Source: Cupriavidus sp. P-10 (GTDB lineage: Bacteria > Pseudomonadota > Gammaproteobacteria > Burkholderiales > Burkholderiaceae). Taken from it: a stretch of DNA of 64,000 nucleotides. Location: assembly GCF_003402535.2 (NCBI RefSeq), contig NZ_AP025170.1, positions 2,542,001 through 2,606,000 of the forward strand, in the 5' to 3' direction. Of this stretch, positions 1 through 64,000 are shown piece after piece. The position numbers were made by a program, and so were the translations under genes. Below the pieces are notes generated by a model. The model searched no databases, was not told the DNA's origin, and saw only the letters and a list, made by a program, of their open reading frames with translations. Each line of letters starts with the position of its first letter. Position 1 is the first letter of the stretch.

Positions 1-1
1 G

Positions 2-868
2 TCCGCGCTGCTGATGGTCGCCGCCGGCATGACCGGCTGGTTCGACAAGCTGATGCGGGCGTTGCCGGCCAGCATCGCCTCGGCGCTGCTGGCCGGCATC
101 CTGTTCCGGATCAGCGTGGATGTGTTCGTGCAGGCGCAACACCAGACCGTGCTGCTGCTGGCGATGTTCGCCGCCTATCTGCTGGGCAAGAAGCTGTGGC
201 CGGCCTACGCGGTGCCGGGCGTGCTGGCGACCGGGGTGGCCATAGCCGGCGTACTCGGCCAGCTTGATTTTTCCGGCCTGCGGCTGGAGCTGGCGGTTCC
301 GGTATGGACCACGCCGGCGTTCTCGCTGTCGGCCTTCATCAGCATGGCGATTCCGCTCTTTATCGTCGCGCTGGCGTCGCAGAACATCCCGGGGCTGGCG
401 GTGCTGCGCGCCGACGGCTACCACGTCCCGGCCTCGCGCCTGATCACGGTCACCGGGCTGGCGTCGGCCGTGGTGGCTCCGTTCGGCTCGCACGGCATCA
501 ACCTGGCGGCGATTACCGCCGCCATCTGCACCGGCCCGCAGGCCGACCCGGACCGCAACCGCCGCTATACCGCGGCCGTGGTCTGCGGCATCGGCTACCT
601 GGTGGCGGGCACGCTGGCCGCCAGCATCGCCGCGCTGTTCGCCGCCTTCCCCAAGGCGCTGGTGGTCGGCGTGACCGCGTTCGCGCTGCTGGGCTCGATC
701 GCCAACGGCCTGACCGTCGCCATGCAGACCCCGGCGGAGCGCGAAGCCGCGCTGCTGACCTTCATGATCACCGCCTCGGGCATGACCCTGGCAGGCATCG
801 GCTCGGCGTTCTGGGGCGTGGTCGGCGGCATGCTGGCGTTCTACGTGCTGCGACCGCGCGCGGCCTGA
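2..868 (+). CDS. benE: BenE-family benzoate/proton symporter (5'-truncated by window edge)
   Basis: The reading frame is open from the first bases of the window, so the N-terminus lies outside; about 289 residues of a family that is usually near 390 are visible. The visible part is a chain of hydrophobic helices with the conserved BenE stretch around FGSHGINLAAITAAICTGP, and it ends ALRPRAA-like in a short basic tail. The family imports benzoate across the inner membrane with protons. No aromatic-degradation gene is visible inside the window, so the substrate is inferred from family only. An ATG at 14 is internal to the family fold and is not a credible start. Confidence 0.85.
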   Translation, partial: SALLMVAAGMTGWFDKLMRALPASIASALLAGILFRISVDVFVQAQHQTVLLLAMFAAYLLGKKLWPAYAVPGVLATGVAIAGVLGQLDFSGLRLELAVPVWTTPAFSLSAFISMAIPLFIVALASQNIPGLAVLRADGYHVPASRLITVTGLASAVVAPFGSHGINLAAITAAICTGPQADPDRNRRYTAAVVCGIGYLVAGTLAASIAALFAAFPKALVVGVTAFALLGSIANGLTVAMQTPAEREAALLTFMITASGMTLAGIGSAFWGVVGGMLAFYVLRPRAA

Positions 869-885
869 GCGCTCCCCGGGCGCGG

Positions 886-1395
886 CTACAGCATCAGGAA
901 GCCAACGTCGGCGGCGCGGATCTCGTCCGGCGGCACGCCCTTGCGGCGCTGGAACAGGATGTGCTGCAGCACGCGGTCGCGGTGCGCGGCAAAGGTCTGC
1001 GGGTCCAGCCGCAGCGCCATGCGGGCGTAGTGCTCGGCCATCAGCTTGTAGACCCGGTGGCGCACCAGCAGCATCTCGTTTTCCGCCTTGAGCCGGCTCA
1101 TGGCCCCGGTGTGGTCGTCCTCCAGCTGCCGCATGCCGACCACCACCCGCGCATGCATGCCCCGGTAGCGGTCGATCTCCGCATGGGCCTTGCGCAGCTC
1201 TTCGCGCAGCGACCGGACTTCCTGCATCAGCTTGAGGTTGTGCTCCACGCCGCGCTGGATACGCGTGGCTTCCTCCAACGCATGGTCCGCGGCGGCGATG
1301 GTGTCCTGCCACGGCGTCGCGTCTGGCGCGGGCGCCGGCTCCCCGAACTGCGTTTTCGGCCAGACGGTGGTTCCGTCGATACCGGTGTGACTCAT
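886..1395 (-). CDS. Hypothetical coiled-coil protein
   Basis: This encodes 169 residues with no family that I recognise. Residues 35-120 form a long amphipathic, charge-rich helix (RSLREELRKAHAEIDRY) typical of a coiled coil; there is no signal peptide or membrane segment, so it is probably cytoplasmic. A good ribosome-binding site (GGGGAG, about 4 nt upstream) supports the ATG at 1395. It is convergent with the symporter gene and ends 17 bp from it. Codon usage and GC content match its neighbours. Function unknown. Confidence 0.7.
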   Translation of the reverse strand: MSHTGIDGTTVWPKTQFGEPAPAPDATPWQDTIAAADHALEEATRIQRGVEHNLKLMQEVRSLREELRKAHAEIDRYRGMHARVVVGMRQLEDDHTGAMSRLKAENEMLLVRHRVYKLMAEHYARMALRLDPQTFAAHRDRVLQHILFQRRKGVPPDEIRAADVGFLML

Positions 1396-1648
1396 ACCGC
1401 TCCCCTTACCCCAAAGCCAGCCGCCGGCATCGTGAAGTTCGTGCCGGCTTGGTCAGGCCGCAATACCGCGACTGCCTTGTGCCGCAGGCCCGCGCGGGAC
1501 CTGCCATTGTTCTTGGTTTTTGTGCCATTCAAAACCGCTTTGCCGCTTCGCACAACCACCGCAAGGGAGGGAGGAGGCTTTGGCGCAACATGGCGGCGGC
1601 GCTAAGATGCCGGTCTGGCACTTACCGCCCCCCTTTCCCGCCCCAGCC

Positions 1649-1981
1649 ATGAACGGATACCTGCTCCTCGCCCTCGCCATCGTCGCCGAAGTCATCGCCA
1701 CCAGCAGCCTGAAGGCCTCGCAAGGCTTTACCCGGCTGGTGCCCAGCGTGCTGGTGGTCGGCGGCTACGTGGCGGCGTTCTGGCTGCTGATGCTGGTGAT
1801 GCGGACCGTGCCGGTGGGGATTGCGTACGCGATCTGGAGCGGTGCCGGGATTGTGCTGGTGTCGCTGATTGCGGTGGTGCTGTACCGGCAGATTCCAGAC
1901 CTGGCGGCTTGCCTGGGCATTGGTCTGATTATTGCCGGCGTCGCGGTAATTCAGCTTTTCTCGAAGACGAGCGCGCACTGA
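1649..1981 (+). CDS. emrE: Small multidrug resistance (SMR) efflux protein, EmrE-like
   Basis: The product is 110 residues, exactly the length of EmrE, with four hydrophobic helices. The essential membrane-embedded glutamate lies in helix 1 (AEVIATSSLKASQGFTRL), and the GIAYAIWSGAGIVL signature of helix 3 is intact. SMR proteins work as dimers in the inner membrane and exchange protons for lipophilic cations such as quaternary ammonium compounds. The longer upstream frame (from 1520) is not part of the protein; the ATG at 1649 gives the canonical N-terminus MNGYLLLALAIVAEV. It appears monocistronic. Confidence 0.92.
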   Translation: MNGYLLLALAIVAEVIATSSLKASQGFTRLVPSVLVVGGYVAAFWLLMLVMRTVPVGIAYAIWSGAGIVLVSLIAVVLYRQIPDLAACLGIGLIIAGVAVIQLFSKTSAH

Positions 1982-2040
1982 GCAACGCTATGCTCGGATG
2001 GCGGAGCGCAACGCGGCTTGACTGGTGGCAGCCGAACCGC

Positions 2041-2214
2041 TTACCGCACCTCGCACGGCCCAGGCGTGCAGGTCACGGTGGACCCCGGCGGCACGATGAC
2101 CGTACGACCGCTCGGCGGTGGATCGGAAACCGTTCGTTGCACCGAGATGCAGCTGGCGAGCCCAAGAAGCGGCAACAACGCCAGTGAACGTACGAGCAGT
2201 CCGACACGTGCCAT
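2041..2214 (-). CDS. Small lipoprotein, hypothetical
   Basis: This is a 57-residue product. The start at 2214 is chosen because it directly begins a lipoprotein signal peptide (MARVGLLVRSLALLPLLGLA followed by the lipobox LASC) and is preceded by AGGGAGA. The mature part is short, proline- and valine-rich, and carries two further cysteines. The envelope location is inferred from the signal; the role is unknown. It is convergent with emrE. Confidence 0.6.
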   Translation of the reverse strand: MARVGLLVRSLALLPLLGLASCISVQRTVSDPPPSGRTVIVPPGSTVTCTPGPCEVR

Positions 2215-2354
2215 GGCAATCTCCCTGTCTGGCAAGGCCGCCGCGGGCAGGTGCCCGGAACGCAACCTTTTGCCTTTGCGAAAGTATAGGCAACGAAAGG
2301 CGCAATTGGCCCCGGAGGCGATCGGACTGGGAGGGGAAGAATTTACTGAAGGAA

Positions 2355-2429
2355 TGGTCCCGCCGACAGGAATCGAACCTGTATCTAGCGCTTAGGAGGC
2401 GCTCGTTCTATCCATTGAACTACGGCGAG
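2355..2429 (-). tRNA. tRNA-Arg (anticodon CCT)
   Basis: On the minus strand a full cloverleaf can be folded. The acceptor stem is CTCGCCG paired with CGGCGGG, the D-stem is GTTC/GAAC, the anticodon loop CTCCTAA holds CCT, and the T-arm is ACAGG-TTCGATT-CCTGT. The discriminator A and CCA are encoded. It reads the rare AGG arginine codon. A TATACT box lies about 20 bp upstream. Confidence 0.95.
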
Positions 2430-2450
2430 GGGACCCTGAAGCAGGAGGGG

Positions 2451-2456
2451 AGTATA
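2451..2456 (-). promoter_or_regulatory. Probable -10 box of the tRNA-Arg gene
   Basis: On the minus strand the sequence TATACT lies 21 bp upstream of the mature tRNA 5' end, a usual distance for a tRNA promoter. No convincing -35 hexamer is visible at 16-18 bp. Confidence 0.45.
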
Positions 2457-2528
2457 TCAAAATCCTCTTGCCGGAAGCCACCCGACACAGCCCCCACCCC
2501 ACCATCGAGGATTTGCAGCGGCCGTGCC

Positions 2529-2702
2529 TCAGTGCGACTGGAGGTCCGCCGCGAATGCCAGTGCCTGTCCAAGCGACTCGCATTCGGTAAGGTTGCCGAA
2601 GTCGTCTGTCACGCATATATCCCGATGCCCCCAGAAAGGTGTCCTCACGACGCTTAGTCCAAGGCGGTTCAGGGGTTCGACGATGGTCAGCAGGATCAGC
2701 AT
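2529..2702 (-). CDS. Small hypothetical protein (57 aa)
   Basis: A 57-codon frame begins MLILLTIVEPLNRLGLSVVR and ends ALAFAADLQSH. It shows a plausible protein texture (alternating hydrophobic strand, acidic middle DICVTDDFGNLTECESLG, C-terminal helix) and a weak AGGG ribosome-binding site 4 nt before the ATG. I do not recognise a family. It lies upstream of, and codirectional with, tRNA-Arg. A longer overlapping frame on the same strand runs through the tRNA and is not credible. The GC content is slightly lower than in the neighbours. Confidence 0.45.
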   Translation of the reverse strand: MLILLTIVEPLNRLGLSVVRTPFWGHRDICVTDDFGNLTECESLGQALAFAADLQSH

Positions 2703-2974
2703 GACGCCCTCGCAAGGTTGCGTGAGGGCTCAGTGTCGCCGCGGGCACGTGCCGCATCGGTGGTCTGCGTCACATAACAGAAGAATATTGCGGTTGAAGC
2801 CGGGTTGGTCCGCCAGCGCCCCAGTGATGGGGAAATGCCGACACGTGTTCGCGCGGGTGTCGGCACCAGGCCAACGCAAGCTGCCGGTGCGCTGATGGCG
2901 CGACGCCGTGCCGCTGCCCGGCTAGCCGCGCCGGATGGCATGCTGGCGCCGACCCGGCCAGCCGCCGCTGTCCA

Positions 2975-2990
2975 TGGCACGCGCCTTGCT
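2975..2990 (+). promoter_or_regulatory. Sigma-54 (-24/-12) promoter of the first GG-peptide gene
   Basis: The sequence TGGCACGCGCCTTGCT is a full match to the sigma-54 consensus TGGCACG-N4-TTGCW, with GG and GC 10 nt apart. Transcription would start near 3001, about 40 nt before the ATG of the peptide gene at 3042. The phosphatase gene follows on the same strand and would be co-transcribed. Confidence 0.9.
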
Positions 2991-3041
2991 CTAATCCGGT
3001 ACCGCCCCCGGCGCCACGCCGCTACTACCGGAGACAGAAAC

Positions 3042-3335
3042 ATGGCCACCCTAGCTATCCACGACCTTGCCAGCTGCCGCGAACTTGCATCCGACGCCAT
3101 GGCCCGCGTGCGCGGTGCCGGCGGGCAGTGGGTGTTCGGGTGGATCCGCCCGTTCGTGCCGTCGTCGCCGGTGCCGGCTGGCGCAGTGATCAACTTTTAC
3201 GAGATCAACTACAGCTTCTATGCTGATCAGATGAACAACCAGTTCCAGAACATCGATATCCGCAATAACGCGCCCAACTCCAATATCAGTGTCCAGGGTG
3301 ACCAGGGCGCGAGGAACGACGGCCGCTTGGTCTGA
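3042..3335 (+). CDS. Double-glycine leader peptide precursor 1
   Basis: This is a 97-residue precursor-like protein. Its N-terminus (MATLAIHDLASCRELASDAM followed by ARVRGAGG) is a diverged copy of the leader shared by six other small genes downstream; here the cleavage motif is GAGG rather than RGG. The mature part would be about 69 residues, free of cysteine and rich in Asn/Gln (QMNNQFQNIDIRNN), with an aromatic segment INFYEINYSFY. The start follows ACCGGAGACAGAAAC, the same ribosome-binding context as other family members. It sits directly behind a sigma-54 promoter and 88 bp before the PP2C gene. Export by the C39 ABC transporter is inferred from the leader. Its activity is unknown. Confidence 0.8.
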   Translation: MATLAIHDLASCRELASDAMARVRGAGGQWVFGWIRPFVPSSPVPAGAVINFYEINYSFYADQMNNQFQNIDIRNNAPNSNISVQGDQGARNDGRLV

Positions 3336-3423
3336 GCGAGCGTCGTGGCACGCCCCGGCGCGAGGAGGCACCAAAGGCACCAAAGGGGCAATAAAGGGGC
3401 GCGATGCGGAGCGGAGGCTAGAT

Positions 3424-4200
3424 TTGGGTTTCGATTCGCACTTTCAGTGGACCTCGGCGGCCTGCACCGATGTGGGCCGCGTACGCGAACGCAACGAGGA
3501 TGCGTGCCTGGACCTGCCTGCGCAGCAGTTGTGGGCGGTCGCCGACGGCATGGGAGGACACGCCGTCGGCGACTTTGCCAGCCAGGCCGTGGTCCAGGCG
3601 CTGGCCGCGCTGCCGCCGCAGCCGTTGCTGGAAGACCGGATGGAGGCCACGCGTGCGGCGATGCAGGGCGTCAACCTCGCGCTGGTCGATGAAGCCGCGC
3701 GGCTGGGCGTGCGCTGCATCGGCAGCACGGTGGTGGTGATGCTGGCCGGCGACCGCCGCTGCGGCTGCCTGTGGGCCGGCGACAGCCGGCTGTACCGGCT
3801 GCGCGGCGGCGAGCTGGTGCGGCTGACGCGCGACCACAACCAGGTCGAACGCCTGCTGGCGCGCGGGCTGATCACGCCCGACCAGGCACGCCATCATCCG
3901 GCGCAGAACACCATCACGCGCGCGGTCGGCGCCGCGGCGACGCTGATGCCGGAACAGCTGCTGACCGACGTTGCCGATGGCGACATCTTCCTGCTGTGCA
4001 GCGACGGATTGAGCAATGAGGTCGACGACCCCGACATCGCCGCGGTGCTGGCGCAACAGGACCCGCCGCAAGCCGCGCAGACGCTGCTGAAGATGGCGCT
4101 CGATGCCGGCGGGCGCGACAACATCTCGGTGGTGGTGATCCGCGCCGCCGATCCCTACGGCTCGGACAAAACGCTGGTCAATCCCGAGCTGGACACCTGA
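3424..4200 (+). CDS. PP2C-family protein serine/threonine phosphatase (PppA/Stp-like)
   Basis: The product is 258 residues and spans one PP2C domain. The metal-binding motifs are present in order: RERNEDAC, VADGMGGH, GSTVVV, WAGDSRLYR, LCSDGLSNEV and GRDNISVVV. It removes phosphate from Thr/Ser and should oppose the kinase at 19015-21096. I chose the TTG at 3424 because GGAGG lies 6 nt upstream and because an upstream in-frame ATG (3289) lies inside the preceding peptide gene and adds a low-complexity basic tail. The C-terminus carries SDKTLVNPELDT, a possible FHA-recognised phosphothreonine site. It shares a sigma-54 transcript with peptide 1. This is the phosphatase arm of a PpkA/PppA/Fha-like switch. 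Confidence 0.9.
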   Translation: MGFDSHFQWTSAACTDVGRVRERNEDACLDLPAQQLWAVADGMGGHAVGDFASQAVVQALAALPPQPLLEDRMEATRAAMQGVNLALVDEAARLGVRCIGSTVVVMLAGDRRCGCLWAGDSRLYRLRGGELVRLTRDHNQVERLLARGLITPDQARHHPAQNTITRAVGAAATLMPEQLLTDVADGDIFLLCSDGLSNEVDDPDIAAVLAQQDPPQAAQTLLKMALDAGGRDNISVVVIRAADPYGSDKTLVNPELDT

Positions 4201-4225
4201 GCCCCGCCCCTACCGAGTACCGCCC

Positions 4226-5554
4226 CTACCCCTTGCTCCCGTCCGCCTGCCGGCTGGCGCGGAAATCCTTGGAGTGGATGCCGTGCTTCTTCAGCAGCAT
4301 CTGCAGGTGCGAGCGGTTCATGTCGAAGCGCCGCGCCAGCTCGGCCACGGTGCCGCCAACCTCCTGCAGCCCGCGTTCCAGGAAGGCGCGCTCGGCTTCG
4401 TCGCTGGCCGCGCGCTTGGCCTCGCTGAGCGACGTCGGCATGGCGATGTCCGCCGCACCTGCCCCCACCGCCCCAACCACCGCCAGCGCCGCCGGCTTGG
4501 GCCGGATGTCCTGCGGCAGCTGCGCCAGGTCGGCGGTGTCGCCGGCCAGGCACGAGAGCCGGTACATCAGGTTGCGCAGCTCGCGGATATTGCCCGGGTA
4601 GTCGTAGTGCAGCAGGAAATCGCGCAGCCGCGGCGTCAGCCTGACCGGCGCGCGCTTGAGCATGCTGGCGGCCTCGTCGCTGAAGTAGGACACCAGCAGC
4701 GGGATCTCGTCGTGCCGCTCGCGCAGCGCCGGCAGGCTGACGTGGATGACGCTCAGTCGGTAGAACAGGTCTTCGCGGAAGGTGCCGACCTCGCTCATCT
4801 TGCGCAGGTCCTTGTTGGTGGCGGCAACGATGCGCGTGTCGACCGAGATGATCTCGTCCGAGCCCACGCGCTGGATCTCGTGCGCCTCCAGCACGCGCAG
4901 CAGCTTGACCTGCCCGGTCAGCGGCAACTCCCCGATCTCGTCCAGGAAGATGGTGCCGGTATGCGCGCTCTCGAACTTGCCGCGCCGGTCGTTGCTGGCG
5001 CCGGTGAATGCGCCCTTCTTGTGGCCGAACAGTTCGGATTCGAGCAGGCTGTCGGGAATCGCGCCGCAGTTGACCGAGATGAACGGCTTGTCCGTGCGCG
5101 AACCATTGGCGTGGATCACCTTGGCCATCAGTTCCTTGCCGGTGCCGCTCTCGCCGTCGATCAGCACCGGCAGGTCGGTTGGCGCGGCTTTCTCGGCAAT
5201 TTCCAGCGCTTCGAGCAGCTTGGGGTTGTCGCCAAAGGTGCCCTCGAAGATAAAGCTGCGCTCCATCAGCGCCTGGCGCCGCTCGCGCGGCATGCGCTCG
5301 ACTTCCTGCGCCGGCGGCGCGGCTTCGGCATCGGCCGAGGTTGCCGCCTGCACGAAGCGCTCCTTGTGCGACAGCCCCATGACCTCGTCGCGCAGCGTGG
5401 TGGCCTGCTTGAGCAGCTTCTCGATATCGGGCCGGTCTAGCCGGGATGCCCAGCGCAGCGTCGAGCGCAGGATCTCGATCTTCTCGATCAGCCCGGCGAA
5501 CGACACCGGCGAGGTCACCGAGGCGGGGGTGGCACCCTGGTTGAATAGCTTCAT
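4226..5554 (-). CDS. Sigma-54-dependent transcriptional activator (bEBP) without a receiver domain
   Basis: This 442-residue protein has an AAA+ core and a DNA-binding tail. Walker A GESGTGKE is at residues 134-141, the sigma-54-contacting GAFTGA at 181-186, Walker B TIFLDEIGEL near 201-210, and a Fis-type helix-turn-helix (VAELARRFDMNRSHLQMLLK) near 400-425. The first 100 residues are helical and match neither a receiver nor a GAF/PAS domain that I recognise, so the input is unclear. It overlaps the transporter gene by 4 bp (ATGA), making it the last gene of the exporter operon. Three sigma-54 promoters precede the peptide genes of this locus and are its obvious targets (inference). Confidence 0.92.
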   Translation of the reverse strand: MKLFNQGATPASVTSPVSFAGLIEKIEILRSTLRWASRLDRPDIEKLLKQATTLRDEVMGLSHKERFVQAATSADAEAAPPAQEVERMPRERRQALMERSFIFEGTFGDNPKLLEALEIAEKAAPTDLPVLIDGESGTGKELMAKVIHANGSRTDKPFISVNCGAIPDSLLESELFGHKKGAFTGASNDRRGKFESAHTGTIFLDEIGELPLTGQVKLLRVLEAHEIQRVGSDEIISVDTRIVAATNKDLRKMSEVGTFREDLFYRLSVIHVSLPALRERHDEIPLLVSYFSDEAASMLKRAPVRLTPRLRDFLLHYDYPGNIRELRNLMYRLSCLAGDTADLAQLPQDIRPKPAALAVVGAVGAGAADIAMPTSLSEAKRAASDEAERAFLERGLQEVGGTVAELARRFDMNRSHLQMLLKKHGIHSKDFRASRQADGSKG

Positions 5555-8500
5555 GCTGCGCTCAGTTGCTTCTGCACCAGTTGGAAATACATGCCCTTGC
5601 GTTCCAGCAGTTCTTCGTGCCTGCCCTGCTCGACGATCGAGCCTTCATACAGCACCAGGATCTTGTCGGCCTGCATGATGGTGCTGAGGCGGTGCGCGAT
5701 GATGACCGCGGTGCGCCCACGCAGGATCTCCTGCATGTTCGCCAGGATGTTGCTTTCAGATTGCGTATCCAGCGCCGAGGTGGCTTCGTCGAACACCAGC
5801 AGCCGCGGGTCGTGGTACAGCGCGCGGGCGATGCAAAGCCGCTGGATCTGCCCGCCCGACAACCCCATGCCGCGCTCGCCCACCACCTGCTCGTAGCCGA
5901 GCGGCAGCTTGCTGATAAAGGCGTGGGCGTCGGCCATGCGGGCCACTTCCTCGATGCGGCGGCGGTCGGGACTGTCGTCGCCGCAGGCGATGTTCTCGGC
6001 GATGGTGCCGGAGAACAGCAGGTTGGACTGCATCACATAGCCGACCTGCGCGCGGTAGAACGCCGCGTCGATCACGTTGAGGTCATAGCCGTCCACCGAC
6101 ATCGAGCCCTCGGTCGGCTTGTAGAAGCCCACCAGCAGCTTGGCCAGCGTGGTCTTGCCCGAACCGCTGCGCCCGACGATGGCGACCATCTCGCCTGGCC
6201 GGATGGTGAAGCTGATGTTCTCCAGCACGTAGGGCGTGTCTTCGCCGCCGTAGCGGAAATACAGGTCCTTCATCACGATCTCGCCCTGCAGGTCGGGCAG
6301 CATCACGCGCGACAGCACGTCCTGCGGCTTCTGCTCTGGCTCCAGGTCGAGCACGTCGCCAAGCCGCTCCATCGCCACGCCCGCATCGTTGAGCTGGCTC
6401 CACAGGGCGACCAGACCCATCAACGGCGCCAGCACGCTGCCCATGAAGGCGTTGAAGGCGATCAGCTGGCCGATGGTCAGCTCGCGCTCCAGCACCAGCG
6501 TCGCGCCCACCCACAGCACCGCGATGGTGGTGGCGGCGTTGAGCAGCTGGCTCACCAGCCCCACCAGGATATGGAACGCCTGCGCCTTGTACTGCGCCTC
6601 CAGCGCCTTGGTGTACTTGCGCTCCCAGCGCAGCCGCACCGGACGCTCGATGCCCATGCCCTTGACGGTCTCGGCGCCGCCCAGCGTTTCCATCAGGTAG
6701 GCCTTGGCATCGGTCGACGCGGCAAAGACCTCGCGCGCATAGGTCTTGACCTTCGGCGTCACCACGATCGTCAGCGCCGCGATCGGGATCACGAAGGCAA
6801 TCAGCAGCAGCGTCAGCTTGACGTTGTAGAGGAACATGATGGTGAAGTAGATAAACACCATCAGCAGGTTCAGCGCCGTGGTCACCGTCGACTCCGTCAG
6901 GAAGGCGCGGATGGTCTGGTTCTCCTGGAAGCGCGCGAAGATGTCGCCGGTCTTGCGCTTGGCGAAGAACGAGAGCGGCAGCGACATCGTGTGCTTGAAG
7001 AAGTGCGACATCATGGCGAAATCCATGTTGCGCACCATGAAGTTGGCCAGGTAGGCGCGGATCGTCGACATCAGCTGCGAGAACACGTTGGCGATGATGA
7101 GCCCGGCGATCAGCAGGTGCAGCAGCCCCACGTTCTGGTGCACCACCACACCGTCGAGGATGTTCTGGATGATCAGCGGCGGCACCACGCCCAGCATCTG
7201 GATCACGAAGGTGGCCAGGAACAGGTGCGCCAGGATCTTCTTGTACGGCGCCAGGTAGCTGATGAAACGCAGCCACGGCGAGCGCTGCACCGACAGCTGC
7301 GTCATGCTCTCGCCCGGCGAGAACAGCAGGCAGGTGCCGCTCCAGCCGCGCTCGAACTCTTCCGCGCTCATCTTGCGGAAGCCGATGGCGGGATCGGCCA
7401 CCCACACCCAGCGCGACGAGATGCCGTACACCACAACGTAGTGGTAGCCTTCCCAGTGCACGATGAACGGCAGCTCGAAGCCCATCAGCGAGTCGCGCGT
7501 GCATTGCACGCCGCGCGTGGTGAAGCCCAGCGACTCGCCCGCACGCGCCAGGCTGTCGAGCGTGGCCCCCTGCGTGGTCACGTTGGCCAGCTCGCGCAGC
7601 TTGCCCAGCGTCATCGGGATGCCGTAGTGCCGGCAGATCATCGCCAGGCAGGCCGCGCCGCAGTCCATCTCCTCGGCCTGCTCGACCAGGCCGAAGCGGC
7701 GGATCATCTTCTCGCCCAGCTCGGGCTTCGAATGCAGGTCCAGCAGCACCGGGCGCTTGCGCCGCTCGGCCAGCTTCTTCTGCCGATGCAGCTCGCGGTC
7801 GAGCGCGCGGATGCGCTCTTCCAGCACCTCGCGCAGGCGCGGGTTGCGCTCAAGGATCAGCTGCACGGTCTTCTCGGGGATGACCAGCAGGCGCACGTCG
7901 GTCTCGGCGATGGCCGATGCCAGCTGCTCCTGCCGCATCACGCAGGCGCGCTCGCCGAAGATGTCGCCCTGCCCCAGCGTCGCCAGCGGGAACTCGCTGC
8001 CCTCCTCGCTGCGCACCACGCGCACGGTGCCCTGGCGCACCACGTACAGGCGGCGGTCCTCGCGCCCGTCCTGCTTCAGGATCTCCTTGCCGGCTCCCAC
8101 GCGCTTGACGCCAACGCTGCGCACGGCATCCGCAAGTTCCTGCTTGTCGAGCTTGCCGCGAAGGTCGAACAACCGCGCGACAAAGCCCCCGGCGGAACTG
8201 ATCGCGACATAGCTGGTAACAAAGGACAGCGCGGCCGGGTTGCCGGCGACCAGCGGTTCGGCCACGCTGCGCGGGATCATCAGCAACTCGGTCTTGCCCG
8301 AGGCGCGCACCGACGATTCGTGCCGGTACTCGCGCAGCAGCGCGATATCCGCAAAGACCTCGCCGGCCTTGCGCACGCCCATGCTGATTTCCTTGCCATG
8401 CTCTTCGTTGAACACGCGCACGGAGCCCGACTTGACGATAAACAGGCCAGGCGCGGCGTCGCCGGCATTGCAGACCGTGTCGCCAAAGCCAAAGGTCAGC

Positions 8501-8679
8501 ACCTGCGCGGCGTCGGCCAGGCGCGCCAGCTCCTCAGGCGTCAGCACCGACAGGATTTCCACGCTGGCCAGGAAAACGGCCAGCGCGGATCCGCCCTCGG
8601 CCATTCCCGAGGCTGTCGGGGCCGTCGGGGCAGTGGCGGCGGCCGATTCGCCAGACTCGCTAGCGGGCTTCGATGACAT
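5551..8679 (-). CDS. Peptidase-containing ABC transporter (C39-ABC) with two N-terminal cNMP-binding-like domains
   Basis: This 1042-residue protein has four parts. Residues 35-155 and 185-285 are cyclic-nucleotide-binding-like beta barrels (GDTVCNAGDAAPGLFIVKSG; GQGDIFGERACVM). Residues 328-455 are a C39 peptidase with the oxyanion Gln334, Cys340, His413 and Asp429 all present (EQAEEMDCGAACLAMICRHY). Residues about 470-770 are the six-helix ABC membrane domain. Residues 800-1040 are the ATPase, with GRSGSGKTT, LSGGQIQRL, LLVFDEATSALD and IIAHRLS. The family cleaves leaders after a double glycine and exports the remainder across the inner membrane. Usual members are near 700 residues; the extra length is the tandem regulatory module. 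It overlaps the PPIase gene by 20 bp and the activator gene by 4 bp. Confidence 0.95.
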   Translation of the reverse strand: MSSKPASESGESAAATAPTAPTASGMAEGGSALAVFLASVEILSVLTPEELARLADAAQVLTFGFGDTVCNAGDAAPGLFIVKSGSVRVFNEEHGKEISMGVRKAGEVFADIALLREYRHESSVRASGKTELLMIPRSVAEPLVAGNPAALSFVTSYVAISSAGGFVARLFDLRGKLDKQELADAVRSVGVKRVGAGKEILKQDGREDRRLYVVRQGTVRVVRSEEGSEFPLATLGQGDIFGERACVMRQEQLASAIAETDVRLLVIPEKTVQLILERNPRLREVLEERIRALDRELHRQKKLAERRKRPVLLDLHSKPELGEKMIRRFGLVEQAEEMDCGAACLAMICRHYGIPMTLGKLRELANVTTQGATLDSLARAGESLGFTTRGVQCTRDSLMGFELPFIVHWEGYHYVVVYGISSRWVWVADPAIGFRKMSAEEFERGWSGTCLLFSPGESMTQLSVQRSPWLRFISYLAPYKKILAHLFLATFVIQMLGVVPPLIIQNILDGVVVHQNVGLLHLLIAGLIIANVFSQLMSTIRAYLANFMVRNMDFAMMSHFFKHTMSLPLSFFAKRKTGDIFARFQENQTIRAFLTESTVTTALNLLMVFIYFTIMFLYNVKLTLLLIAFVIPIAALTIVVTPKVKTYAREVFAASTDAKAYLMETLGGAETVKGMGIERPVRLRWERKYTKALEAQYKAQAFHILVGLVSQLLNAATTIAVLWVGATLVLERELTIGQLIAFNAFMGSVLAPLMGLVALWSQLNDAGVAMERLGDVLDLEPEQKPQDVLSRVMLPDLQGEIVMKDLYFRYGGEDTPYVLENISFTIRPGEMVAIVGRSGSGKTTLAKLLVGFYKPTEGSMSVDGYDLNVIDAAFYRAQVGYVMQSNLLFSGTIAENIACGDDSPDRRRIEEVARMADAHAFISKLPLGYEQVVGERGMGLSGGQIQRLCIARALYHDPRLLVFDEATSALDTQSESNILANMQEILRGRTAVIIAHRLSTIMQADKILVLYEGSIVEQGRHEELLERKGMYFQLVQKQLSAA

Positions 8680-9412
8680 GTTCCTGCGCCCTGCCCATCA
8701 GCCAGTCCTCGCGCAGCAGCCGTCGCACTTCGACCGCGACTTCGCTGTCGAGCGTGGCGGGATGCTTGGCGCGCACCAGGAAGACCTCGAAGAAGGAGCG
8801 GTCCGGCGCCGGGAACGGTCCCAGCAGGTCGCCCGGCTCTGCGTTGAACACCTTGGCCTCGATATCGGTCTTGAGCGAGCCGCGCAGCACCTTGCCGATC
8901 TCGCCGCCGTGCTCGCGCGTGTCGGCGATCGAATGCTCGCGCGCCATCTCGGCGAAGCTGTCGGGATCGTCCTGCAGGTAAGAGATCAGCTCCTTGGCCT
9001 TGCCTTCGCTGTCGACCACGATATGGCTGACCTCGATGCTGTCGAAGCGCGGCGAGTTGAGCGAAAAGTACTCCTGCACCGCACCCTCGCTGCAGACCTG
9101 TTCCATCATCCGCTCCTGGTACAGGTTGTCGGTGATGAACGCTTCGAACTCGTCGAGGCTGACGTTCAGCGCGTCGAGGTAGTGGTTCATGTCGGCGGCG
9201 CGATGCAGCCCCTGCACGCGGCGGAACTGGTCGGCGCGCTCCTGGATTTCCTCGGGCGTGACCACCATGCCCTGCCGTTTCGCGGCATGCACGGTCAGCT
9301 TGTCGCGCACCATCTGCTCGACCAGCCCTTCGAACTGCCCGGTCAGCTTGAGCAGCCGCACGAATTCCTCGACGCCGAGCACCTCGTCGTCGATACGGAC
9401 AATGCCAGTCAT
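8660..9412 (-). CDS. Parvulin-type peptidyl-prolyl isomerase of the export operon
   Basis: This 250-residue protein contains a rotamase (PpiC/SurA-like) domain at about residues 125-225, recognised by VSHIVVDSEGKAKELISYL and FAEMAREHSIADTREHGGEIG, preceded by a SurA-N-like helical region. No signal peptide is visible, so it probably acts in the cytoplasm, perhaps as a chaperone for precursors or exporter. A strong AAAGGAG ribosome-binding site lies 7 nt before the ATG. Its end overlaps the transporter start by 20 bp, which implies translational coupling. Similar isomerases accompany some double-glycine peptide exporters, but I cannot name a characterised orthologue. Confidence 0.85.
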   Translation of the reverse strand: MTGIVRIDDEVLGVEEFVRLLKLTGQFEGLVEQMVRDKLTVHAAKRQGMVVTPEEIQERADQFRRVQGLHRAADMNHYLDALNVSLDEFEAFITDNLYQERMMEQVCSEGAVQEYFSLNSPRFDSIEVSHIVVDSEGKAKELISYLQDDPDSFAEMAREHSIADTREHGGEIGKVLRGSLKTDIEAKVFNAEPGDLLGPFPAPDRSFFEVFLVRAKHPATLDSEVAVEVRRLLREDWLMGRAQEHVIEAR

Positions 9413-9495
9413 GTCTAGGCTCCTTTGACGGCCCGGTGCGTGCGCACGGGCTTCCAGATCGGGTATTCCTGTGTTCCCCCGGCTGCTGCCGGCAT

Positions 9496-10875
9496 TTATC
9501 CCGCCACCTCGCGGAAGGGGTCGAGCCCCAGGTCGATCAGACGGCGCTCGCGCACCACGATCTCCGCCGTGGCAGTCATGCCATAGCGCAACGGATACTT
9601 GCTGTCGGCCACGGTGTAGTAGTCGCGCGCGAGGCGCACCCTGCCTTCGTAGACCGGCTGCTTGTCGGGGCCCGGCTTGGTCGCGGGCGAAATGAATTCG
9701 AGCGTGCCTTCCAGGATCCCGTAGCGCTGGTACGGGAATGCGCTGAACTTGAGCTTGACCGGCAGCCCTTCGCGCAGGAAGGCGCGGTCGCGCTCGGCGA
9801 TGACGATCTTGACCACCGGGCGCGCGTCCTTCGGCGCAATCCCGCCCAGCGGCGAATTGGCCTGCACCTTGTCGCCGCGCTGGGTAGAGGTGACGTCAGT
9901 GATCACGCCCGACACCGGCGCCAGGATCAGCAGGAAGTTGTCCTTGTCGATGTTCTCGAAGCGGATGCGCGCGGCCGCGTCGGCCACCAGCCGTGCGGTC
10001 TGCACCTGCAGCCGCAGCTTGTCTTCGGTACTGGAGATTTCGCGCATCGCGGCGTCGTACTGCACGCGCAGCCCGGCCAGGTCTTGCCCGCTGCTTTCGA
10101 GCAGCGCGCCGGCCTGGGTCATCTCGCGGGCCAGTCGCGCGTCGAGTTCGCTCAGCCGAGACTGCGCCACACGCAGGTTGTTCTCTGCGTCCTGCGCCGC
10201 GGCGCGCTTGGCATCGACCTGCGACTGCGAGACACCGCCGCCACCGGGCAGCGCCAGCAGGCGCGCATAGCGGTCCTGTTCCTGGCGCGCGAACTCGCGC
10301 GCACGCCGGCTGTTCTCCAGGTTGCTGCGCGCTTCCTGCAGCTGCGCGCGCTGTTCCTCGGCCAGCCGCGTGGTGCCCTGGGCCAGGCGATTCTCGTGCT
10401 GGCGCGTGGCCACGTCGATCTGCTGCTTGAGCGCGGCCGCGCGGCGTTCCATCAGCGCCTTCTTCTCCGGGAACTGCTTCCAGTCGCGCTCGGAATCCTC
10501 CAGCTTGAGCTGCGCCTCCAGCGCATTGGCGGCGGCCTCGATCGCGCCGCGCGCATTCAGCCGCGCCAGCACGTCGTCCTTGGACACCGGCTGCCCTTCG
10601 GCGACGTACAGGTCGGCCAGCTCGCCGTCGACCGGCGCATAGAAGCGCCGCACTTCCGATTCGGGGGCCAGCGTTCCCTGCGCGGTGACGATGACATCGG
10701 CATGGCCGACGAATGACCACACCAGCCCGCACATCACCAGCGCAAACGTAGTGACGATGGTCAGCATGCCCAGCCGCGAAGGCTCGGCGGTCAGCAGGCC
10801 GATGCCTTCGGCGCTGTGGTCTTCCAGCGCTTCGGACAACGGCTTCAGGCCAGCCTGGCGGGAATCGTCCTTCAT
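9496..10875 (-). CDS. HlyD-family periplasmic adaptor (membrane fusion protein)
   Basis: This 459-residue protein has one transmembrane helix near residues 38-55 (TIVTTFALVMCGLVWSFVGH). After it come the biotinyl-lipoyl-like half motif (FYAPVDGELADLYVAEGQPV), a long coiled coil (about 95-260) and the beta-barrel with GVITDV. Such adaptors link an inner-membrane ABC transporter to an outer-membrane channel. I chose the ATG at 10875 because it forms a 4-bp ATGA overlap with the stop of the FHA gene; a GTG three codons upstream is the alternative. It is followed after 83 bp by the PPIase gene. Confidence 0.93.
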   Translation of the reverse strand: MKDDSRQAGLKPLSEALEDHSAEGIGLLTAEPSRLGMLTIVTTFALVMCGLVWSFVGHADVIVTAQGTLAPESEVRRFYAPVDGELADLYVAEGQPVSKDDVLARLNARGAIEAAANALEAQLKLEDSERDWKQFPEKKALMERRAAALKQQIDVATRQHENRLAQGTTRLAEEQRAQLQEARSNLENSRRAREFARQEQDRYARLLALPGGGGVSQSQVDAKRAAAQDAENNLRVAQSRLSELDARLAREMTQAGALLESSGQDLAGLRVQYDAAMREISSTEDKLRLQVQTARLVADAAARIRFENIDKDNFLLILAPVSGVITDVTSTQRGDKVQANSPLGGIAPKDARPVVKIVIAERDRAFLREGLPVKLKFSAFPYQRYGILEGTLEFISPATKPGPDKQPVYEGRVRLARDYYTVADSKYPLRYGMTATAEIVVRERRLIDLGLDPFREVAG

Positions 10876-13484
10876 GGTTGCCACGCTGGCTTTGGCGGCG
10901 CGGCGGCCGCGTCTGTAGTGGCGGCATCCGCGGGAACCTTGCCGCTGTCTTCGCCGCCGATCAGCTCAAGCTTGGTCTTGAGTACGGCGGGATCGAGCAC
11001 GGTGCGCAGCTCTTGCAACGCATGGCGCTGATGGTCGGCCTCGGCACGGATCTCTTCCTCGACCTTGGCCAGCTGCGCCAGGTCGGCACTTTCGCCGGCG
11101 CGCAGCTGCGTAAAGATGCGCATGCCCTGGCGCGCGTCTTCCTGCGCCTGCGACAACAGCCGGGCCTGCGCACGGAACTTGGGCGAGATGCCGGGTTCGA
11201 GCCGCTGCTCGCTGCCGATCACGCCGTTGCTGCGGTATTGCTTCCACGCGGCGACGGCGCTGCCCATCAGTTCGCGCGCGCGCCGCAGCGCGCTGTCGCG
11301 CACGCCGTTGACATCGGCCTCCACCGCCTTGGCGAAGAACTTGTCCTCGTCGGCGTCGAGCATGGCGTAGAAGCCGAGCAGGCGGTCTTCATAACCCTTG
11401 CTGCCGCGCGCCGACTGCAGCTCGGCAAACTGCGCCGCCACCTTCTGCTTGTGCGCGAGGTCGCGCGCCACGTCGTCGGCCCAGGCACCGCCGCGGATCT
11501 GCCTGATCCCTGCCAGCGCGGTGTTGCTGTCACCCTTCTGCCACGCGCTGGCGGCGCTGGCGTACTGCGTTGCCATCTCCGGCGGCGGCAGCCGCGGTGC
11601 CAGTTGCGCGAACTGGGCCCGGAACGGCGGCGTGGCAAAGCGGCTGTCGGCCAGTCGCGCCACCAGCGTGCCGGGGCGGCGCGCGCGCAAGGCCTGCAGC
11701 AGCGCGGTATAGCGGTCCAGGTCGCCCTGCACCTGGTCCAGGCCCGACAGGCGCGGATACTTCTCGCGATAGTCGGCGATTACCGGCTGCAGCGCTTCCG
11801 GGCGGTCGCGCCCGAGTTCGGTGGCGATGCTGGTGTCGAGCCGCGCAATCGCCGCCAGGTAGACCGACGCATCGTTCTGCAGCCGGCGCACGTCGCTGAG
11901 TGCCTCGGCGTAGAGATCGCGGAAGGCCGGCACATCGGCGGCGATGCGCCCAAGCGCGCGCTGGTGCGCGATGGTGTCCTGATTCCAGTGTGCCAGCAAC
12001 TGCCGGATCGGCGCCTCGTCGGCGTAGAGGCGGACCGGGGCGTCGGCGCCGCGCTGTGCGGCATAGCGTTCGAGCCGGCCGATCCATTCGAGCTCGGCCA
12101 CCAGCGGCCGGACGTCGGCGTTATGCGTGCCGAGCTTGCGCATCTGCGCGAGCGCGTCATCGGCGCCACCGAAGTCGCCGGCCTTGAGCTTCGTGACCCA
12201 GCCAGGCACATAGGCGCGCAGCAGCGCTTCGGTGCCAAGCGCTTGCACCTCGGCATCGTCGGGGTGGCGTGCGAGATAGCTGTCGGCAGCCCTTGCCGCG
12301 CCGGCATAGTCGCCCGCCGCGTGCAGCGTCTGCACCGCGCGCTCGTCGGCGCCGTGCCAGTAGAGCGCCACGCCGGCCAGCACCGCCAGCAGCAACAGCG
12401 CGCCGCCCCAGCGCGCGGCGCGCCGCACGCGTGCGCCGTCGTCCAGGCCAAAGCTGCGCGCCGCCTCCGCCAGCAGCAGCGCGACGCGCCCGCGCTTGCG
12501 CGGCGGATGCGCACCGTCCGGCGCGGCGGTGGCGGCCGCGGCCTGTGCCTCGGCGTCGGCGTTGACTTCGTCTTCCTGGTGCGCGGCGTAGTCGACACAG
12601 AAGATGTCGAGGAAGGAATCGGCCGCGCCGACGAAGGTGGTGCGGTCCTCATCATCGCCTGCGTTCGGTTCGGCAGACACGGGCACCGGCACGGCAGGCT
12701 CCAGCACCGAACGCGTCGCGGTGGCATCGTCGTCGCCGGCGCGGCTGACCTCGGCCTTGTAGACGAAATGGCTGCCGCCGAACGCGATGCGGTCGCCGTT
12801 GTCCAGCGCCACGCCGTGGTCCGCCAGGCGCCTGCCGTTGACGAAGGTGCCGTTGGTGCTGCCCAGGTCCTCCAGGAACGGCACGCCGCCCTTCAGATAA
12901 ACGTGCGCGTGCCGCCGCGACAGGTAGTTGACCTGCTGCGGATAGTTGTCACGATAGCGCGCAAAGGCATCGTCGGCCTTGCTGATCAGGTATGGGAAAC
13001 CGTCGACGTGGATTGGCTGCAGGCCGACATCGCTGCGTTCGGGCAACAGCGTCAGCGCCACCCGCGGCGGCTCCGGCTGCGGCGCGCGCGCCGACAGCCG
13101 CACGCGGAACGACAGCGCGGGACCGAATGCCACCTCATCGCCATCGCGCAGCTGCGCCGGCTGGCGCGCAACCGCGGCACCGTTCACGCGCGTGCCGTTC
13201 TTGCTGCCCAGGTCAGCGACATAGACCGCGCCGTGCTCGGCAAAAATGCGCGCGTGGCGCCGCGACAGCGGCGCGGCCAGGTCTTCGGGATAAGCGGCAA
13301 ACGGCAGCTCGGTGCGGCCGACCGGGAACAGGTCTTCGTCGATGCGGATCTCGCCCAGGTCCGGCCGCGCGACCGGCGTCAGGAACACATCGAATTCCCG
13401 CCCCAGATCCTGGCTCGAGTCCCGAGCGATCCCCTGGGCCATTTTCACCGGCATTTCCATGATCAGTGCTTCGTCAGGAGCCAT
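10872..13484 (-). CDS. Membrane protein with two N-terminal FHA domains
   Basis: From the ATG at 13484 the protein has 870 residues. Two FHA domains lie at about 32-127 (GR, LSRRHARIF, GSKNGTRVNG) and 142-247 (LSRRHAHVYL, GSTNGTFVNG), so both phosphothreonine-binding loops look intact. A linker with DEDRTTFVGA, a transmembrane helix (about 359-377) and a roughly 490-residue helical extracytoplasmic region follow. It should bind phosphothreonine produced by the locus kinase and could transmit that state across the membrane to the exporter (inference). In-frame starts at 13553 (longer) and at the Met codons 8 and 14 residues later are possible. It opens the operon FHA-hlyD-ppiC-transporter-activator behind a sigma-70-like promoter. 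Confidence 0.9.
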   Translation of the reverse strand: MAPDEALIMEMPVKMAQGIARDSSQDLGREFDVFLTPVARPDLGEIRIDEDLFPVGRTELPFAAYPEDLAAPLSRRHARIFAEHGAVYVADLGSKNGTRVNGAAVARQPAQLRDGDEVAFGPALSFRVRLSARAPQPEPPRVALTLLPERSDVGLQPIHVDGFPYLISKADDAFARYRDNYPQQVNYLSRRHAHVYLKGGVPFLEDLGSTNGTFVNGRRLADHGVALDNGDRIAFGGSHFVYKAEVSRAGDDDATATRSVLEPAVPVPVSAEPNAGDDEDRTTFVGAADSFLDIFCVDYAAHQEDEVNADAEAQAAAATAAPDGAHPPRKRGRVALLLAEAARSFGLDDGARVRRAARWGGALLLLAVLAGVALYWHGADERAVQTLHAAGDYAGAARAADSYLARHPDDAEVQALGTEALLRAYVPGWVTKLKAGDFGGADDALAQMRKLGTHNADVRPLVAELEWIGRLERYAAQRGADAPVRLYADEAPIRQLLAHWNQDTIAHQRALGRIAADVPAFRDLYAEALSDVRRLQNDASVYLAAIARLDTSIATELGRDRPEALQPVIADYREKYPRLSGLDQVQGDLDRYTALLQALRARRPGTLVARLADSRFATPPFRAQFAQLAPRLPPPEMATQYASAASAWQKGDSNTALAGIRQIRGGAWADDVARDLAHKQKVAAQFAELQSARGSKGYEDRLLGFYAMLDADEDKFFAKAVEADVNGVRDSALRRARELMGSAVAAWKQYRSNGVIGSEQRLEPGISPKFRAQARLLSQAQEDARQGMRIFTQLRAGESADLAQLAKVEEEIRAEADHQRHALQELRTVLDPAVLKTKLELIGGEDSGKVPADAATTDAAAAPPKPAWQP

Positions 13485-13551
13485 GTTTCCAGGGAGCCAA
13501 CAGCGCGGCTGCCGCGGCGGCCGGCCAAGGGGGGGTGAAGCGACTAAGAAC

Positions 13552-13579
13552 ATAGTAGGCGACGGCTTAGGCTAGTCAA
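13552..13579 (-). promoter_or_regulatory. Sigma-70-type promoter for the FHA/exporter operon
   Basis: On the minus strand TTGACT and TACTAT are separated by 16 bp. The start point would lie near 13545, about 60 nt before the ATG at 13484. This separates expression of the exporter genes from the sigma-54-driven peptide genes. Confidence 0.65.
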
Positions 13580-13744
13580 TCGGCTGCGGCACGCGCGCAG
13601 ACGCGTGTTTTCACGGCGTTGGGCAGGAAAAGAGACAATGGCCGCGCGCATTGCGCAACGCGTTGCGTACGCATGCGTCACGTCGCGATTCAGCGCGCTG
13701 CGGGCGCAGCCGGAACCGGCCCGCGCCGCGCGGCAGGGAGCGCA

Positions 13745-15172
13745 CTATTGCGGCTGGCTGGCCGCCGTGTTGCGCACTTCGGCATCGGGCCAGCCGCCGC
13801 CAAGCGCCTTGTACAGCGTGACAGTGTCGGCCAGGATCTGTTGGTGGACCGCCAACAGCTGCAGCTGCGCGTTCAGCAGCGAGCGCTCGGTCTCGAACAC
13901 CTCGAGTTGCGAGACCACGCCTTCCTTGAGTTGCGCCTCGATCTGCGCGGAGACCACGCGCAGCTGATCGACCTGCTGCTGCAGCTCGACGCGCTGCTTC
14001 TTGTGCGCATCGACGTTGACCAGTGCGCTCTCCACCTCTTCGAACGCGGTCATCACGGTGCGGCCATATTCGTTTTCCGCCACGCCCACCTGCGCCTCCG
14101 TGGTTTTCACGCGGGCGCGCACGCTGGGATCGAGCATGGGCAGGTTGATGCTGGGCATGAAGCCGAAGGTGAAGGACTTGAGCAGGTCGCTCAGCGCAAA
14201 GCTGGCGGTGCCGCCGCGCGCGGTCAGGCTGATGGTGGGCAGCTGCGCCAGCCGCGCCTGGCCAACGATGTTGTAGGCCGCCAGCACGCGATATTCGGCC
14301 GCGACGATATCGGGACGGCGCGCCAGCAACTGCGACGGCAGGCCAGCCGGCACGCTAGGCGGCTTCACGCGGTCCTGCAGGCGTCCCGCCGGCACCTTGA
14401 GGTTGCCCGCGGGCACGCCCACCAGCGTCGCCAGCGCGTTCTCCGCCACATCGCGCGAGCGGCGCAGCTCCAGCAGATCCTTGTTGAGCCGGTTGATTTC
14501 GGCCTGCTGCTGCATCACGCGGATTTTTGGCACCAGGCCGTTCTGGTACATGGCCTGGTAGGTGGTGAGGATCTGACCGTTCTTGGCGACGGTGCGCGTC
14601 TGCTGCTCGATCTGCTCGTCGAACTGCAGGATCGTGAAGTAAGTGGTCGATACATTGGACACCAGCGTCAGGTAGCCGGCGCGCCAGTCGGCTTCGGTGG
14701 CGCGGAACTCAGCCGTCTGCGCCTGCACGCCCTTTTCGACCTTGCCCCAGATATCGATGTCCCAGTTCAGCTGCGCGCCGGCGTTGTAGGTCCAGGTCGA
14801 CTTCTGCCCGGTGCTTTTCTCGAAGCTTGCACCGGCGCCGATATCGATCACCGGCAGCCCGCCGGCGCGCGCTTCGCCGATCTGGGCATTGGCCACGCGG
14901 ATGCGCGCGGCCAGCACCTTGATGTCGTAGTTGCCGGCCAGCGCCTGGTCGATCAGCCCGTTCAGGTACGGGTCGTTGAAGCTATGCCACCAGTTGGGCT
15001 GCACCGCTTCCCTGGGCGACACCGTGATCGAGTCCTGGCGCGACCATTCGGCCTTGGCCGGCGTTTCCGGGCGCTGGTACACCGGCGGCCGGAAATCGGC
15101 GCAGCCGGCCAGCAACGCAGCGCAGGCTGTGGATGCGAGCCAGGCAAGGCGGCGCGAGGCTTGGGTCGGCAT
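13745..15172 (-). CDS. Outer-membrane efflux lipoprotein, NodT/TolC family
   Basis: This 475-residue protein begins with a lipoprotein signal whose lipobox is LLAGC (AALLAGCADFRPPVYQRPET), followed by two OEP repeats rich in long helices (ARIRVANAQIGEARAGGLPV; EYGRTVMTAFEEVESALVNV). The family forms trimeric outer-membrane channels for tripartite exporters. The start at 15172 is chosen because it opens the signal peptide; a longer upstream frame adds a basic tail. It lies between the peptide pair at 15397-15989 and the FHA gene, so it is very probably the outer-membrane part of this exporter. There is no RND pump next to it. Confidence 0.9.
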   Translation of the reverse strand: MPTQASRRLAWLASTACAALLAGCADFRPPVYQRPETPAKAEWSRQDSITVSPREAVQPNWWHSFNDPYLNGLIDQALAGNYDIKVLAARIRVANAQIGEARAGGLPVIDIGAGASFEKSTGQKSTWTYNAGAQLNWDIDIWGKVEKGVQAQTAEFRATEADWRAGYLTLVSNVSTTYFTILQFDEQIEQQTRTVAKNGQILTTYQAMYQNGLVPKIRVMQQQAEINRLNKDLLELRRSRDVAENALATLVGVPAGNLKVPAGRLQDRVKPPSVPAGLPSQLLARRPDIVAAEYRVLAAYNIVGQARLAQLPTISLTARGGTASFALSDLLKSFTFGFMPSINLPMLDPSVRARVKTTEAQVGVAENEYGRTVMTAFEEVESALVNVDAHKKQRVELQQQVDQLRVVSAQIEAQLKEGVVSQLEVFETERSLLNAQLQLLAVHQQILADTVTLYKALGGGWPDAEVRNTAASQPQ

Positions 15173-15348
15173 GACCCTGGAAGCGGCAGTAAGGGATACG
15201 GGCACGGTGCGTTCCTGCGTGCGTGCGCGGCGGGCGGGACGCGCTGGCGTGCCGTGGCCGCGGATGTCTGTCTGTATTGTGGTGCGCGCGGGCGCGCGCT
15301 CCAACCCCGATCTGCATCAGGGGCGATCGGGCATGGATGGGCGCATAT

Positions 15349-15376
15349 TGCGCCGCGGGGACGCCCCCGCGGCGCA
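15349..15376 (-). terminator. Strong hairpin after the minus-strand peptide pair
   Basis: A perfect 12-bp GC-rich stem (TGCGCCGCGGGG/CCCCGCGGCGCA) with a 4-nt loop lies 21 bp beyond the stop codon of the 15397 gene. There is no long T tract, so it may act as an RNA 3'-end stabiliser or partial terminator that lowers tolC-like gene expression relative to the peptides. Confidence 0.55.
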
Positions 15377-15396
15377 GCGCCATCTCAACAAGCTTC

Positions 15397-15660
15397 TCAA
15401 CGATAGATATTGTTGCTGGCGTTCTGGTTGGTATCCACATGCGAACGGACATGGTCGAGGAAGGCCGAGCCGTTGCCATTCAGGTTGGTGACAGACTGCA
15501 TCTGCGCGATTTCCTGCGTGGCGGTGATGCTGCTGTCGAGCTTGAGCTTGATCGGGGCGTAGACCGCCGCGAAAGGCATGTAGGCGAGACCGCCGCGCAC
15601 GGCTTGCATGCGCTTGCTGTCGAGGGTTTCGGTGGCGGCCAGGTCTTTGATGGTCAGCAT
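15397..15660 (-). CDS. Double-glycine leader peptide precursor 2 (cassette copy A, second gene)
   Basis: This is an 87-residue precursor. The leader MLTIKDLAATETLDSKRMQA plus VRGG ends in the double-glycine cleavage motif at residues 23-24, leaving a 63-residue core that starts LAYMPFAAVYAPIKL and ends in an Asn-rich tail (VDTNQNASNNIYR). No cysteine is present. GGAGA lies 6 nt before the ATG. It is 59 bp behind the 15720 gene and should share its transcript. It is the most diverged of the four close homologues, and its last residue is Arg where the other three have Gly. Confidence 0.85.
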   Translation of the reverse strand: MLTIKDLAATETLDSKRMQAVRGGLAYMPFAAVYAPIKLKLDSSITATQEIAQMQSVTNLNGNGSAFLDHVRSHVDTNQNASNNIYR

Positions 15661-15719
15661 GATCGTTCTCCGGGTATCGATGTGTGTGCGTGTGTGCGTT
15701 GGCAGCTATGGCGTGGGGC

Positions 15720-15989
15720 TCAGCCGTAGATGTTGTTGGTGGCGTTCTGGTTGGTGTGGACGTTCGACTTGACGTGGTCCAGGAACGCGGAGCCGTTGCC
15801 GTTCATGTTGGTGACGGTCTGCATTTGCGCGATTTCCTGCGTGGCGGTGATGCTCTTGTCGATCGACAGCTTCAGCGGCATGTAGGCGGCGACGAACGGG
15901 ACGTAGGCGAAGCCGCCGCGGACGGCGTGCATGCGCTTCTGGTCCAGGGTGTCGATGGTGGTCAGGTCGTTGATGGTCAGCGTGGTCAT
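15720..15989 (-). CDS. Double-glycine leader peptide precursor 3 (cassette copy A, first gene)
   Basis: This is an 89-residue precursor with the leader MTTLTINDLTTIDTLDQKRM followed by HAVRGG, then a 63-residue core with a hydrophobic N-terminal half (FAYVPFVAAYMPLKL) and an Asn/Gln-rich C-terminal half ending NQNATNNIYG. AGGAG lies 6 nt before the ATG. A sigma-54 promoter lies about 77 bp upstream. The closest relative in the window is the gene at 21525, on the opposite strand. Leader type and exporter suggest secretion; the activity of the core is unknown. Confidence 0.88.
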   Translation of the reverse strand: MTTLTINDLTTIDTLDQKRMHAVRGGFAYVPFVAAYMPLKLSIDKSITATQEIAQMQTVTNMNGNGSAFLDHVKSNVHTNQNATNNIYG

Positions 15990-16065
15990 GATGGGCTCCT
16001 GGTGCGGATGGTGTTGCTTGGGTTGGGTTCGAGCATCGGGTTGGTGTCGCGCTCGGTTGGGATAT

Positions 16066-16081
16066 CGCAGGGAGCGTGCCA
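16066..16081 (-). promoter_or_regulatory. Sigma-54 promoter of cassette copy A
   Basis: On the minus strand the sequence TGGCACGCTCCCTGCG has GG and GC 10 nt apart, matching -24/-12 consensus with one change in the -12 element. It drives the peptide pair 15989 to 15397 and is identical over 16 bases to the promoter at 21430. Confidence 0.85.
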
Positions 16082-16108
16082 GGGGATGGGGTTGGGTGAT
16101 TGGTGTTT

Positions 16109-16124
16109 CGTAAACGCTTGAAAA
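16109..16124 (-). promoter_or_regulatory. Conserved upstream element (IHF-like) of copy A
   Basis: On the minus strand TTTTCAAGCGTTTACG lies 27 bp upstream of the -24 box. It contains TTTCAA-N4-TTA, one mismatch from the IHF consensus WATCAA-N4-TTR. The same element sits 28 bp upstream of the other cassette promoter. IHF sites between enhancer and -24 box are usual for sigma-54 promoters. Confidence 0.5.
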
Positions 16125-16538
16125 TATGGGGGTTTTTTATCGATCCTGGGGTTCCGCTCGGGTCAACGCGGCTTTGTGGCGGGCTGCGGATGATGGGTAC
16201 TGACCAACAGGTTGGGGCTGGGTGTTGGGTGAGTTGTGACAGGGTGGATTGGTATTCAGAACGCGTTCGCCTGCGCTTGGGAATCTGGCGGTTGGCCTTG
16301 CGCCCTGTTCCGCCCTGAAGGGCGCGGGTAAAGGCGGCCACTCTTATCGTACTGTGCGAGGGATTACGCACGGGGCCGCGCTTCCTCACATAGCGGCGCT
16401 GCCTGCCGCAGGGGTGCACCACGGTGGCAGGGATGGACAGGCTGGCTGAACGAGCCCAGAAGGTTGGTGGCCCCTGCTATCCGGATCAACGTAAGAACGC
16501 CTGCGGCTGCGCTGCGCGCCGGTCCTATGTGAGCCGTT
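16125..16538. other. Intergenic stretch without a recognised gene
   Basis: About 410 bp between the cassette promoter and the first DUF4399 gene. I see no convincing coding frame, tRNA or terminator. It may hold the upstream activator sites for the sigma-54 promoter at 16066. Confidence 0.5.
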
Positions 16539-16967
16539 CTACTTCACGTAGATCGTGATCCGCTTCGAATACACCGGCGGGTTGGTAGGAATGTGCTTGT
16601 CATCCCCCATGATCAGCTGCAACGTATGCTTTCCCGGCGGCAGCTCCAGCATGGTCTCTGTCTCGCCGGCGCCGAAATGCAGGTGGTTGCGGTCGTTCGG
16701 GATTTCCTTGTCCATCGGCGGCAGTTCGACGTCGATCAAGAGGTGGTGGTGCCCGGTGTTCGCGTACTTCACGTCCTTCGGAGCCACCCCCATGTTGCGC
16801 AGGCCGAACCACACCTTGAACGGCTTGCCGGCAGGCATCACCTGCCCGTCATTGGGCCAGCCGATGTAGAGATAGGCATTCGGCGGCGCCGGCGTCGATC
16901 CGCCCTGGGCCGCGAACGACAACAGCACGCTGGCAGCCAGCGCAGCGGCAGCAAGTAGTCTGGACAT
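16539..16967 (-). CDS. Exported DUF4399-domain protein, copy 1
   Basis: This 142-residue protein has a cleavable signal peptide (residues 1-20, LLAAAALAASVLLSFAAQGG) and one DUF4399-like domain. The hallmark is [20 protein letters not shown] followed by [14 protein letters not shown] and GKHTLQLIMGDDKHIP. The histidine clusters suggest metal binding in the periplasm, but that is inference. GGGGAGAGGG precedes the ATG. It lies 45 bp behind a paralogue and between the peptide cassette and the SUMF1/kinase pair. Confidence 0.85.
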   Translation of the reverse strand: MSRLLAAAALAASVLLSFAAQGGSTPAPPNAYLYIGWPNDGQVMPAGKPFKVWFGLRNMGVAPKDVKYANTGHHHLLIDVELPPMDKEIPNDRNHLHFGAGETETMLELPPGKHTLQLIMGDDKHIPTNPPVYSKRITIYVK

Positions 16968-17012
16968 AACCCTCTCCCCTGGTGACCGTGCAATGCCACG
17001 CCGCGCGCAACG

Positions 17013-17438
17013 CTAGCGCACGGTGATCGTGATCTTCTTCGAATAGATCGGCGGCTCGAACGGTATGTGCTTGGCGTCGCCCATCAGCAGCTGCAAGGTG
17101 TGCTTGCCAGGCGGCAGTTCGATGCGCGCATCCGTCTCGCCCGCCCCGAAATGCAGGTGGTTCCGGTCGTTCGGGATTTCCTTGTCCATCGGCGGCAGTT
17201 CGACGTCGATCAACAGGTGGTGATGGCCACAGCGCGGCAGCTCGATGCCCTTGGGACACACGCCCATGTTGCGCAGCCCCATGCGCACCCAGAACTTGCC
17301 GCCGCTGATCACGGTGCCGTCGTGTGGCCAGATGATGTAGGCCTCGGCATTGGGCGGAGCCGCCGTCGACAAGGACAGCGATGGCGCGGCGGCAAACAAC
17401 GCGGCCGCCGCCAGGCGGAACAGGAATCGTCTGGACAT
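17013..17438 (-). CDS. Exported DUF4399-domain protein, copy 2
   Basis: This 141-residue tandem paralogue of the gene at 16539 shares the block [20 protein letters not shown] and [10 protein letters not shown]. It has two extra cysteines in the middle ([16 protein letters not shown]), which could form a disulfide in the periplasm. The start at 17438 is preferred because it begins the signal peptide and has GGGGAGGG 4 nt upstream; an in-frame upstream start adds 12 residues. The two genes form an operon. Function unknown. Confidence 0.85.
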
Positions 17439-17718
17439 GCGCCCTCCCCGGAGATCTGCCCGAAACCCGATCACGTTGTCCCGTCAGCCCATTCTTGTTG
17501 CTTGTTGGCCAGCGCTCGGCGATTCGTCATTCAGGTTAGGACGCAAGACCGGAAAATGCGACCCCGGCGAAGCGTGGCGGGATTGCAATGCTTCGCCCGG
17601 GACACAGGCGCTGTGCTATCTTGAAGCAAGCCGGTCGAGGTCTCGGCAACACCACAATGCGCCCGCAGGCATGTGCCGGCATGCAATCGGGTTCGCTGCC
17701 GTCCGACGAGGTGTGAAG

Positions 17719-18921
17719 ATGTGGCGCAATCTACCAGTCGTGCATCTGGCCGCGATGGCCGGGATTCTCGCCTCCGCTGCACTCTCCGCGGGTGCGGCGT
17801 CTGCAGCGCCCGCCGCGGACCCGCTGCTGCTGGCCGGCATCCTGCCCAAGGATACCGACGAGCAATACGAGCTCAGCTTCTGGGAATCGATCAAGAACAG
17901 CAACTACGCCGCCGACTATGAGGCTTACCTGAAGCAATACCCCAACGGGCGCTTCGCGGTGCTGGCCAAGGCACGGCTCGAGCGGCTGAAGGCGTCCGCG
18001 CCACCCGCCAAGGCGCAGCAGCCGCCGCCCGCAGCTGCGGCGCCGCCCGCACGCCCTGGCACGTCGGCCGGCGGACAGGTCTCGCGGGCGCCGGCTGCTT
18101 CGCCGCCCGCCGCACGCCCTGCCACGCCACCGCCAACCGCGGCAGCGCCCAAGGCAGGCACCGCCGCCGGTGGCTCGGTCAGCGTCGCAACCCCGCCACC
18201 GCGAGCCGGCGAAATCCGCGATTGCCCGGCCTGTCCGGCGCTGATTGCGCTGCCCGCAGGCAATTTCACCATGGGCAGCAACACCAGCGATCCGGCGGAG
18301 AAGCCGCCCCATCACGTCACCATCAGCCAGCCGTTCGCGATCGGCCGCTTTGAAGTCACGGTCGAGCAGTGGAATGCCTGTGTCGACGCAGGCGGCTGCC
18401 AGCGCGTGCCGACCGTCGCCGAAAGCGCAAAGAACTCGCCCGTGCGCGATGTCAGCTGGGACGATGCGCAACAGTATGTGGCGTGGCTCAGCAAGACCAC
18501 TGGCAAGGACTACCGCCTGCCGACCGAATCGGAATGGGAGTACGCGGCGCGCGGCGGCACCGCCAGCGCGTTCTGGTGGGGCGACCAGATGCGCAAGGGC
18601 AACGCCAACTGCAAGGATTGCGGCGATCCGTGGAGCAATGATGCACCTGCGCCGGTGGGTTCGTTCGCCGCCAACCCGTGGGGCCTGCATGACGTCAACG
18701 GCAGCGTGTGGGAATGGGTGGCCGACTGCTGGCACAGCACGTACAAGGGCGCACCCGCCGACGGGCGCGCATGGAACGAGAACGCCTGCGGTTCGCGCGT
18801 GATACGCGGCGGCTCATGGCGTGAAGGGGCCAGCTACATGGTGTCTTCCACGCGCTTCAAGTACAGCCCGAGCGTGCGGCAGTCGCAGAACGGCTTCCGC
18901 GTCGCGCGCGACATGAAATAG
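17719..18921 (+). CDS. Exported SUMF1/FGE-fold protein, TagR-like
   Basis: This 400-residue protein has a signal peptide (1-27), a short helical domain with [20 protein letters not shown], a Pro/Ala-rich linker (about 85-155) and a C-terminal SUMF1/FGE-sulfatase fold (about 160-400; [52 protein letters not shown]). The two catalytic cysteines of true formylglycine-generating enzymes, expected just after RGGSW, are absent ([12 protein letters not shown]), so a binding or sensor role is more likely. In type VI secretion the SUMF1-fold protein TagR acts upstream of the kinase PpkA; here the gene is convergent with a PpkA-like kinase gene. GAGG lies 8 nt before the ATG at 17719. Confidence 0.88.
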
Positions 18922-19014
18922 CGAGTGGATAGCGCGTGAAGTAGCGTGGAATAGCGTGGCCGGGCGCGTGGCAGGGCGCGTGGCGTGAAGCGCAAGTCCG
19001 CGCGGGCCGCCCCG

Positions 19015-21096
19015 TCAGCGTGCGCGCGTCGAGATCTGCACGACCTCCGCGCTGATGCGGTCATTGCCGTAGGTGCGCGCCATCTGCGCCAGCGGCTTCT
19101 CCAGCGCGCGCAGGTAGTCCTGCCGCGCTTCCACTTCCGTACGGCGCCCTTCGAACAGCGGCACCGGCGTGGTCAGCAGCACCACCAGCTCGGTGCCGAA
19201 CGGCGCCGACACGACCCACGCGCCGCCCTCGCCAATCGTTGCCTGATGGCCTGCCGGGGCCTGGTGGGCCGGCACGCGCGTGCTGGGGACCATGTGCGCG
19301 ACCTTGCCGTCGGCCGCGAAGTAATCGACGTAGACATAGGACTCCTGCGCCGGCGTGCGCAGCTCCAGCACCAGCGGCGTGCCATCGGTCAGCTGCGAGC
19401 TCTTGCCGCGCAGCCGCAGCGATGACGCGCCGCCGCCCTCGCGATTGCCGGACCAGTACGGCGCGATCAGTTTGGCGACATCGCACTTGTCGGCGGCAAA
19501 GGGCTGGGTTTCGACGGTCACGCCCTTTACGCCGGGCATTGCCGCCAGTTGCTCGCGCAGGCGCGCCGGCCCCACGCTCTCGTCCAGGAAGCCGCGCACG
19601 CGCAGCGTATGGGCCTTCTCGCTGACGCTGAGCAGCGAACACGGCACCGCGGCGAGCGCCTTGCTGACGTCGGCCATTGAGAACACGGCCGGGCGCGGCG
19701 GAGGTGACACGGGAGGCGGCGCGGGTGTTTCTGCCCGCGTTGGCGCAGGCGGCGTGGCGGGCGCTTCCGCAGGCGATTCGGCGCGTGACTCGGCGCGCGA
19801 CTCGGCCGGCGGCTCGGCCTGCCGGGAGGCATGCCAGGCGTAATAGCCGATCGCCGACACCCCGGCGAGCACGGCGGCGACACCGCCGAGCATCATCGGC
19901 GAGCGCTGCGACGGGGTTGTCGCCGGCACCGCGCTCATGCCGTGCAGGAAGCGCGCGACGGTCGGCGTGCGCGTGGCCCGGTCCAGCGACAGCGACTCGC
20001 GCAGCGTTTTCCATTGGGTGCGGCTGAGCTGCGGCGGCTGCAGCGGCTTGACGCCCGCTTCGCGCGCCTGGTTGGCCGACATGCGCTGGTACGGATGCTT
20101 GCCTGTAACCAGTTCGTAGGTCACGCAGGCCAGCGCGTAAATGTCATCGCGCGGATCGGGCTCGCGATGCTCGAACATCTCGGGACTCGCATAGGCCGGC
20201 GTCATGCCGCCCAGCGAGCCCGGATCGAACACGGTCCGGTCTGACTCGTCCGCCGGCGGCAGGAAGCCCCGCGCGATGCCGAAGTCGATCACCTTGACCT
20301 CGCCGCTGTCGGTCAGGAACACATTGGCGGGCTTGAAGTCGCAGTGCACGAAGCCGCGTTCGTGCGCGTAGGCCAGTGCGTTGCCCATGCCATTGATGAT
20401 GGGCATGGCGCGCGCCATCGGCATGCCGCTGAAACCCGGCGCCTTCAGCACATGGTTGAGCGAATTGCCCGACAGGTATTCCATGGTCAGGAAGACCACC
20501 GGCCCGTCGCGGTCAAAGTCGTAAACGGTAACGATGTTCCGGTGCGCCAGCGTCTGGGCCTTGCGCGCTTCGCGCTGCAACGCGATCAGCGACTTGGGAT
20601 GGCCGCTGAACTGCAGGTTCAGCACCTTGATGGCGATATAGGGCTTGCGGTCAGACGCTTCCAGCTTGCGCAGGTCCAGCGCCTTGTACACCGTGCCCAT
20701 GCCGCCCACGCCCAGGCACTCCTCCAGCACGAAGCGGCCGTTCAGCGTATCGCCCACGCCCTTGGTATGCGCCGCATTCGGCAGCGTGCCGGCCTCCGGC
20801 GAGGTCGCGTAGAGCGAACCGGTATGCGGGCCGCTGGCCATGCGCGTGGATTCAGTGGCGCCCTCGTACTGGGTGGCACTGCGGCGCTCGATGCGCCGCA
20901 TGACCTCCGCATAGACCGCGGGCGGGAACGGGAAGCGCGTGTTTTCCTCGATCACCACGCGCGCCGCCTGGCTGGGCGAGGTCGGGTCCTGGGCCAATGC
21001 CGTCTCGAACGACGCAACGAATTCGTCGTCGGACAGTCCGCCGTTCTGGAACTTTCGGATCAGGTCTTTAAGACTGGCCACGGCTCGCCCTGACAT
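19015..21096 (-). CDS. Transmembrane serine/threonine protein kinase, PpkA-like
   Basis: From the ATG at 21096 the protein has 693 residues. The kinase domain covers about 122-395, with glycine loop LGVGGMGTVY (128-137), AIK lysine (157), VHCDFKPANV with catalytic Asp253 (HCD instead of HRD, a non-RD kinase), DFG at 271 and YASPEMF. The activation segment contains ESDRTVFDPG. A transmembrane helix lies at 402-421, and a roughly 260-residue extracytoplasmic part holds a BON-like stretch and a DUF4384-like domain (ESYVYVDYFAADGKVAHMVP). It phosphorylates proteins on Thr/Ser in the cytoplasm and may sense the periplasm. The FHA protein, PP2C phosphatase and SUMF1 protein of the locus complete the switch. 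A longer start at 21225 is possible but would precede the likely promoter. Confidence 0.9.
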   Translation of the reverse strand: MSGRAVASLKDLIRKFQNGGLSDDEFVASFETALAQDPTSPSQAARVVIEENTRFPFPPAVYAEVMRRIERRSATQYEGATESTRMASGPHTGSLYATSPEAGTLPNAAHTKGVGDTLNGRFVLEECLGVGGMGTVYKALDLRKLEASDRKPYIAIKVLNLQFSGHPKSLIALQREARKAQTLAHRNIVTVYDFDRDGPVVFLTMEYLSGNSLNHVLKAPGFSGMPMARAMPIINGMGNALAYAHERGFVHCDFKPANVFLTDSGEVKVIDFGIARGFLPPADESDRTVFDPGSLGGMTPAYASPEMFEHREPDPRDDIYALACVTYELVTGKHPYQRMSANQAREAGVKPLQPPQLSRTQWKTLRESLSLDRATRTPTVARFLHGMSAVPATTPSQRSPMMLGGVAAVLAGVSAIGYYAWHASRQAEPPAESRAESRAESPAEAPATPPAPTRAETPAPPPVSPPPRPAVFSMADVSKALAAVPCSLLSVSEKAHTLRVRGFLDESVGPARLREQLAAMPGVKGVTVETQPFAADKCDVAKLIAPYWSGNREGGGASSLRLRGKSSQLTDGTPLVLELRTPAQESYVYVDYFAADGKVAHMVPSTRVPAHQAPAGHQATIGEGGAWVVSAPFGTELVVLLTTPVPLFEGRRTEVEARQDYLRALEKPLAQMARTYGNDRISAEVVQISTRAR

Positions 21097-21157
21097 GGTT
21101 TTCGGGCAGGGTCGCCCGCGCTCTGTGTGCAGTGCGAAGTTGCCCTGTCTCCGATGG

Positions 21158-21186
21158 ATACTAGTGCGCACCCATGGCATGCGCAA
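21158..21186 (-). promoter_or_regulatory. Possible sigma-70 promoter of the kinase gene
   Basis: On the minus strand TTGCGC and TAGTAT are 17 bp apart, and the implied start point lies about 55 nt before the ATG at 21096. Both hexamers are imperfect. If real, it rules out the longer kinase start at 21225. Confidence 0.4.
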
Positions 21187-21385
21187 TCCGTGCGCTTCCC
21201 TTGCGCTGTCGGCACGCAACGCCATGCACGTGCGGATTCAGCGTGCGTCGGCCGCGATCGGCGCCAACTGTCACTGCTGCGCCAACACCAGCGCTTCACG
21301 TGTTGGCGCGACACCGCCATTCCTGGCCCCGCTTTTCCGCATGCGGCCCGTGCTGCCAAGCCGACATGCCGGCCAAAAATCCCTT

Positions 21386-21401
21386 GTTTTCAGGCATTTA
21401 C
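21386..21401 (+). promoter_or_regulatory. Conserved upstream element (IHF-like) of copy B
   Basis: TTTTCAGGCATTTACG lies 28 bp upstream of the -24 box at 21430 and matches the element at 16109-16124 in sequence and spacing, with two differences. Confidence 0.5.
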
Positions 21402-21429
21402 GCGCGGCACGCGAAGCCGGCCGCAGCGC

Positions 21430-21445
21430 TGGCACGCTCCCTGCG
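21430..21445 (+). promoter_or_regulatory. Sigma-54 promoter of cassette copy B
   Basis: TGGCACGCTCCCTGCG has the -24 GG and -12 GC 10 nt apart. Predicted start is near 21456, about 70 nt before the ATG at 21525. It probably drives the run of peptide genes to 22487. Confidence 0.88.
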
Positions 21446-21524
21446 ATATCCAACCCGAGCGCGACACCAACCCGATGCTCGAATCCAAACCCAAAGGCAA
21501 TACCTTCCGCTACCGGAGACCATC

Positions 21525-21794
21525 ATGACCACGCTGACCATCAAGGACCTGTCCTCCGCCGAAACCCTGGACCGCAAGGGCATGCAAGCCGTACGCGGCG
21601 GCATGACCTACATGCCGTTCGCCGCGGTGTACATGCCGCTGAAGCTGTCGATCGACAAGAGCATCACCGCCACGCAGGAAATCGCGCAGATGCAGTCTGT
21701 CACCAACCTGAACGGCAACGGCTCCGCGTTCCTGGACCACGTCAAGTCGAACGTCCACACGAACCAGAACGCCACCAACAACATCTACGGCTGA
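21525..21794 (+). CDS. Double-glycine leader peptide precursor 4 (cassette copy B, first gene)
   Basis: This is an 89-residue precursor with the leader MTTLTIKDLSSAETLDRKGM and QAVRGG at residues 21-26. The core starts MTYMPFAAVYMPLKLSIDKS and ends NQNATNNIYG. It has no cysteine. The start follows CCGGAGACCATC. From residue 40 onward it is almost the same as the 15720 product, while the leader and core start differ more, so the C-terminal Asn-rich half appears to be the most constrained part. First gene behind a sigma-54 promoter. Confidence 0.88.
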   Translation: MTTLTIKDLSSAETLDRKGMQAVRGGMTYMPFAAVYMPLKLSIDKSITATQEIAQMQSVTNLNGNGSAFLDHVKSNVHTNQNATNNIYG

Positions 21795-21853
21795 GCCCCG
21801 CGCCATAGCTGCACACGCACACACGCACACACATCGATACCCGGAGAACGATC

Positions 21854-22123
21854 ATGACCACGCTGACCATCAAAGACCTGTCCGCCGCCGAAACCCTCGA
21901 CAGCAAGCGCATGCACGCCGTGCGCGGCGGCCTCGCCTACCTGCCCTTCGCCGCTGTCTACGCGCCGATCAAGCTGGCGTTCGACGGCAGCATCGACGCC
22001 AAGCAATCGATCGCGCAGATGCAATCCGTCACCAACCTGAACGGCAACGGTTCGGCCTTCCTGGATCACGTCAAGTCGAACGTGCATACCAACCAGAACG
22101 CCACCAACAACATCTACGGCTGA
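21854..22123 (+). CDS. Double-glycine leader peptide precursor 5 (cassette copy B, second gene)
   Basis: This 89-residue precursor has the leader MTTLTIKDLSAAETLDSKRM plus HAVRGG and a 63-residue core LAYLPFAAVYAPIKLAFDGS continuing to NQNATNNIYG. It lies 59 bp after the previous peptide gene; the spacer holds an ACACGC repeat tract and CCCGGAGAACGATC before the ATG. It is the counterpart of the 15397 gene. The middle of the core (DAKQSIAQMQ) differs from TATQEIAQMQ in the other three. Confidence 0.88.
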   Translation: MTTLTIKDLSAAETLDSKRMHAVRGGLAYLPFAAVYAPIKLAFDGSIDAKQSIAQMQSVTNLNGNGSAFLDHVKSNVHTNQNATNNIYG

Positions 22124-22214
22124 TCCAGCCACGGCCGCGGCGCGCGGTGGACATATGCAACCTCCGCGCCAGCCGCCCCGCCAAACTCATCGAAATACCT
22201 GAAGGAGCACCATC

Positions 22215-22487
22215 ATGTCATCCATCATCGTTCGCGACCTCGCCGTCAGCAAAGACCTCGACCGTGCCTCGCTGCGCGCCGTGCGCGGCGGCAATTCCTG
22301 GCTCACCCGCGGTGTCGGCAACGTCGGCCCGCTGGCCAACGTCACCGTCAACGTCAACCAGAACATCGCCCAGTTGCAGAGCATCAATGTCAACACGCTC
22401 AACAACAGCTTCGTCGGCCACGGCGTGGGCCCGGTGAAGGTCGACGTCAACCCGTCGCAATGGGCCGGCAACTTTGCCGCAGTCTGA
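22215..22487 (+). CDS. Double-glycine leader peptide precursor 6 (Val/Asn-rich core)
   Basis: This is a 90-residue precursor. The leader MSSIIVRDLAVSKDLDRASL plus RAVRGG keeps the family pattern, but the core is different: NSWLTRGVGNVGPLANVTVN, then VNQNIAQLQSINVNTLNN and a tail with QWAGNFAAV. Alternating Val/Asn/Gln suggests beta-strand or amyloid-like character (inference). AAGGAG lies 7 nt before the ATG. It follows the cassette by 91 bp and is probably on the same sigma-54 transcript. Confidence 0.85.
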   Translation: MSSIIVRDLAVSKDLDRASLRAVRGGNSWLTRGVGNVGPLANVTVNVNQNIAQLQSINVNTLNNSFVGHGVGPVKVDVNPSQWAGNFAAV

Positions 22488-22506
22488 GCGCCTGGGTACG
22501 GGGAGC

Positions 22507-22545
22507 GGCGGCCGGCCCGCGGGTGAGCACCGCGAGCCGGCCGCC
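22507..22545 (+). terminator. Long GC-rich hairpin between peptide genes 6 and 7
   Basis: GGCGGCCGGC pairs with GCCGGCCGCC, and an inner CGCGG/CCGCG stem closes a short loop. There is no T tract. It may mark an RNA 3' end or stabilise the upstream peptide mRNA. Confidence 0.5.
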
Positions 22546-22602
22546 TATACTGAAGCGGTCCCGCGGCCGCATGGCCGTGGCGCCGCGTTACCGGAGACAG
22601 CC

Positions 22603-22845
22603 ATGGCAGTAATCGTCATCAAGGATTTGTCCGACAGCATGGATCTCGACCGGCAGGCCATGACCGCCATCCTGGGCGGCGGGCGCACTGCCGGCGGCCA
22701 GGGATGGCACGGGCTGCGGCGTAGCGGACCGGCGCGCATCGTCGATTACCCGGGCGGCCTGCCCGGCAATCGCCATGTGATGCCACGGGAGGTCCCGCTG
22801 GGCCGGTTGCCACGCAAACCGGCAGACAAGGGGACGGGCGGCTAA
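22603..22845 (+). CDS. Double-glycine leader peptide precursor 7 (Gly/Arg/Pro-rich core)
   Basis: This is an 80-residue precursor-like protein. The leader MAVIVIKDLSDSMDLDRQAM and TAILGGG match the family pattern at the key positions (hydrophobic start, KDL, LD, AM, GG), but the core is basic and rich in Gly, Pro and Arg (GRTAGGQGWHGLRRSGPARI) instead of Asn-rich. The ribosome-binding context ACCGGAGACAGCC is almost that of peptide 1. It lies behind a strong hairpin, and a TATACT box at 22546 could give it its own promoter. Export by the same transporter is inferred. Confidence 0.7.
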   Translation: MAVIVIKDLSDSMDLDRQAMTAILGGGRTAGGQGWHGLRRSGPARIVDYPGGLPGNRHVMPREVPLGRLPRKPADKGTGG

Positions 22846-22888
22846 GCGCGGGCGGTAACGGGTAGAAAGAAACGGTCAAGCAAATGAA

Positions 22889-22913
22889 AAGCCCGCCAGT
22901 CACTGGCGGGCTT
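22889..22913 (+). terminator. Hairpin terminator at the end of the peptide cluster
   Basis: AAGCCCGCCAG pairs perfectly with CTGGCGGGCTT around a 3-nt loop, 43 bp after the stop of peptide 7. It closes the accessory locus on the right. The following T run is weak (TTGGTTG). Confidence 0.7.
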
Positions 22914-23304
22914 GGTTGCGGACGGGCCCGGACCTTCTGGGTCACACGGTCAACAGTTCGGTCATTCTTTGCCAGGCAGGCTTCCCATGATTCCGCCCAT
23001 GACGCGGACGCCCATCCGGACCACCCGGAGAGTCGCAGGAAGACTGGCGCTTGGGCGCAATGACCGCAATGCTCGCCGCTAGCAGTGGCGCAATGCCGCT
23101 GGAGGAGGTCAAAGCGGGAACGTTATCGTCCGCCCCGTGCGGGCATCCTGTGTGCTCGCGCCTCCAGTATAGGCAGGCGCCGCGGCCTTTCAACCCGGCT
23201 GGCACGTTCTGCGAGCCCGGGTGGCGGCGGCGATGCATGCAGGTGACGCCCAGCCGACATATCTGGTTACATTTTCGCAGTGCAACAAAAATTCCCCACT
23301 CTGC
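22914..23304. other. Intergenic region upstream of the helicase gene
   Basis: About 390 bp with no gene that I can support. A 134-codon minus-strand frame is present but has no recognisable family, no ribosome-binding site and an irregular composition. Confidence 0.5.
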
Positions 23305-23310
23305 TATAAT
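23305..23310 (+). promoter_or_regulatory. Probable -10 box of the rhlE-type gene, with long 5' leader
   Basis: A perfect TATAAT lies about 370 nt before the start codon at 23681. No consensus -35 is visible at normal spacing. If used, the mRNA has a leader of about 360 nt, as known for cold-inducible DEAD-box helicase genes such as deaD. Confidence 0.55.
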
Positions 23311-23680
23311 CCGCGCCGTGAGTTTCGCAACTGTGAGATCCGCCAACCGCCCGGCACCGGCTTCACCTCAATGCCGCGGCGAATCCGCTGCCCTCCCATG
23401 CTCTGTTTCCTCGCTGCCGGACGCCTAGTTGTTGTTTGCGCCAGCCGCCCAGCAGAACGCACCGCTCACCTGACGTCGCCTCGTCTCCGATCCTGTTGAA
23501 CAGCCTGAAACCTGAGCTGTTTGCCTGCCAGGGACATGGCCGGACCGCCTAGCGGAACCAGCCAACGCCCTGCCTGCCGCCGTACTGCCAGCTGTGTCTG
23601 TCGTAACGGCCTCACCGATTGGCGCCGAAGCCTTTTTAAGACTTTGCACTGCGCCCACCCCATTCTGCGTTCGGGGTGCC

Positions 23681-25672
<1,992 letters not shown>

Positions 25673-25709
25673 TCGGCCGGTGCGCTGAGCGCACCTTGCC
25701 TCCAGCAGC

Positions 25710-25737
25710 AAAAAGGGCACCCACGGGTGCCCTTTTT
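25710..25737. terminator. Bidirectional intrinsic terminator between rhlE and egtB
   Basis: AAAAAGGGCACC and GGTGCCCTTTTT form a 12-bp stem with a 4-nt loop and T runs on both strands, between convergent genes. Confidence 0.9.
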
Positions 25738-25766
25738 GCATGCGCGCGTGGAGACGCTGGAGCGCG

Positions 25767-27026
25767 CTACAGCGCGCAGGTACGGAACCCGACGAACGCC
25801 AGGTCATCCTCCGGCAGCAGTGCCCAGCGCGCCCGCGCATGGCGCAGCCGCGACGGGCTGGCGAACGATACGCCGCGCACCGCCTGGTGCGTGCCGAAGC
25901 GGCCGACAAACTCGCCGTCCGACGGCGCCGCGGTGAAGCCCGCATAGGGCTCGTACGGCGTCGCTGTCCACTCGCGCAAGGCCCCCCACTGCAGCCCGCG
26001 GTTTTGTGTGGCCGCGAGCTCCCATTCCGATTCCGCCGGCAGACGCCGGCCGGCCCAGCTACACCACGCCTGCGCTTCGAACAGCGTCACGTGGCGCACC
26101 GCCTCGTCAGGGTTGAGCGTGCGCAGCGTACCGAAGCGCTCCATCATCCATTGGCGCGACTCCGGGTGGCGCGACCAGTAGCGCGGAACCGAGCGCTCCT
26201 GCGTCATCAGCCACTGGCGGCCCGACACCGACCACCACGCGGGCCGCTCGTAGCCACCGTCTTCGATGAATTCCAGGAACTGCGCGTTGCTGACGGGCGC
26301 GACATCCATCTCGAAGGCCGGCACATAAGTAGGTTGCGGCGGCAGTTCGTCGGGCCAGGCGAACCCGTCCGCCTCGCACCAGCCCAGCGTGAAGCGCCCG
26401 CCCGGGAACTGCAGCGTGCCGCCCTGCCCCGCCGGCCGGGCGCTGCCGAGGGCAGGCGCAGATTCCGTGGGCGCCATGCCCAGCGCCTGCAGCAGCGCGG
26501 CCAGCCCCTCGCCTTGCGCATCTTCATGGAGCAGCGCGCGGCGGTACGGATACAGGGTCAGGTCGCTGTCGTCGGGCAACAGCGCTATCCGGCGCAGCAC
26601 GCCGTCGAGCACATCGGCGGCATAGCGCTTGACCACGGCCACATCGGGCAGCGTGACTTCCCAGCGCTCATCGGGGCCGATGCGGTCGGGATCAAACCAT
26701 TCATCGGCGCCGTCGAGCAGGGAAGGATCGGACGCCACCGGCACCGGCACCCCGCCGCGGTCGACCTGGCGCACGCCACGCAGGCACCACCACTCGGCAT
26801 GCCAGGCGACATGACCCAGCGTCCACAATGGCGGATCGGCATCGTACTGGCGCGGCACGTCCCAGGCACGGCGGGTCTGGCCGAACGGGGCCAGCCACCC
26901 TAGCGTGCGGTTGCGCGTCTCGACCAGCGCCTGCGCCAGGCCTTCGCGCGGCAGCCGGCGCGGGTCGGACCATGCCGCCTTGCCGCCGGTGAAATAAAGA
27001 TCGGGAAGCATGGGAAAGCCGCTCAT
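25767..27026 (-). CDS. egtB: EgtB-like sulfoxide synthase (ergothioneine biosynthesis), unusual metal site
   Basis: This 419-residue protein has an N-terminal DinB-like domain (WTLGHVAWHAEWW) and a C-terminal FGE-type fold (GRFTLGWCEADGFAWPDE; RLPAESEWELAA; RGVSFASPSRLRHARARWAL). EgtB joins cysteine or gamma-glutamylcysteine to trimethylhistidine with oxygen and iron. It is followed on the same strand order by egtD (upstream in transcription), which supports the pathway. The iron site of characterised EgtB uses HxxxH; here the sequence is LLHEDAQGE, with Gln at the second histidine position. A relative such as selenoneine synthase SenA is an alternative, but no senB-like gene is next to it. 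Confidence 0.85.
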   Translation of the reverse strand: MSGFPMLPDLYFTGGKAAWSDPRRLPREGLAQALVETRNRTLGWLAPFGQTRRAWDVPRQYDADPPLWTLGHVAWHAEWWCLRGVRQVDRGGVPVPVASDPSLLDGADEWFDPDRIGPDERWEVTLPDVAVVKRYAADVLDGVLRRIALLPDDSDLTLYPYRRALLHEDAQGEGLAALLQALGMAPTESAPALGSARPAGQGGTLQFPGGRFTLGWCEADGFAWPDELPPQPTYVPAFEMDVAPVSNAQFLEFIEDGGYERPAWWSVSGRQWLMTQERSVPRYWSRHPESRQWMMERFGTLRTLNPDEAVRHVTLFEAQAWCSWAGRRLPAESEWELAATQNRGLQWGALREWTATPYEPYAGFTAAPSDGEFVGRFGTHQAVRGVSFASPSRLRHARARWALLPEDDLAFVGFRTCAL

Positions 27027-27162
27027 CGGTAGATCCGCGCAGGGAAATGGGGTGGACAGGCAACGGCCGCATCGGCGTGAGGCCTGCAGCGCACGCCGGT
27101 GCGGCCATTATGACACCACCTTCCAGCCCTGCCCGGGCGCGGACCGGGACGACCGGCGGAAC

Positions 27163-28269
27163 TCAGCCGCGCGCGTGGAACACCGCGAACCAGCCGCGCG
27201 GATCGGTCCAGCAGACCGGATCCTCGAAGCCCGCGGCTTCCAGCAGCAGGGCGAAGTCGGCCGGCTTGTACTTGTACGAGTCCTCGGTATGGATGCGCTC
27301 GCCCGTGCGGAACTCGCGCGCGCCACCTTCCCACTGCACACGCACGTCGCGGCACGCCTCCAGATGCATCTGGATGCGCGAAGCCTCGCGGTCGAAGCTG
27401 GCCACGTGGCGCCAGTCCGCCAGCACGAAGTCGGTGCCCACGATCCGGTTCACGTTGCGCAGCATGTTCCGGTTGAAGGCGGCCGTGACGCCCAGCGCAT
27501 CGTCGTAAGCGGACACCAGCGCGTCCTCGTCCTTGTGCAGGTCGACGCCGATCAGCACGCCATCGCCCCGCCCCGCCGCGCCGCGCATCCGCTGCAGCAG
27601 CGCCAGCGCTTCCATCGGGGAGAAATTGCCGATGCTCGAGCCGGGGTAGAAGAACAGCCGCCGGCCGCGCCTGACGTTGCGCGGCAGGTCGAACGGTGCG
27701 CACAGGTCGGCGCCCAACCCCAGCATCGGGATGCCAGGATGTTGCTGCTGGAGCGATGACAGCGTCGCACGCAGGAAGTCGACCGAGATATCCAGTGCCA
27801 CGTACTGCGCCGGCCGCAGGCTGCCGAACAGGCGCGCCGCCTTCTCGCAGTTGCCGGCGCCCAGGTCCACCAGCACGCAGCCGCTGCCGGCCCGTGCCGC
27901 GATGGCGGGGGCGGCGCTGGCAAAGATGGCCGCCTCGGTGCGCGTCGGGTAGTACTCGGGCAGGTCGGTGATGGCCTCGAACAGGCGCGAGCCGAGCACG
28001 TCGTAGAAGAACTTGGGACTGATCGCCGCCGGCTCGGCGCACAGCCCGGCCAGCACCTGCTGGCGCAGGGCGCCGCTCTCCTCGCGATACTGCTGCACGA
28101 ACTCGGGCTGTGGCGGCGGGCGGTGCGCATGGCCGTTGGCCAGCGCCACCAGTGCGGGCTGGGCGCCGGGCGCTGGCGACACGGCATGGCCGTTATGGTG
28201 GTGGTTGCGGGAAAGATTCTGGGGGATGGATTGCGGGGAGGCGTTCGGCGGGTTCGGGACAGCCGGCAT
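27163..28269 (-). CDS. egtD: L-histidine N-alpha-methyltransferase EgtD
   Basis: This 368-residue protein is a SAM-dependent methyltransferase that converts histidine to trimethylhistidine (hercynine). Recognisable segments are FYDVLGSRLFEAITDLPEYY, PTRTEAAIF, the SAM loop LVDLGAGNCEKAARL, GSSIGNFSP and FNRNMLRNVNRIVGTDF. The first 45 residues are a His/Pro/Ala-rich extension unlike the rest and may be unstructured; a shorter start is possible. It lies 136 bp upstream of egtB in the same direction, so the pair probably forms an operon. Confidence 0.93.
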   Translation of the reverse strand: MPAVPNPPNASPQSIPQNLSRNHHHNGHAVSPAPGAQPALVALANGHAHRPPPQPEFVQQYREESGALRQQVLAGLCAEPAAISPKFFYDVLGSRLFEAITDLPEYYPTRTEAAIFASAAPAIAARAGSGCVLVDLGAGNCEKAARLFGSLRPAQYVALDISVDFLRATLSSLQQQHPGIPMLGLGADLCAPFDLPRNVRRGRRLFFYPGSSIGNFSPMEALALLQRMRGAAGRGDGVLIGVDLHKDEDALVSAYDDALGVTAAFNRNMLRNVNRIVGTDFVLADWRHVASFDREASRIQMHLEACRDVRVQWEGGAREFRTGERIHTEDSYKYKPADFALLLEAAGFEDPVCWTDPRGWFAVFHARG

Positions 28270-28523
28270 GACGTTTCCTTGTGTGGTCGCGAATGGTCAC
28301 TGCTTCACTGCGTATTCCCCAAGGCCGCGCGGTGGATGTCGTGCGCGCCGGTCTCTGCAACCCGCCCCTGTGCTGTCCGGGGCGCATCAGGCGGAGCCGA
28401 GCTTCAAGGATAGGACCATCCGGCGGATTGCGCACCGTTGCATGCCCGGACGGGCACGATGCGGCACACGCCGCAGCTTTAGTCGGTATCTCCCCCAATG
28501 TGCCACTCCAGCAACAGTTCGTT

Positions 28524-28529
28524 TATAAT
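28524..28529 (+). promoter_or_regulatory. -10 box upstream of the manganese riboswitch
   Basis: TATAAT in the context GTTTATAATCCCG lies about 35 nt before the first conserved riboswitch block. A GTGCCA-like hexamer lies about 18 bp upstream. Confidence 0.55.
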
Positions 28530-28559
28530 CCCGCCCAGCGCGGCCTCAGCGGCCCGCGA

Positions 28560-28720
28560 CCCTCAAAGGGGAGTAGCTCCGGGGCCTGAAGCCCTTAGCA
28601 CAATCGTCATTCCGGGATCCACGTCCCCGGTTGTGCTGACCGCCGGCGCGCATACCGCGCCTGTGGTCGAGCAAGACCTTTGCAACCTGGACTTCATGGT
28701 TTGCAAAGGCGCCCCCACGC
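28560..28720 (+). ncRNA. yybP-ykoY manganese riboswitch
   Basis: The two hallmark blocks are present: AAAGGGGAGTAGC at 28565-28577, and GCAAGACCTTTGC at 28671-28683, followed by the pairing strand GGTTTGCAAAGGC. This class binds Mn2+ and turns on manganese exporters. It lies upstream of a TerC-family gene, the usual partner. The exact ends are approximate. The coding region begins about 75 nt later behind GAGGAGAG, so control may be at translation or at termination; no obvious intrinsic terminator with a T run is seen. Confidence 0.88.
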
Positions 28721-28796
28721 TCCCGTGCTCCGCGAATCCAGGCGAACCAACGTTAGACGTGCGCATTAGCGCTGTTATGTACCCTGAGGAGAGTTC

Positions 28797-29501
28797 ATGG
28801 AGTGGTTTACCGATCTGTTCACGATGCAGTTCCTGACGGCCCTGCTGTCGATCGTCGTCATTGACCTGGTGCTGGCCGGCGACAATGCCATCGTGATCGC
28901 ACTGGCGGCACGCAACCTGCCCCCGCACCTGCAAAAGAAGGCCATCATCTGGGGCACCATCGGTGCCGTGGTGGTGCGTTCGGCCATGACGATCGGCGTG
29001 GTCTGGCTGCTGAAGATCCCCGGGCTGCTGCTGGTCGGTGGCCTGGCGCTGGTTTGGATCGCCTACAAGCTGCTCTCCGACGAAAGCGGCGAAGAAGGGC
29101 ACGGCTCGGGCGCCGCGACCCTGTGGGGCGCGATGAAGACCATCATCATCGCCGACGCGGTGATGGGCGTTGACAACGTGCTGGCCGTGGCCGGCGCCGC
29201 GCACGGCAGCTTCCTGCTGGTGGTGCTGGGCCTGCTGATCAGCATCCCCATCGTGGTGTGGGGCTCGAGCCTGGTGCTCAAGCTGATGTCCCGCTTCCCG
29301 GCCATCATCTACGTGGGCGCGGGCGTGCTGGCGTTCACCGCGGTCAAGATGATCGTGCACGAGCCGCTGGTCAAGGCCTTCTTCGAGGCCAACCCGGTGG
29401 TCAACTGGGGCCTGTATGTGCTGATCATCGGCGGCGTACTCGGTGGCGGCTACCTGGTGCAGAAGCGCCGCGTGCAGCAAGAGCCGGCCGGCAGCCACTA
29501 A
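28797..29501 (+). CDS. TerC-family membrane protein, probable manganese exporter
   Basis: This 234-residue protein has about seven transmembrane helices and the two TerC signatures with membrane acidic residues: [20 protein letters not shown] near residues 20-39 and [18 protein letters not shown] near 117-134. TerC relatives such as YkoY/YceF and Alx export Mn2+ and supply metal to exported proteins. The riboswitch directly upstream supports the manganese link. A terminator follows. Confidence 0.92.
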
Positions 29502-29544
29502 GGCTTGCCGCCGCGCCAGGGCCGCGAGCCCTGGACCACCTGCG

Positions 29545-29574
29545 AGAAGGGCTGCCCGAGGGGGCGGCCCTTCT
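29545..29574 (+). terminator. Intrinsic terminator of the TerC gene
   Basis: AGAAGGGCTGCCC pairs with GGGCGGCCCTTCT (one G-T pair) around a 4-nt loop, followed by TGCTTT. Confidence 0.8.
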
Positions 29575-29634
29575 TGCTTTAAAATGCCTGCTTTGCGGGT
29601 CCAGCGCCCGCGTCACATCCCCTGCCCCGCGCCG

Positions 29635-30429
29635 ATGAAACAGTATCTCGACTTCATGCGCCATGTGTACCAGCATGGCACCGACAAGGCCGACCGCACC
29701 GGCACCGGCACGCGCTCGGTGTTCGGCTACCAGATGCGCTTCGACCTGCGCGAAGGCTTTCCGGTGGTCACCACCAAGAAGCTCCACCTGAAGTCCATCA
29801 TCCTCGAACTGCTGTGGTTCCTGCAGGGCTCGACCAACGTGCGCTGGCTACAGGAAAACGGCGTCAGCATCTGGGACGAATGGGCCGACGAGAATGGCGA
29901 ACTGGGCCCGGTGTACGGCTCGCAGTGGCGCTCGTGGCCCGCGCCGGACGGCCGCCATATAGACCAGATCACCGACCTGATGGCGCAGATCCGCGCCAAC
30001 CCGGACTCGCGCCGGCTGATCGTGTCGGCCTGGAACGTGGCCGATATCCCACGCATGAAGCTGCCGCCCTGCCACGCGTTCTTCCAGTTCTACGTGGCCG
30101 ACGGCAAGCTGTCGTGCCAGCTGTACCAGCGCAGCGCTGACATCTTCCTTGGCGTGCCGTTCAATATCGCCAGCTATGCGCTGCTGACGCACATGATCGC
30201 GCAGCAGGCCGGGCTGGAAGTGGGCGACTTCATCTGGACCGGCGGCGACTGCCATATCTACAACAATCACTTCGAGCAGGTGCAGACCCAGCTGGCGCGC
30301 GAGCCGCTGCCGCTGCCGCAGCTGAAGATCCTGCGCAAGCCCGACAGCATCTTCGACTACCGCTACGAAGACTTCCAGCTGGACGGCTACCAGTCGCACG
30401 CCGCCATCAAGGCACCGGTGGCCGTATGA
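29635..30429 (+). CDS. thyA: Thymidylate synthase
   Basis: The protein is 264 residues, the exact length of E. coli ThyA, from the ATG at 29635 ([20 protein letters not shown]). The catalytic cysteine is in [12 protein letters not shown], and the dUMP and folate-binding segments ([19 protein letters not shown]) are intact. It methylates dUMP to dTMP and produces dihydrofolate. The folA gene overlaps its stop by 4 bp, so the enzyme that recycles dihydrofolate is made from the same mRNA. Confidence 0.98.
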
Positions 30430-30926
30430 CGATCCTGACCCTGGTTGTCGCGAAGGCCCGCAACGGCACCATCGGCCGCGACAACACGCTGCCATGGCGC
30501 CTGCCGGAAGACCTCGCGCATTTCAAGCGCACCACCATGGGCGCGCCGGTGATCATGGGCCGCAAGACCTGGGACTCGATCGGCCGCCCGCTGCCCGGCC
30601 GGCGCAATATCGTGGTCAGCCGCAATCCGGACCTGCGCATCGAAGGCGCAGAGGTAGCAACGTCGCTGGAAGACGCGCAGCGCTTGTGCGTGGGCGTCGA
30701 CCAGATCTTCCTGATCGGCGGCGCGCAGCTATATGCCGAGGCGATGCCTTGCGCCGACCGTCTGGTCGTGACCGAGATCGATGCCGACGTGGAAGGCGAC
30801 GCCTTCTTCCCGCCCATCGACCGCACGCAATGGCTGGAAACCGCGCGCGAGACGCATCATTCCGAGGCCAACGGCTTCGACTATGCGTTTGTCACCTACG
30901 ATCGGCCGCCTTCGGAAGAGTCTTGA
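30426..30926 (+). CDS. folA: Dihydrofolate reductase
   Basis: This 166-residue enzyme has the usual DHFR features: [22 protein letters not shown] with the active-site acidic residue, [32 protein letters not shown] and the C-terminal [10 protein letters not shown]. It reduces dihydrofolate with NADPH and is coupled to thyA through an ATGA overlap. Confidence 0.97.
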
Positions 30927-30942
30927 GCCGATGCCGGCGGCA

Positions 30943-30971
30943 TTGACAAATCCCGCCGCATCGCCCAAAGT
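30943..30971 (+). promoter_or_regulatory. Promoter of the ilvA leader
   Basis: A perfect -35 TTGACA lies 17 bp before CAAAGT, a weak -10. The start point would fall at or within a base or two of the leader-peptide ATG at 30979, implying a leaderless small ORF. Confidence 0.6.
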
Positions 30972-30978
30972 CTGGCCC

Positions 30979-31041
30979 ATGGACCGCCGTCGCTTCCCCA
31001 TCGCGCGAATTATTCGCACCATTCTCCGAATGGTGGGTTAG
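30979..31041 (+). CDS. ilvA attenuator leader peptide (20 aa)
   Basis: The small frame encodes MDRRRFPIARIIRTILRMVG: four isoleucines, one leucine, one valine and six arginines in 20 residues. It has no ribosome-binding site but begins at the predicted transcription start. It overlaps an RNA hairpin and is followed by a terminator hairpin before ilvA, the arrangement of a transcription attenuator. Ribosome stalling at Ile codons during isoleucine shortage would favour read-through (inference). The Arg codons are unexplained. Confidence 0.65.
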   Translation: MDRRRFPIARIIRTILRMVG

Positions 31042-31098
31042 CGCGCGTCCAGAACCAGTTTTCCGCAAACACCCGCCCTGCAGGCGGGTGTTTTGTTT
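31018..31098 (+). promoter_or_regulatory. Transcription attenuator upstream of ilvA
   Basis: Three mutually exclusive stems can be drawn. The 1:2 stem is ACCATTC (31018-31024) with GAATGGT (31028-31034). The 2:3 antiterminator is GGTGGGT (31032-31038) with ACCCGCC (31071-31077). The 3:4 terminator is AAACACCCGCC (31067-31077) with GGCGGGTGTTTT (31083-31094) and a T-rich tail. The leader peptide stop lies between stems 2 and 3. Confidence 0.75.
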
Positions 31099-31140
31099 TC
31101 CGGCTCCAGGGCAATCGACAACGAATCCCGGAGCCACCCC

Positions 31141-32748
31141 ATGCAGGCCACTGCCGAAGCCACCGCCGAAGTCGCCACCCAAGTCGCCACCGAAGTCGCC
31201 ACCTCAGCCGCGTCCGACCAGCACGACTACCTGAAGCGCATTCTGACCGCGCGCGTCTACGATGTGGCGCGCGAGACCGAACTGGACTTTGCCAGGCACC
31301 TGTCCGCGCGGCTGCACAACCAGGTCTACCTCAAGCGCGAAGACACCCAGCCGGTGTTCTCCTTCAAGCTGCGCGGCGCCTACAACAAGATGGCACACCT
31401 GAGCCCCGAGGCACTGCGGCGCGGCGTCATCACCGCCTCGGCGGGCAATCATGCGCAAGGCGTGGCGCTGTCCGCGGCGCGCCTCGGCGTGCGCGCGCTG
31501 ATCGTAGTGCCGACCACGGCGCCGCAGGTCAAGGTCGATGCGGCGCGTGCGCACGGCGGTCCGACTGTCGAGGTGGTGCAGGCCGGCGACTCCTATACAG
31601 ATGCCTACCGCCACGCGATGCAACTGCAGGCGGAACAAGGATTGACCTTTATCCCGGCATTCGACGACCCCGATGTCATAGCGGGCCAGGGCACGGTGGC
31701 GGCGGAAATCCTCAACACGCACCGCGGCCCCATCCACGCGATCTTCGTGCCGATCGGCGGCGGCAGCCTCGCCGCGGGCGTGGCCACCTACGTCAAGGCG
31801 GTGCGGCCGGAGATCAAGGTCATCGGCGTGCAGACCGAAGACTCATGCGCGATGGCGCAATCGGTCCGCGCGGGACGGCGCGTCGAACTGGAGGAAGTGG
31901 GACTGTTTTCGGACGGCACCGCGGTCAAGCTGGTCGGCGAAGAGACCTTCCGGCTGTGCCGCCGCTACCTGGACGAGATCGTCACCGTCGATACCGACGC
32001 GCTGTGCGCGGCGATCAAGGATGTCTTCGAGGACACCCGCAGCGTGCTGGAGCCCGCCGGCGCGCTGGCGGTAGCCGCGGCCAAGCAGTATGCGGCGCGC
32101 GAGGGCCTGCGCAACCAGACACTGGTGGCGGTCACCTCCGGCGCCAATATCAACTTCGAGCGCATGCGTTTTGTCGCGGACCGCGCCGAGCTCGGCAATG
32201 CGCGCGAAGCCATGTTCGGCGTGACGCTGCCCGAGACCTGCGGCGCGTTCCGGCGCTTGTGCGCCCGTTTGGGAGATCGGATGGGCGACCGGCAGATCAG
32301 CGAATTCACCTACCGCATTGCCGATGCGAAGACCGCGCACGTCTTTGTCGGCATGCAGCTGCGCGCACCCGGCGAGGCGGCAGAGATCCTGGACACGCTG
32401 CACGCCGATGGCTTCCCGTCAATCGACCTGACCGCCGACGAGGTGGCCAAGGAACATGTCCGGCATATGATCGGCGGCCGCTCGCCGCTGGCGCGCGGCG
32501 AGCGCTTGTTCCGCTTTGAATTCCCCGAGAAGCCGGGAGCATTGATGGCCTTCCTGTCGGCGCTGGCGCCGGACTGGAACATCAGCCTGTTCCACTACCG
32601 GAACCAGGGCGGCGATACGGGCTCGGTGCTGGCCGGCATCCAGGTGGCCGACGGCCAGGCGCAGGCGTTCCGCGAGCGGCTGGCCACGCTGGGCTATCCG
32701 TGGCAGGAAGTCAGCGACAACGCGGCTTACCGCATGTTCCTCGCATAA
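31141..32748 (+). CDS. ilvA: Threonine ammonia-lyase, biosynthetic (threonine deaminase)
   Basis: This 535-residue PLP enzyme converts threonine to 2-oxobutyrate, the first step to isoleucine. The PLP lysine lies in PVFSFKLRGAYNKM, with SAGNHAQGVA and GGGSLAAGVA loops; the C-terminal third holds two ACT-like regulatory domains (FRFEFPEKPGALMAFLSAL), as in the isoleucine-inhibited form. The ATG at 31141 is used; residues 3-25 are an odd repeat of EVATQVATEVAT. Regulation by the upstream attenuator is likely. Confidence 0.96.
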   Translation: MQATAEATAEVATQVATEVATSAASDQHDYLKRILTARVYDVARETELDFARHLSARLHNQVYLKREDTQPVFSFKLRGAYNKMAHLSPEALRRGVITASAGNHAQGVALSAARLGVRALIVVPTTAPQVKVDAARAHGGPTVEVVQAGDSYTDAYRHAMQLQAEQGLTFIPAFDDPDVIAGQGTVAAEILNTHRGPIHAIFVPIGGGSLAAGVATYVKAVRPEIKVIGVQTEDSCAMAQSVRAGRRVELEEVGLFSDGTAVKLVGEETFRLCRRYLDEIVTVDTDALCAAIKDVFEDTRSVLEPAGALAVAAAKQYAAREGLRNQTLVAVTSGANINFERMRFVADRAELGNAREAMFGVTLPETCGAFRRLCARLGDRMGDRQISEFTYRIADAKTAHVFVGMQLRAPGEAAEILDTLHADGFPSIDLTADEVAKEHVRHMIGGRSPLARGERLFRFEFPEKPGALMAFLSALAPDWNISLFHYRNQGGDTGSVLAGIQVADGQAQAFRERLATLGYPWQEVSDNAAYRMFLA

Positions 32749-32780
32749 TTCGTGGCGTAGTTCGTGGCATAAACGAAAAC

Positions 32781-32800
32781 GAGCCGCCCGAAGGCGGCTC
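32781..32800. terminator. Bidirectional terminator between ilvA and pmbA
   Basis: GAGCCGCC and GGCGGCTC form a perfect stem with a CGAA tetraloop between the convergent genes. Confidence 0.75.
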
Positions 32801-32820
32801 GCGCATCTGTCAGTCTCTGA

Positions 32821-34188
32821 TCAGTTGCCGGCGATGGTCATCTGCTCGATCAGGATCGAGCCGGTTTCCTTGGTGCCGCGGATCAGCGAATCGGCGCCGA
32901 TGGCGACGATCTGCTGGAACATTTCGGCCATATTGCCGGCGATGGTGATTTCCTCCACCGGGTACTGGATCACGCCGTTCTCGACCCAGTAGCCCGAGGC
33001 GCCGCGCGAATAATCGCCGGTCACGTAGTTGACGCCCTGCCCCATCAGCTCGGTCACCAGCAGGCCGGTGCCGAGCTTGCGCAGCATCGCCGGGAAGTCG
33101 TCGCCGGGCTCGGTCAGGTTGCTGTGCAGCGTCAGGTTGTGCGAGCCGCCGGCGTTGCCGGTGGTCTGCATGCCGAGCTTGCGCGCCGAATACGTCGACA
33201 GGAAGTAGCCCTGCACCACGCCGTCGAGGACTACGTCGCGCTCGCGCGTGCGCACGCCTTCCTCATCGAACGGGGCGCTGCCCATCGCGCCCGGGGTGTG
33301 CGGCTGCTCGTGGATCTGCACGTGCGGCGCGAACACGGCCTTGCCCAGCGTATCGCACAGGAAGGTGGACTTGCGGTACAGCGCGCCGCCCGACACCGCC
33401 TGCACGAAGGCGCCGAGCAGGCCGGCGGCCAGCGGCGCCTCGAACAGCACCGGGCAGCGGCGCGTGGACAGCTTGCGCGACTGCAGCCGCGCCAGCGCGC
33501 GCTCGGCGGCATAGCGGCCGATGTCCTCGGGGTTGGCCAGTGCCAGCGGCGAGCGCTTGGACGAGTACCAGTCATCGCGCTGCATGCCACTGCCGCTGCC
33601 GGCGATCGGCGCGCACGAGATGAAATGGCGCGAATACGGATAGCCGCCCGAGAAACCACGCGTGGTTGCCAGCACGAACTGCGAATGCTGCGCCGACACG
33701 CTGGCACCGTCGCTGTTGCGGATGCGCGGCGACACCGCGAAGGCGGCGGCCTCAGCGCGGGTGGCGATATCGATGGCGGCCTCGGCATCGATGGCCCAGG
33801 GATGGAACAGGTCCAGGTCCTGCGGCGAGCGCTCCAGCAGTTGTTCCTCGGCCAGGCCCGCGCACTCGTCTTCCGCGGTGAAGCGGGCGATGTTGTAGGC
33901 CGCCTCGGCGGTGGCGCGCAGCGCGGCCGGCGAGAAGTCCGAGGTGCTGGCGTTGCCGCGGCGCTTGCCGATCATCACCGTGACGCCGACCACCTTGTCG
34001 CGGTTCTGCTCGATGGTTTCCACCTGCCCCTTGCGCACCGATACGGACAGGCCGCTGCCTTCGGAGATCTCCGTGGCAGCGTCCGTCGCGCCCAGCTCGC
34101 GTGCCACACGCAGCACATCGGCGGCCATCTCGCTGAGCTGGGCCTGGGTGTAGGTGAAATGCGCGGTCTGTTCTGCGATCTGGTCCAT
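32821..34188 (-). CDS. pmbA: PmbA/TldE metalloprotease-complex subunit
   Basis: This 455-residue protein belongs to the TldD/PmbA family, which processes small peptides such as microcin B17 and the CcdA antitoxin in E. coli. Typical segments are VSVRKGQVETIEQNRDKVVG, GKRRGNASTSDFS, ARKLGMQTTGNAGGSHNLTL and the C-terminal GADSLIRGTKETGSILIEQM. PmbA lacks the HExxxH site of TldD and acts with it; tldD is not in this window. The start at 34188 gives the conserved N-terminus; a frame start at 34230 is less likely. It is divergent from darP. Confidence 0.95.
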   Translation of the reverse strand: MDQIAEQTAHFTYTQAQLSEMAADVLRVARELGATDAATEISEGSGLSVSVRKGQVETIEQNRDKVVGVTVMIGKRRGNASTSDFSPAALRATAEAAYNIARFTAEDECAGLAEEQLLERSPQDLDLFHPWAIDAEAAIDIATRAEAAAFAVSPRIRNSDGASVSAQHSQFVLATTRGFSGGYPYSRHFISCAPIAGSGSGMQRDDWYSSKRSPLALANPEDIGRYAAERALARLQSRKLSTRRCPVLFEAPLAAGLLGAFVQAVSGGALYRKSTFLCDTLGKAVFAPHVQIHEQPHTPGAMGSAPFDEEGVRTRERDVVLDGVVQGYFLSTYSARKLGMQTTGNAGGSHNLTLHSNLTEPGDDFPAMLRKLGTGLLVTELMGQGVNYVTGDYSRGASGYWVENGVIQYPVEEITIAGNMAEMFQQIVAIGADSLIRGTKETGSILIEQMTIAGN

Positions 34189-34245
34189 GTGGGATCCGTG
34201 CCTGGGGGTCATCAAAAGTCCAAGGGGCAATCATAGCAAGATAAA

Positions 34246-34860
34246 ATGCCGGTCATGACGCGAAATTCCCGTAATTCCCAAGGCTCGCGCTTCCCCGGCG
34301 CATTCTCGCCGGAGCCCGAAGACGACGAACCAAAAAGCAAGTCGCAGCGCAAGCGCGACATGACCGCCCTGCAGGATCTTGGCGCCGAGCTGGAAAGCCT
34401 GGCCAAGGACCGGCTGGCGCGCGTGCCCATGCCCGAAGCGCTGGCCGACGCCATCCACCAGGCGCGCCGCATCACCAGCCATGAAGGCAAGCGCCGCCAG
34501 ATGCAGTTCGTGGGCAAGGTCATGCGCGGCCTCGACGACGACGAGGTCGAGGCGATCCGCGCGGCGCTGGAAGGCTTCAAGGGCACCAGCAAGGCCGAAA
34601 CCGCGCGCATGCACCTGATCGAACGCTGGCGCGAGCTGCTGCTCGCCGATGACGCGGCGCTGACGCGGTTTCTCGGCGAGCACCCGGTCGCCGACGTCCA
34701 GTCGCTGCGCAATATCATCCGCAACGCACGCAAGGAGAAGGAGCAGGCCAGGCCGCCGCGCTACTTCCGCGAACTGTTCCAGGCCATCAAGGCAGCGCTC
34801 GACGCCAAGGACGGCGCTGCATCCAGCGACGCAGCCCCTTCCCCGGAGCCCGAGGCATGA
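34246..34860 (+). CDS. darP: DarP (YjgA), late 50S ribosome assembly factor
   Basis: The product is 204 residues of the YjgA/DarP family, helical and charged, with [20 protein letters not shown] and [17 protein letters not shown]. It binds the maturing 23S rRNA peptidyl-transferase region. The start is uncertain: a TAAAAT box overlaps the ATG at 34246, so the ATG at 34255 (MTRNSRNSQ) may be the true, nearly leaderless, start. It overlaps mog by 4 bp. Confidence 0.93.
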
Positions 34861-35504
34861 CCCAGACCACGCAGTCCACGCAGCCGGTGTCCCGCAACCA
34901 TCCCGACGAACTCGTCGTCGGCTTCGTCTCGATCTCGGACCGCGCCTCGGCCGGCACCTACCAGGACGAAGGCATCCCGGCGCTGCGCGAGTGGTTTGGG
35001 CGCACGCTGACCTCGCCGTGGCAGGCGGTGGAGCGGCTGATTCCCGATGAGCAGGCGCAGATCTCGCGTACGCTGATCGAGCTGGTGGACGTGGCTGGCT
35101 GCGACCTGGTGCTGACCACCGGCGGCACCGGGCCGGCGCGGCGCGATGTCACGCCGGAGGCCACGCTGGCGGTGGCCACCAAGGAAATGCCGGGCTTCGG
35201 CGAGCAGATGCGGCAAGTGAGCCTGCACTTCGTGCCGACCGCGATCCTGTCGCGCCAGGTGGCGGTGATCCGCGAGACCGCCAGCCGCGCCGCGCTGATC
35301 GTCAACCTGCCCGGCCAGCCGCGCGCCATCCGCGAGACGCTGGAAGGCTTGCGCGATGCCGACGGCAAGCCGGTCGTGCAAGGCATCTTTGCTGCGGTGC
35401 CGTATTGCATCGACCTGATCGGCGGCCCTTACATGGAAACCGACGAGGCCGTGGTAAAGGCCTGGCGGCCGAAGAACGCGGTGCGCGCCAAGCCCGCGGC
35501 GTAA
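34857..35504 (+). CDS. mog: Molybdopterin adenylyltransferase (Mog)
   Basis: This 215-residue protein belongs to the MogA/MoaB fold. The signature [18 protein letters not shown] is intact, and [20 protein letters not shown] matches the N-terminus of Mog. It adenylylates molybdopterin before molybdenum insertion, in the cytoplasm. The gene is coupled to darP by ATGA overlap, a link of convenience rather than pathway. Confidence 0.95.
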
Positions 35505-35555
35505 GTCAAGGATGCTGCCCGCCGGCGCCTGCCGGCGGCAGCCCTCTCCTGCGCT

Positions 35556-36437
35556 TCAGCGCAATCCCAGGTACAACCCCACCGGCACGAACACCACCGC
35601 GGCAATGTTGCCGAGCAGCACGATCGACGCCACCTGGTCGGGCTCCTGCCGGAAATGGTCGGCAATCAGGAAATTCAGCACCGCCGGCGGCAGCGCTGCG
35701 AATACGAACAGCAGCCCGCGCTGCAGTTCCGTCAACGGCACCCACTGCGCCAGCACCAGCGCCACCGCGATCCCCGTCAGCGGGCATGCCGCCGCGCCCA
35801 CCACCCCCATGCCCCAGTTGCGCAGGCTCACGTCCTTCATCCGCACGCCCAGCGCGAACAGCATCAGCGGCACGGTGGCATCGCCCAGCAGCTTGATGGA
35901 CTGGTAGACCGGGTCCGGCAACGTGAACCAGGGACGCGCCAGCGACAGCCCGACGCCGGCCACCGTGGCCAGCACCATCGGGTTACGCGCGATCTGCGCC
36001 ATCGACGCATGCCGGTTGACGATCTTCAGGCCGAGGGTGAAGTGCATCAGGTTTGACGCCGCGAACAGCGCCACCGCCGGCGCCAGCCCGGCGTGGCCAA
36101 AGGCAAAGACCGACAGCGGCAAACCCATGTTCCCGCAGTTGTTGAACATCATCGGCGGCACGAAGGTGCGCGGATCGACCTTGAGCAGCCGCGCCGCCCC
36201 CCACGCCAGCACGCCGGAACCCAGCACCACCGCCACCGCGCAGACCAGCAGCACCAGTTGGTCGGCCAGCACGAACTCCTTGCTGACGAAGGCCGACACC
36301 ACCAGCAGCGGCGCGATCACATCGAGCGTGGCGCGGTTGATGCCGGCCATGTCCGGATGGGCCTTGCGCCCGTACAGCCACCCGACCAGGATGATCAGGA
36401 TGACCGGCGTGATGATGGAAACGATGCGCTCGAACAT
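35556..36437 (-). CDS. AEC-family (auxin efflux carrier-like) transporter
   Basis: This 293-residue protein has about ten hydrophobic helices in two halves, with the conserved PPMMFNNCGNMGLPLSVFAF (half one) and LPPAVLNFLIADHF (half two). AEC transporters move small organic acids or, in plants, auxin; the substrate here is not visible from sequence or neighbours. Convergent with mog. Confidence 0.88.
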   Translation of the reverse strand: MFERIVSIITPVILIILVGWLYGRKAHPDMAGINRATLDVIAPLLVVSAFVSKEFVLADQLVLLVCAVAVVLGSGVLAWGAARLLKVDPRTFVPPMMFNNCGNMGLPLSVFAFGHAGLAPAVALFAASNLMHFTLGLKIVNRHASMAQIARNPMVLATVAGVGLSLARPWFTLPDPVYQSIKLLGDATVPLMLFALGVRMKDVSLRNWGMGVVGAAACPLTGIAVALVLAQWVPLTELQRGLLFVFAALPPAVLNFLIADHFRQEPDQVASIVLLGNIAAVVFVPVGLYLGLR

Positions 36438-36533
36438 GGCAGGCTCGACGGGAAGTGCCCGGGAGGGTGTCCCGGTCAGCGCGCGCCCCGTCGGTGGTGG
36501 TTGGTTGTTGTTATCGGAGGCCGGGAACCCGGC

Positions 36534-37172
36534 TTATTGCGCGGGCGTGTCGGCAGCCGGGGTGTCAGCAGCCGGAGTATCGGCAGCCGGGGCGCCCGGC
36601 GGCGTGTGACGGATAAAGTGCGTGCGGTAGTAGCGCAGCTCTTCCACCGACTCCAGGATGTCGGCCAGCGCCGTGTGCAGCTGGCGCTTGACGAAGCCCT
36701 TGTGGATGACCGGCTCCCAGCGCTTGCACAGTTCCTTGAGCGTGGACACGTCCAGGTTGCGGTAGTGGAAGAACGCCTCCAGCTTGGGCATGTAGCGTGC
36801 CATGAAGCGGCGGTCCTGGCAGATCGAGTTGCCGCACATAGGCGACTTGTTTGCGGGCACCCAGCGCTTGAGGAAGGCCAGCAGTTCGGCCTCGGCCTGT
36901 TCCTCGGTCAGCGTGGACGCCTTGACCTTGTCGATCAGGCCGGAGCGGCCGTGGGTGCCCTTGTTCCAGTTGTCCATGCCGTCGAGCACGGCATCGCTCT
37001 GGTGGATCACCAGCACCGGGCCTTCGGCCAGGATGTTGAGTTCGGAGTCGGTAATGACGACCGCCACCTCGATGATGCGGTCGGTATCCGGCTGCAAGCC
37101 GGTCATTTCCATGTCCAGCCAGATCAGGTTGTTTTCGCTTTTGACGGATTTGGCGGTGGCGTGGGTTGTCAT
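36534..37172 (-). CDS. orn: Oligoribonuclease
   Basis: This 212-residue DEDDh exonuclease degrades short RNA fragments (nanoRNA) and pGpG to mononucleotides. The acidic motifs are in [31 protein letters not shown] and the [14 protein letters not shown] segment with its catalytic His. The tail carries the imperfect repeat [19 protein letters not shown], absent from E. coli Orn, probably disordered. It is divergent from the M48 protease gene. Confidence 0.96.
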
Positions 37173-37232
37173 CGGGACTGCGGAAAAAGGATTTCAGAAA
37201 GGCGGCCGCGGCGGAGGCGGACGCGAACAACT

Positions 37233-37238
37233 TATAAT
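37233..37238 (+). promoter_or_regulatory. Probable -10 box of the M48 protease/rsgA operon
   Basis: TATAAT lies 31 nt before the ATG at 37269 in the orn/protease divergent gap. No clear -35 hexamer. Confidence 0.45.
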
Positions 37239-37268
37239 TCTCGCATATCCGTCCCAAGGCTCTTGCCG

Positions 37269-38516
37269 ATGTTCACGATTGTCTTCCTCGCCGCGCTGGT
37301 GCTGATGGTGCTGACCAAGCTCTGGCTGGCCGCGCGCCAGGTGCGCCATGTGGCACAGCATCGCAACGCGGTGCCGGCGCGCTTTGCCGACACCATCACC
37401 CTCGCCTCGCACCAGAAAGCGGCCGACTACACCATCGCCCGCACCCGGCTGTCGATGCTCGAGGTGCTGGCCGGCGCCGCGGTGCTGATCGGCTTCACCA
37501 TGCTGGGCGGGCTGCAGTGGCTCAACCAGCTCTGGCTGGAAACCTTCGGCCCCGGCTATGCATATGGCGTGGCGCTGGTGGCCAGCGTGGCGGTGATCGG
37601 CGGGCTGGTCGACCTGCCCTTCTCGCTCTACGGCCAGTTCGGCATCGAGGAGCGCTTCGGCTTCAACAAGATGACCTTCGGCCTGTGGCTGGCCGATATG
37701 GTCAAGATGCTGGCGGTCGCGAGCGTGCTGGGCCTGCCGCTGCTGCTGGCGGTGCTGTGGCTGATGGAGGGCGCCGGCTCGCTGTGGTGGCTGTGGACGT
37801 GGCTGGTGTGGATGGGTTTCAACCTGTTCCTGCTGGTGGTGTTCCCCACCTTTATCGCGCCGCTGTTCAACAAGTTCGAGCCGCTCAACGACGAATCGCT
37901 GCGCCAGCGCATCGAGGGCCTGATGCAGCGCTGCGGCTTTGCCAGCAAGGGCCTGTTCGTGATGGACGGGAGCAAGCGCAGCGCGCACGGCAATGCCTAC
38001 TTCACCGGCTTCGGCGCGGCCAAGCGCATCGTCTTCTTCGACACGCTGCTGGCACGCCTGTCGGGCGACGAGATCGAGGCGGTGCTGGCGCACGAACTCG
38101 GCCACTTCAAGCGCCGCCACGTGGCCAAGCGCATCGTCGTCACCTTTGCACTGAGCCTGGTGTTCCTGGCGCTGCTGGGCTGGCTGGCCACCCGCACGTG
38201 GTTCTATACCGGCCTGGGCGTGGCGCCCAACCTGGGCGTATCCAACCACGCGCTGGCGCTGGTGCTGTTCTTCCTGACGCTGCCGGTGTTCACCTTCCTG
38301 CTCGGCCCGCTGTCGAGCCAGTCGTCGCGCCGCCATGAATTCGAGGCCGACGCCTTCGCCGCCGACCAGACCAATGCCGGCCACCTGGTGTCGGCACTCG
38401 TGAAGCTGTACAAGGACAACGCCTCGACGCTCACGCCCGACCCGCTCTACAGCGCCTTCTACTACTCGCATCCGCCCGCCGCGCAGCGGATCGACCGGTT
38501 GCTGGCGCACGCATGA
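37269..38516 (+). CDS. M48-family membrane metalloprotease (Ste24/CAAX protease 1-like)
   Basis: This 415-residue protein has the zinc site HELGH ([13 protein letters not shown]), a third ligand glutamate in [14 protein letters not shown], and about six to seven membrane helices. Length and layout are those of Ste24 rather than the shorter HtpX. In bacteria such proteases take part in membrane protein quality control; there is no prenylation here. The ATG at 37269 is preferred to a very long upstream frame that lies antisense to orn. It overlaps rsgA by 4 bp. Confidence 0.93.
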
Positions 38517-39481
38517 GCCGCACCACGCGACACCGCACTGCCGGCGGCGCCAATACCGGCACAAGCACCGAACCCGCGCTGATCATCGCCGCGCACGGCC
38601 GCCACTACGTGGTCGAACTGGCCGACGGCACGCGCATGCATGCCTTCCCGCGCGGCAAGAAGAGCGACAGCGCCGTGGGCGACCACGTCGGCGTCGAGCG
38701 CGCCGCCGCGGACCAGTGCGTGATCACCAGGGTCTCGCCGCGCAAGAACCTGCTGCATCGCTCGGACCAGTTCAAGTCCAAGCTGCTGGCGGCCAATATC
38801 GACCAGGTCATCATCGTGCTGGCGACCGAGCCGGGCTTCTCCGAAGACCTGCTGGGCCGCGCGCTGGTGTCGGCCGAGGCGCTCGATATCCGGCCGCTGA
38901 TCGTGCTCAACAAGACCGACCTGCCCGATCGGCTGGACGAGGCGCGCCGCCGCCTGGCGCTGTACGGCGAACTGGGCTACGACACGCTGGAGCTGTCGGT
39001 GCGCGCCAATCCGGAGCAGGCGCTGGATGCGCTGCAGCCGCGGCTGGCGGGGCTGTCCAGCATCCTGATCGGCCAGTCGGGCATGGGCAAGTCATCGCTG
39101 CTGAACCTGCTGATCCCCGGGGTGGACGCGCAGACGCGCGAGATCTCGGCCAAGCTCGATTCCGGCAAGCACACCACCACGTTCACGCGGCTGTACCACC
39201 TGCCGGCGGACTGGGGCACGGTCGACGGCCGCCTGGGCGCGCTGATCGATTCGCCCGGCTTCCAGGAATTCGGCCTGTACCACCTGAGCGAAGGCATGCT
39301 GGAACGCGCTTTCCCGGAGTTCCGGCCACGCCTGACCGAGTGCCGCTTCTACAACTGCCATCACACCAACGAACCCGGCTGCGGCGTGCTCGCCGCGGTG
39401 GCATCGGGCGAGATTGCCGAGCGCCGCCACCAGCTCTACGCGCAGTTGCTGCACGAATCCAGCCAGCAGAAGCCGTGGTGA
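38513..39481 (+). CDS. rsgA: Ribosome small-subunit-dependent GTPase A
   Basis: The protein has 322 residues: an N-terminal OB fold, a circularly permuted GTPase (NKTD before [14 protein letters not shown], then [13 protein letters not shown]) and a zinc motif ([16 protein letters not shown]). It acts in late 30S assembly. ATGA coupling to the protease gene. Confidence 0.96.
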
Positions 39482-39546
39482 GCCGGTGCTGAATCGCTAC
39501 TGGCACCGTGGTAAGGTAAGTGCACCTGGGTAACCGGTGCGCCGCC

Positions 39547-39852
39547 ATGAAACTGCTACTGTCAGCCACCTCTCTCGTCCACGCCGCCCATTGCCAGAAC
39601 GTCCTGCGGGCGGCCGGCATCCGGGCGGAACTGCGCAATACCTGGCTGGGCGGCGCCACCGGTGAAATTCCGTTCCGGGAAAGCGCGCCGCAGGTCTGGC
39701 TGGTCGATGACGAGATGGAGGCGCAGGCGTGGGCCGCGCTCAATGCGGCGGCCAACCCGGTACCGGGTCCAAGCTGGCAATGCCGGCATTGCCACGAATG
39801 GCATGAGGCGCAATTCGGCGCCTGCTGGCGTTGTGGCGCGGCGCGCGACTAA
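39547..39852 (+). CDS. DUF2007-type small protein with zinc ribbon
   Basis: This 101-residue protein has an N-terminal DUF2007-like fold (LLLSATSLVHAAHCQNVLRA) and a C-terminal double CxxC ribbon (CRHCHEWHEAQFGACWRCGA) that probably binds zinc. The ATG at 39547 gives the family N-terminus. It follows rsgA by 65 bp. Function unknown. Confidence 0.8.
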   Translation: MKLLLSATSLVHAAHCQNVLRAAGIRAELRNTWLGGATGEIPFRESAPQVWLVDDEMEAQAWAALNAAANPVPGPSWQCRHCHEWHEAQFGACWRCGAARD

Positions 39853-39882
39853 CGCCAGCGGCCGCTTTCACATACGCAGGTA

Positions 39883-40875
39883 TCAGCCCACCCAGAGCGC
39901 CAGCGACAGCATGGCGAGCAGCAGCATCCACAGCACCACCGCGCGCCATACCAGGCCAACGGCGGACTGCAGCGTGCGCACGCCCGGCTCGGCACCGAAT
40001 TCCGGCGCCGATGGCTCAGGACCGTTGTCTTCTTCCATGCCTGGCGCGTAGTCGATCGCCGGGCCGACCACGCTGGCGCGCAGCACCACGGTAGAGTCGT
40101 CCTCGGCCAGCGGCGTGCCCAGGCGCACGCCCAGTGCCCCGCCGCCGCTGGCAAGCAGGATGCCGTTGACCGCATCGTTCCACTTGCGCGCATGGTTGCG
40201 CCACGCGTACACCGCATCCTCGAAATTGCCGACGATGGCAAAGCCGATCGCGGTCAGGCGCGAGGGGATCCAGTCGAGCAGGTAGAACGCGCGCGCGGCG
40301 AAGCGGCCCAGCGCGGGGCTGCGTTCGGTCGACGGCTCGTTCCAGTGGCGGCCGAGGTATTCCGCGACGCGATACAGCACCACGCCGCCGGGACCGATCG
40401 GCACCAGGAACCAGAAGAACACGCCGAACACATGCCGGTGTACGGCGATGATCGCCGCTTCCAGCGTGTGCCGCACGATCTCGGTGACCGGCATCTCGAC
40501 CGTGTCGATACCGGTCCACTCATGCAGCAGCGTGCGCGCGGTATGGACGTCGTCGCGGTTCAGTGCCTCGTGGATGTCGGTGAAGTAGTGGCTGAACTGG
40601 CGGAAGCCCAGCGTCATGTACAGCACCAGCACGTTCCAGGCGAGCGTCAGCGCCACGCTGATCGAAGCCAGCAGGTAATGCACCACGACCACGGCCAGCG
40701 TCAGCGGCAGTACGACGGTGAACCAGGCCAGCGCGGCATCGCGGGGGCGGCCGGTGTCGAAGGCGTGCTCGGCGCGGTCGCCCAGTGCGCGCACGATCTC
40801 GTAGATCGGGTTGTTGCGGCCCAGGGCGCGGAATTGCTCGGCGATCAGCGCCAGGAGAATAGAAACAAAGGTCAT
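39883..40875 (-). CDS. CobD/CbiB-family membrane protein
   Basis: This 330-residue protein contains several membrane helices and the CobD/CbiB-like pattern TLLHEWTGIDTVEMPVTEIV and HVFGVFFWFLVPIGPGG. CobD attaches the aminopropanol arm in cobalamin synthesis, but no other cobalamin gene is in the window and stand-alone relatives exist, so the biochemical role is uncertain (a regulator like AmpE is another possibility). The start at 40875 is chosen over 40935 because it begins the first membrane helix. Confidence 0.8.
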   Translation of the reverse strand: MTFVSILLALIAEQFRALGRNNPIYEIVRALGDRAEHAFDTGRPRDAALAWFTVVLPLTLAVVVVHYLLASISVALTLAWNVLVLYMTLGFRQFSHYFTDIHEALNRDDVHTARTLLHEWTGIDTVEMPVTEIVRHTLEAAIIAVHRHVFGVFFWFLVPIGPGGVVLYRVAEYLGRHWNEPSTERSPALGRFAARAFYLLDWIPSRLTAIGFAIVGNFEDAVYAWRNHARKWNDAVNGILLASGGGALGVRLGTPLAEDDSTVVLRASVVGPAIDYAPGMEEDNGPEPSAPEFGAEPGVRTLQSAVGLVWRAVVLWMLLLAMLSLALWVG

Positions 40876-40992
40876 CTTGGTACGGGTGTTCCAAGGGGCG
40901 CGCCTGCCCGATGTGCCGGTGCAGGCGCAATGCATAGCGAGAAGATAGCACAGCGGTACCTGACCCTACCCGTTGCGACACAAAAAGCAAAA

Positions 40993-41010
40993 GCCCGCCG
41001 GTGGGCGGGC
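40993..41010 (-). terminator. Intrinsic terminator of the pirin gene
   Basis: GCCCGCC/GGCGGGC stem; on the minus strand it is followed by TTTTGCTTTTTG, 34 bp after the pirin stop codon. Confidence 0.8.
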
Positions 41011-41043
41011 AAGATTTTCCGGATCAAATTGGCGTGGTGTTGG

Positions 41044-41742
41044 TCAGGGCAGGTCGAACACCAGCACCTCGGCGTCATCGCCACCAGACAGCGCGACCTC
41101 GCCGACCGACTCCAGCCTGGCCGCATCGCCCGCTTCCAGCGCCTTGCCGTTGACGAGCACACGGCCACGCGCTACATGGACATAGGCGCGGCGTCCCGGC
41201 GCGAGGGCCAGCGTGGCCGCCTCTTCGCCGTCGAACAGCCCGGCGTACAGACGCACGTCCTGGTGCACCACTACCGAACCGTCGGCGCCGTCCTGGCTGG
41301 CCACCAGGCGCAGCTTGCCCCGCTTGTCAGCCGGCTCGAAGTGCTTTTCCTCGTAGCCCGGCTCGATGCCGTTCTGCGCCGGCATGATCCAGATCTGCAG
41401 GAAATGCGTGGTGTCGTGCGCCGCGTGGTTGTACTCCGAGTGCCGCACACCCGTGCCGGCGCTCATGCGCTGCACGTCACCGGGCCGGATCACGCTGCCA
41501 TTACCCATGCTGTCCTTATGCGCCAACTCGCCTTCGAGCACGTAGCTGATGATCTCCATGTCGCGGTGGCCATGCGTGCCGAAGCCCATGCCCGGCGCGA
41601 CGCGGTCCTCGTTGATCACGCGCAGCGGCCCGAACTGCACATACTGCGGATCGTAGTAGTCGGCAAACGAGAAGGAATGATAGGACTTCAGCCAGCCGTG
41701 ATCCGCATAACCGCGCTCTGCAGACTTTCTGATTTCAATCAT
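41044..41742 (-). CDS. Pirin-family bicupin (YhhW-like quercetinase)
   Basis: The product is 232 residues with the pirin metal site GFGTHGHRDMEIISYVLEG and the later SAGTGVRHSEYNH. E. coli YhhW has quercetin 2,3-dioxygenase activity in vitro. The start at 41742 (MIEIRKSAERGY) is the family start. It is divergent from a LysR regulator gene, 161 bp apart, a common arrangement that suggests regulation by that protein. Confidence 0.92.
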   Translation of the reverse strand: MIEIRKSAERGYADHGWLKSYHSFSFADYYDPQYVQFGPLRVINEDRVAPGMGFGTHGHRDMEIISYVLEGELAHKDSMGNGSVIRPGDVQRMSAGTGVRHSEYNHAAHDTTHFLQIWIMPAQNGIEPGYEEKHFEPADKRGKLRLVASQDGADGSVVVHQDVRLYAGLFDGEEAATLALAPGRRAYVHVARGRVLVNGKALEAGDAARLESVGEVALSGGDDAEVLVFDLP

Positions 41743-41903
41743 TTTGATGGCCCTCCTTGGCCTGTTTCCGTGTCGCCACCGGCATCGGAACTGCTTGCAA
41801 CCGTTTGGCGGCATGTGTTTCGTTGTTGATGCTAGGAAGTTTAGGCCGCCAGGCGTATATTTACGGGGACCGCCTTAGAAGCACTCATTCAGAATTTCTG
41901 AAT

Positions 41904-42824
41904 ATGCCACTCTCACTCGAATCCCTTGAAGTCCTGGACGCCATCGAACGCAAGGGCAGCTTCGCCGCCGCCGCCCACGAGATGGGCAAGGTGCCTTCCG
42001 CGCTGACCTACGTGGTGCGCAAGCTGGAAGAAGACCTGGACGTGCTGCTGTTCGACCGGCGCCGCCACCGCGCCGAACTGACCCCGGCCGGGCGCGCGCT
42101 GCTCGACGAAGGCCGCCACCTGCTGCACGCCGCCGACGACCTGGCGCGCCGCGTCAAGCGGCTGGCCACCGGCTGGGAAGCCACGCTGACCATCGTGGTC
42201 GACGACCTGATCAATTTCCGCGCGCTGCTGCCGGTGATCCATGACTTCTATGCCGAGAACACCGCCACGCGGCTGCGCTTTGCCAAGGAAGTGCTGGGCG
42301 GCGCCTGGGACGCGCTGGTCAGCAACCGTGCCGACCTGGTAATCGGTGGCGCCTACGATGCGCCGAGCACGCAAGGCTTCCAGATCCGGCCGCTGGGCAC
42401 GGTGCCGTTCGTGTTCGCGGTGGCGGCGCACCACCCGCTGGCGACCGAGGAAGGCCCGCTCACCACCATCCAGATCGCCAGGCACCGCATCGTCGCGGTG
42501 GGCGATACCTCGCGCAACCTGCCCGCGCGCACCCACGGCGTGCTGGCCGGCCAGGACGTGCTGGTGGTGCCGACCATGCGCGACAAGATGGAAGCGCAGA
42601 TCCGGGGCCTCGGCTGCGGCTGGTTGCCGGCGCCGATGGCGCAGCCCCATATCGAAAGCGGCGTGTTGCAGGTGCGCGAGACCGTCGAGGTGCGCGCCCC
42701 GGGCAACTTCAAGGTGGCCTGGCGCACCAGCAACCGGGGCAAGGCGCTGCAGTGGTGGGCCGGCAAGCTGGAAGACCCGCGACTGGCGCAGGCGCTGCTG
42801 CAGCAACCCGATTTCGCCGGCTGA
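41904..42824 (+). CDS. LysR-family transcriptional regulator
   Basis: This 306-residue regulator has an N-terminal winged helix-turn-helix ([20 protein letters not shown]) and a periplasmic-binding-like effector domain (about 90-300). It is probably an activator or repressor of the divergent pirin gene and of itself. The ligand is unknown. The gene ends 10 bp before gluQ. Confidence 0.93.
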
Positions 42825-42834
42825 GGGCCTCCGC

Positions 42835-43740
42835 ATGGCAGTGACGGCTGCAATGTTTGCCTCGGCGGCCGGCTACCGCGGCCGCTTTGCCCCCTCGCCG
42901 ACCGGCCCGCTGCATATGGGCTCGCTGGTCACCGCGCTGGCCAGCTGGCTGGATGCGCGCGCGCACGGCGGCCAGTGGCTGGTGCGCATCGAAGACATCG
43001 ACATGCCGCGCTGCGTGCGCGGCGCCGACGAAGACATCCTGCAGACGCTGGAGCGCCTGGGCATGGCGCCGGACGAGCCGCCGGTGTGGCAGAGCCGGCG
43101 CGAGGTGCATTACGCCGAAGCGCTGCGCCAGCTCGACGCCGCCGGGCAGCTCTACCCCTGCGGCTGCTCGCGCAAGGAAATTGCCGATTCGCTTGTGCAC
43201 GTGCGGGAGCGGCACCAGACGCTGGGCTACCCCGGCACTTGCCGCCACGGCCTGAACGGCAAGCTGCCGCGCGCCTGGCGCGTGCGCGTGCCGGATGGGC
43301 CGGCCGCCACGATCTGCTTCCACGACCGCTGGCAGGGCCGTCAGTGCCAGGACCTGGAAACCGAGCTGGGCGACTTCGTGCTGCGCCGTGCCGACGGGCT
43401 ATGGGCCTACCAGCTGGCGGTGGTGGTGGATGACGGGCTGCAGGGCATCACGCATATCGTGCGCGGGGCCGACCTGCTCGACTCCACGCCGCGCCAGATC
43501 CACCTGCAGCAACTGCTGGGCCTGCCCACGCCGAGCTACCTGCATGTGCCGGTGGTGGTCAACGAGATCGGGGAAAAGCTGAGCAAGCAGAGCGGCGCAC
43601 AGGCGATCGACACCGGCGCGCCGCTGGAGGCGCTGCGCCAGGCCGGCATGCACCTGGGCCTGGCGAACAACGAAGGGAATGTACAGGACTGGCTGGCGCG
43701 CGCAACGGAGGACTGGCGCCAGCGAATGGCGGCGGCCTGA
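42835..43740 (+). CDS. gluQ: Glutamyl-Q tRNA(Asp) synthetase
   Basis: This 301-residue protein resembles the catalytic core of GluRS without the anticodon-binding domain: [20 protein letters not shown] (HIGH-like), zinc ligands in [10 protein letters not shown], and EKLSKQSGA (KMSKS-like). It charges queuosine-34 of tRNA-Asp with glutamate. Translation from the ATG at 42835. Confidence 0.95.
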
Positions 43741-43792
43741 GCCTGAGCCTGAGCCGCAGGCCGCATCAGGCCCGATCAGGCGGGCCGCCGGA

Positions 43793-45292
<1,500 letters not shown>

Positions 45293-45636
45293 GGGTATCG
45301 GTGTCTGGCGGGAGGCGAACCCGGCACAAACGGATACGCGTCTGGAACTCATCTCGCCCTGGTTCTCGGCTGGCACCGGAGGGGCGCCGGCGCGGCCATG
45401 CCGCTTAAAGAGAGCTTGCAGCTTTTGGCCAAGAGAATCAAAGACTTAAATTTTAGCATTTCTGCCAGCACAGTGACCAGCTTGGCGCGGGCGTGCGAGC
45501 GCCGCGACAGTGCGCGGCCTGGCCGGGCGGTTTTCAAGAAACTGTCACATCGGCGATGGATGATGCCGGCGGCGCCATGGACAAGGCCAGCCCCGACCGG
45601 CCACGCGGACGCCACCCTCCGACCACCGAGACCATT

Positions 45637-45774
45637 ATGGACTTCGAGCAATTCCGCCAGACCTGCCAGCAGTTCCTGCGCACTTCGAGCCAGTTTCTGG
45701 GCCTGGCTGCCGCGCTGCCCGTGCCGGCACTGCCGATTGGCCAGCCGGCCCAGCCTGTGCAGCAGCCGGCCTGA
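45637..45774 (+). CDS. Possible small protein (45 aa)
   Basis: A 45-codon frame (MDFEQFRQTCQQFLRTSSQF then a Pro/Gln-rich tail) lies between rhlE and pct. Its amphipathic start and Pro-Ala-Gln tail look like a small phasin-like or hypothetical peptide, but the ribosome-binding site is weak and I recognise no family. Confidence 0.35.
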   Translation: MDFEQFRQTCQQFLRTSSQFLGLAAALPVPALPIGQPAQPVQQPA

Positions 45775-45941
45775 TTGAGCTTTCCAGCGAACGGCCGCGC
45801 AGCGGCACCAGGTGATTCAATCGACGCGCATGCCGTGATCCTGGATCACCGCCCCCGTTTCCTGTAGTCCGCGCTCATGCGGAATTACAGGCAAGTACAA
45901 GCGCATTACAGGCGCATCTATAGGCGCAACTGCAAGCGCAA

Positions 45942-47576
45942 CTACAGCCGCATGGTGCCGGCCAGGAACAGCCGCGCATCCATCTGGCGCAGGTCCGGCG
46001 CCACTGCCACCGGCGTGGCGCACTGGTCGAGCACGTCGCGTTGCAGGTCAACGCCGGGCGCGATTTCGACCAGCGTGAGGCGCGGCTCGCCGTCATCGCC
46101 CGCGCGCATCTCGAACACCGCGCGCTCGGTGATGTACAGCACCGCGATGCCCAGCGATGCCACGTACGGGCCGTTGAAGCTCAGGTGCGAGACCGCCGGC
46201 ACGATCTTCCTGACGCGGCCTTCGCGCACGATCTGCAGCTGGCCATCGCAGGCGCGGACTTCCAGCCCGCCCGCCGTAAGCGTGCCCATGAAGACCACGG
46301 CACGCGCGCTCTGCGTGATGTTGATAAAGCCGCCCACGCCCGCGATCAGAGCGCCCTCGCCTTCACCGAACTTGCTGACATTGACGTTGCCGTGGCCATC
46401 GAGCTCGGCCAGCCCGAGGATGGCCAGGTCGATGCCGCCGCCCTCGTAGAAGTCGAACTGCGCCGGCTGGTCGACCACCGCTTCCGGATAGGCCGAGGCG
46501 CCGAAGCTGAGCCCGTCGGCAGGCGTGCCGCCGATCGGGCCTGCCTCCACCGTGAGCGTAAAGCCACCCAGCCCGGCCTCGTGCGCCAGCGCGCCGACCG
46601 CCGCCGGCATGCCGACGCCGAGGTTGACCACGCGCGGCGCGCGCCGGGCCAGCTCCATCGCCGCACGACGCTGGACGATGGTGCGCGCGTCGAGCGCCCC
46701 GCCGACGGCCGGCACCAAAGCCGCTTCCACGGCGGCAGCGGCGGCCTCGCCCTGCCACGGCGTGACGTAGGCCGGATTGAAGGCCTCGGCAAACGTCATC
46801 TGGTGGTTGGCGGGGTTGTCGCAGACCACCACGTAATCCACCAGGATGCCGGGCACGTGGATGGCGTGCAGGTTCTCGTGATGATCGACCAGGCTTTCCA
46901 CCTGCGCGATCACGATGCCGCCCGAGTTGTGCGCGGCCTGCGCCATCGCCAGCAACTCGTGGTGGAAGGCTTCCCGGTGCGTGCTCAGGTTGCCGCGCGC
47001 ATCGGCCGCGGTGCAGCGGATCAGCGCGCAATGGATCGGGAAGCTGGGATAGAACAGGTATTCGTCGCCGCGGAAGTCAACCGCCTCGACCCAGCACGCC
47101 TTGCCCTCGGCCAGCGCCTGGCGCGCGCGCTCGTTGACCGCGCCGCCGTGGTAGCGCGGGTCCTGGCCGGTGCGCGGATCGACAAACGTGTGCAGGCCGA
47201 TCTTGGTCATCACACCGGGCTTGCCGCCGGCGATGGCGCGATACAGGTGCGTCAGCACGCCCTGCGGCAGGTTGTAGCCCTGGCATTGCTCCGCCATTGC
47301 CAGCGTCGCCAGCCGCGTGGCCGAGCGCCAGTGGCCGCCGACGATGCTGGCGGTCATGCCGGCATTGCCGAAGTGGTTCACGCCGCGCGCGCCGCGGTCG
47401 CCCTGCCCGGCCGAATACACCAGCGTCAGGTCGCGCGGCAGGCCGCTTTGCAGGAAGCGCTGCTCCAGCGCCTCGGTCACGGCCTCGGCATGGCCGGCGC
47501 CGACAAACCCCGCGCTGGCCACGGTCCAGCCATCCCGCACCAGGGCGGCTGCTTCGCGTGCGGTGATCACCTTCAT
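45942..47576 (-). CDS. pct: Propionate CoA-transferase
   Basis: This 544-residue family I CoA-transferase starts MKVITAREAAALVRDGWTVA, which I recognise as nearly the C. necator Pct. The active-site glutamate lies in TLTVEAGPIGGTPADG; both alpha- and beta-like halves are fused. It moves CoA between short-chain acyl-CoAs and acids such as propionate, acetate and lactate. The start at 47576 is supported by GGAGAC upstream. A hairpin terminator lies in its leader. Confidence 0.95.
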   Translation of the reverse strand: MKVITAREAAALVRDGWTVASAGFVGAGHAEAVTEALEQRFLQSGLPRDLTLVYSAGQGDRGARGVNHFGNAGMTASIVGGHWRSATRLATLAMAEQCQGYNLPQGVLTHLYRAIAGGKPGVMTKIGLHTFVDPRTGQDPRYHGGAVNERARQALAEGKACWVEAVDFRGDEYLFYPSFPIHCALIRCTAADARGNLSTHREAFHHELLAMAQAAHNSGGIVIAQVESLVDHHENLHAIHVPGILVDYVVVCDNPANHQMTFAEAFNPAYVTPWQGEAAAAAVEAALVPAVGGALDARTIVQRRAAMELARRAPRVVNLGVGMPAAVGALAHEAGLGGFTLTVEAGPIGGTPADGLSFGASAYPEAVVDQPAQFDFYEGGGIDLAILGLAELDGHGNVNVSKFGEGEGALIAGVGGFINITQSARAVVFMGTLTAGGLEVRACDGQLQIVREGRVRKIVPAVSHLSFNGPYVASLGIAVLYITERAVFEMRAGDDGEPRLTLVEIAPGVDLQRDVLDQCATPVAVAPDLRQMDARLFLAGTMRL

Positions 47577-47664
47577 CGCTGTCTCCGGTTCTTGTCTCGC
47601 CTCCTCATCGGGGGCGGCTTGTGCCTGCATGGAATCGCGAACGCCAGCCGCTTCGCAATGGAAA

Positions 47665-47697
47665 AAGCCCCGCGTGCCGGGGAGGGCAGCGGGGCTT
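47665..47697 (-). terminator. Intrinsic terminator in the pct leader
   Basis: On the minus strand AAGCCCCGC pairs with GCGGGGCTT around a 15-nt loop and is followed by TTTTTC, 89 nt upstream of the pct ATG. No gene is visible just upstream on that strand, so this looks like an attenuator or the end of a small RNA. The rest of the gap 47698-48022 shows no other gene. Confidence 0.7.
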
Positions 47698-48022
47698 AAG
47701 TGGTAGCGGGGCAACCTTCCGATTACCCACGCAGTGATCTTGGCTGATCGCGCCGCGGCCCACATCACCCAAATGCGGGTTTTTGAGCGGCCGGCAACCT
47801 AGCGCCGGCGGCGGCGCGCCTGACGCTGCCTGTAAAGCCTGTCAATCATCACTCGCGCCTTCCGGCCCTGGAATCGGGGTTTTCTCCGAGCGGGTTTCCG
47901 CCAGCTTCCCGTCCCGCCGCGCATGCGGTCTACTGGTATCACATTGACAGGGCAAAGCCAACGCGGCGTAACGCCGCAGTCGATGGAGCACCAAGACGAT
48001 TCCAATAACCGGGAGACAGACC

Positions 48023-48133
48023 ATGGTGACGAAAAAAGAAGACGCATTCGTACTGAAGAACCTTCTTGCCCTCGCAGCAGTGGAAACCGTTGGCGGCGCG
48101 ATCGCCCTCAGCATGGTCTTCCACCTAATCTGA
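48023..48133 (+). CDS. Small membrane-like protein (36 aa)
   Basis: The frame encodes MVTKKEDAFVLKNLLALAAV then ETVGGAIALSMVFHLI, a charged start followed by one hydrophobic helix. GGGAG lies 7 nt before the ATG. A TTGACA lies about 75 bp upstream. I do not recognise it; a single-span small membrane protein is the best description. Confidence 0.5.
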   Translation: MVTKKEDAFVLKNLLALAAVETVGGAIALSMVFHLI

Positions 48134-48223
48134 TCTGAATTTGCCCGGGCACCGCGCCGCCACGCCGGCGCGGTGTTTGCTGGCCCTGCGTTAATCGGCG
48201 CCCTTCGGCGCCCTCCCGGCGCC

Positions 48224-48577
48224 CTAGGCGTCGACAATCACCTCGAAGCCGCCGTAGATCATCCGCTGGCCATCGAACGGCATCGGGTCCATCCCTTCCT
48301 TCAGGCGCGGGTCTTCCATTGCTGCCTTCATGCCGGTGTCGCGTTTTTCACGCGACGGCCACAAGATCCAGGAAAACACCACCGCTTCGTCATCCTTGCG
48401 CTTGACCGCCATGGTGAAGGACGTAACCTTTCCTTCCGGCACGTCATCGCCCCAGCATTCCACCACCTTCAGCGCGCCGTGCTCCTTGAATACCGCAGCG
48501 GCTTTCTGCGCCACCTGGCGATAGGTTTCGCGATTGGCCTGCGGCACGGCCAGCAAGAATCCGTCGATATAAGGCAT
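48224..48577 (-). CDS. DUF1428 family protein (YbaA-like)
   Basis: This 117-residue protein has the ferredoxin-like DUF1428 pattern MPYIDGFLLAVPQANRETYR, VECWGDDVPEGKVTSF and DPMPFDGQRMIYGGFE. Start at 48577 from the family N-terminus. The function of the family is not established. Confidence 0.9.
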   Translation of the reverse strand: MPYIDGFLLAVPQANRETYRQVAQKAAAVFKEHGALKVVECWGDDVPEGKVTSFTMAVKRKDDEAVVFSWILWPSREKRDTGMKAAMEDPRLKEGMDPMPFDGQRMIYGGFEVIVDA

Positions 48578-48750
48578 GGATCTGACTCCTCGTCGGGTTG
48601 AACGGTTGCGAACGGCAGCGAACAAGTCGCCTCCGAATACCTTAGTCCATCGTTAGGCGGGCCGAGGTTCCCCCAGGGATCGCGCCGTTCACCTCGACGA
48701 GCGGTGCGCTGCCGCCGGAAACGCTCGCGGCAAAGCAAACGCAACAACGC

Positions 48751-48784
48751 AAAAGGGGTTACGGCATTCACCGTAACCCCTTTT
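48751..48784. terminator. Bidirectional terminator next to the CAT-anticodon tRNA
   Basis: AAAAGGGGTTACGG and CCGTAACCCCTTTT form a perfect 14-bp stem with a 6-nt loop; T runs on the plus strand and a shorter one on the minus. It ends the tRNA transcript on the minus strand. Confidence 0.85.
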
Positions 48785-48794
48785 TTGACAGCAT

Positions 48795-48873
<79 letters not shown>

Positions 48874-48883
48874 TTGGAAGCGT

Positions 48884-51421
<2,538 letters not shown>

Positions 51422-51477
51422 TGGCACGCTCACTTTCACCAGAACTGGGAAGAAAGATTTCGCAATCCAAACCGGCT

Positions 51478-51483
51478 ATTGTA
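51478..51483 (-). promoter_or_regulatory. Probable -10 box of an rpoD promoter
   Basis: On the minus strand TACAAT in the context GTGCTACAATAGCC lies 57 bp before the rpoD ATG. It would allow rpoD expression independent of dnaG. No good -35. Confidence 0.5.
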
Positions 51484-51622
51484 GCACGCCACGGATAGCC
51501 GGCTTCCTGTCAGGTGAGGTTTTCACCTGAAAAATCAAGGCTTAAGCTCGGCGATGCCGGCCTAGACCTCCATCCAACGCCTGATACTGCCTCCCGGTTG
51601 ATAGCCGTTGCGCCGCGACGCC

Positions 51623-53443
51623 TCAGCCAAGTTGACGCCGCCGGTGGATCTCCCCCACCAGCCAGCGCATGCGTTGCTTGGCCGCCTCATCCGCGGTCCC
51701 TGCCACCACTTCGGCCTGCAGCATGTCGAGTTCACGCCGCAACGGTTCGGCCAGCAGCTTGGTGATGGCGGCATCGAACTCGTGTGTGGCAGGCTCCTCT
51801 TCAATCTCTTCCTTCAGCACGGCGGTGCGCGCGCCCGCATATACCTCGGCATAGGGCGACTGGGCCAGCTGCTCGCTGAATGCCGCGAAATTCACCTCGC
51901 CCTGCAGGCCGTCGCACGCCGACACCAGGTGAGAAAGCACTTCGCTCTCCCCGCCCATGCCGCCCTCGCCGTCCAGCAGCAAGGCACGCGCATCGTCGTC
52001 GAGCCGCGCCGACAGCGCCGGGTAGCACATCAGCAGCTGGATCACGCGCTGCTCCAGGCCCGTCGGCGCCTGCCGCCGCGCGCGCGGGCGCGGTTTCTCG
52101 AAACGGCCCACACGGGCCGGGTCGCTGCGCAGGCCGCAGATGGCTTCGATCTCGGCAGGTGTCGTACCCGTGGCATCGGCAAGTTCGCGCACGATCTGTA
52201 GCCGCAGGCCGCCGGCGGGCATCGCCTGCAGCAGCGGCTTGGCCTCGTACTGGGCGCGCGCGCGGCCCTCGGGCTGGCGCAGGTCCAGTTCCTCGGTCAC
52301 CGATTGCAGCAGGAAGCGCGACAGCGGCATGGCATTGCGCACCTGGGTGGCAAAGGCCTCGGTCCCTTCTTCGCGCACATAGCTGTCGGGGTCGTGCTCG
52401 GCCGGCAGGAACAGGAAGCGAATGGTCTTGTTGTCGGCCACGTGGGGCAGGCAGGCTTCGAGTGCCCGCCGCGCCGCGCGGCGGCCGGCGGCATCGCCGT
52501 CGAATGAGAACACCACCGCGTCGGTCTGGCGCAGCAATTTCTGCACGTGCACGGGCGTGCACGCCGTGCCAAGGGTAGCGACGGCATTGGCAAAACCGAG
52601 CTGGGCCAGTGCCACGACATCCATATACCCTTCGACCACCAATACGTAGCCGGTTTCCCGGATCGCATGGCGCGCCTCGAACAGGCCGTACAGTTCGGTG
52701 CCCTTGCTGAACAACGGGGTTTCGGGCGAGTTCAGGTACTTTGGCTCGCCCTGCCCCATCACGCGGCCGCCGAAGCCGATCACGGCCCCCTTGGTGTTGC
52801 GGATGGGGAACATGATGCGGTCGCGGAAGCGGTCGTAGCGCCGCGGCTTGCCGTCGGGGTCGCGCTTGTCGCTTTCGATCAGCAGGCCGGCCTCGACCAG
52901 CGGCGCGGCGATATTGTCGTCGCGATAGCTGCCGAACACCGTTTCCAGCCCTTGCCAGTCATCGGGCGCATAGCCCAGGCCGAACTGCGCGGCGATCTCG
53001 CCGGTCAGCCCACGCCCCTTCAGGTACTGGATCGCCTGCGGCGCGGTGCGCAGCTGCCGGCGGTAGAAGTCGGTCGCGCGGCTCATGACGTCGGACAGCG
53101 CCACCGAGCGGGCCTGCTGTTCGGCGCGCTGACCAGGCGGCAGGCGATCGCGCTCTTCCGGCACGGTCATGCCGACCGACTGGGCCAGTTCGCGCACCGC
53201 CTCCGGGTAGGACTGGCCGGAGTACTCCATCAGGAAACCGATGGCCGAGCCATGCGCGCCGCATCCGAAGCAGTGGTAGAACTGCTTGGTCGGCGAGACC
53301 GTGAAAGACGGCGATTTCTCGTTATGGAAGGGGCACAGCCCCATGAAATTCGCGCCGCCCTTCTTCAGCTGCACATACTTGCCCACCACATCGACAATGT
53401 CGACACGGTTGAGCAGGTCCTGAATAAAGGATTGCGGAATCAC
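51623..53443 (-). CDS. dnaG: DNA primase
   Basis: This 606-residue protein has the CHC2 zinc ribbon (LCPFHNEKSPSFTVSP and FHCFGCGAHG-like FYHCFGCGAHG), the TOPRIM core (LVVEGYMDVVALAQLGFANA; FSFDGDAAGRRAARRALE) and a C-terminal helicase-binding helical domain. It makes RNA primers for replication. I chose the GTG at 53443 (IPQSFIQDLLNRVDIVDVVG), the family N-terminus; a TTG at 53488 is an alternative. Confidence 0.96.
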   Translation of the reverse strand: MIPQSFIQDLLNRVDIVDVVGKYVQLKKGGANFMGLCPFHNEKSPSFTVSPTKQFYHCFGCGAHGSAIGFLMEYSGQSYPEAVRELAQSVGMTVPEERDRLPPGQRAEQQARSVALSDVMSRATDFYRRQLRTAPQAIQYLKGRGLTGEIAAQFGLGYAPDDWQGLETVFGSYRDDNIAAPLVEAGLLIESDKRDPDGKPRRYDRFRDRIMFPIRNTKGAVIGFGGRVMGQGEPKYLNSPETPLFSKGTELYGLFEARHAIRETGYVLVVEGYMDVVALAQLGFANAVATLGTACTPVHVQKLLRQTDAVVFSFDGDAAGRRAARRALEACLPHVADNKTIRFLFLPAEHDPDSYVREEGTEAFATQVRNAMPLSRFLLQSVTEELDLRQPEGRARAQYEAKPLLQAMPAGGLRLQIVRELADATGTTPAEIEAICGLRSDPARVGRFEKPRPRARRQAPTGLEQRVIQLLMCYPALSARLDDDARALLLDGEGGMGGESEVLSHLVSACDGLQGEVNFAAFSEQLAQSPYAEVYAGARTAVLKEEIEEEPATHEFDAAITKLLAEPLRRELDMLQAEVVAGTADEAAKQRMRWLVGEIHRRRQLG

Positions 53444-53643
53444 CCGACTGACCGTCCTGAGGCTTGGCCGTCCCGCGACGGGAGGCAATTTCTAGGAATG
53501 CGTGACCGGTGCGACGCCCGGTTGCTATCGGAATATTGTAGTGCAGCGCGCTCAGCCCGCCCGCGATGTTATCAACTCCGTGCATTTACGCCGAATCCCA
53601 GCGATCCGGCATGCATCACACCAATATCTGATTAAATCAGCAC

Positions 53644-54093
53644 TTACTTCGGAGCCAACGCCGCCTTGACGAGCGCCGACACGGCAGTCATGTCCGCACG
53701 GCCGGCGAGCTTGCCCTTGAGCACGCCCATGACCTTGCCCATGTCCTGCGGGCCGGCGGCACCGGTGGCGGCCACTGCTTGCTGGACCTCGGCGGCGACT
53801 TCGGCCTCGGACAGCGCGGCAGGCATATAGATCTTCAGCACCTCGACTTCGGCCAGTTCCTTGTCGGCCAGGTCATTGCGGCCGGCCTGCTGGAACTGGG
53901 AGATCGAGTCCTTGCGTTGCTTGATCAGCTTCTCGACCACGGCCAGCACGGCGGTATCGTCAAGCTCCGTGCGCTCGTCGACCTCGCGTTGCTTGATCGC
54001 GGCCAGCAGCAGGCGGATGGTGCCGAGGCGCTCCGCTTCGCGGGCGCGCATGGCGTTCTTCATGTCTTCGCTGATACGGGCTTTGAGGGACAT
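53644..54093 (-). CDS. GatB/YqeY domain protein
   Basis: This 149-residue protein matches YqeY (MSLKARISEDMKNAMRAREA, RLGTIRLLLAAIKQREVDER, VLKIYMPAALSEAEV, MGKVMGVLKGKLAGRADMTA). It resembles the tRNA-binding tail domain of GatB; its exact role is unknown. The start at 54093 is the family start. It lies upstream of dnaG and rpoD, the place where rpsU-yqeY-dnaG-rpoD is common; rpsU itself is missing here. Confidence 0.93.
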   Translation of the reverse strand: MSLKARISEDMKNAMRAREAERLGTIRLLLAAIKQREVDERTELDDTAVLAVVEKLIKQRKDSISQFQQAGRNDLADKELAEVEVLKIYMPAALSEAEVAAEVQQAVAATGAAGPQDMGKVMGVLKGKLAGRADMTAVSALVKAALAPK

Positions 54094-54159
54094 CGTGATC
54101 TTCCAGAAAGTGGGCGGACACTCACAGGTGGCGGCGGGAGCCGCTCGCTGCAAGGCCCA

Positions 54160-54270
54160 TAACGCAAAAACCCGCCGAAGCGTGCGCCACAGCGGGTTGG
54201 TGCAAGCGCAAGGCCCGGTCAGTACAGCTTCGATTTTCGGGATAGCGGCTTTACGAAGCTCTGGATTGTA
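54160..54270 (-). ncRNA. Short structured leader or small RNA upstream of yqeY, ending in a terminator
   Basis: On the minus strand a TACAAT box (54265-54270) is followed by an RNA that can form AGCTTCG/CGAAGCT (54226-54232 with 54254-54260). It then reaches an intrinsic terminator, AACCCGC/GCGGGTT plus TTTTTG (54192-54198 with 54169-54175), about 90 nt later and 70 nt before the yqeY start. This could be a small RNA or an attenuator of the yqeY-dnaG operon. Confidence 0.5.
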
Positions 54271-54346
54271 GCACCAAGCCCGGAGCCCGGAAGTGGCGCG
54301 CAGCGTACACTTGGAAAACGACGCCCTGGCTCAAACAGACCGGCTC

Positions 54347-55606
54347 TCAGGCCACTGACTGCCCCGCGGCGGCGCTGCGGCTGGCCTCCGCTACCGCCTT
54401 GCCCGCCGCAACGGCAGACGCCCAGGCCCATTGGAAGTTGTAGCCGCCCAGCCAGCCGGTGACATCGACCACTTCGCCAATGAAGTAGAGCCCCGGCACC
54501 TCGCGCGCCATCATCGTCGCAGAGGACAGCGCGCGCGTATCGACGCCGCCGATCGTCACCTCGGCCTTGCGATAGCCTTCGGTGCCCGACGGCACGATGC
54601 GCCAGTCGTTGAGCGATGCGCCAAGCTTGCGCAGCGCCTTGTCCGTGACATCGTGCAGCGGCATGGTGGCATCGACGCCGGCGGCCGCGCACCACGCGTC
54701 GGCCAGCCGCGACGGCAACCGCTGCGCCAGCAGGTTGCCGAGGTGCTTGCGGCTGCCGCCCTTCTGCTCCAGCAGCCAGTCCGCCGCGTCTTCGCCGTCG
54801 AACAGGTCGATGGCGATCGGCGTGCCGGGCTTCCAGTAGCTTGAAATCTGCAGCACCGCCGGGCCGGACAGCCCACGGTGGGTCCACAGCAGGTCTTCGC
54901 GGAACGCGCCGGCCGTCTTGCCATTGCCGGTGGCGATGTCCACTTCCAGCGACACGCCGGCCAGCGGTGCGAACGGGGCCCAGTCCTTGCCGTCGAAGGT
55001 CAGCGGCACCAGCGCCGGCCGGGTTTCAACGATGCCCAGCCCGAACTGGCGCGCGATGCGGTAGCCGAAGTCGGTGGCGCCGATCTTGGGGATCGACAGC
55101 CCCCCGGTGGCGACCACCAGCGCGCCAGCGCGCACCGTGCCGGTGGAGGTCAATAACAGGAAGTCATCGCCCTCGCGGCGGATTTCCGTCACCGAGCAGC
55201 CCGCCTGCCAGCGTACGCGGCCTGTGTCGCATTCGGCGCGCAGCATGGCGATCACGTCTTCGGCGCTGTCGTTGCAGAACAGCTGGCCGCGATGTTTTTC
55301 ATGCCAGGCGATGCCGTGGCGGCGCATCAGGTCGAGGAAGTCCGGTGGCGTGTAGCGGGCCAGTGCCGAACGGCAGAAATGAGGATTGGACGACAGGTAG
55401 TTGGCCGGACCCGCCTGCAGGTTGGTGAAGTTGCAGCGGCCACCGCCGGAGATGCGGATTTTCTCGGCCAGTTTGGTGGCGTGATCGACCAGCACCACGC
55501 TGGCGCCGTTCTGGCCGGCGACGGCGGCGCACATCATGCCGGCCGCGCCCGCGCCCAGCACGGCCACGTCATACCGGCCCGTCCGGGTTCCCGTCGCCCC
55601 GCTCAT
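54347..55606 (-). CDS. HI0933-family FAD/NAD(P)-binding flavoprotein
   Basis: This 419-residue protein begins with a dinucleotide-binding fold ([20 protein letters not shown]) and the family mark [14 protein letters not shown]. It continues with [20 protein letters not shown] and ends [20 protein letters not shown]. The ATG at 55606 has GAGG 7 nt upstream; a GTG at 55636 is the other choice. The substrate of this family is not established. Divergent from tsaD. Confidence 0.9.
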
Positions 55607-55763
55607 TGCTTGCCTCGCCAATCCATCTGTTGCCACCGCTCAAGAAAGGGCAGATTGTAGCGAAAAGCACGCGCCGCGCCGGTGTGCTACCCTGCGCGCT
55701 TCCTGCAACCTGTTGTTTCAACGGCCGTTTCGCCCCGTTGCGGCGGCCTTCAGCTTCTTCCTC

Positions 55764-56798
55764 ATGCTTGTCCTCGGCATCGAATCTTCCTGCGACGAAA
55801 CCGGGCTGGCCCTCTATGACACCGAGGCCGGCCTGCTGGCGCATGCACTGCATTCGCAGATCTCCATGCACCGCGACTATGGTGGCGTGGTCCCCGAACT
55901 CGCCTCGCGCGACCATATCCGCCGTGTGCTGCCGTTGCTCGAACAGGTGCTGGCCGACGCCGGCCGCACCCGCAAGGACATCGACGCCATCGCCTTTACC
56001 CAGGGACCGGGCCTTGCCGGCGCGCTGCTGGTCGGCGCCTCGGTGGCCAATGCGCTGGGCTTCGCGCTGAATGTGCCGATGCTCGGCGTCCACCACCTGG
56101 AGGGCCACCTGCTGTCGCCGCTGCTGACGCGCGAGCCGCCGCCGTTCCCGTTCGTGGCGCTGCTGGTGTCGGGCGGGCATACCCAGCTGATGGATGTGCG
56201 CGGCGTTGGCGACTACACGCTGCTGGGCGAGACCCTGGACGACGCCGCGGGCGAGGCCTTCGACAAGACCGCCAAGCTGCTCGGCCTGGGTTATCCAGGC
56301 GGGCCGGAAGTGTCGCGGCTGGCCGAGTTCGGCACGCCGGGCGCGTTCGCGCTGCCACGGCCGATGCTGCATTCAGGCAACCTCGATTTTTCCTTCGCGG
56401 GGCTGAAGACCGCGGTGCTGACGCAAACCCGCAAGCTGTCCAATACCTGCGAGCAGGATCGGGCCAACCTGGCTCGGGCCTTTGTCGATGCGATCGTCGA
56501 TGTGCTGGCGGCCAAGTCGTTCGCGGCGCTGAAGCAGACCGGCCACAAGCGGCTGGTGGTGGCGGGCGGCGTCGGTGCCAACCGCCAGTTGCGCGAGCGG
56601 CTGGACCAGCTCGGCAGGCAACGCAGGATCGACGTCTATTACCCGGACCTGGCGTTCTGCACCGATAACGGCGCGATGATTGCGTTTGCCGGCGCGATGC
56701 GCTTGCAGGCCGCGCCGGAACTGGCCCGGCGCGAGTATGGCTATGGCGTGACGCCGAGGTGGGACCTGGCGGATATCCGGCTGCCGTCCGCGGCCTGA
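55764..56798 (+). CDS. tsaD: tRNA N6-adenosine threonylcarbamoyltransferase TsaD
   Basis: This 344-residue protein begins [20 protein letters not shown] and has the metal site HHLEGH ([14 protein letters not shown]), SGGHTQLM and [16 protein letters not shown]. It transfers threonylcarbamoyl to A37 of ANN-reading tRNAs together with TsaB and TsaE, which are not in the window. The very long upstream frame extension is not part of the protein. Confidence 0.97.
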
Positions 56799-56815
56799 CA
56801 GTTTTCTCGCCAAAG

Positions 56816-56843
56816 AAAAAGCCACCGCATGCGGTGGCTTTTT
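56816..56843. terminator. Bidirectional terminator between tsaD and folE2
   Basis: A perfect palindrome, AAAAAGCCACCGCA and its complement, with A/T runs on both sides, lies between convergent genes. Confidence 0.92.
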
Positions 56844-56875
56844 CGTATCAGCGACGGTTTCCGCAACCGAGGGGA

Positions 56876-57679
56876 TCAGTTCACCCGCTTGTCCCGCTCG
56901 ATCACCGCATACGCGCTGTGGTTGTGGATCGACTCGAAGTTCTCCGCCTCCAGCACATAGGCCGCGATGCGGTCATCCGCATTCAGCCGCATCGCGATGT
57001 CGCGCACCAGGTCTTCGACGAACTTGGGGTTCTCGTACGCACGCTCGGTGACAAACTTCTCGTCGGGACGCTTGAGCAGCCCCCACAGTTCGCACGACGC
57101 CTCTTCCTCGGCCATGCGCACCAGCGCTTCCACCGGCAGCTCGTCGGCCAGCTCCACGTCCATCGTGATGTGCGAGCGCTGGTTATGCGCGCCGTACTGC
57201 GAGATCTTCTTCGAGCACGGGCACAGGCTGGTCACCGGCACCATCGCCTTCAGGAACACGCGCGTCCGGCCGTTGCGCACTTCTCCGGTCAGCGTGACTT
57301 CGTAGTCCAGCAGCGACTGCACGCCGGACACCGGCGCGATCTTGCTGATGAAATACGGGAAGGTGACCTCGATGCGGCCCGCCTCGGCTTCCAGCTTTTC
57401 GAGCATCTTGTCGAGCAGCAGGCGGAAGCTGGCCAGCTCCAGCGGCGCGCGCTCTTCTTCCAGCAGCGCCACGAAACGCGACATATGCGTACCCTTCTGG
57501 TCCGCCGGCAGGTGCACGTCGAGGTTAAACGTGCCCACGCTCGGCACGATGCCGGTCGGGGTCTTCAGGGTCACGGGATATCGCACGCCCTTGACACCGA
57601 CGCGCTGGATGGGGATCTGGCGGGTGTCGACGCTCGACTGGACGTCGGGCATCACGAAGGCGGGATTGATGTCATTCAT
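56876..57679 (-). CDS. folE2: GTP cyclohydrolase FolE2 (type IB)
   Basis: This 267-residue enzyme of the FolE2/COG1469 family makes dihydroneopterin triphosphate from GTP. Typical elements are [20 protein letters not shown] with the metal cysteine, [14 protein letters not shown] and [15 protein letters not shown]. FolE2 replaces FolE when zinc is scarce in some bacteria; no Zur site is apparent in the 250 bp upstream. Confidence 0.96.
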
Positions 57680-57841
57680 CTACGGTTTCCTCCAGGGCTG
57701 CGCCAGCGGTTGAGCGATTGGCACAGGTCCTTACGGTCGCGGCATTTTCGCAGTCCATCCAAGCCGCGCAACGAGTGTGAAACCACGGGACCCGGCACTG
57801 GGCGCGCCGACCCGCAGCTGCGAACACAAAAAAGGGGAGTT

Positions 57842-57886
57842 TAAGGGAATTCGGACGCACTCGTTGCCGAGGGCCGAATCCCCTTA
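57842..57886 (-). terminator. Intrinsic terminator of the dxs operon
   Basis: TAAGGG-ATTCGG pairs with CCGAAT-CCCTTA (one mismatch) over a 19-nt loop. On the minus strand it is followed by CCCCTTTTTTG. It lies 49 bp after the dxs stop. Confidence 0.75.
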
Positions 57887-57934
57887 GCCTGCGCGGGTGA
57901 TCTCAGCCACCCGCCAGGAACACGCCGGCAGCGG

Positions 57935-59851
57935 TCAGGCCACGCGCGAAGCGACCGTAACCTTGGGCTGGTCCAGGCCAAAGCGCTCGCGCACCGAACG
58001 CTCGATGCCGGCCGCATCCAGCCCGCATTGCTGCAGCAGGTAGGCCGGGTCGCCATGGTCGACGAAGCGGTCGGGCAGGCCCAGCACCAGCACCGGGACA
58101 TCGATGCCGGCTTCGGCCAGCGCTTCGAGCACCGCGCTGCCCGCGCCGCCCATCACGCTGCCCTCTTCCACCGTGACCAGAAAGTCGTTCTCGGCGGCCA
58201 GGCGCTTGACCAGCTCCACGTCGAGCGGCTTGACGAAGCGCATGTCGGCGACGGTCGCATCCAGCGCCTCGGCGGCGCCCAGGGCCGGATGCAGCATCGA
58301 GCCAAAGGCCAGGAAGCCGACACGCTGGCCGGCGCGCGCCGCGCCTTCGCGGCGCACCACGCCCTTGCCGACCGGCACGCTGGCCAGTTCGGCGGCGATC
58401 ACCGCGCCCGGGCCGGAGCCGCGCGGATAGCGCACCGCGGTCGGGCAATCCTGGTGGAACGCCGTGGTCAGCAGCTGGCGGCACTCGTTCTCGTCCGACG
58501 GCGTCATCACCATCATGTTGGGGATGCAGCGCAGGTAGGCGATATCGTAGGCACCCGCGTGGGTGGCACCGTCGGCGCCGACCAGGCCGGCGCGGTCCAG
58601 CGCGAACACCACTGGCAGGTCCTGCAGCGCCACGTCGTGGATCAGCTGGTCATAGCCGCGTTGCAGGAAGGTCGAGTAGATCGCCACCACCGGCTTCAGG
58701 CCTTCGCAGGCCAGGCCGCCGGCGAAGGTCACCGCGTGCTGCTCGGCAATGCCGACATCGTAATAACGATCCGGGAAGCGCTTCTCGAACTCGACCATGC
58801 CTGAGCCCTCGCGCATCGCCGGGGTAATGCCAACCAGCCGCTTGTCGGCGGCAGCCATGTCGCACAGCCATTCGCCGAACACCTGGGTGTAGGTCTTGCG
58901 CGCCGGCTTGGCCGCCGGGCGGATGCCCTCGGCCGGGTTGAACTTGCCCGGGCCGTGGTACAGGATCGGGTCGGCCTCGGCCAGCTTGTAGCCCTGGCCC
59001 TTCTTGGTGACCACGTGCAGGAACTGCGGGCCGGCGCCTTCCAGCGCGCGCTCGCGGATGTTCTGCAGCGTCGGCACCAGCGAATTCAGGTCGTGGCCGT
59101 CGATCGGGCCGATGTAGTTGAAGCCGAATTCCTCGAACAGCGTCGCCGGCACCATCATGCCCTTGGCGTGTTCCTCGAAGCGCTTGGCGAATTCCAGCAC
59201 CGGCGGCGCCACCGAAAGCACCTTCTCGATGCCTTTCTTGGTGGCCGCATAGAACTGGCCGCTCAAGAGCCGCGCCAGATGGCGGTTCAGCGCGCCCACC
59301 GGCGGCGAGATCGACATGTCGTTGTCGTTGAGCACCACCACCAGCGGCAGGTCCTTGTACACGCCGGCGTTGTTCAGCGCCTCGAAAGCCATGCCCGCGG
59401 TCATGGCGCCGTCGCCGATCACTGCCACCGAGACGCGCTTCTCACCCAGCGTGCGCGCGCCCAGTGCCATGCCCAGCGCGGCCGAGATCGAGGTCGACGA
59501 ATGCGCGGTGCCGAAGGTGTCGTACTCACTCTCGCTACGGCGCGGGAAACCCGAAATACCGCCCCACTGGCGCAGCGTGCCCATGCGCTCGCGGCGCCCG
59601 GTCAGGATCTTGTGCGGGTAGCTCTGGTGGCCCACGTCCCACACCACCCGGTCATCAGGGGTGTTGAAGACGTAGTGCAGCGCGATGGTCAGCTCGACCG
59701 TGCCGAGGTTCGAAGACAGGTGGCCGCCGGTCTGCGAGACCGACTCCAGCACATAGGCGCGCAGTTCATCCGCCAGCGTCTGGAGCTCGCGCCGGTCGAG
59801 CTTGCGCAGGTCTGCGGGGGCGTCAATCTTCTTGAGGAGTGCGTAGGTCAT
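57935..59851 (-). CDS. dxs: 1-deoxy-D-xylulose-5-phosphate synthase
   Basis: This 638-residue thiamine-diphosphate enzyme opens the MEP isoprenoid pathway from pyruvate and glyceraldehyde 3-phosphate. The TPP motif [18 protein letters not shown], the N-terminal [20 protein letters not shown], the [20 protein letters not shown] loop and the C-terminal transketolase domain are intact. Start at 59851. Upstream are ispA and xseB, in the common order xseB-ispA-dxs. Confidence 0.97.
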
Positions 59852-59894
59852 GATTTCCGTTCGGCCGCCGGTTTCTTTCGTCCGGCTCGTCATT

Positions 59895-60779
59895 TCAGTG
59901 TGTGCGCAGCACAATCAGGTCCGCCAGGTCGGCCAGGCGGGCCGCGCGGCTGCCGAACCCGGCCAGCGCCGCATGCGCCTCGGTGCGCAGCGCCCCGGCA
60001 AGGTCCCGCGCCGCTGCCAGCCCCATCAGCGACACATAGGTCGGCTTGTCGTGCGCGGCGTCCTTGCCGGCGGTCTTGCCCAGCGTGGCGGTATCCGCGG
60101 TGACGTCCAGAATATCGTCAACCACCTGGAACGCCAATCCCACCGCCGCTGCATACTTGTCCAGCGCGGCCAGGCCGCTGCTGTCGATTTCCCCACACAG
60201 CGCGCCCATGCGCACGCTGGCACGCAGCAGCGCACCGGTCTTCATCCGGTGCATGGCCTCGAGCGCGTCGCGCGTCATGGCGCGGCCCACGTTCTGCAGG
60301 TCGATCGCCTGGCCACCGGCCATGCCGGTCGAGCCCGATGCCTGGGCCAGCTCTGCCACCAGCTTCAGCCGTGCCGCGGGCGTCACCGCTTCGGCGCCGG
60401 CCAGCACGAGGAAGGCCTGGGTCTGCAGCGCGTCACCCACCAGCAGCGCGGTGGCCTCGTCGTACGCCTTGTGCACGGTGGGCCGGCCGCGGCGCAGGTC
60501 GTCGTCGTCCATGCACGGCATGTCGTCGTGGACCAGCGAGTAGGCATGGATCATCTCCACCGCACAGGCCGCGGCGTCGCAGGCGGCGGGGTCGGCCCCG
60601 CTGACCTCGCCGGCGGCATGCACCAGCAGCGGCCGCACGCGCTTGCCACCGCTCAGTGCAGCATAGCGCATGGCTTCGTGCAGCGTATGGGGCACGGTGT
60701 TGGCATCGGGCAACGCCGCCTGCAGCGCGGCTTCGGTACGGGCGCCCTGCGCCTGCATCCATTGGGCGAAATCGGTCAT
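59895..60779 (-). CDS. ispA: Farnesyl diphosphate synthase (polyprenyl synthetase)
   Basis: This 294-residue protein has both Asp-rich motifs ([19 protein letters not shown] and [11 protein letters not shown]) of short-chain trans-prenyl synthases. It condenses IPP and DMAPP to farnesyl diphosphate. It overlaps xseB by 4 bp and precedes dxs by 43 bp. Confidence 0.96.
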
Positions 60780-61078
60780 GCCTCGTCCGCCCCCTGCGCA
60801 CCATTGGCCCCGTTGCCTTCGCCGGCGAGCGGCTTCAGCACCTCGCCTTCCAGCACCCTGACCTGCTGCTCCACGCGCTCCAGCTTCTGCTGGCAGTAGC
60901 GCACCAGCTCGGCGCCGCGCCGGTAAGCCGCCAGCGAGGCCTCGAGCGGAAGTTCGCCGCTCTCCATGCTGGCCACCAGGGTCTCGAGTTCGGCCATCGC
61001 CGCTTCATAGGAAGCAGGAGGCGCGGAGGCCATGGTGGTGTCTTCGGTCTGGACCGCAGCGGTCGTCGTCTTTGGCAT
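60776..61078 (-). CDS. xseB: Exodeoxyribonuclease VII small subunit
   Basis: The product is 100 residues with the XseB core [20 protein letters not shown] and [20 protein letters not shown]. Both N- and C-terminal tails are low complexity and longer than in E. coli. The start at 61078 follows AGGGCCC. It binds XseA, which is elsewhere. Confidence 0.93.
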
Positions 61079-61469
61079 GTAGGGCCCTGAGAATATGGCG
61101 CCGGGGGAAAACCCGGATGGGGAAGCCCGGATTTTACGCCAAAGCCGGCGCTTGCCCCATCCTTGAGCATGCACGAGTGGACCGCAAAGGAGTGGCAAAG
61201 GAGTGCTGTCGGGGCATATGTGACTTGTGCGCTCGGGTCGTCTTTACGAATGCGCCCGGAACGGCACCCCGATGACGACCCGGGTCGACTTTTTCGCTAA
61301 AAAGGCAAAAAAATCAGGCCCTTAACTTTTTGGCTCGGGTACAATCCCCCGTTCGCCGCAGGGGTCCCGATGGAATGCTTCCAACCCCCGGCCGTGTTTC
61401 CCAAATCGATTCAATTTTCGATGGTTGGGTTGTTCACTGCTTTCACCTGTTCATCTGGGAGTGGGGATA
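61079..61469. other. Divergent promoter region between xseB and the Rieske gene
   Basis: About 390 bp with no coding frame I can support. A TACAAT box at 61340-61345 could be the -10 of the Rieske gene, giving a leader of about 120 nt. A run of A/T around 61296-61330 stands out in this GC-rich sequence. Confidence 0.5.
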
Positions 61470-62573
61470 ATGTCCAATCTCAGCACCGCGCTTAAGTTGG
61501 CGCCGGCTGATACGCAATTGCCCGTCGGCGTCTACTTCGACGAAGCGCTGCACCAACAAGAACTGGAACTGCTGTTCAGGCAAGGTCCGGGCTACGTCGG
61601 CCACGAACTGATGGTTCCCGAGGTCGGCGACTACCACACGCTCAAGGCCGAGGACGAGGGCCGCATGCTGGTGCGCAATGCCGCCGGTGTCGAGCTGATG
61701 TCCAACGTGTGCCGCCACCGCCAGGCCATCATGCTCAATGGCCGCGGCAACAGGCAGAACATCGTCTGCCCCCTGCACCGCTGGACCTACGACCTCAAGG
61801 GCGAACTGCTCGGCGCGCCGCATTTCGACCAGCAACCCTGCCTGCACCTGAAGCGCTCCCCGCTGCAGAACTGGAACGGCCTGCTGTTCGACGGCAAGCG
61901 CGACGTTCGCGCCGACCTGGCCAGGCTCGGCGTGGCGCAGGACCTGAACTTCGACGGCTACATGCTCGACCACGTCGAGGTGCACGACTGTGACTACAAC
62001 TGGAAGACCTTTATCGAGGTCTATCTGGAGGACTACCACGTCGTGCCGTTCCACCCGGGGCTCGGCAGCTTTGTCTCGTGCGACGACCTGAAGTGGGAGT
62101 TCGGCGAGTGGCACAGCGTGCAGACCGTGGGCCTGCATGCCGGCCTGAAGCGTCCCGGCAGCCCGACGTACCAGAAATGGCACGACGCGGTGCTGCGCTT
62201 CAACAACGGCGTGCTGCCCAAGCACGGCGCGATCTGGCTGACCTACTACCCCAACATCATGGTGGAGTGGTACCCGAACGTGCTGGTGATCTCGACGCTG
62301 CACCCGCTGGGCCCGCGCAAGACGCGCAATGTGGTGGAGTTCTACTACCCCGAGGAAATCGCGCTGTTCGAGCGCGAGTTCGTCGAGGCCGAGCGTGCCG
62401 CCTACATGGAAACCTGCATCGAGGACGACGAGATCGCCGAACGCATGGACGCGGGCCGCCTGGCGCTGATGAAACGTGGCACCAGCGAGGTCGGGCCGTA
62501 CCAGTCGCCGATGGAAGATGGCATGCAGCACTTCCACGAGTGGTATCGCCGCGCCATGTCTTACTCTGGCTAA
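61470..62573 (+). CDS. Rieske-type aromatic ring-hydroxylating oxygenase, alpha-subunit-like
   Basis: This 367-residue protein has the Rieske [2Fe-2S] motif CRHR...CPLHRW (residues about 82-105) and the mononuclear iron ligands in VYLEDYHVVPFHPGLG. The family hydroxylates aromatic or quaternary amine substrates with electrons from a reductase; no reductase gene is adjacent. The ATG at 61470 has GGGGA 3 nt upstream. The substrate cannot be told from sequence. Confidence 0.92.
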   Translation: MSNLSTALKLAPADTQLPVGVYFDEALHQQELELLFRQGPGYVGHELMVPEVGDYHTLKAEDEGRMLVRNAAGVELMSNVCRHRQAIMLNGRGNRQNIVCPLHRWTYDLKGELLGAPHFDQQPCLHLKRSPLQNWNGLLFDGKRDVRADLARLGVAQDLNFDGYMLDHVEVHDCDYNWKTFIEVYLEDYHVVPFHPGLGSFVSCDDLKWEFGEWHSVQTVGLHAGLKRPGSPTYQKWHDAVLRFNNGVLPKHGAIWLTYYPNIMVEWYPNVLVISTLHPLGPRKTRNVVEFYYPEEIALFEREFVEAERAAYMETCIEDDEIAERMDAGRLALMKRGTSEVGPYQSPMEDGMQHFHEWYRRAMSYSG

Positions 62574-62612
62574 TACGCCGGCCAGCGCGATAACCGCACG
62601 GCTCGCGCAAAG

Positions 62613-62637
62613 ACGGACCGCCACGGCGGTCCGTTTT
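62613..62637 (+). terminator. Intrinsic terminator of the Rieske gene
   Basis: ACGGACCGCC and GGCGGTCCGT form a perfect stem followed by TTT, 40 bp after the stop codon. Confidence 0.8.
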
Positions 62638-62766
62638 GCCTTGCGGCCCGATGTGCGCTGATAGAATCATTGCTCCGCAACGCCGGGCCACCGCGCCTTG
62701 CGCACGAGCACGACCCTCGCAACACCTTCCCCCCTTCCCACCCCCTTCCCATCTCCCGCCCCCGCC

Positions 62767-63690
62767 ATGCAATCGCTCTGGATGCTGTTCGCCGCCTTCT
62801 CGTTCTCCTTGATGGGGGTAGGCGTCAAGCTGGCATCTGACCTGTACACCACGGGCGAGATCGTGTTCTACCGCGGCCTGATCAGCGTGCTCATCATGTG
62901 GGTGCTGCTGTCGTCGCGCGGCGTGCCGGTGCGCACGCCGTACATGCTGTCGCATATCAAGCGCAGCGTATTCGGCGTCACCGCGCTGATGCTGTGGTTC
63001 ACCTCGATCACGCTGCTGCCGCTGGCCACGGCGATGACGCTGAACTACATGTCGCCGGTGTGGATTGCGTTGATCCTTGGTGCCAGCGCGGCCCTGGCCG
63101 GCACCGCCGGCAATGCCGACCGGCGCCTGGTCATGGCGATCCTGCTGTCGTTCGCCGGCGTGATCTGCCTGCTGCAGCCCTCGGTCGGCAAGGACCAGCT
63201 CACCGGCGGCCTGGTCGGCCTGATCTCCGGGGTCTTTACCGCGCTGGCCTATGTCGAGGTCCGCCAGCTCGGCCAGCTGGGCGAGCCCGAGGGCCGCATC
63301 GTGTTCTATTTCTCGCTGGTCGGCATGGTCGCCGGCCTGGTGTGGATGCTGTTCAGCGGGGTCAGCCCGCACACCTGGTATGGCGCGGGCCTGCTGCTGG
63401 CCATCGGCATCCTGGCCACGCTGGGCCAGACCGCGATGACCCGCGCGTACAAGCGCGGCAACACCCTGCTGACCGCCAACCTGCAGTATGCCGGCATCGT
63501 CTTTTCCAGTATCTGGGGCATGCTGATCTGGTCCGACAAGCTCAACTGGCTGTCGTGGCTGGGCATGGGGCTGATCATCGCCAGCGGTATCGCCACCACG
63601 CTGATGCGCGCCCGCCAGGGCACCGACGCCAAGCCGACGCCGGCCACGCCGGTCAAGTCGCCCGAGGCGGAAGTGCATCCAGAGGTGTAG
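62767..63690 (+). CDS. EamA/DMT-family transporter
   Basis: This 307-residue protein has ten hydrophobic helices in two EamA repeats (FYRGLISVLIMWVLLSSRGV; PLATAMTLNYMSPVWIALIL; GNTLLTANLQYAGIVFSSIW). Such carriers export or import metabolites such as amino acids; the substrate is unknown. The ATG at 62767 precedes the first helix; the frame from 62698 adds a Pro/Ser/Thr tail and is less likely. Confidence 0.9.
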   Translation: MQSLWMLFAAFSFSLMGVGVKLASDLYTTGEIVFYRGLISVLIMWVLLSSRGVPVRTPYMLSHIKRSVFGVTALMLWFTSITLLPLATAMTLNYMSPVWIALILGASAALAGTAGNADRRLVMAILLSFAGVICLLQPSVGKDQLTGGLVGLISGVFTALAYVEVRQLGQLGEPEGRIVFYFSLVGMVAGLVWMLFSGVSPHTWYGAGLLLAIGILATLGQTAMTRAYKRGNTLLTANLQYAGIVFSSIWGMLIWSDKLNWLSWLGMGLIIASGIATTLMRARQGTDAKPTPATPVKSPEAEVHPEV

Positions 63691-63744
63691 CATCGGATAA
63701 GCTTTTCCCCCCCTCATACTTTTTGGCTCGCTACAGGATTCCCA

Positions 63745-64000
63745 TGCAGAAACCGCTGATTTCCGTCACCGCACTGCAGGCGCTGCTGGCCGGCCCGGGC
63801 CGCTGCGTCGTGATCGATTGCAGCTTTGACCTGGCCAATCCGGCCGCGGGCCGCGAGGCCTACCACACCGGGCACCTGCCAGGCGCGTTCTACCTGCACC
63901 TGGACAACGAGCTGTCGGGGCCCAAGACCGGCTCCAACGGCCGCCACCCGCTGCCCGACGCCGACGACTTCGTCGCCCGGCTGCAGGCGCTGGGCGTGGA
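63745..64000 (+). CDS. sseA: Rhodanese-type sulfurtransferase (3' end outside the window)
   Basis: The first 85 residues are visible and the frame is open at the right edge. MQKPLISVTALQALLAGPGR and the rhodanese pattern YHTGHLPGAFYLHLDNELSG match the N-terminal, non-catalytic half of thiosulfate or 3-mercaptopyruvate sulfurtransferases. The catalytic cysteine would lie downstream, so activity cannot be judged. Confidence 0.85.

What the first reader, a model, noticed from the sequence alone, without database searches (positions are those of the whole stretch)
2975..22845. A peptide-export system wired to a type VI-like threonine-phosphorylation switch
The locus combines seven double-glycine precursors, a complete C39-ABC/HlyD/TolC-type exporter and a PPIase with a transmembrane Ser/Thr kinase, a PP2C phosphatase, a two-FHA membrane protein and an exported SUMF1-fold protein. 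In type VI secretion the quartet TagR (SUMF1 fold), PpkA, PppA and Fha1 controls apparatus activity after translation. Here no VI structural gene is seen, so the same logic seems to be applied to secretion of small peptides. I know of no described system of this kind. The presence of the parts is seen directly; the wiring is inference.
Basis: partly seen in the sequence, partly recalled or inferred. Interest (0 to 1): 0.95.

Follow-up and report, generated by a model that had tools for sequence, protein, structure and literature searches.

The report
Kinase-switched peptide exporter in Burkholderiaceae
Cupriavidus and its relatives (106 of 299 genomes sampled) carry genes for a pump that likely exports small peptides bearing a cleavage signal, and for a protein kinase, phosphatase and phospho-binding protein that are predicted to switch this pump; in that sample the kinase was found in every genome that had the phospho-binding protein.

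Summary
FHA lies between HlyD and TolC in 75 of 76 distinct loci. In 299 Burkholderiaceae genomes FHA occurs in 106; the kinase matches all 106 (one broken) and, weakly or as a fragment, 4 others, although it is often not adjacent and in 11 genomes lies over 100 kb away. PP2C was found in 12 of 12 genomes checked. A [KR]TTF...SFL[DE]IF segment follows the FHA domains in 76 of 78 distinct loci. Sigma-54-like sites precede 49 of 52 A-type peptide genes (background 2.6%). A basic GG peptide lies beside the kinase in 19 of 19 loci with enough flank. So comparison supports coupling of a phosphorylation switch to this exporter; phosphosite, gating and export are untested, and exporters without FHA were not searched for. 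No family test made it a type VI derivative. My searches of open-access papers found no description.

The parts
2975..2990 (+). sigma-54 -24/-12-like site of pepA
   Evidence: 12 of 12 consensus positions, 67 bp before the pepA start; A-type genes have a site of at least 9/12 in 49 of 52 cases in distinct loci against 2.6% of random 90-bp windows. Consensus recalled.
3042..3335 (+). pepA: A-type GG precursor, 97 aa (RGA/GG cleavage region)
3289..4200 (+). PP2C phosphatase ORF (conserved from about 3427; start uncertain)
   Evidence: PF13672 8.5e-14; ortholog in 12 of 12 genomes checked
4226..5554 (-). sigma-54 activator (AAA+, GAFTGA)
   Evidence: PF00158 6e-70; GAFTGA in 39 of 39
5551..8679 (-). 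ABC exporter: two cNMP domains, C39 peptidase, TM region, ATPase
   Evidence: C39 Q/C/H/D in 40 of 40
8660..9412 (-). PPIC-type peptidyl-prolyl isomerase; match to TIGR04500 peptide maturation family below its cut-off
9496..10884 (-). HlyD-family adaptor
   Evidence: PF13437 5.8e-20; TIGR01843 5.3e-47, below cut-off
10872..13553 (-). FHA membrane protein: FHA1, FHA2, acidic linker with TTFVGAADSFLDIF, one TM-like stretch, C-terminal domain; conserved from about 13487
   Evidence: PF00498, two stretches; TTF segment in 76 of 78 distinct loci; TM-like stretch
13745..15304 (-). TolC/NodT-type outer-membrane factor (start uncertain)
   Evidence: PF02321 2.7e-54; TIGR01845 1.7e-94, above its cut-off
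15397..15660 (-). pepB, E-type GG precursor
15720..15989 (-). pepC, E-type GG precursor
16066..16081 (-). sigma-54-like site of pepC and possibly of the exporter genes behind it
   Evidence: 10 of 12 positions, 92 bp before the start
16539..16967 (-). DUF4399 protein b, signal-like N terminus
   Evidence: PF14347 1.1e-35; sequence
17013..17474 (-). DUF4399 protein a, signal-like N terminus
   Evidence: PF14347 1.2e-36; sequence
17713..18921 (+). SUMF1-fold protein with signal-like N terminus, nearest PvdO (start uncertain)
   Evidence: PF03781 1e-59; PvdO 5hha 2.5e-47; hydrophobic N terminus
19015..21225 (-). Ser/Thr kinase with one TM-like stretch and C-terminal DUF4384 (conserved from about 21084)
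   Evidence: PF00069 1.5e-38, PF14326 3.4e-6; TM-like stretch; co-inheritance
21430..21445 (+). sigma-54-like site of pepD, identical to the pepC site
   Evidence: 10 of 12 positions
21525..21794 (+). pepD, E-type GG precursor
21854..22123 (+). pepE, E-type GG precursor
22215..22487 (+). pepF, F-type GG precursor
22603..22845 (+). pepG, G-type GG precursor, basic (pI 11.8), on the kinase side

Best explanation
The block is an 18-gene module in which sigma-54-like promoter sites precede genes for double-glycine precursors that are likely cleaved and exported by the adjacent cNMP-C39-ABC/HlyD/TolC-type pump, while its Ser/Thr kinase, PP2C phosphatase and in-operon FHA membrane protein are predicted to switch that pump on and off. 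Shown: gene content, order, conserved residues, sigma-54-like sites, and co-inheritance of the kinase with the exporter's FHA protein in 299 sampled genomes. Inferred: (1) the module's own activator fires the peptide promoters; (2) the C39 domain cuts behind GG, and HlyD and the outer-membrane factor complete the conduit; (3) the kinase phosphorylates a threonine of the near-invariant TTF segment of the FHA linker, or a partner that the FHA domains bind, and so assembles or opens the exporter; (4) PP2C reverses this; (5) the cNMP domains add a nucleotide checkpoint, as reported for HetC; (6) the N/Q-rich peptides A to F form an extracellular material, while the basic peptide G next to the kinase is a regulator or cue.
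For: Co-inheritance: FHA in 106 of 299 Burkholderiaceae genomes, kinase in the same 106 (105 at E<=1e-50, one broken at 3e-24), 4 weak or fragment hits among the other 193. Kinase found in 23 of 23 genomes of a separate check, 17 of which had none within the fetched 20 kb. PP2C in 12 of 12, 11 of them picked because it was not seen in the fetched stretch. HlyD-FHA-TolC in order on one strand in 79 of 80 loci, 75 of 76 distinct ones. TTF segment in 76 of 78 distinct loci; the two misses (L188, L211) are broken copies. Sigma-54-like sites before 49 of 52 A-type and 91 of 142 E-type genes in 77 distinct loci, background 2.6%. G-type GG peptide divergent from the kinase in 19 of 19 loci with at least 2.5 kb of flank. 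Catalytic residues conserved.
Against: No phosphosite, interaction or secretion data. Loci were found through FHA, so exporters of this type without FHA were not looked for. In two distant genomes (G893, G860) TolC-FHA-HlyD-PPI-ABC-activator and the TTF segment occur, but no ortholog of this kinase at E<=1e-8 and no GG precursor by the expression used; their best kinase matches cover the kinase domain. Carriers are enriched for T6SS: TssB in 94 of 106 against 86 of 193. The counts are not phylogenetically independent. Some loci show one or no GG precursor in the fetched stretch (17 of 80 loci, several cut or broken), and in G007 and G017 the PP2C lies elsewhere with no GG precursor beside it. 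The regulators could act on the sigma-54 activator. The peptide model has no confident fold: pLDDT 61.5, pTM 0.25.
Confidence: 0.6

Rival explanations
1. The kinase, FHA protein and PP2C act on transcription: they control the sigma-54 activator, so the switch decides whether peptides are made and not whether they are exported.
For: The activator gene overlaps the end of the ABC gene by 4 bp; no Pfam match covers its first 107 residues; sigma-54-like sites lie upstream of the peptide units.
Against: FHA has a TM-like stretch and a large domain behind it, and its gene lies between those of the two other envelope parts of the pump.
Confidence: 0.2
2. The regulators belong to the genome's type VI system and merely sit beside a peptide exporter.
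For: TssB is enriched among carriers, 94 of 106 against 86 of 193; PpkA/PppA/Fha are T6SS regulators (PMC10482370, passages).
Against: 12 of 106 carriers have no TssB match and 86 genomes with TssB lack the module; no T6SS FHA family match; FHA lies inside the exporter gene row in 75 of 76 distinct loci; the 39.8 kb around the own TssB gene show no match to any module profile at E<=1e-4.
Confidence: 0.05
3. An ordinary multi-peptide bacteriocin or microcin cluster with unusual regulators.
For: GG leaders, C39-ABC, HlyD and an outer-membrane factor are the class II microcin layout (recalled); several peptides in most loci.
Against: No immunity gene was recognised beside the peptides (from the annotation only; no search was made for one). 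Window peptides A to F are N/Q-rich (17-25% against 6.7% in ten other window proteins) and related peptides keep the core across genera (A2). A- and E-type mature profiles may be related (hhalign probability 87%).
Confidence: 0.15

Closest known systems
PCAT / type I secretion of double-glycine peptides (microcin-type exporters, ComA, HlyB fold)
   Same: C39 with intact Q/C/H/D, ABC, HlyD, outer-membrane factor and adjacent GG precursors
   Different: Two N-terminal cNMP domains, a PPIC protein, an in-operon FHA membrane protein, a co-inherited Ser/Thr kinase, a PP2C and sigma-54-like promoters
HetC of Nostoc (cNMP-C39-ABC; PMC10986499, passages)
   Same: cNMP domain N-terminal to C39 in a peptidase-type exporter; in HetC this domain binds ppGpp in vitro and is needed for function
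   Different: The passages show one cNMP domain and no membrane fusion gene near hetC; here two domains and a full conduit. I know of no kinase or FHA partner of HetC (recalled)
T6SS threonine phosphorylation pathway PpkA-PppA-Fha with TagQRST (PMC10482370 passages; PMC3953482 abstract)
   Same: Membrane Ser/Thr kinase, PP2C, FHA protein, SUMF1-fold exported protein (that TagR has this fold is recalled)
   Different: No T6SS structural gene among the 18 module genes, FHA protein of another family, SUMF protein nearest PvdO, neighbours are a peptide pump
GarA/OdhI FHA switches (recalled)
   Same: An FHA protein with a conserved TT motif outside the FHA fold; in GarA/OdhI the phosphorylated motif binds the protein's own FHA domain (recalled)
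   Different: Here the motif follows the second of two FHA domains in a membrane protein; phosphorylation untested

Membership tests
PCAT / T1SS GG-peptide exporter | C39 peptidase domain with catalytic Q, C, H, D fused to ABC | tested here: met
   PF03412 1.2e-39; residues 40 of 40
PCAT / T1SS GG-peptide exporter | GG-leader precursors encoded alongside | tested here: met
   seven in the block, none in two control stretches
PCAT / T1SS GG-peptide exporter | adaptor and outer-membrane factor genes | tested here: met
   HlyD and OEP; both flank FHA in 79 of 80 loci
PCAT / T1SS GG-peptide exporter | leader cleavage and export of the peptides | not testable with these tools
   needs a secretion assay
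T6SS threonine phosphorylation pathway | T6SS structural genes in the same locus | tested here: not met
   none among the 18 module genes; the genome's TssB is on another contig
T6SS threonine phosphorylation pathway | Fha protein of a T6SS FHA family | tested here: not met
   no such family among NCBIfam matches at E<=0.01 or 1e-5
T6SS threonine phosphorylation pathway | presence only with a T6SS | tested here: not met
   12 of 106 carriers without a TssB match
T6SS threonine phosphorylation pathway | membrane Ser/Thr kinase and PP2C with intact catalytic residues | tested here: met
T6SS threonine phosphorylation pathway | exported SUMF1-fold protein orthologous to TagR | tested here: inconclusive
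   SUMF1 domain by Pfam; best PDB and NCBIfam match PvdO, the latter below cut-off; TagR not compared
NHLP-type / TIGR04500 peptide systems | NHLM ABC, NHLM HlyD and TIGR04500 above curated cut-offs | tested here: not met
   568 of 853, 72 of 156 and 88 of 180 bits
HetC-like exporter | N-terminal cNMP domain fused to C39-ABC | tested here: met
   two cNMP domains before C39
HetC-like exporter | cNMP domain that binds ppGpp | not testable with these tools
   ligand assay needed

The most novel reading that the evidence does not exclude
An autocrine peptide-kinase circuit: the exported G-type peptide, encoded head-to-head with the kinase in every locus with enough flank, relocated kinases included, is the cue read by the kinase's envelope-side DUF4384 region; the kinase then phosphorylates the TTF segment of the FHA protein to open the exporter, giving bacteria a peptide-hormone receptor Ser/Thr kinase that controls deposition of an N/Q-rich extracellular fibre.
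Probability: 0.17. Interest if true: 0.92.

Novelty: new variant of a known kind. Interest (0 to 1): 0.75.

Why it matters
Gating of secretion by a eukaryote-like kinase, phosphatase and FHA protein is known to me from contractile type VI machines. A peptide pump that carries such a set of its own, found in 106 of 299 sampled Burkholderiaceae genomes and not described in the papers I could search, would show that threonine phosphorylation is a more general way to gate secretion. It also gives concrete targets: a candidate phosphosite, seven small peptides, three promoter sites and a kinase with a constant peptide neighbour.

Tried and rejected
For the kinase it was due to my 20-kb cut, contig ends or relocation; for PP2C likewise in the 11 genomes followed. 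Not followed for the kinase: L042, L044, L122, L132; for PP2C: L042, L044, L047, L188, L195.

Four locus pairs turned out to be the same genome fetched twice (L035/L175, L038/L186, L041/L183, L043/L208). The counts (52 of 56 A-type, 93 of 147 E-type, TTF 80 of 82) include them; the report uses the recount without them. One search's 38 of 62 kinase loci still includes two such pairs; its 19 of 19 does not.

hhalign between mature peptide classes: the first run had mixed classes and is discarded. In the second A-E is 87% and E-F 98%, but the F set may hold E-type members, 50 peptides were left unassigned, and the reversed controls were cut off in the printout; only A-E is used, weakly. The classes were made by expressions that themselves look at N, so the N+Q figures are not independent; I use those of the window peptides.

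Peptide structure gave no fold. The FHA structure was never obtained. L045 is a MAG contig with runs of N. The genome searches scored at most two, three or nine candidates per genome, so their negatives are not proof of absence; the order and class counts were 3 of 399 and 3 of 369, own genome included. FHA relatives named Azoarcus, Aromatoleum and Noviherbaspirillum (292 proteins, 120 listed) were not examined for neighbours.
Full report
WHAT IS THERE. The window lies in a 9.08-Mb genome whose nearest named FHA relatives are Cupriavidus. Between 2975 and 22845 lie 18 genes: pepA, PP2C (+); on the minus strand two DUF4399 proteins, pepC, pepB, TolC/NodT, FHA, HlyD, PPIC, cNMP-cNMP-C39-ABC and a sigma-54 activator; a SUMF1-fold protein (+), a Ser/Thr kinase (-), and pepD, pepE, pepF, pepG (+). 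Open frames overlap (activator/ABC 4 bp, ABC/PPIC 20 bp, HlyD/FHA 13 bp). Eight proteins tested from the rest of the window are housekeeping or metabolic (for example RpoD, DnaG, thymidylate synthase, DXP synthase).

IS IT MORE THAN CHANCE. The GG-leader expression finds seven precursors in window 1-24000, none in 24001-64000 and none in 39.8 kb around the TssB gene of the same genome. Counterparts of the block, in the same order, were seen in 40 loci by tblastn (13 from named genome contigs, among them Caballeronia glathei, Paraburkholderia kirstenboschensis and Trinickia soli; 27 from the genus) and in 40 more Burkholderiaceae loci by profile. Four of these are the same genome twice, leaving 76 distinct loci. 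HlyD-FHA-TolC run in order on one strand in 75 of the 76; the exception, L045, is a MAG contig with N-runs. Not everything is constant: by the expression used, 17 of the 80 loci show one or no GG precursor in the fetched stretch; several are cut or broken, but L120, L125 and L126 (genus) show only the G-type one.

CO-INHERITANCE. With the FHA alignment, 106 of 299 Burkholderiaceae genomes match at E<=1e-60, in 8 of 25 genera. With the kinase's C-terminal 250 residues, which avoid the generic kinase domain, 110 of the same 299 match at E<=1e-10. All 106 FHA genomes have the kinase (105 at E<=1e-50; G695 at 3e-24 in a broken locus); the four extra hits are a fragment (8e-18) and three near 1e-11. 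The kinase is within the fetched 20 kb in only 13 of 40 family loci. In genus g27, 27 of 30 carriers have it away from the exporter: 11 on the same contig at 105 kb to about 1 Mb, 16 on another contig of a draft (my reading of positions). These share ancestry and are not independent events. PP2C was found in 12 of 12 genomes, 11 of them chosen because it was not in the fetched stretch; in G007 it lies about 1.6 Mb away and in G017 on another contig (positions). T6SS does not explain this: TssB is in 94 of 106 carriers and 86 of 193 non-carriers, with 12 carriers lacking a match; that enrichment (odds ratio 9.7) counts against full independence. FHA served as the mark of the exporter throughout; exporters without FHA were not sought.

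WHAT TRAVELS WITH THE KINASE. Of 62 kinase loci held, 38 show a G-type GG peptide divergent from the kinase within 4.5 kb; all 24 without one hold under 2.5 kb of upstream sequence, so 19 of 19 loci with enough flank (19 genomes) have it. This includes relocated kinases; in five of them (L225, L227, L228, L230, L231) it is the only GG precursor seen, and in four of those five a sigma-54-like site of 10-11 of 12 lies 150-197 bp before it. The window's pepG mature part is basic (pI 11.8) and N/Q-poor (4%), unlike pepA to pepF (17-25%; ten other window proteins 6.7%).

PROMOTERS. Sites matching TGGCACGN4TTGCW (recalled consensus) lie 67, 92 and 95 bp before pepA, pepC and pepD (12, 10, 10 of 12). 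In 77 distinct loci, window included, a site of at least 9/12 precedes 49 of 52 A-type and 91 of 142 E-type genes, 0 of 13 F-type, 0 of 11 G-type and 1 of 13 unassigned, against 2.6% of random windows. Inverted repeats lie upstream of the pepA and pepD sites, none of that kind at pepC; I read them as possible activator sites.

HOW IT PROBABLY WORKS. The activator (GAFTGA in 39 of 39) would fire the peptide promoters. The C39 domain, with intact catalytic residues, would cut behind GG; HlyD and TolC/NodT would complete the conduit. The FHA protein has two FHA domains, an acidic linker with the [KR]TTF...SFL[DE]IF segment (76 of 78 distinct loci, window not counted; the two misses are broken copies), a TM-like stretch and a further domain. 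The first FHA domain keeps the usual GR...SRRH...NG signature; the second has SK or NK in place of GR. I propose the TTF segment as the phosphoacceptor, read by an FHA domain of the same or a neighbouring molecule, by analogy with GarA/OdhI (recalled); in T6SS, kinase-dependent Thr phosphorylation of Fha or TssL activates the machine (PMC10482370 passages; PMC3953482 abstract). The cNMP domains may add a nucleotide checkpoint, since HetC's binds ppGpp (PMC10986499 passages). All of this paragraph beyond the sequence features is inference.

RESULTS AGAINST. In two genomes of other families of the class (G893, G860) the core gene row and the TTF segment exist without an ortholog of this kinase at E<=1e-8 and without a GG precursor by my expression; their best kinase matches cover the kinase domain. 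So the core may predate this kinase, or another kinase serves it. The SUMF protein's nearest solved relative is PvdO, whose NCBIfam model is named dihydropyoverdine dehydrogenase, so it could modify a product and need not be a TagR-like sensor.

NOVELTY. Searches of the held open-access library showed no description of this combination; I saw listings, plus passages of PMC10986499, PMC10482370 and PMC12322963 and the abstract of PMC3953482. Most subscription papers are not held. I file it as a new variant of a known kind: a PCAT/T1SS peptide exporter with a dedicated threonine-phosphorylation set.

Noticed in passing
L188 (G695), L211 (G649): Decaying copies: in L188 ABC, HlyD and SUMF appear as pieces and the kinase elsewhere in G695 is broken; in L211 FHA, PP2C and kinase appear as pieces. 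This fits one functional unit lost as a whole.
   Followed up: partly
L192-L208, L212: In several genera the FHA match ends near model position 610-640 (short form), and in the cases located the kinase lies on the far side of the exporter, about 11-16 kb from FHA.
   Followed up: partly
L265:12476-15238: A 920-aa ORF next to TolC in a distant core gene row without GG peptides; possibly another substrate or partner.
   Followed up: no
window 2836-2865 and 21279-21309: Inverted repeats upstream of the pepA and pepD promoter sites with GTGT(C/T)GGC-like arms, possible activator binding sites.
   Followed up: partly
G000:C2:60954-61361, C3:413607-413975, C1:1721045-1721395: Three further C39 peptidase matches in the same genome outside this locus.
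   Followed up: no
L119:18727-19389: A different run of three GG precursors (MQSTLMIKDLPLDKELDGK...) near the locus in G028, with a sigma-54-like site before one of them.
   Followed up: no
window 25767-27026: EgtB-like protein (DinB_2 plus FGE-sulfatase) beyond the block, a second SUMF1-fold gene not part of the module.
   Followed up: no
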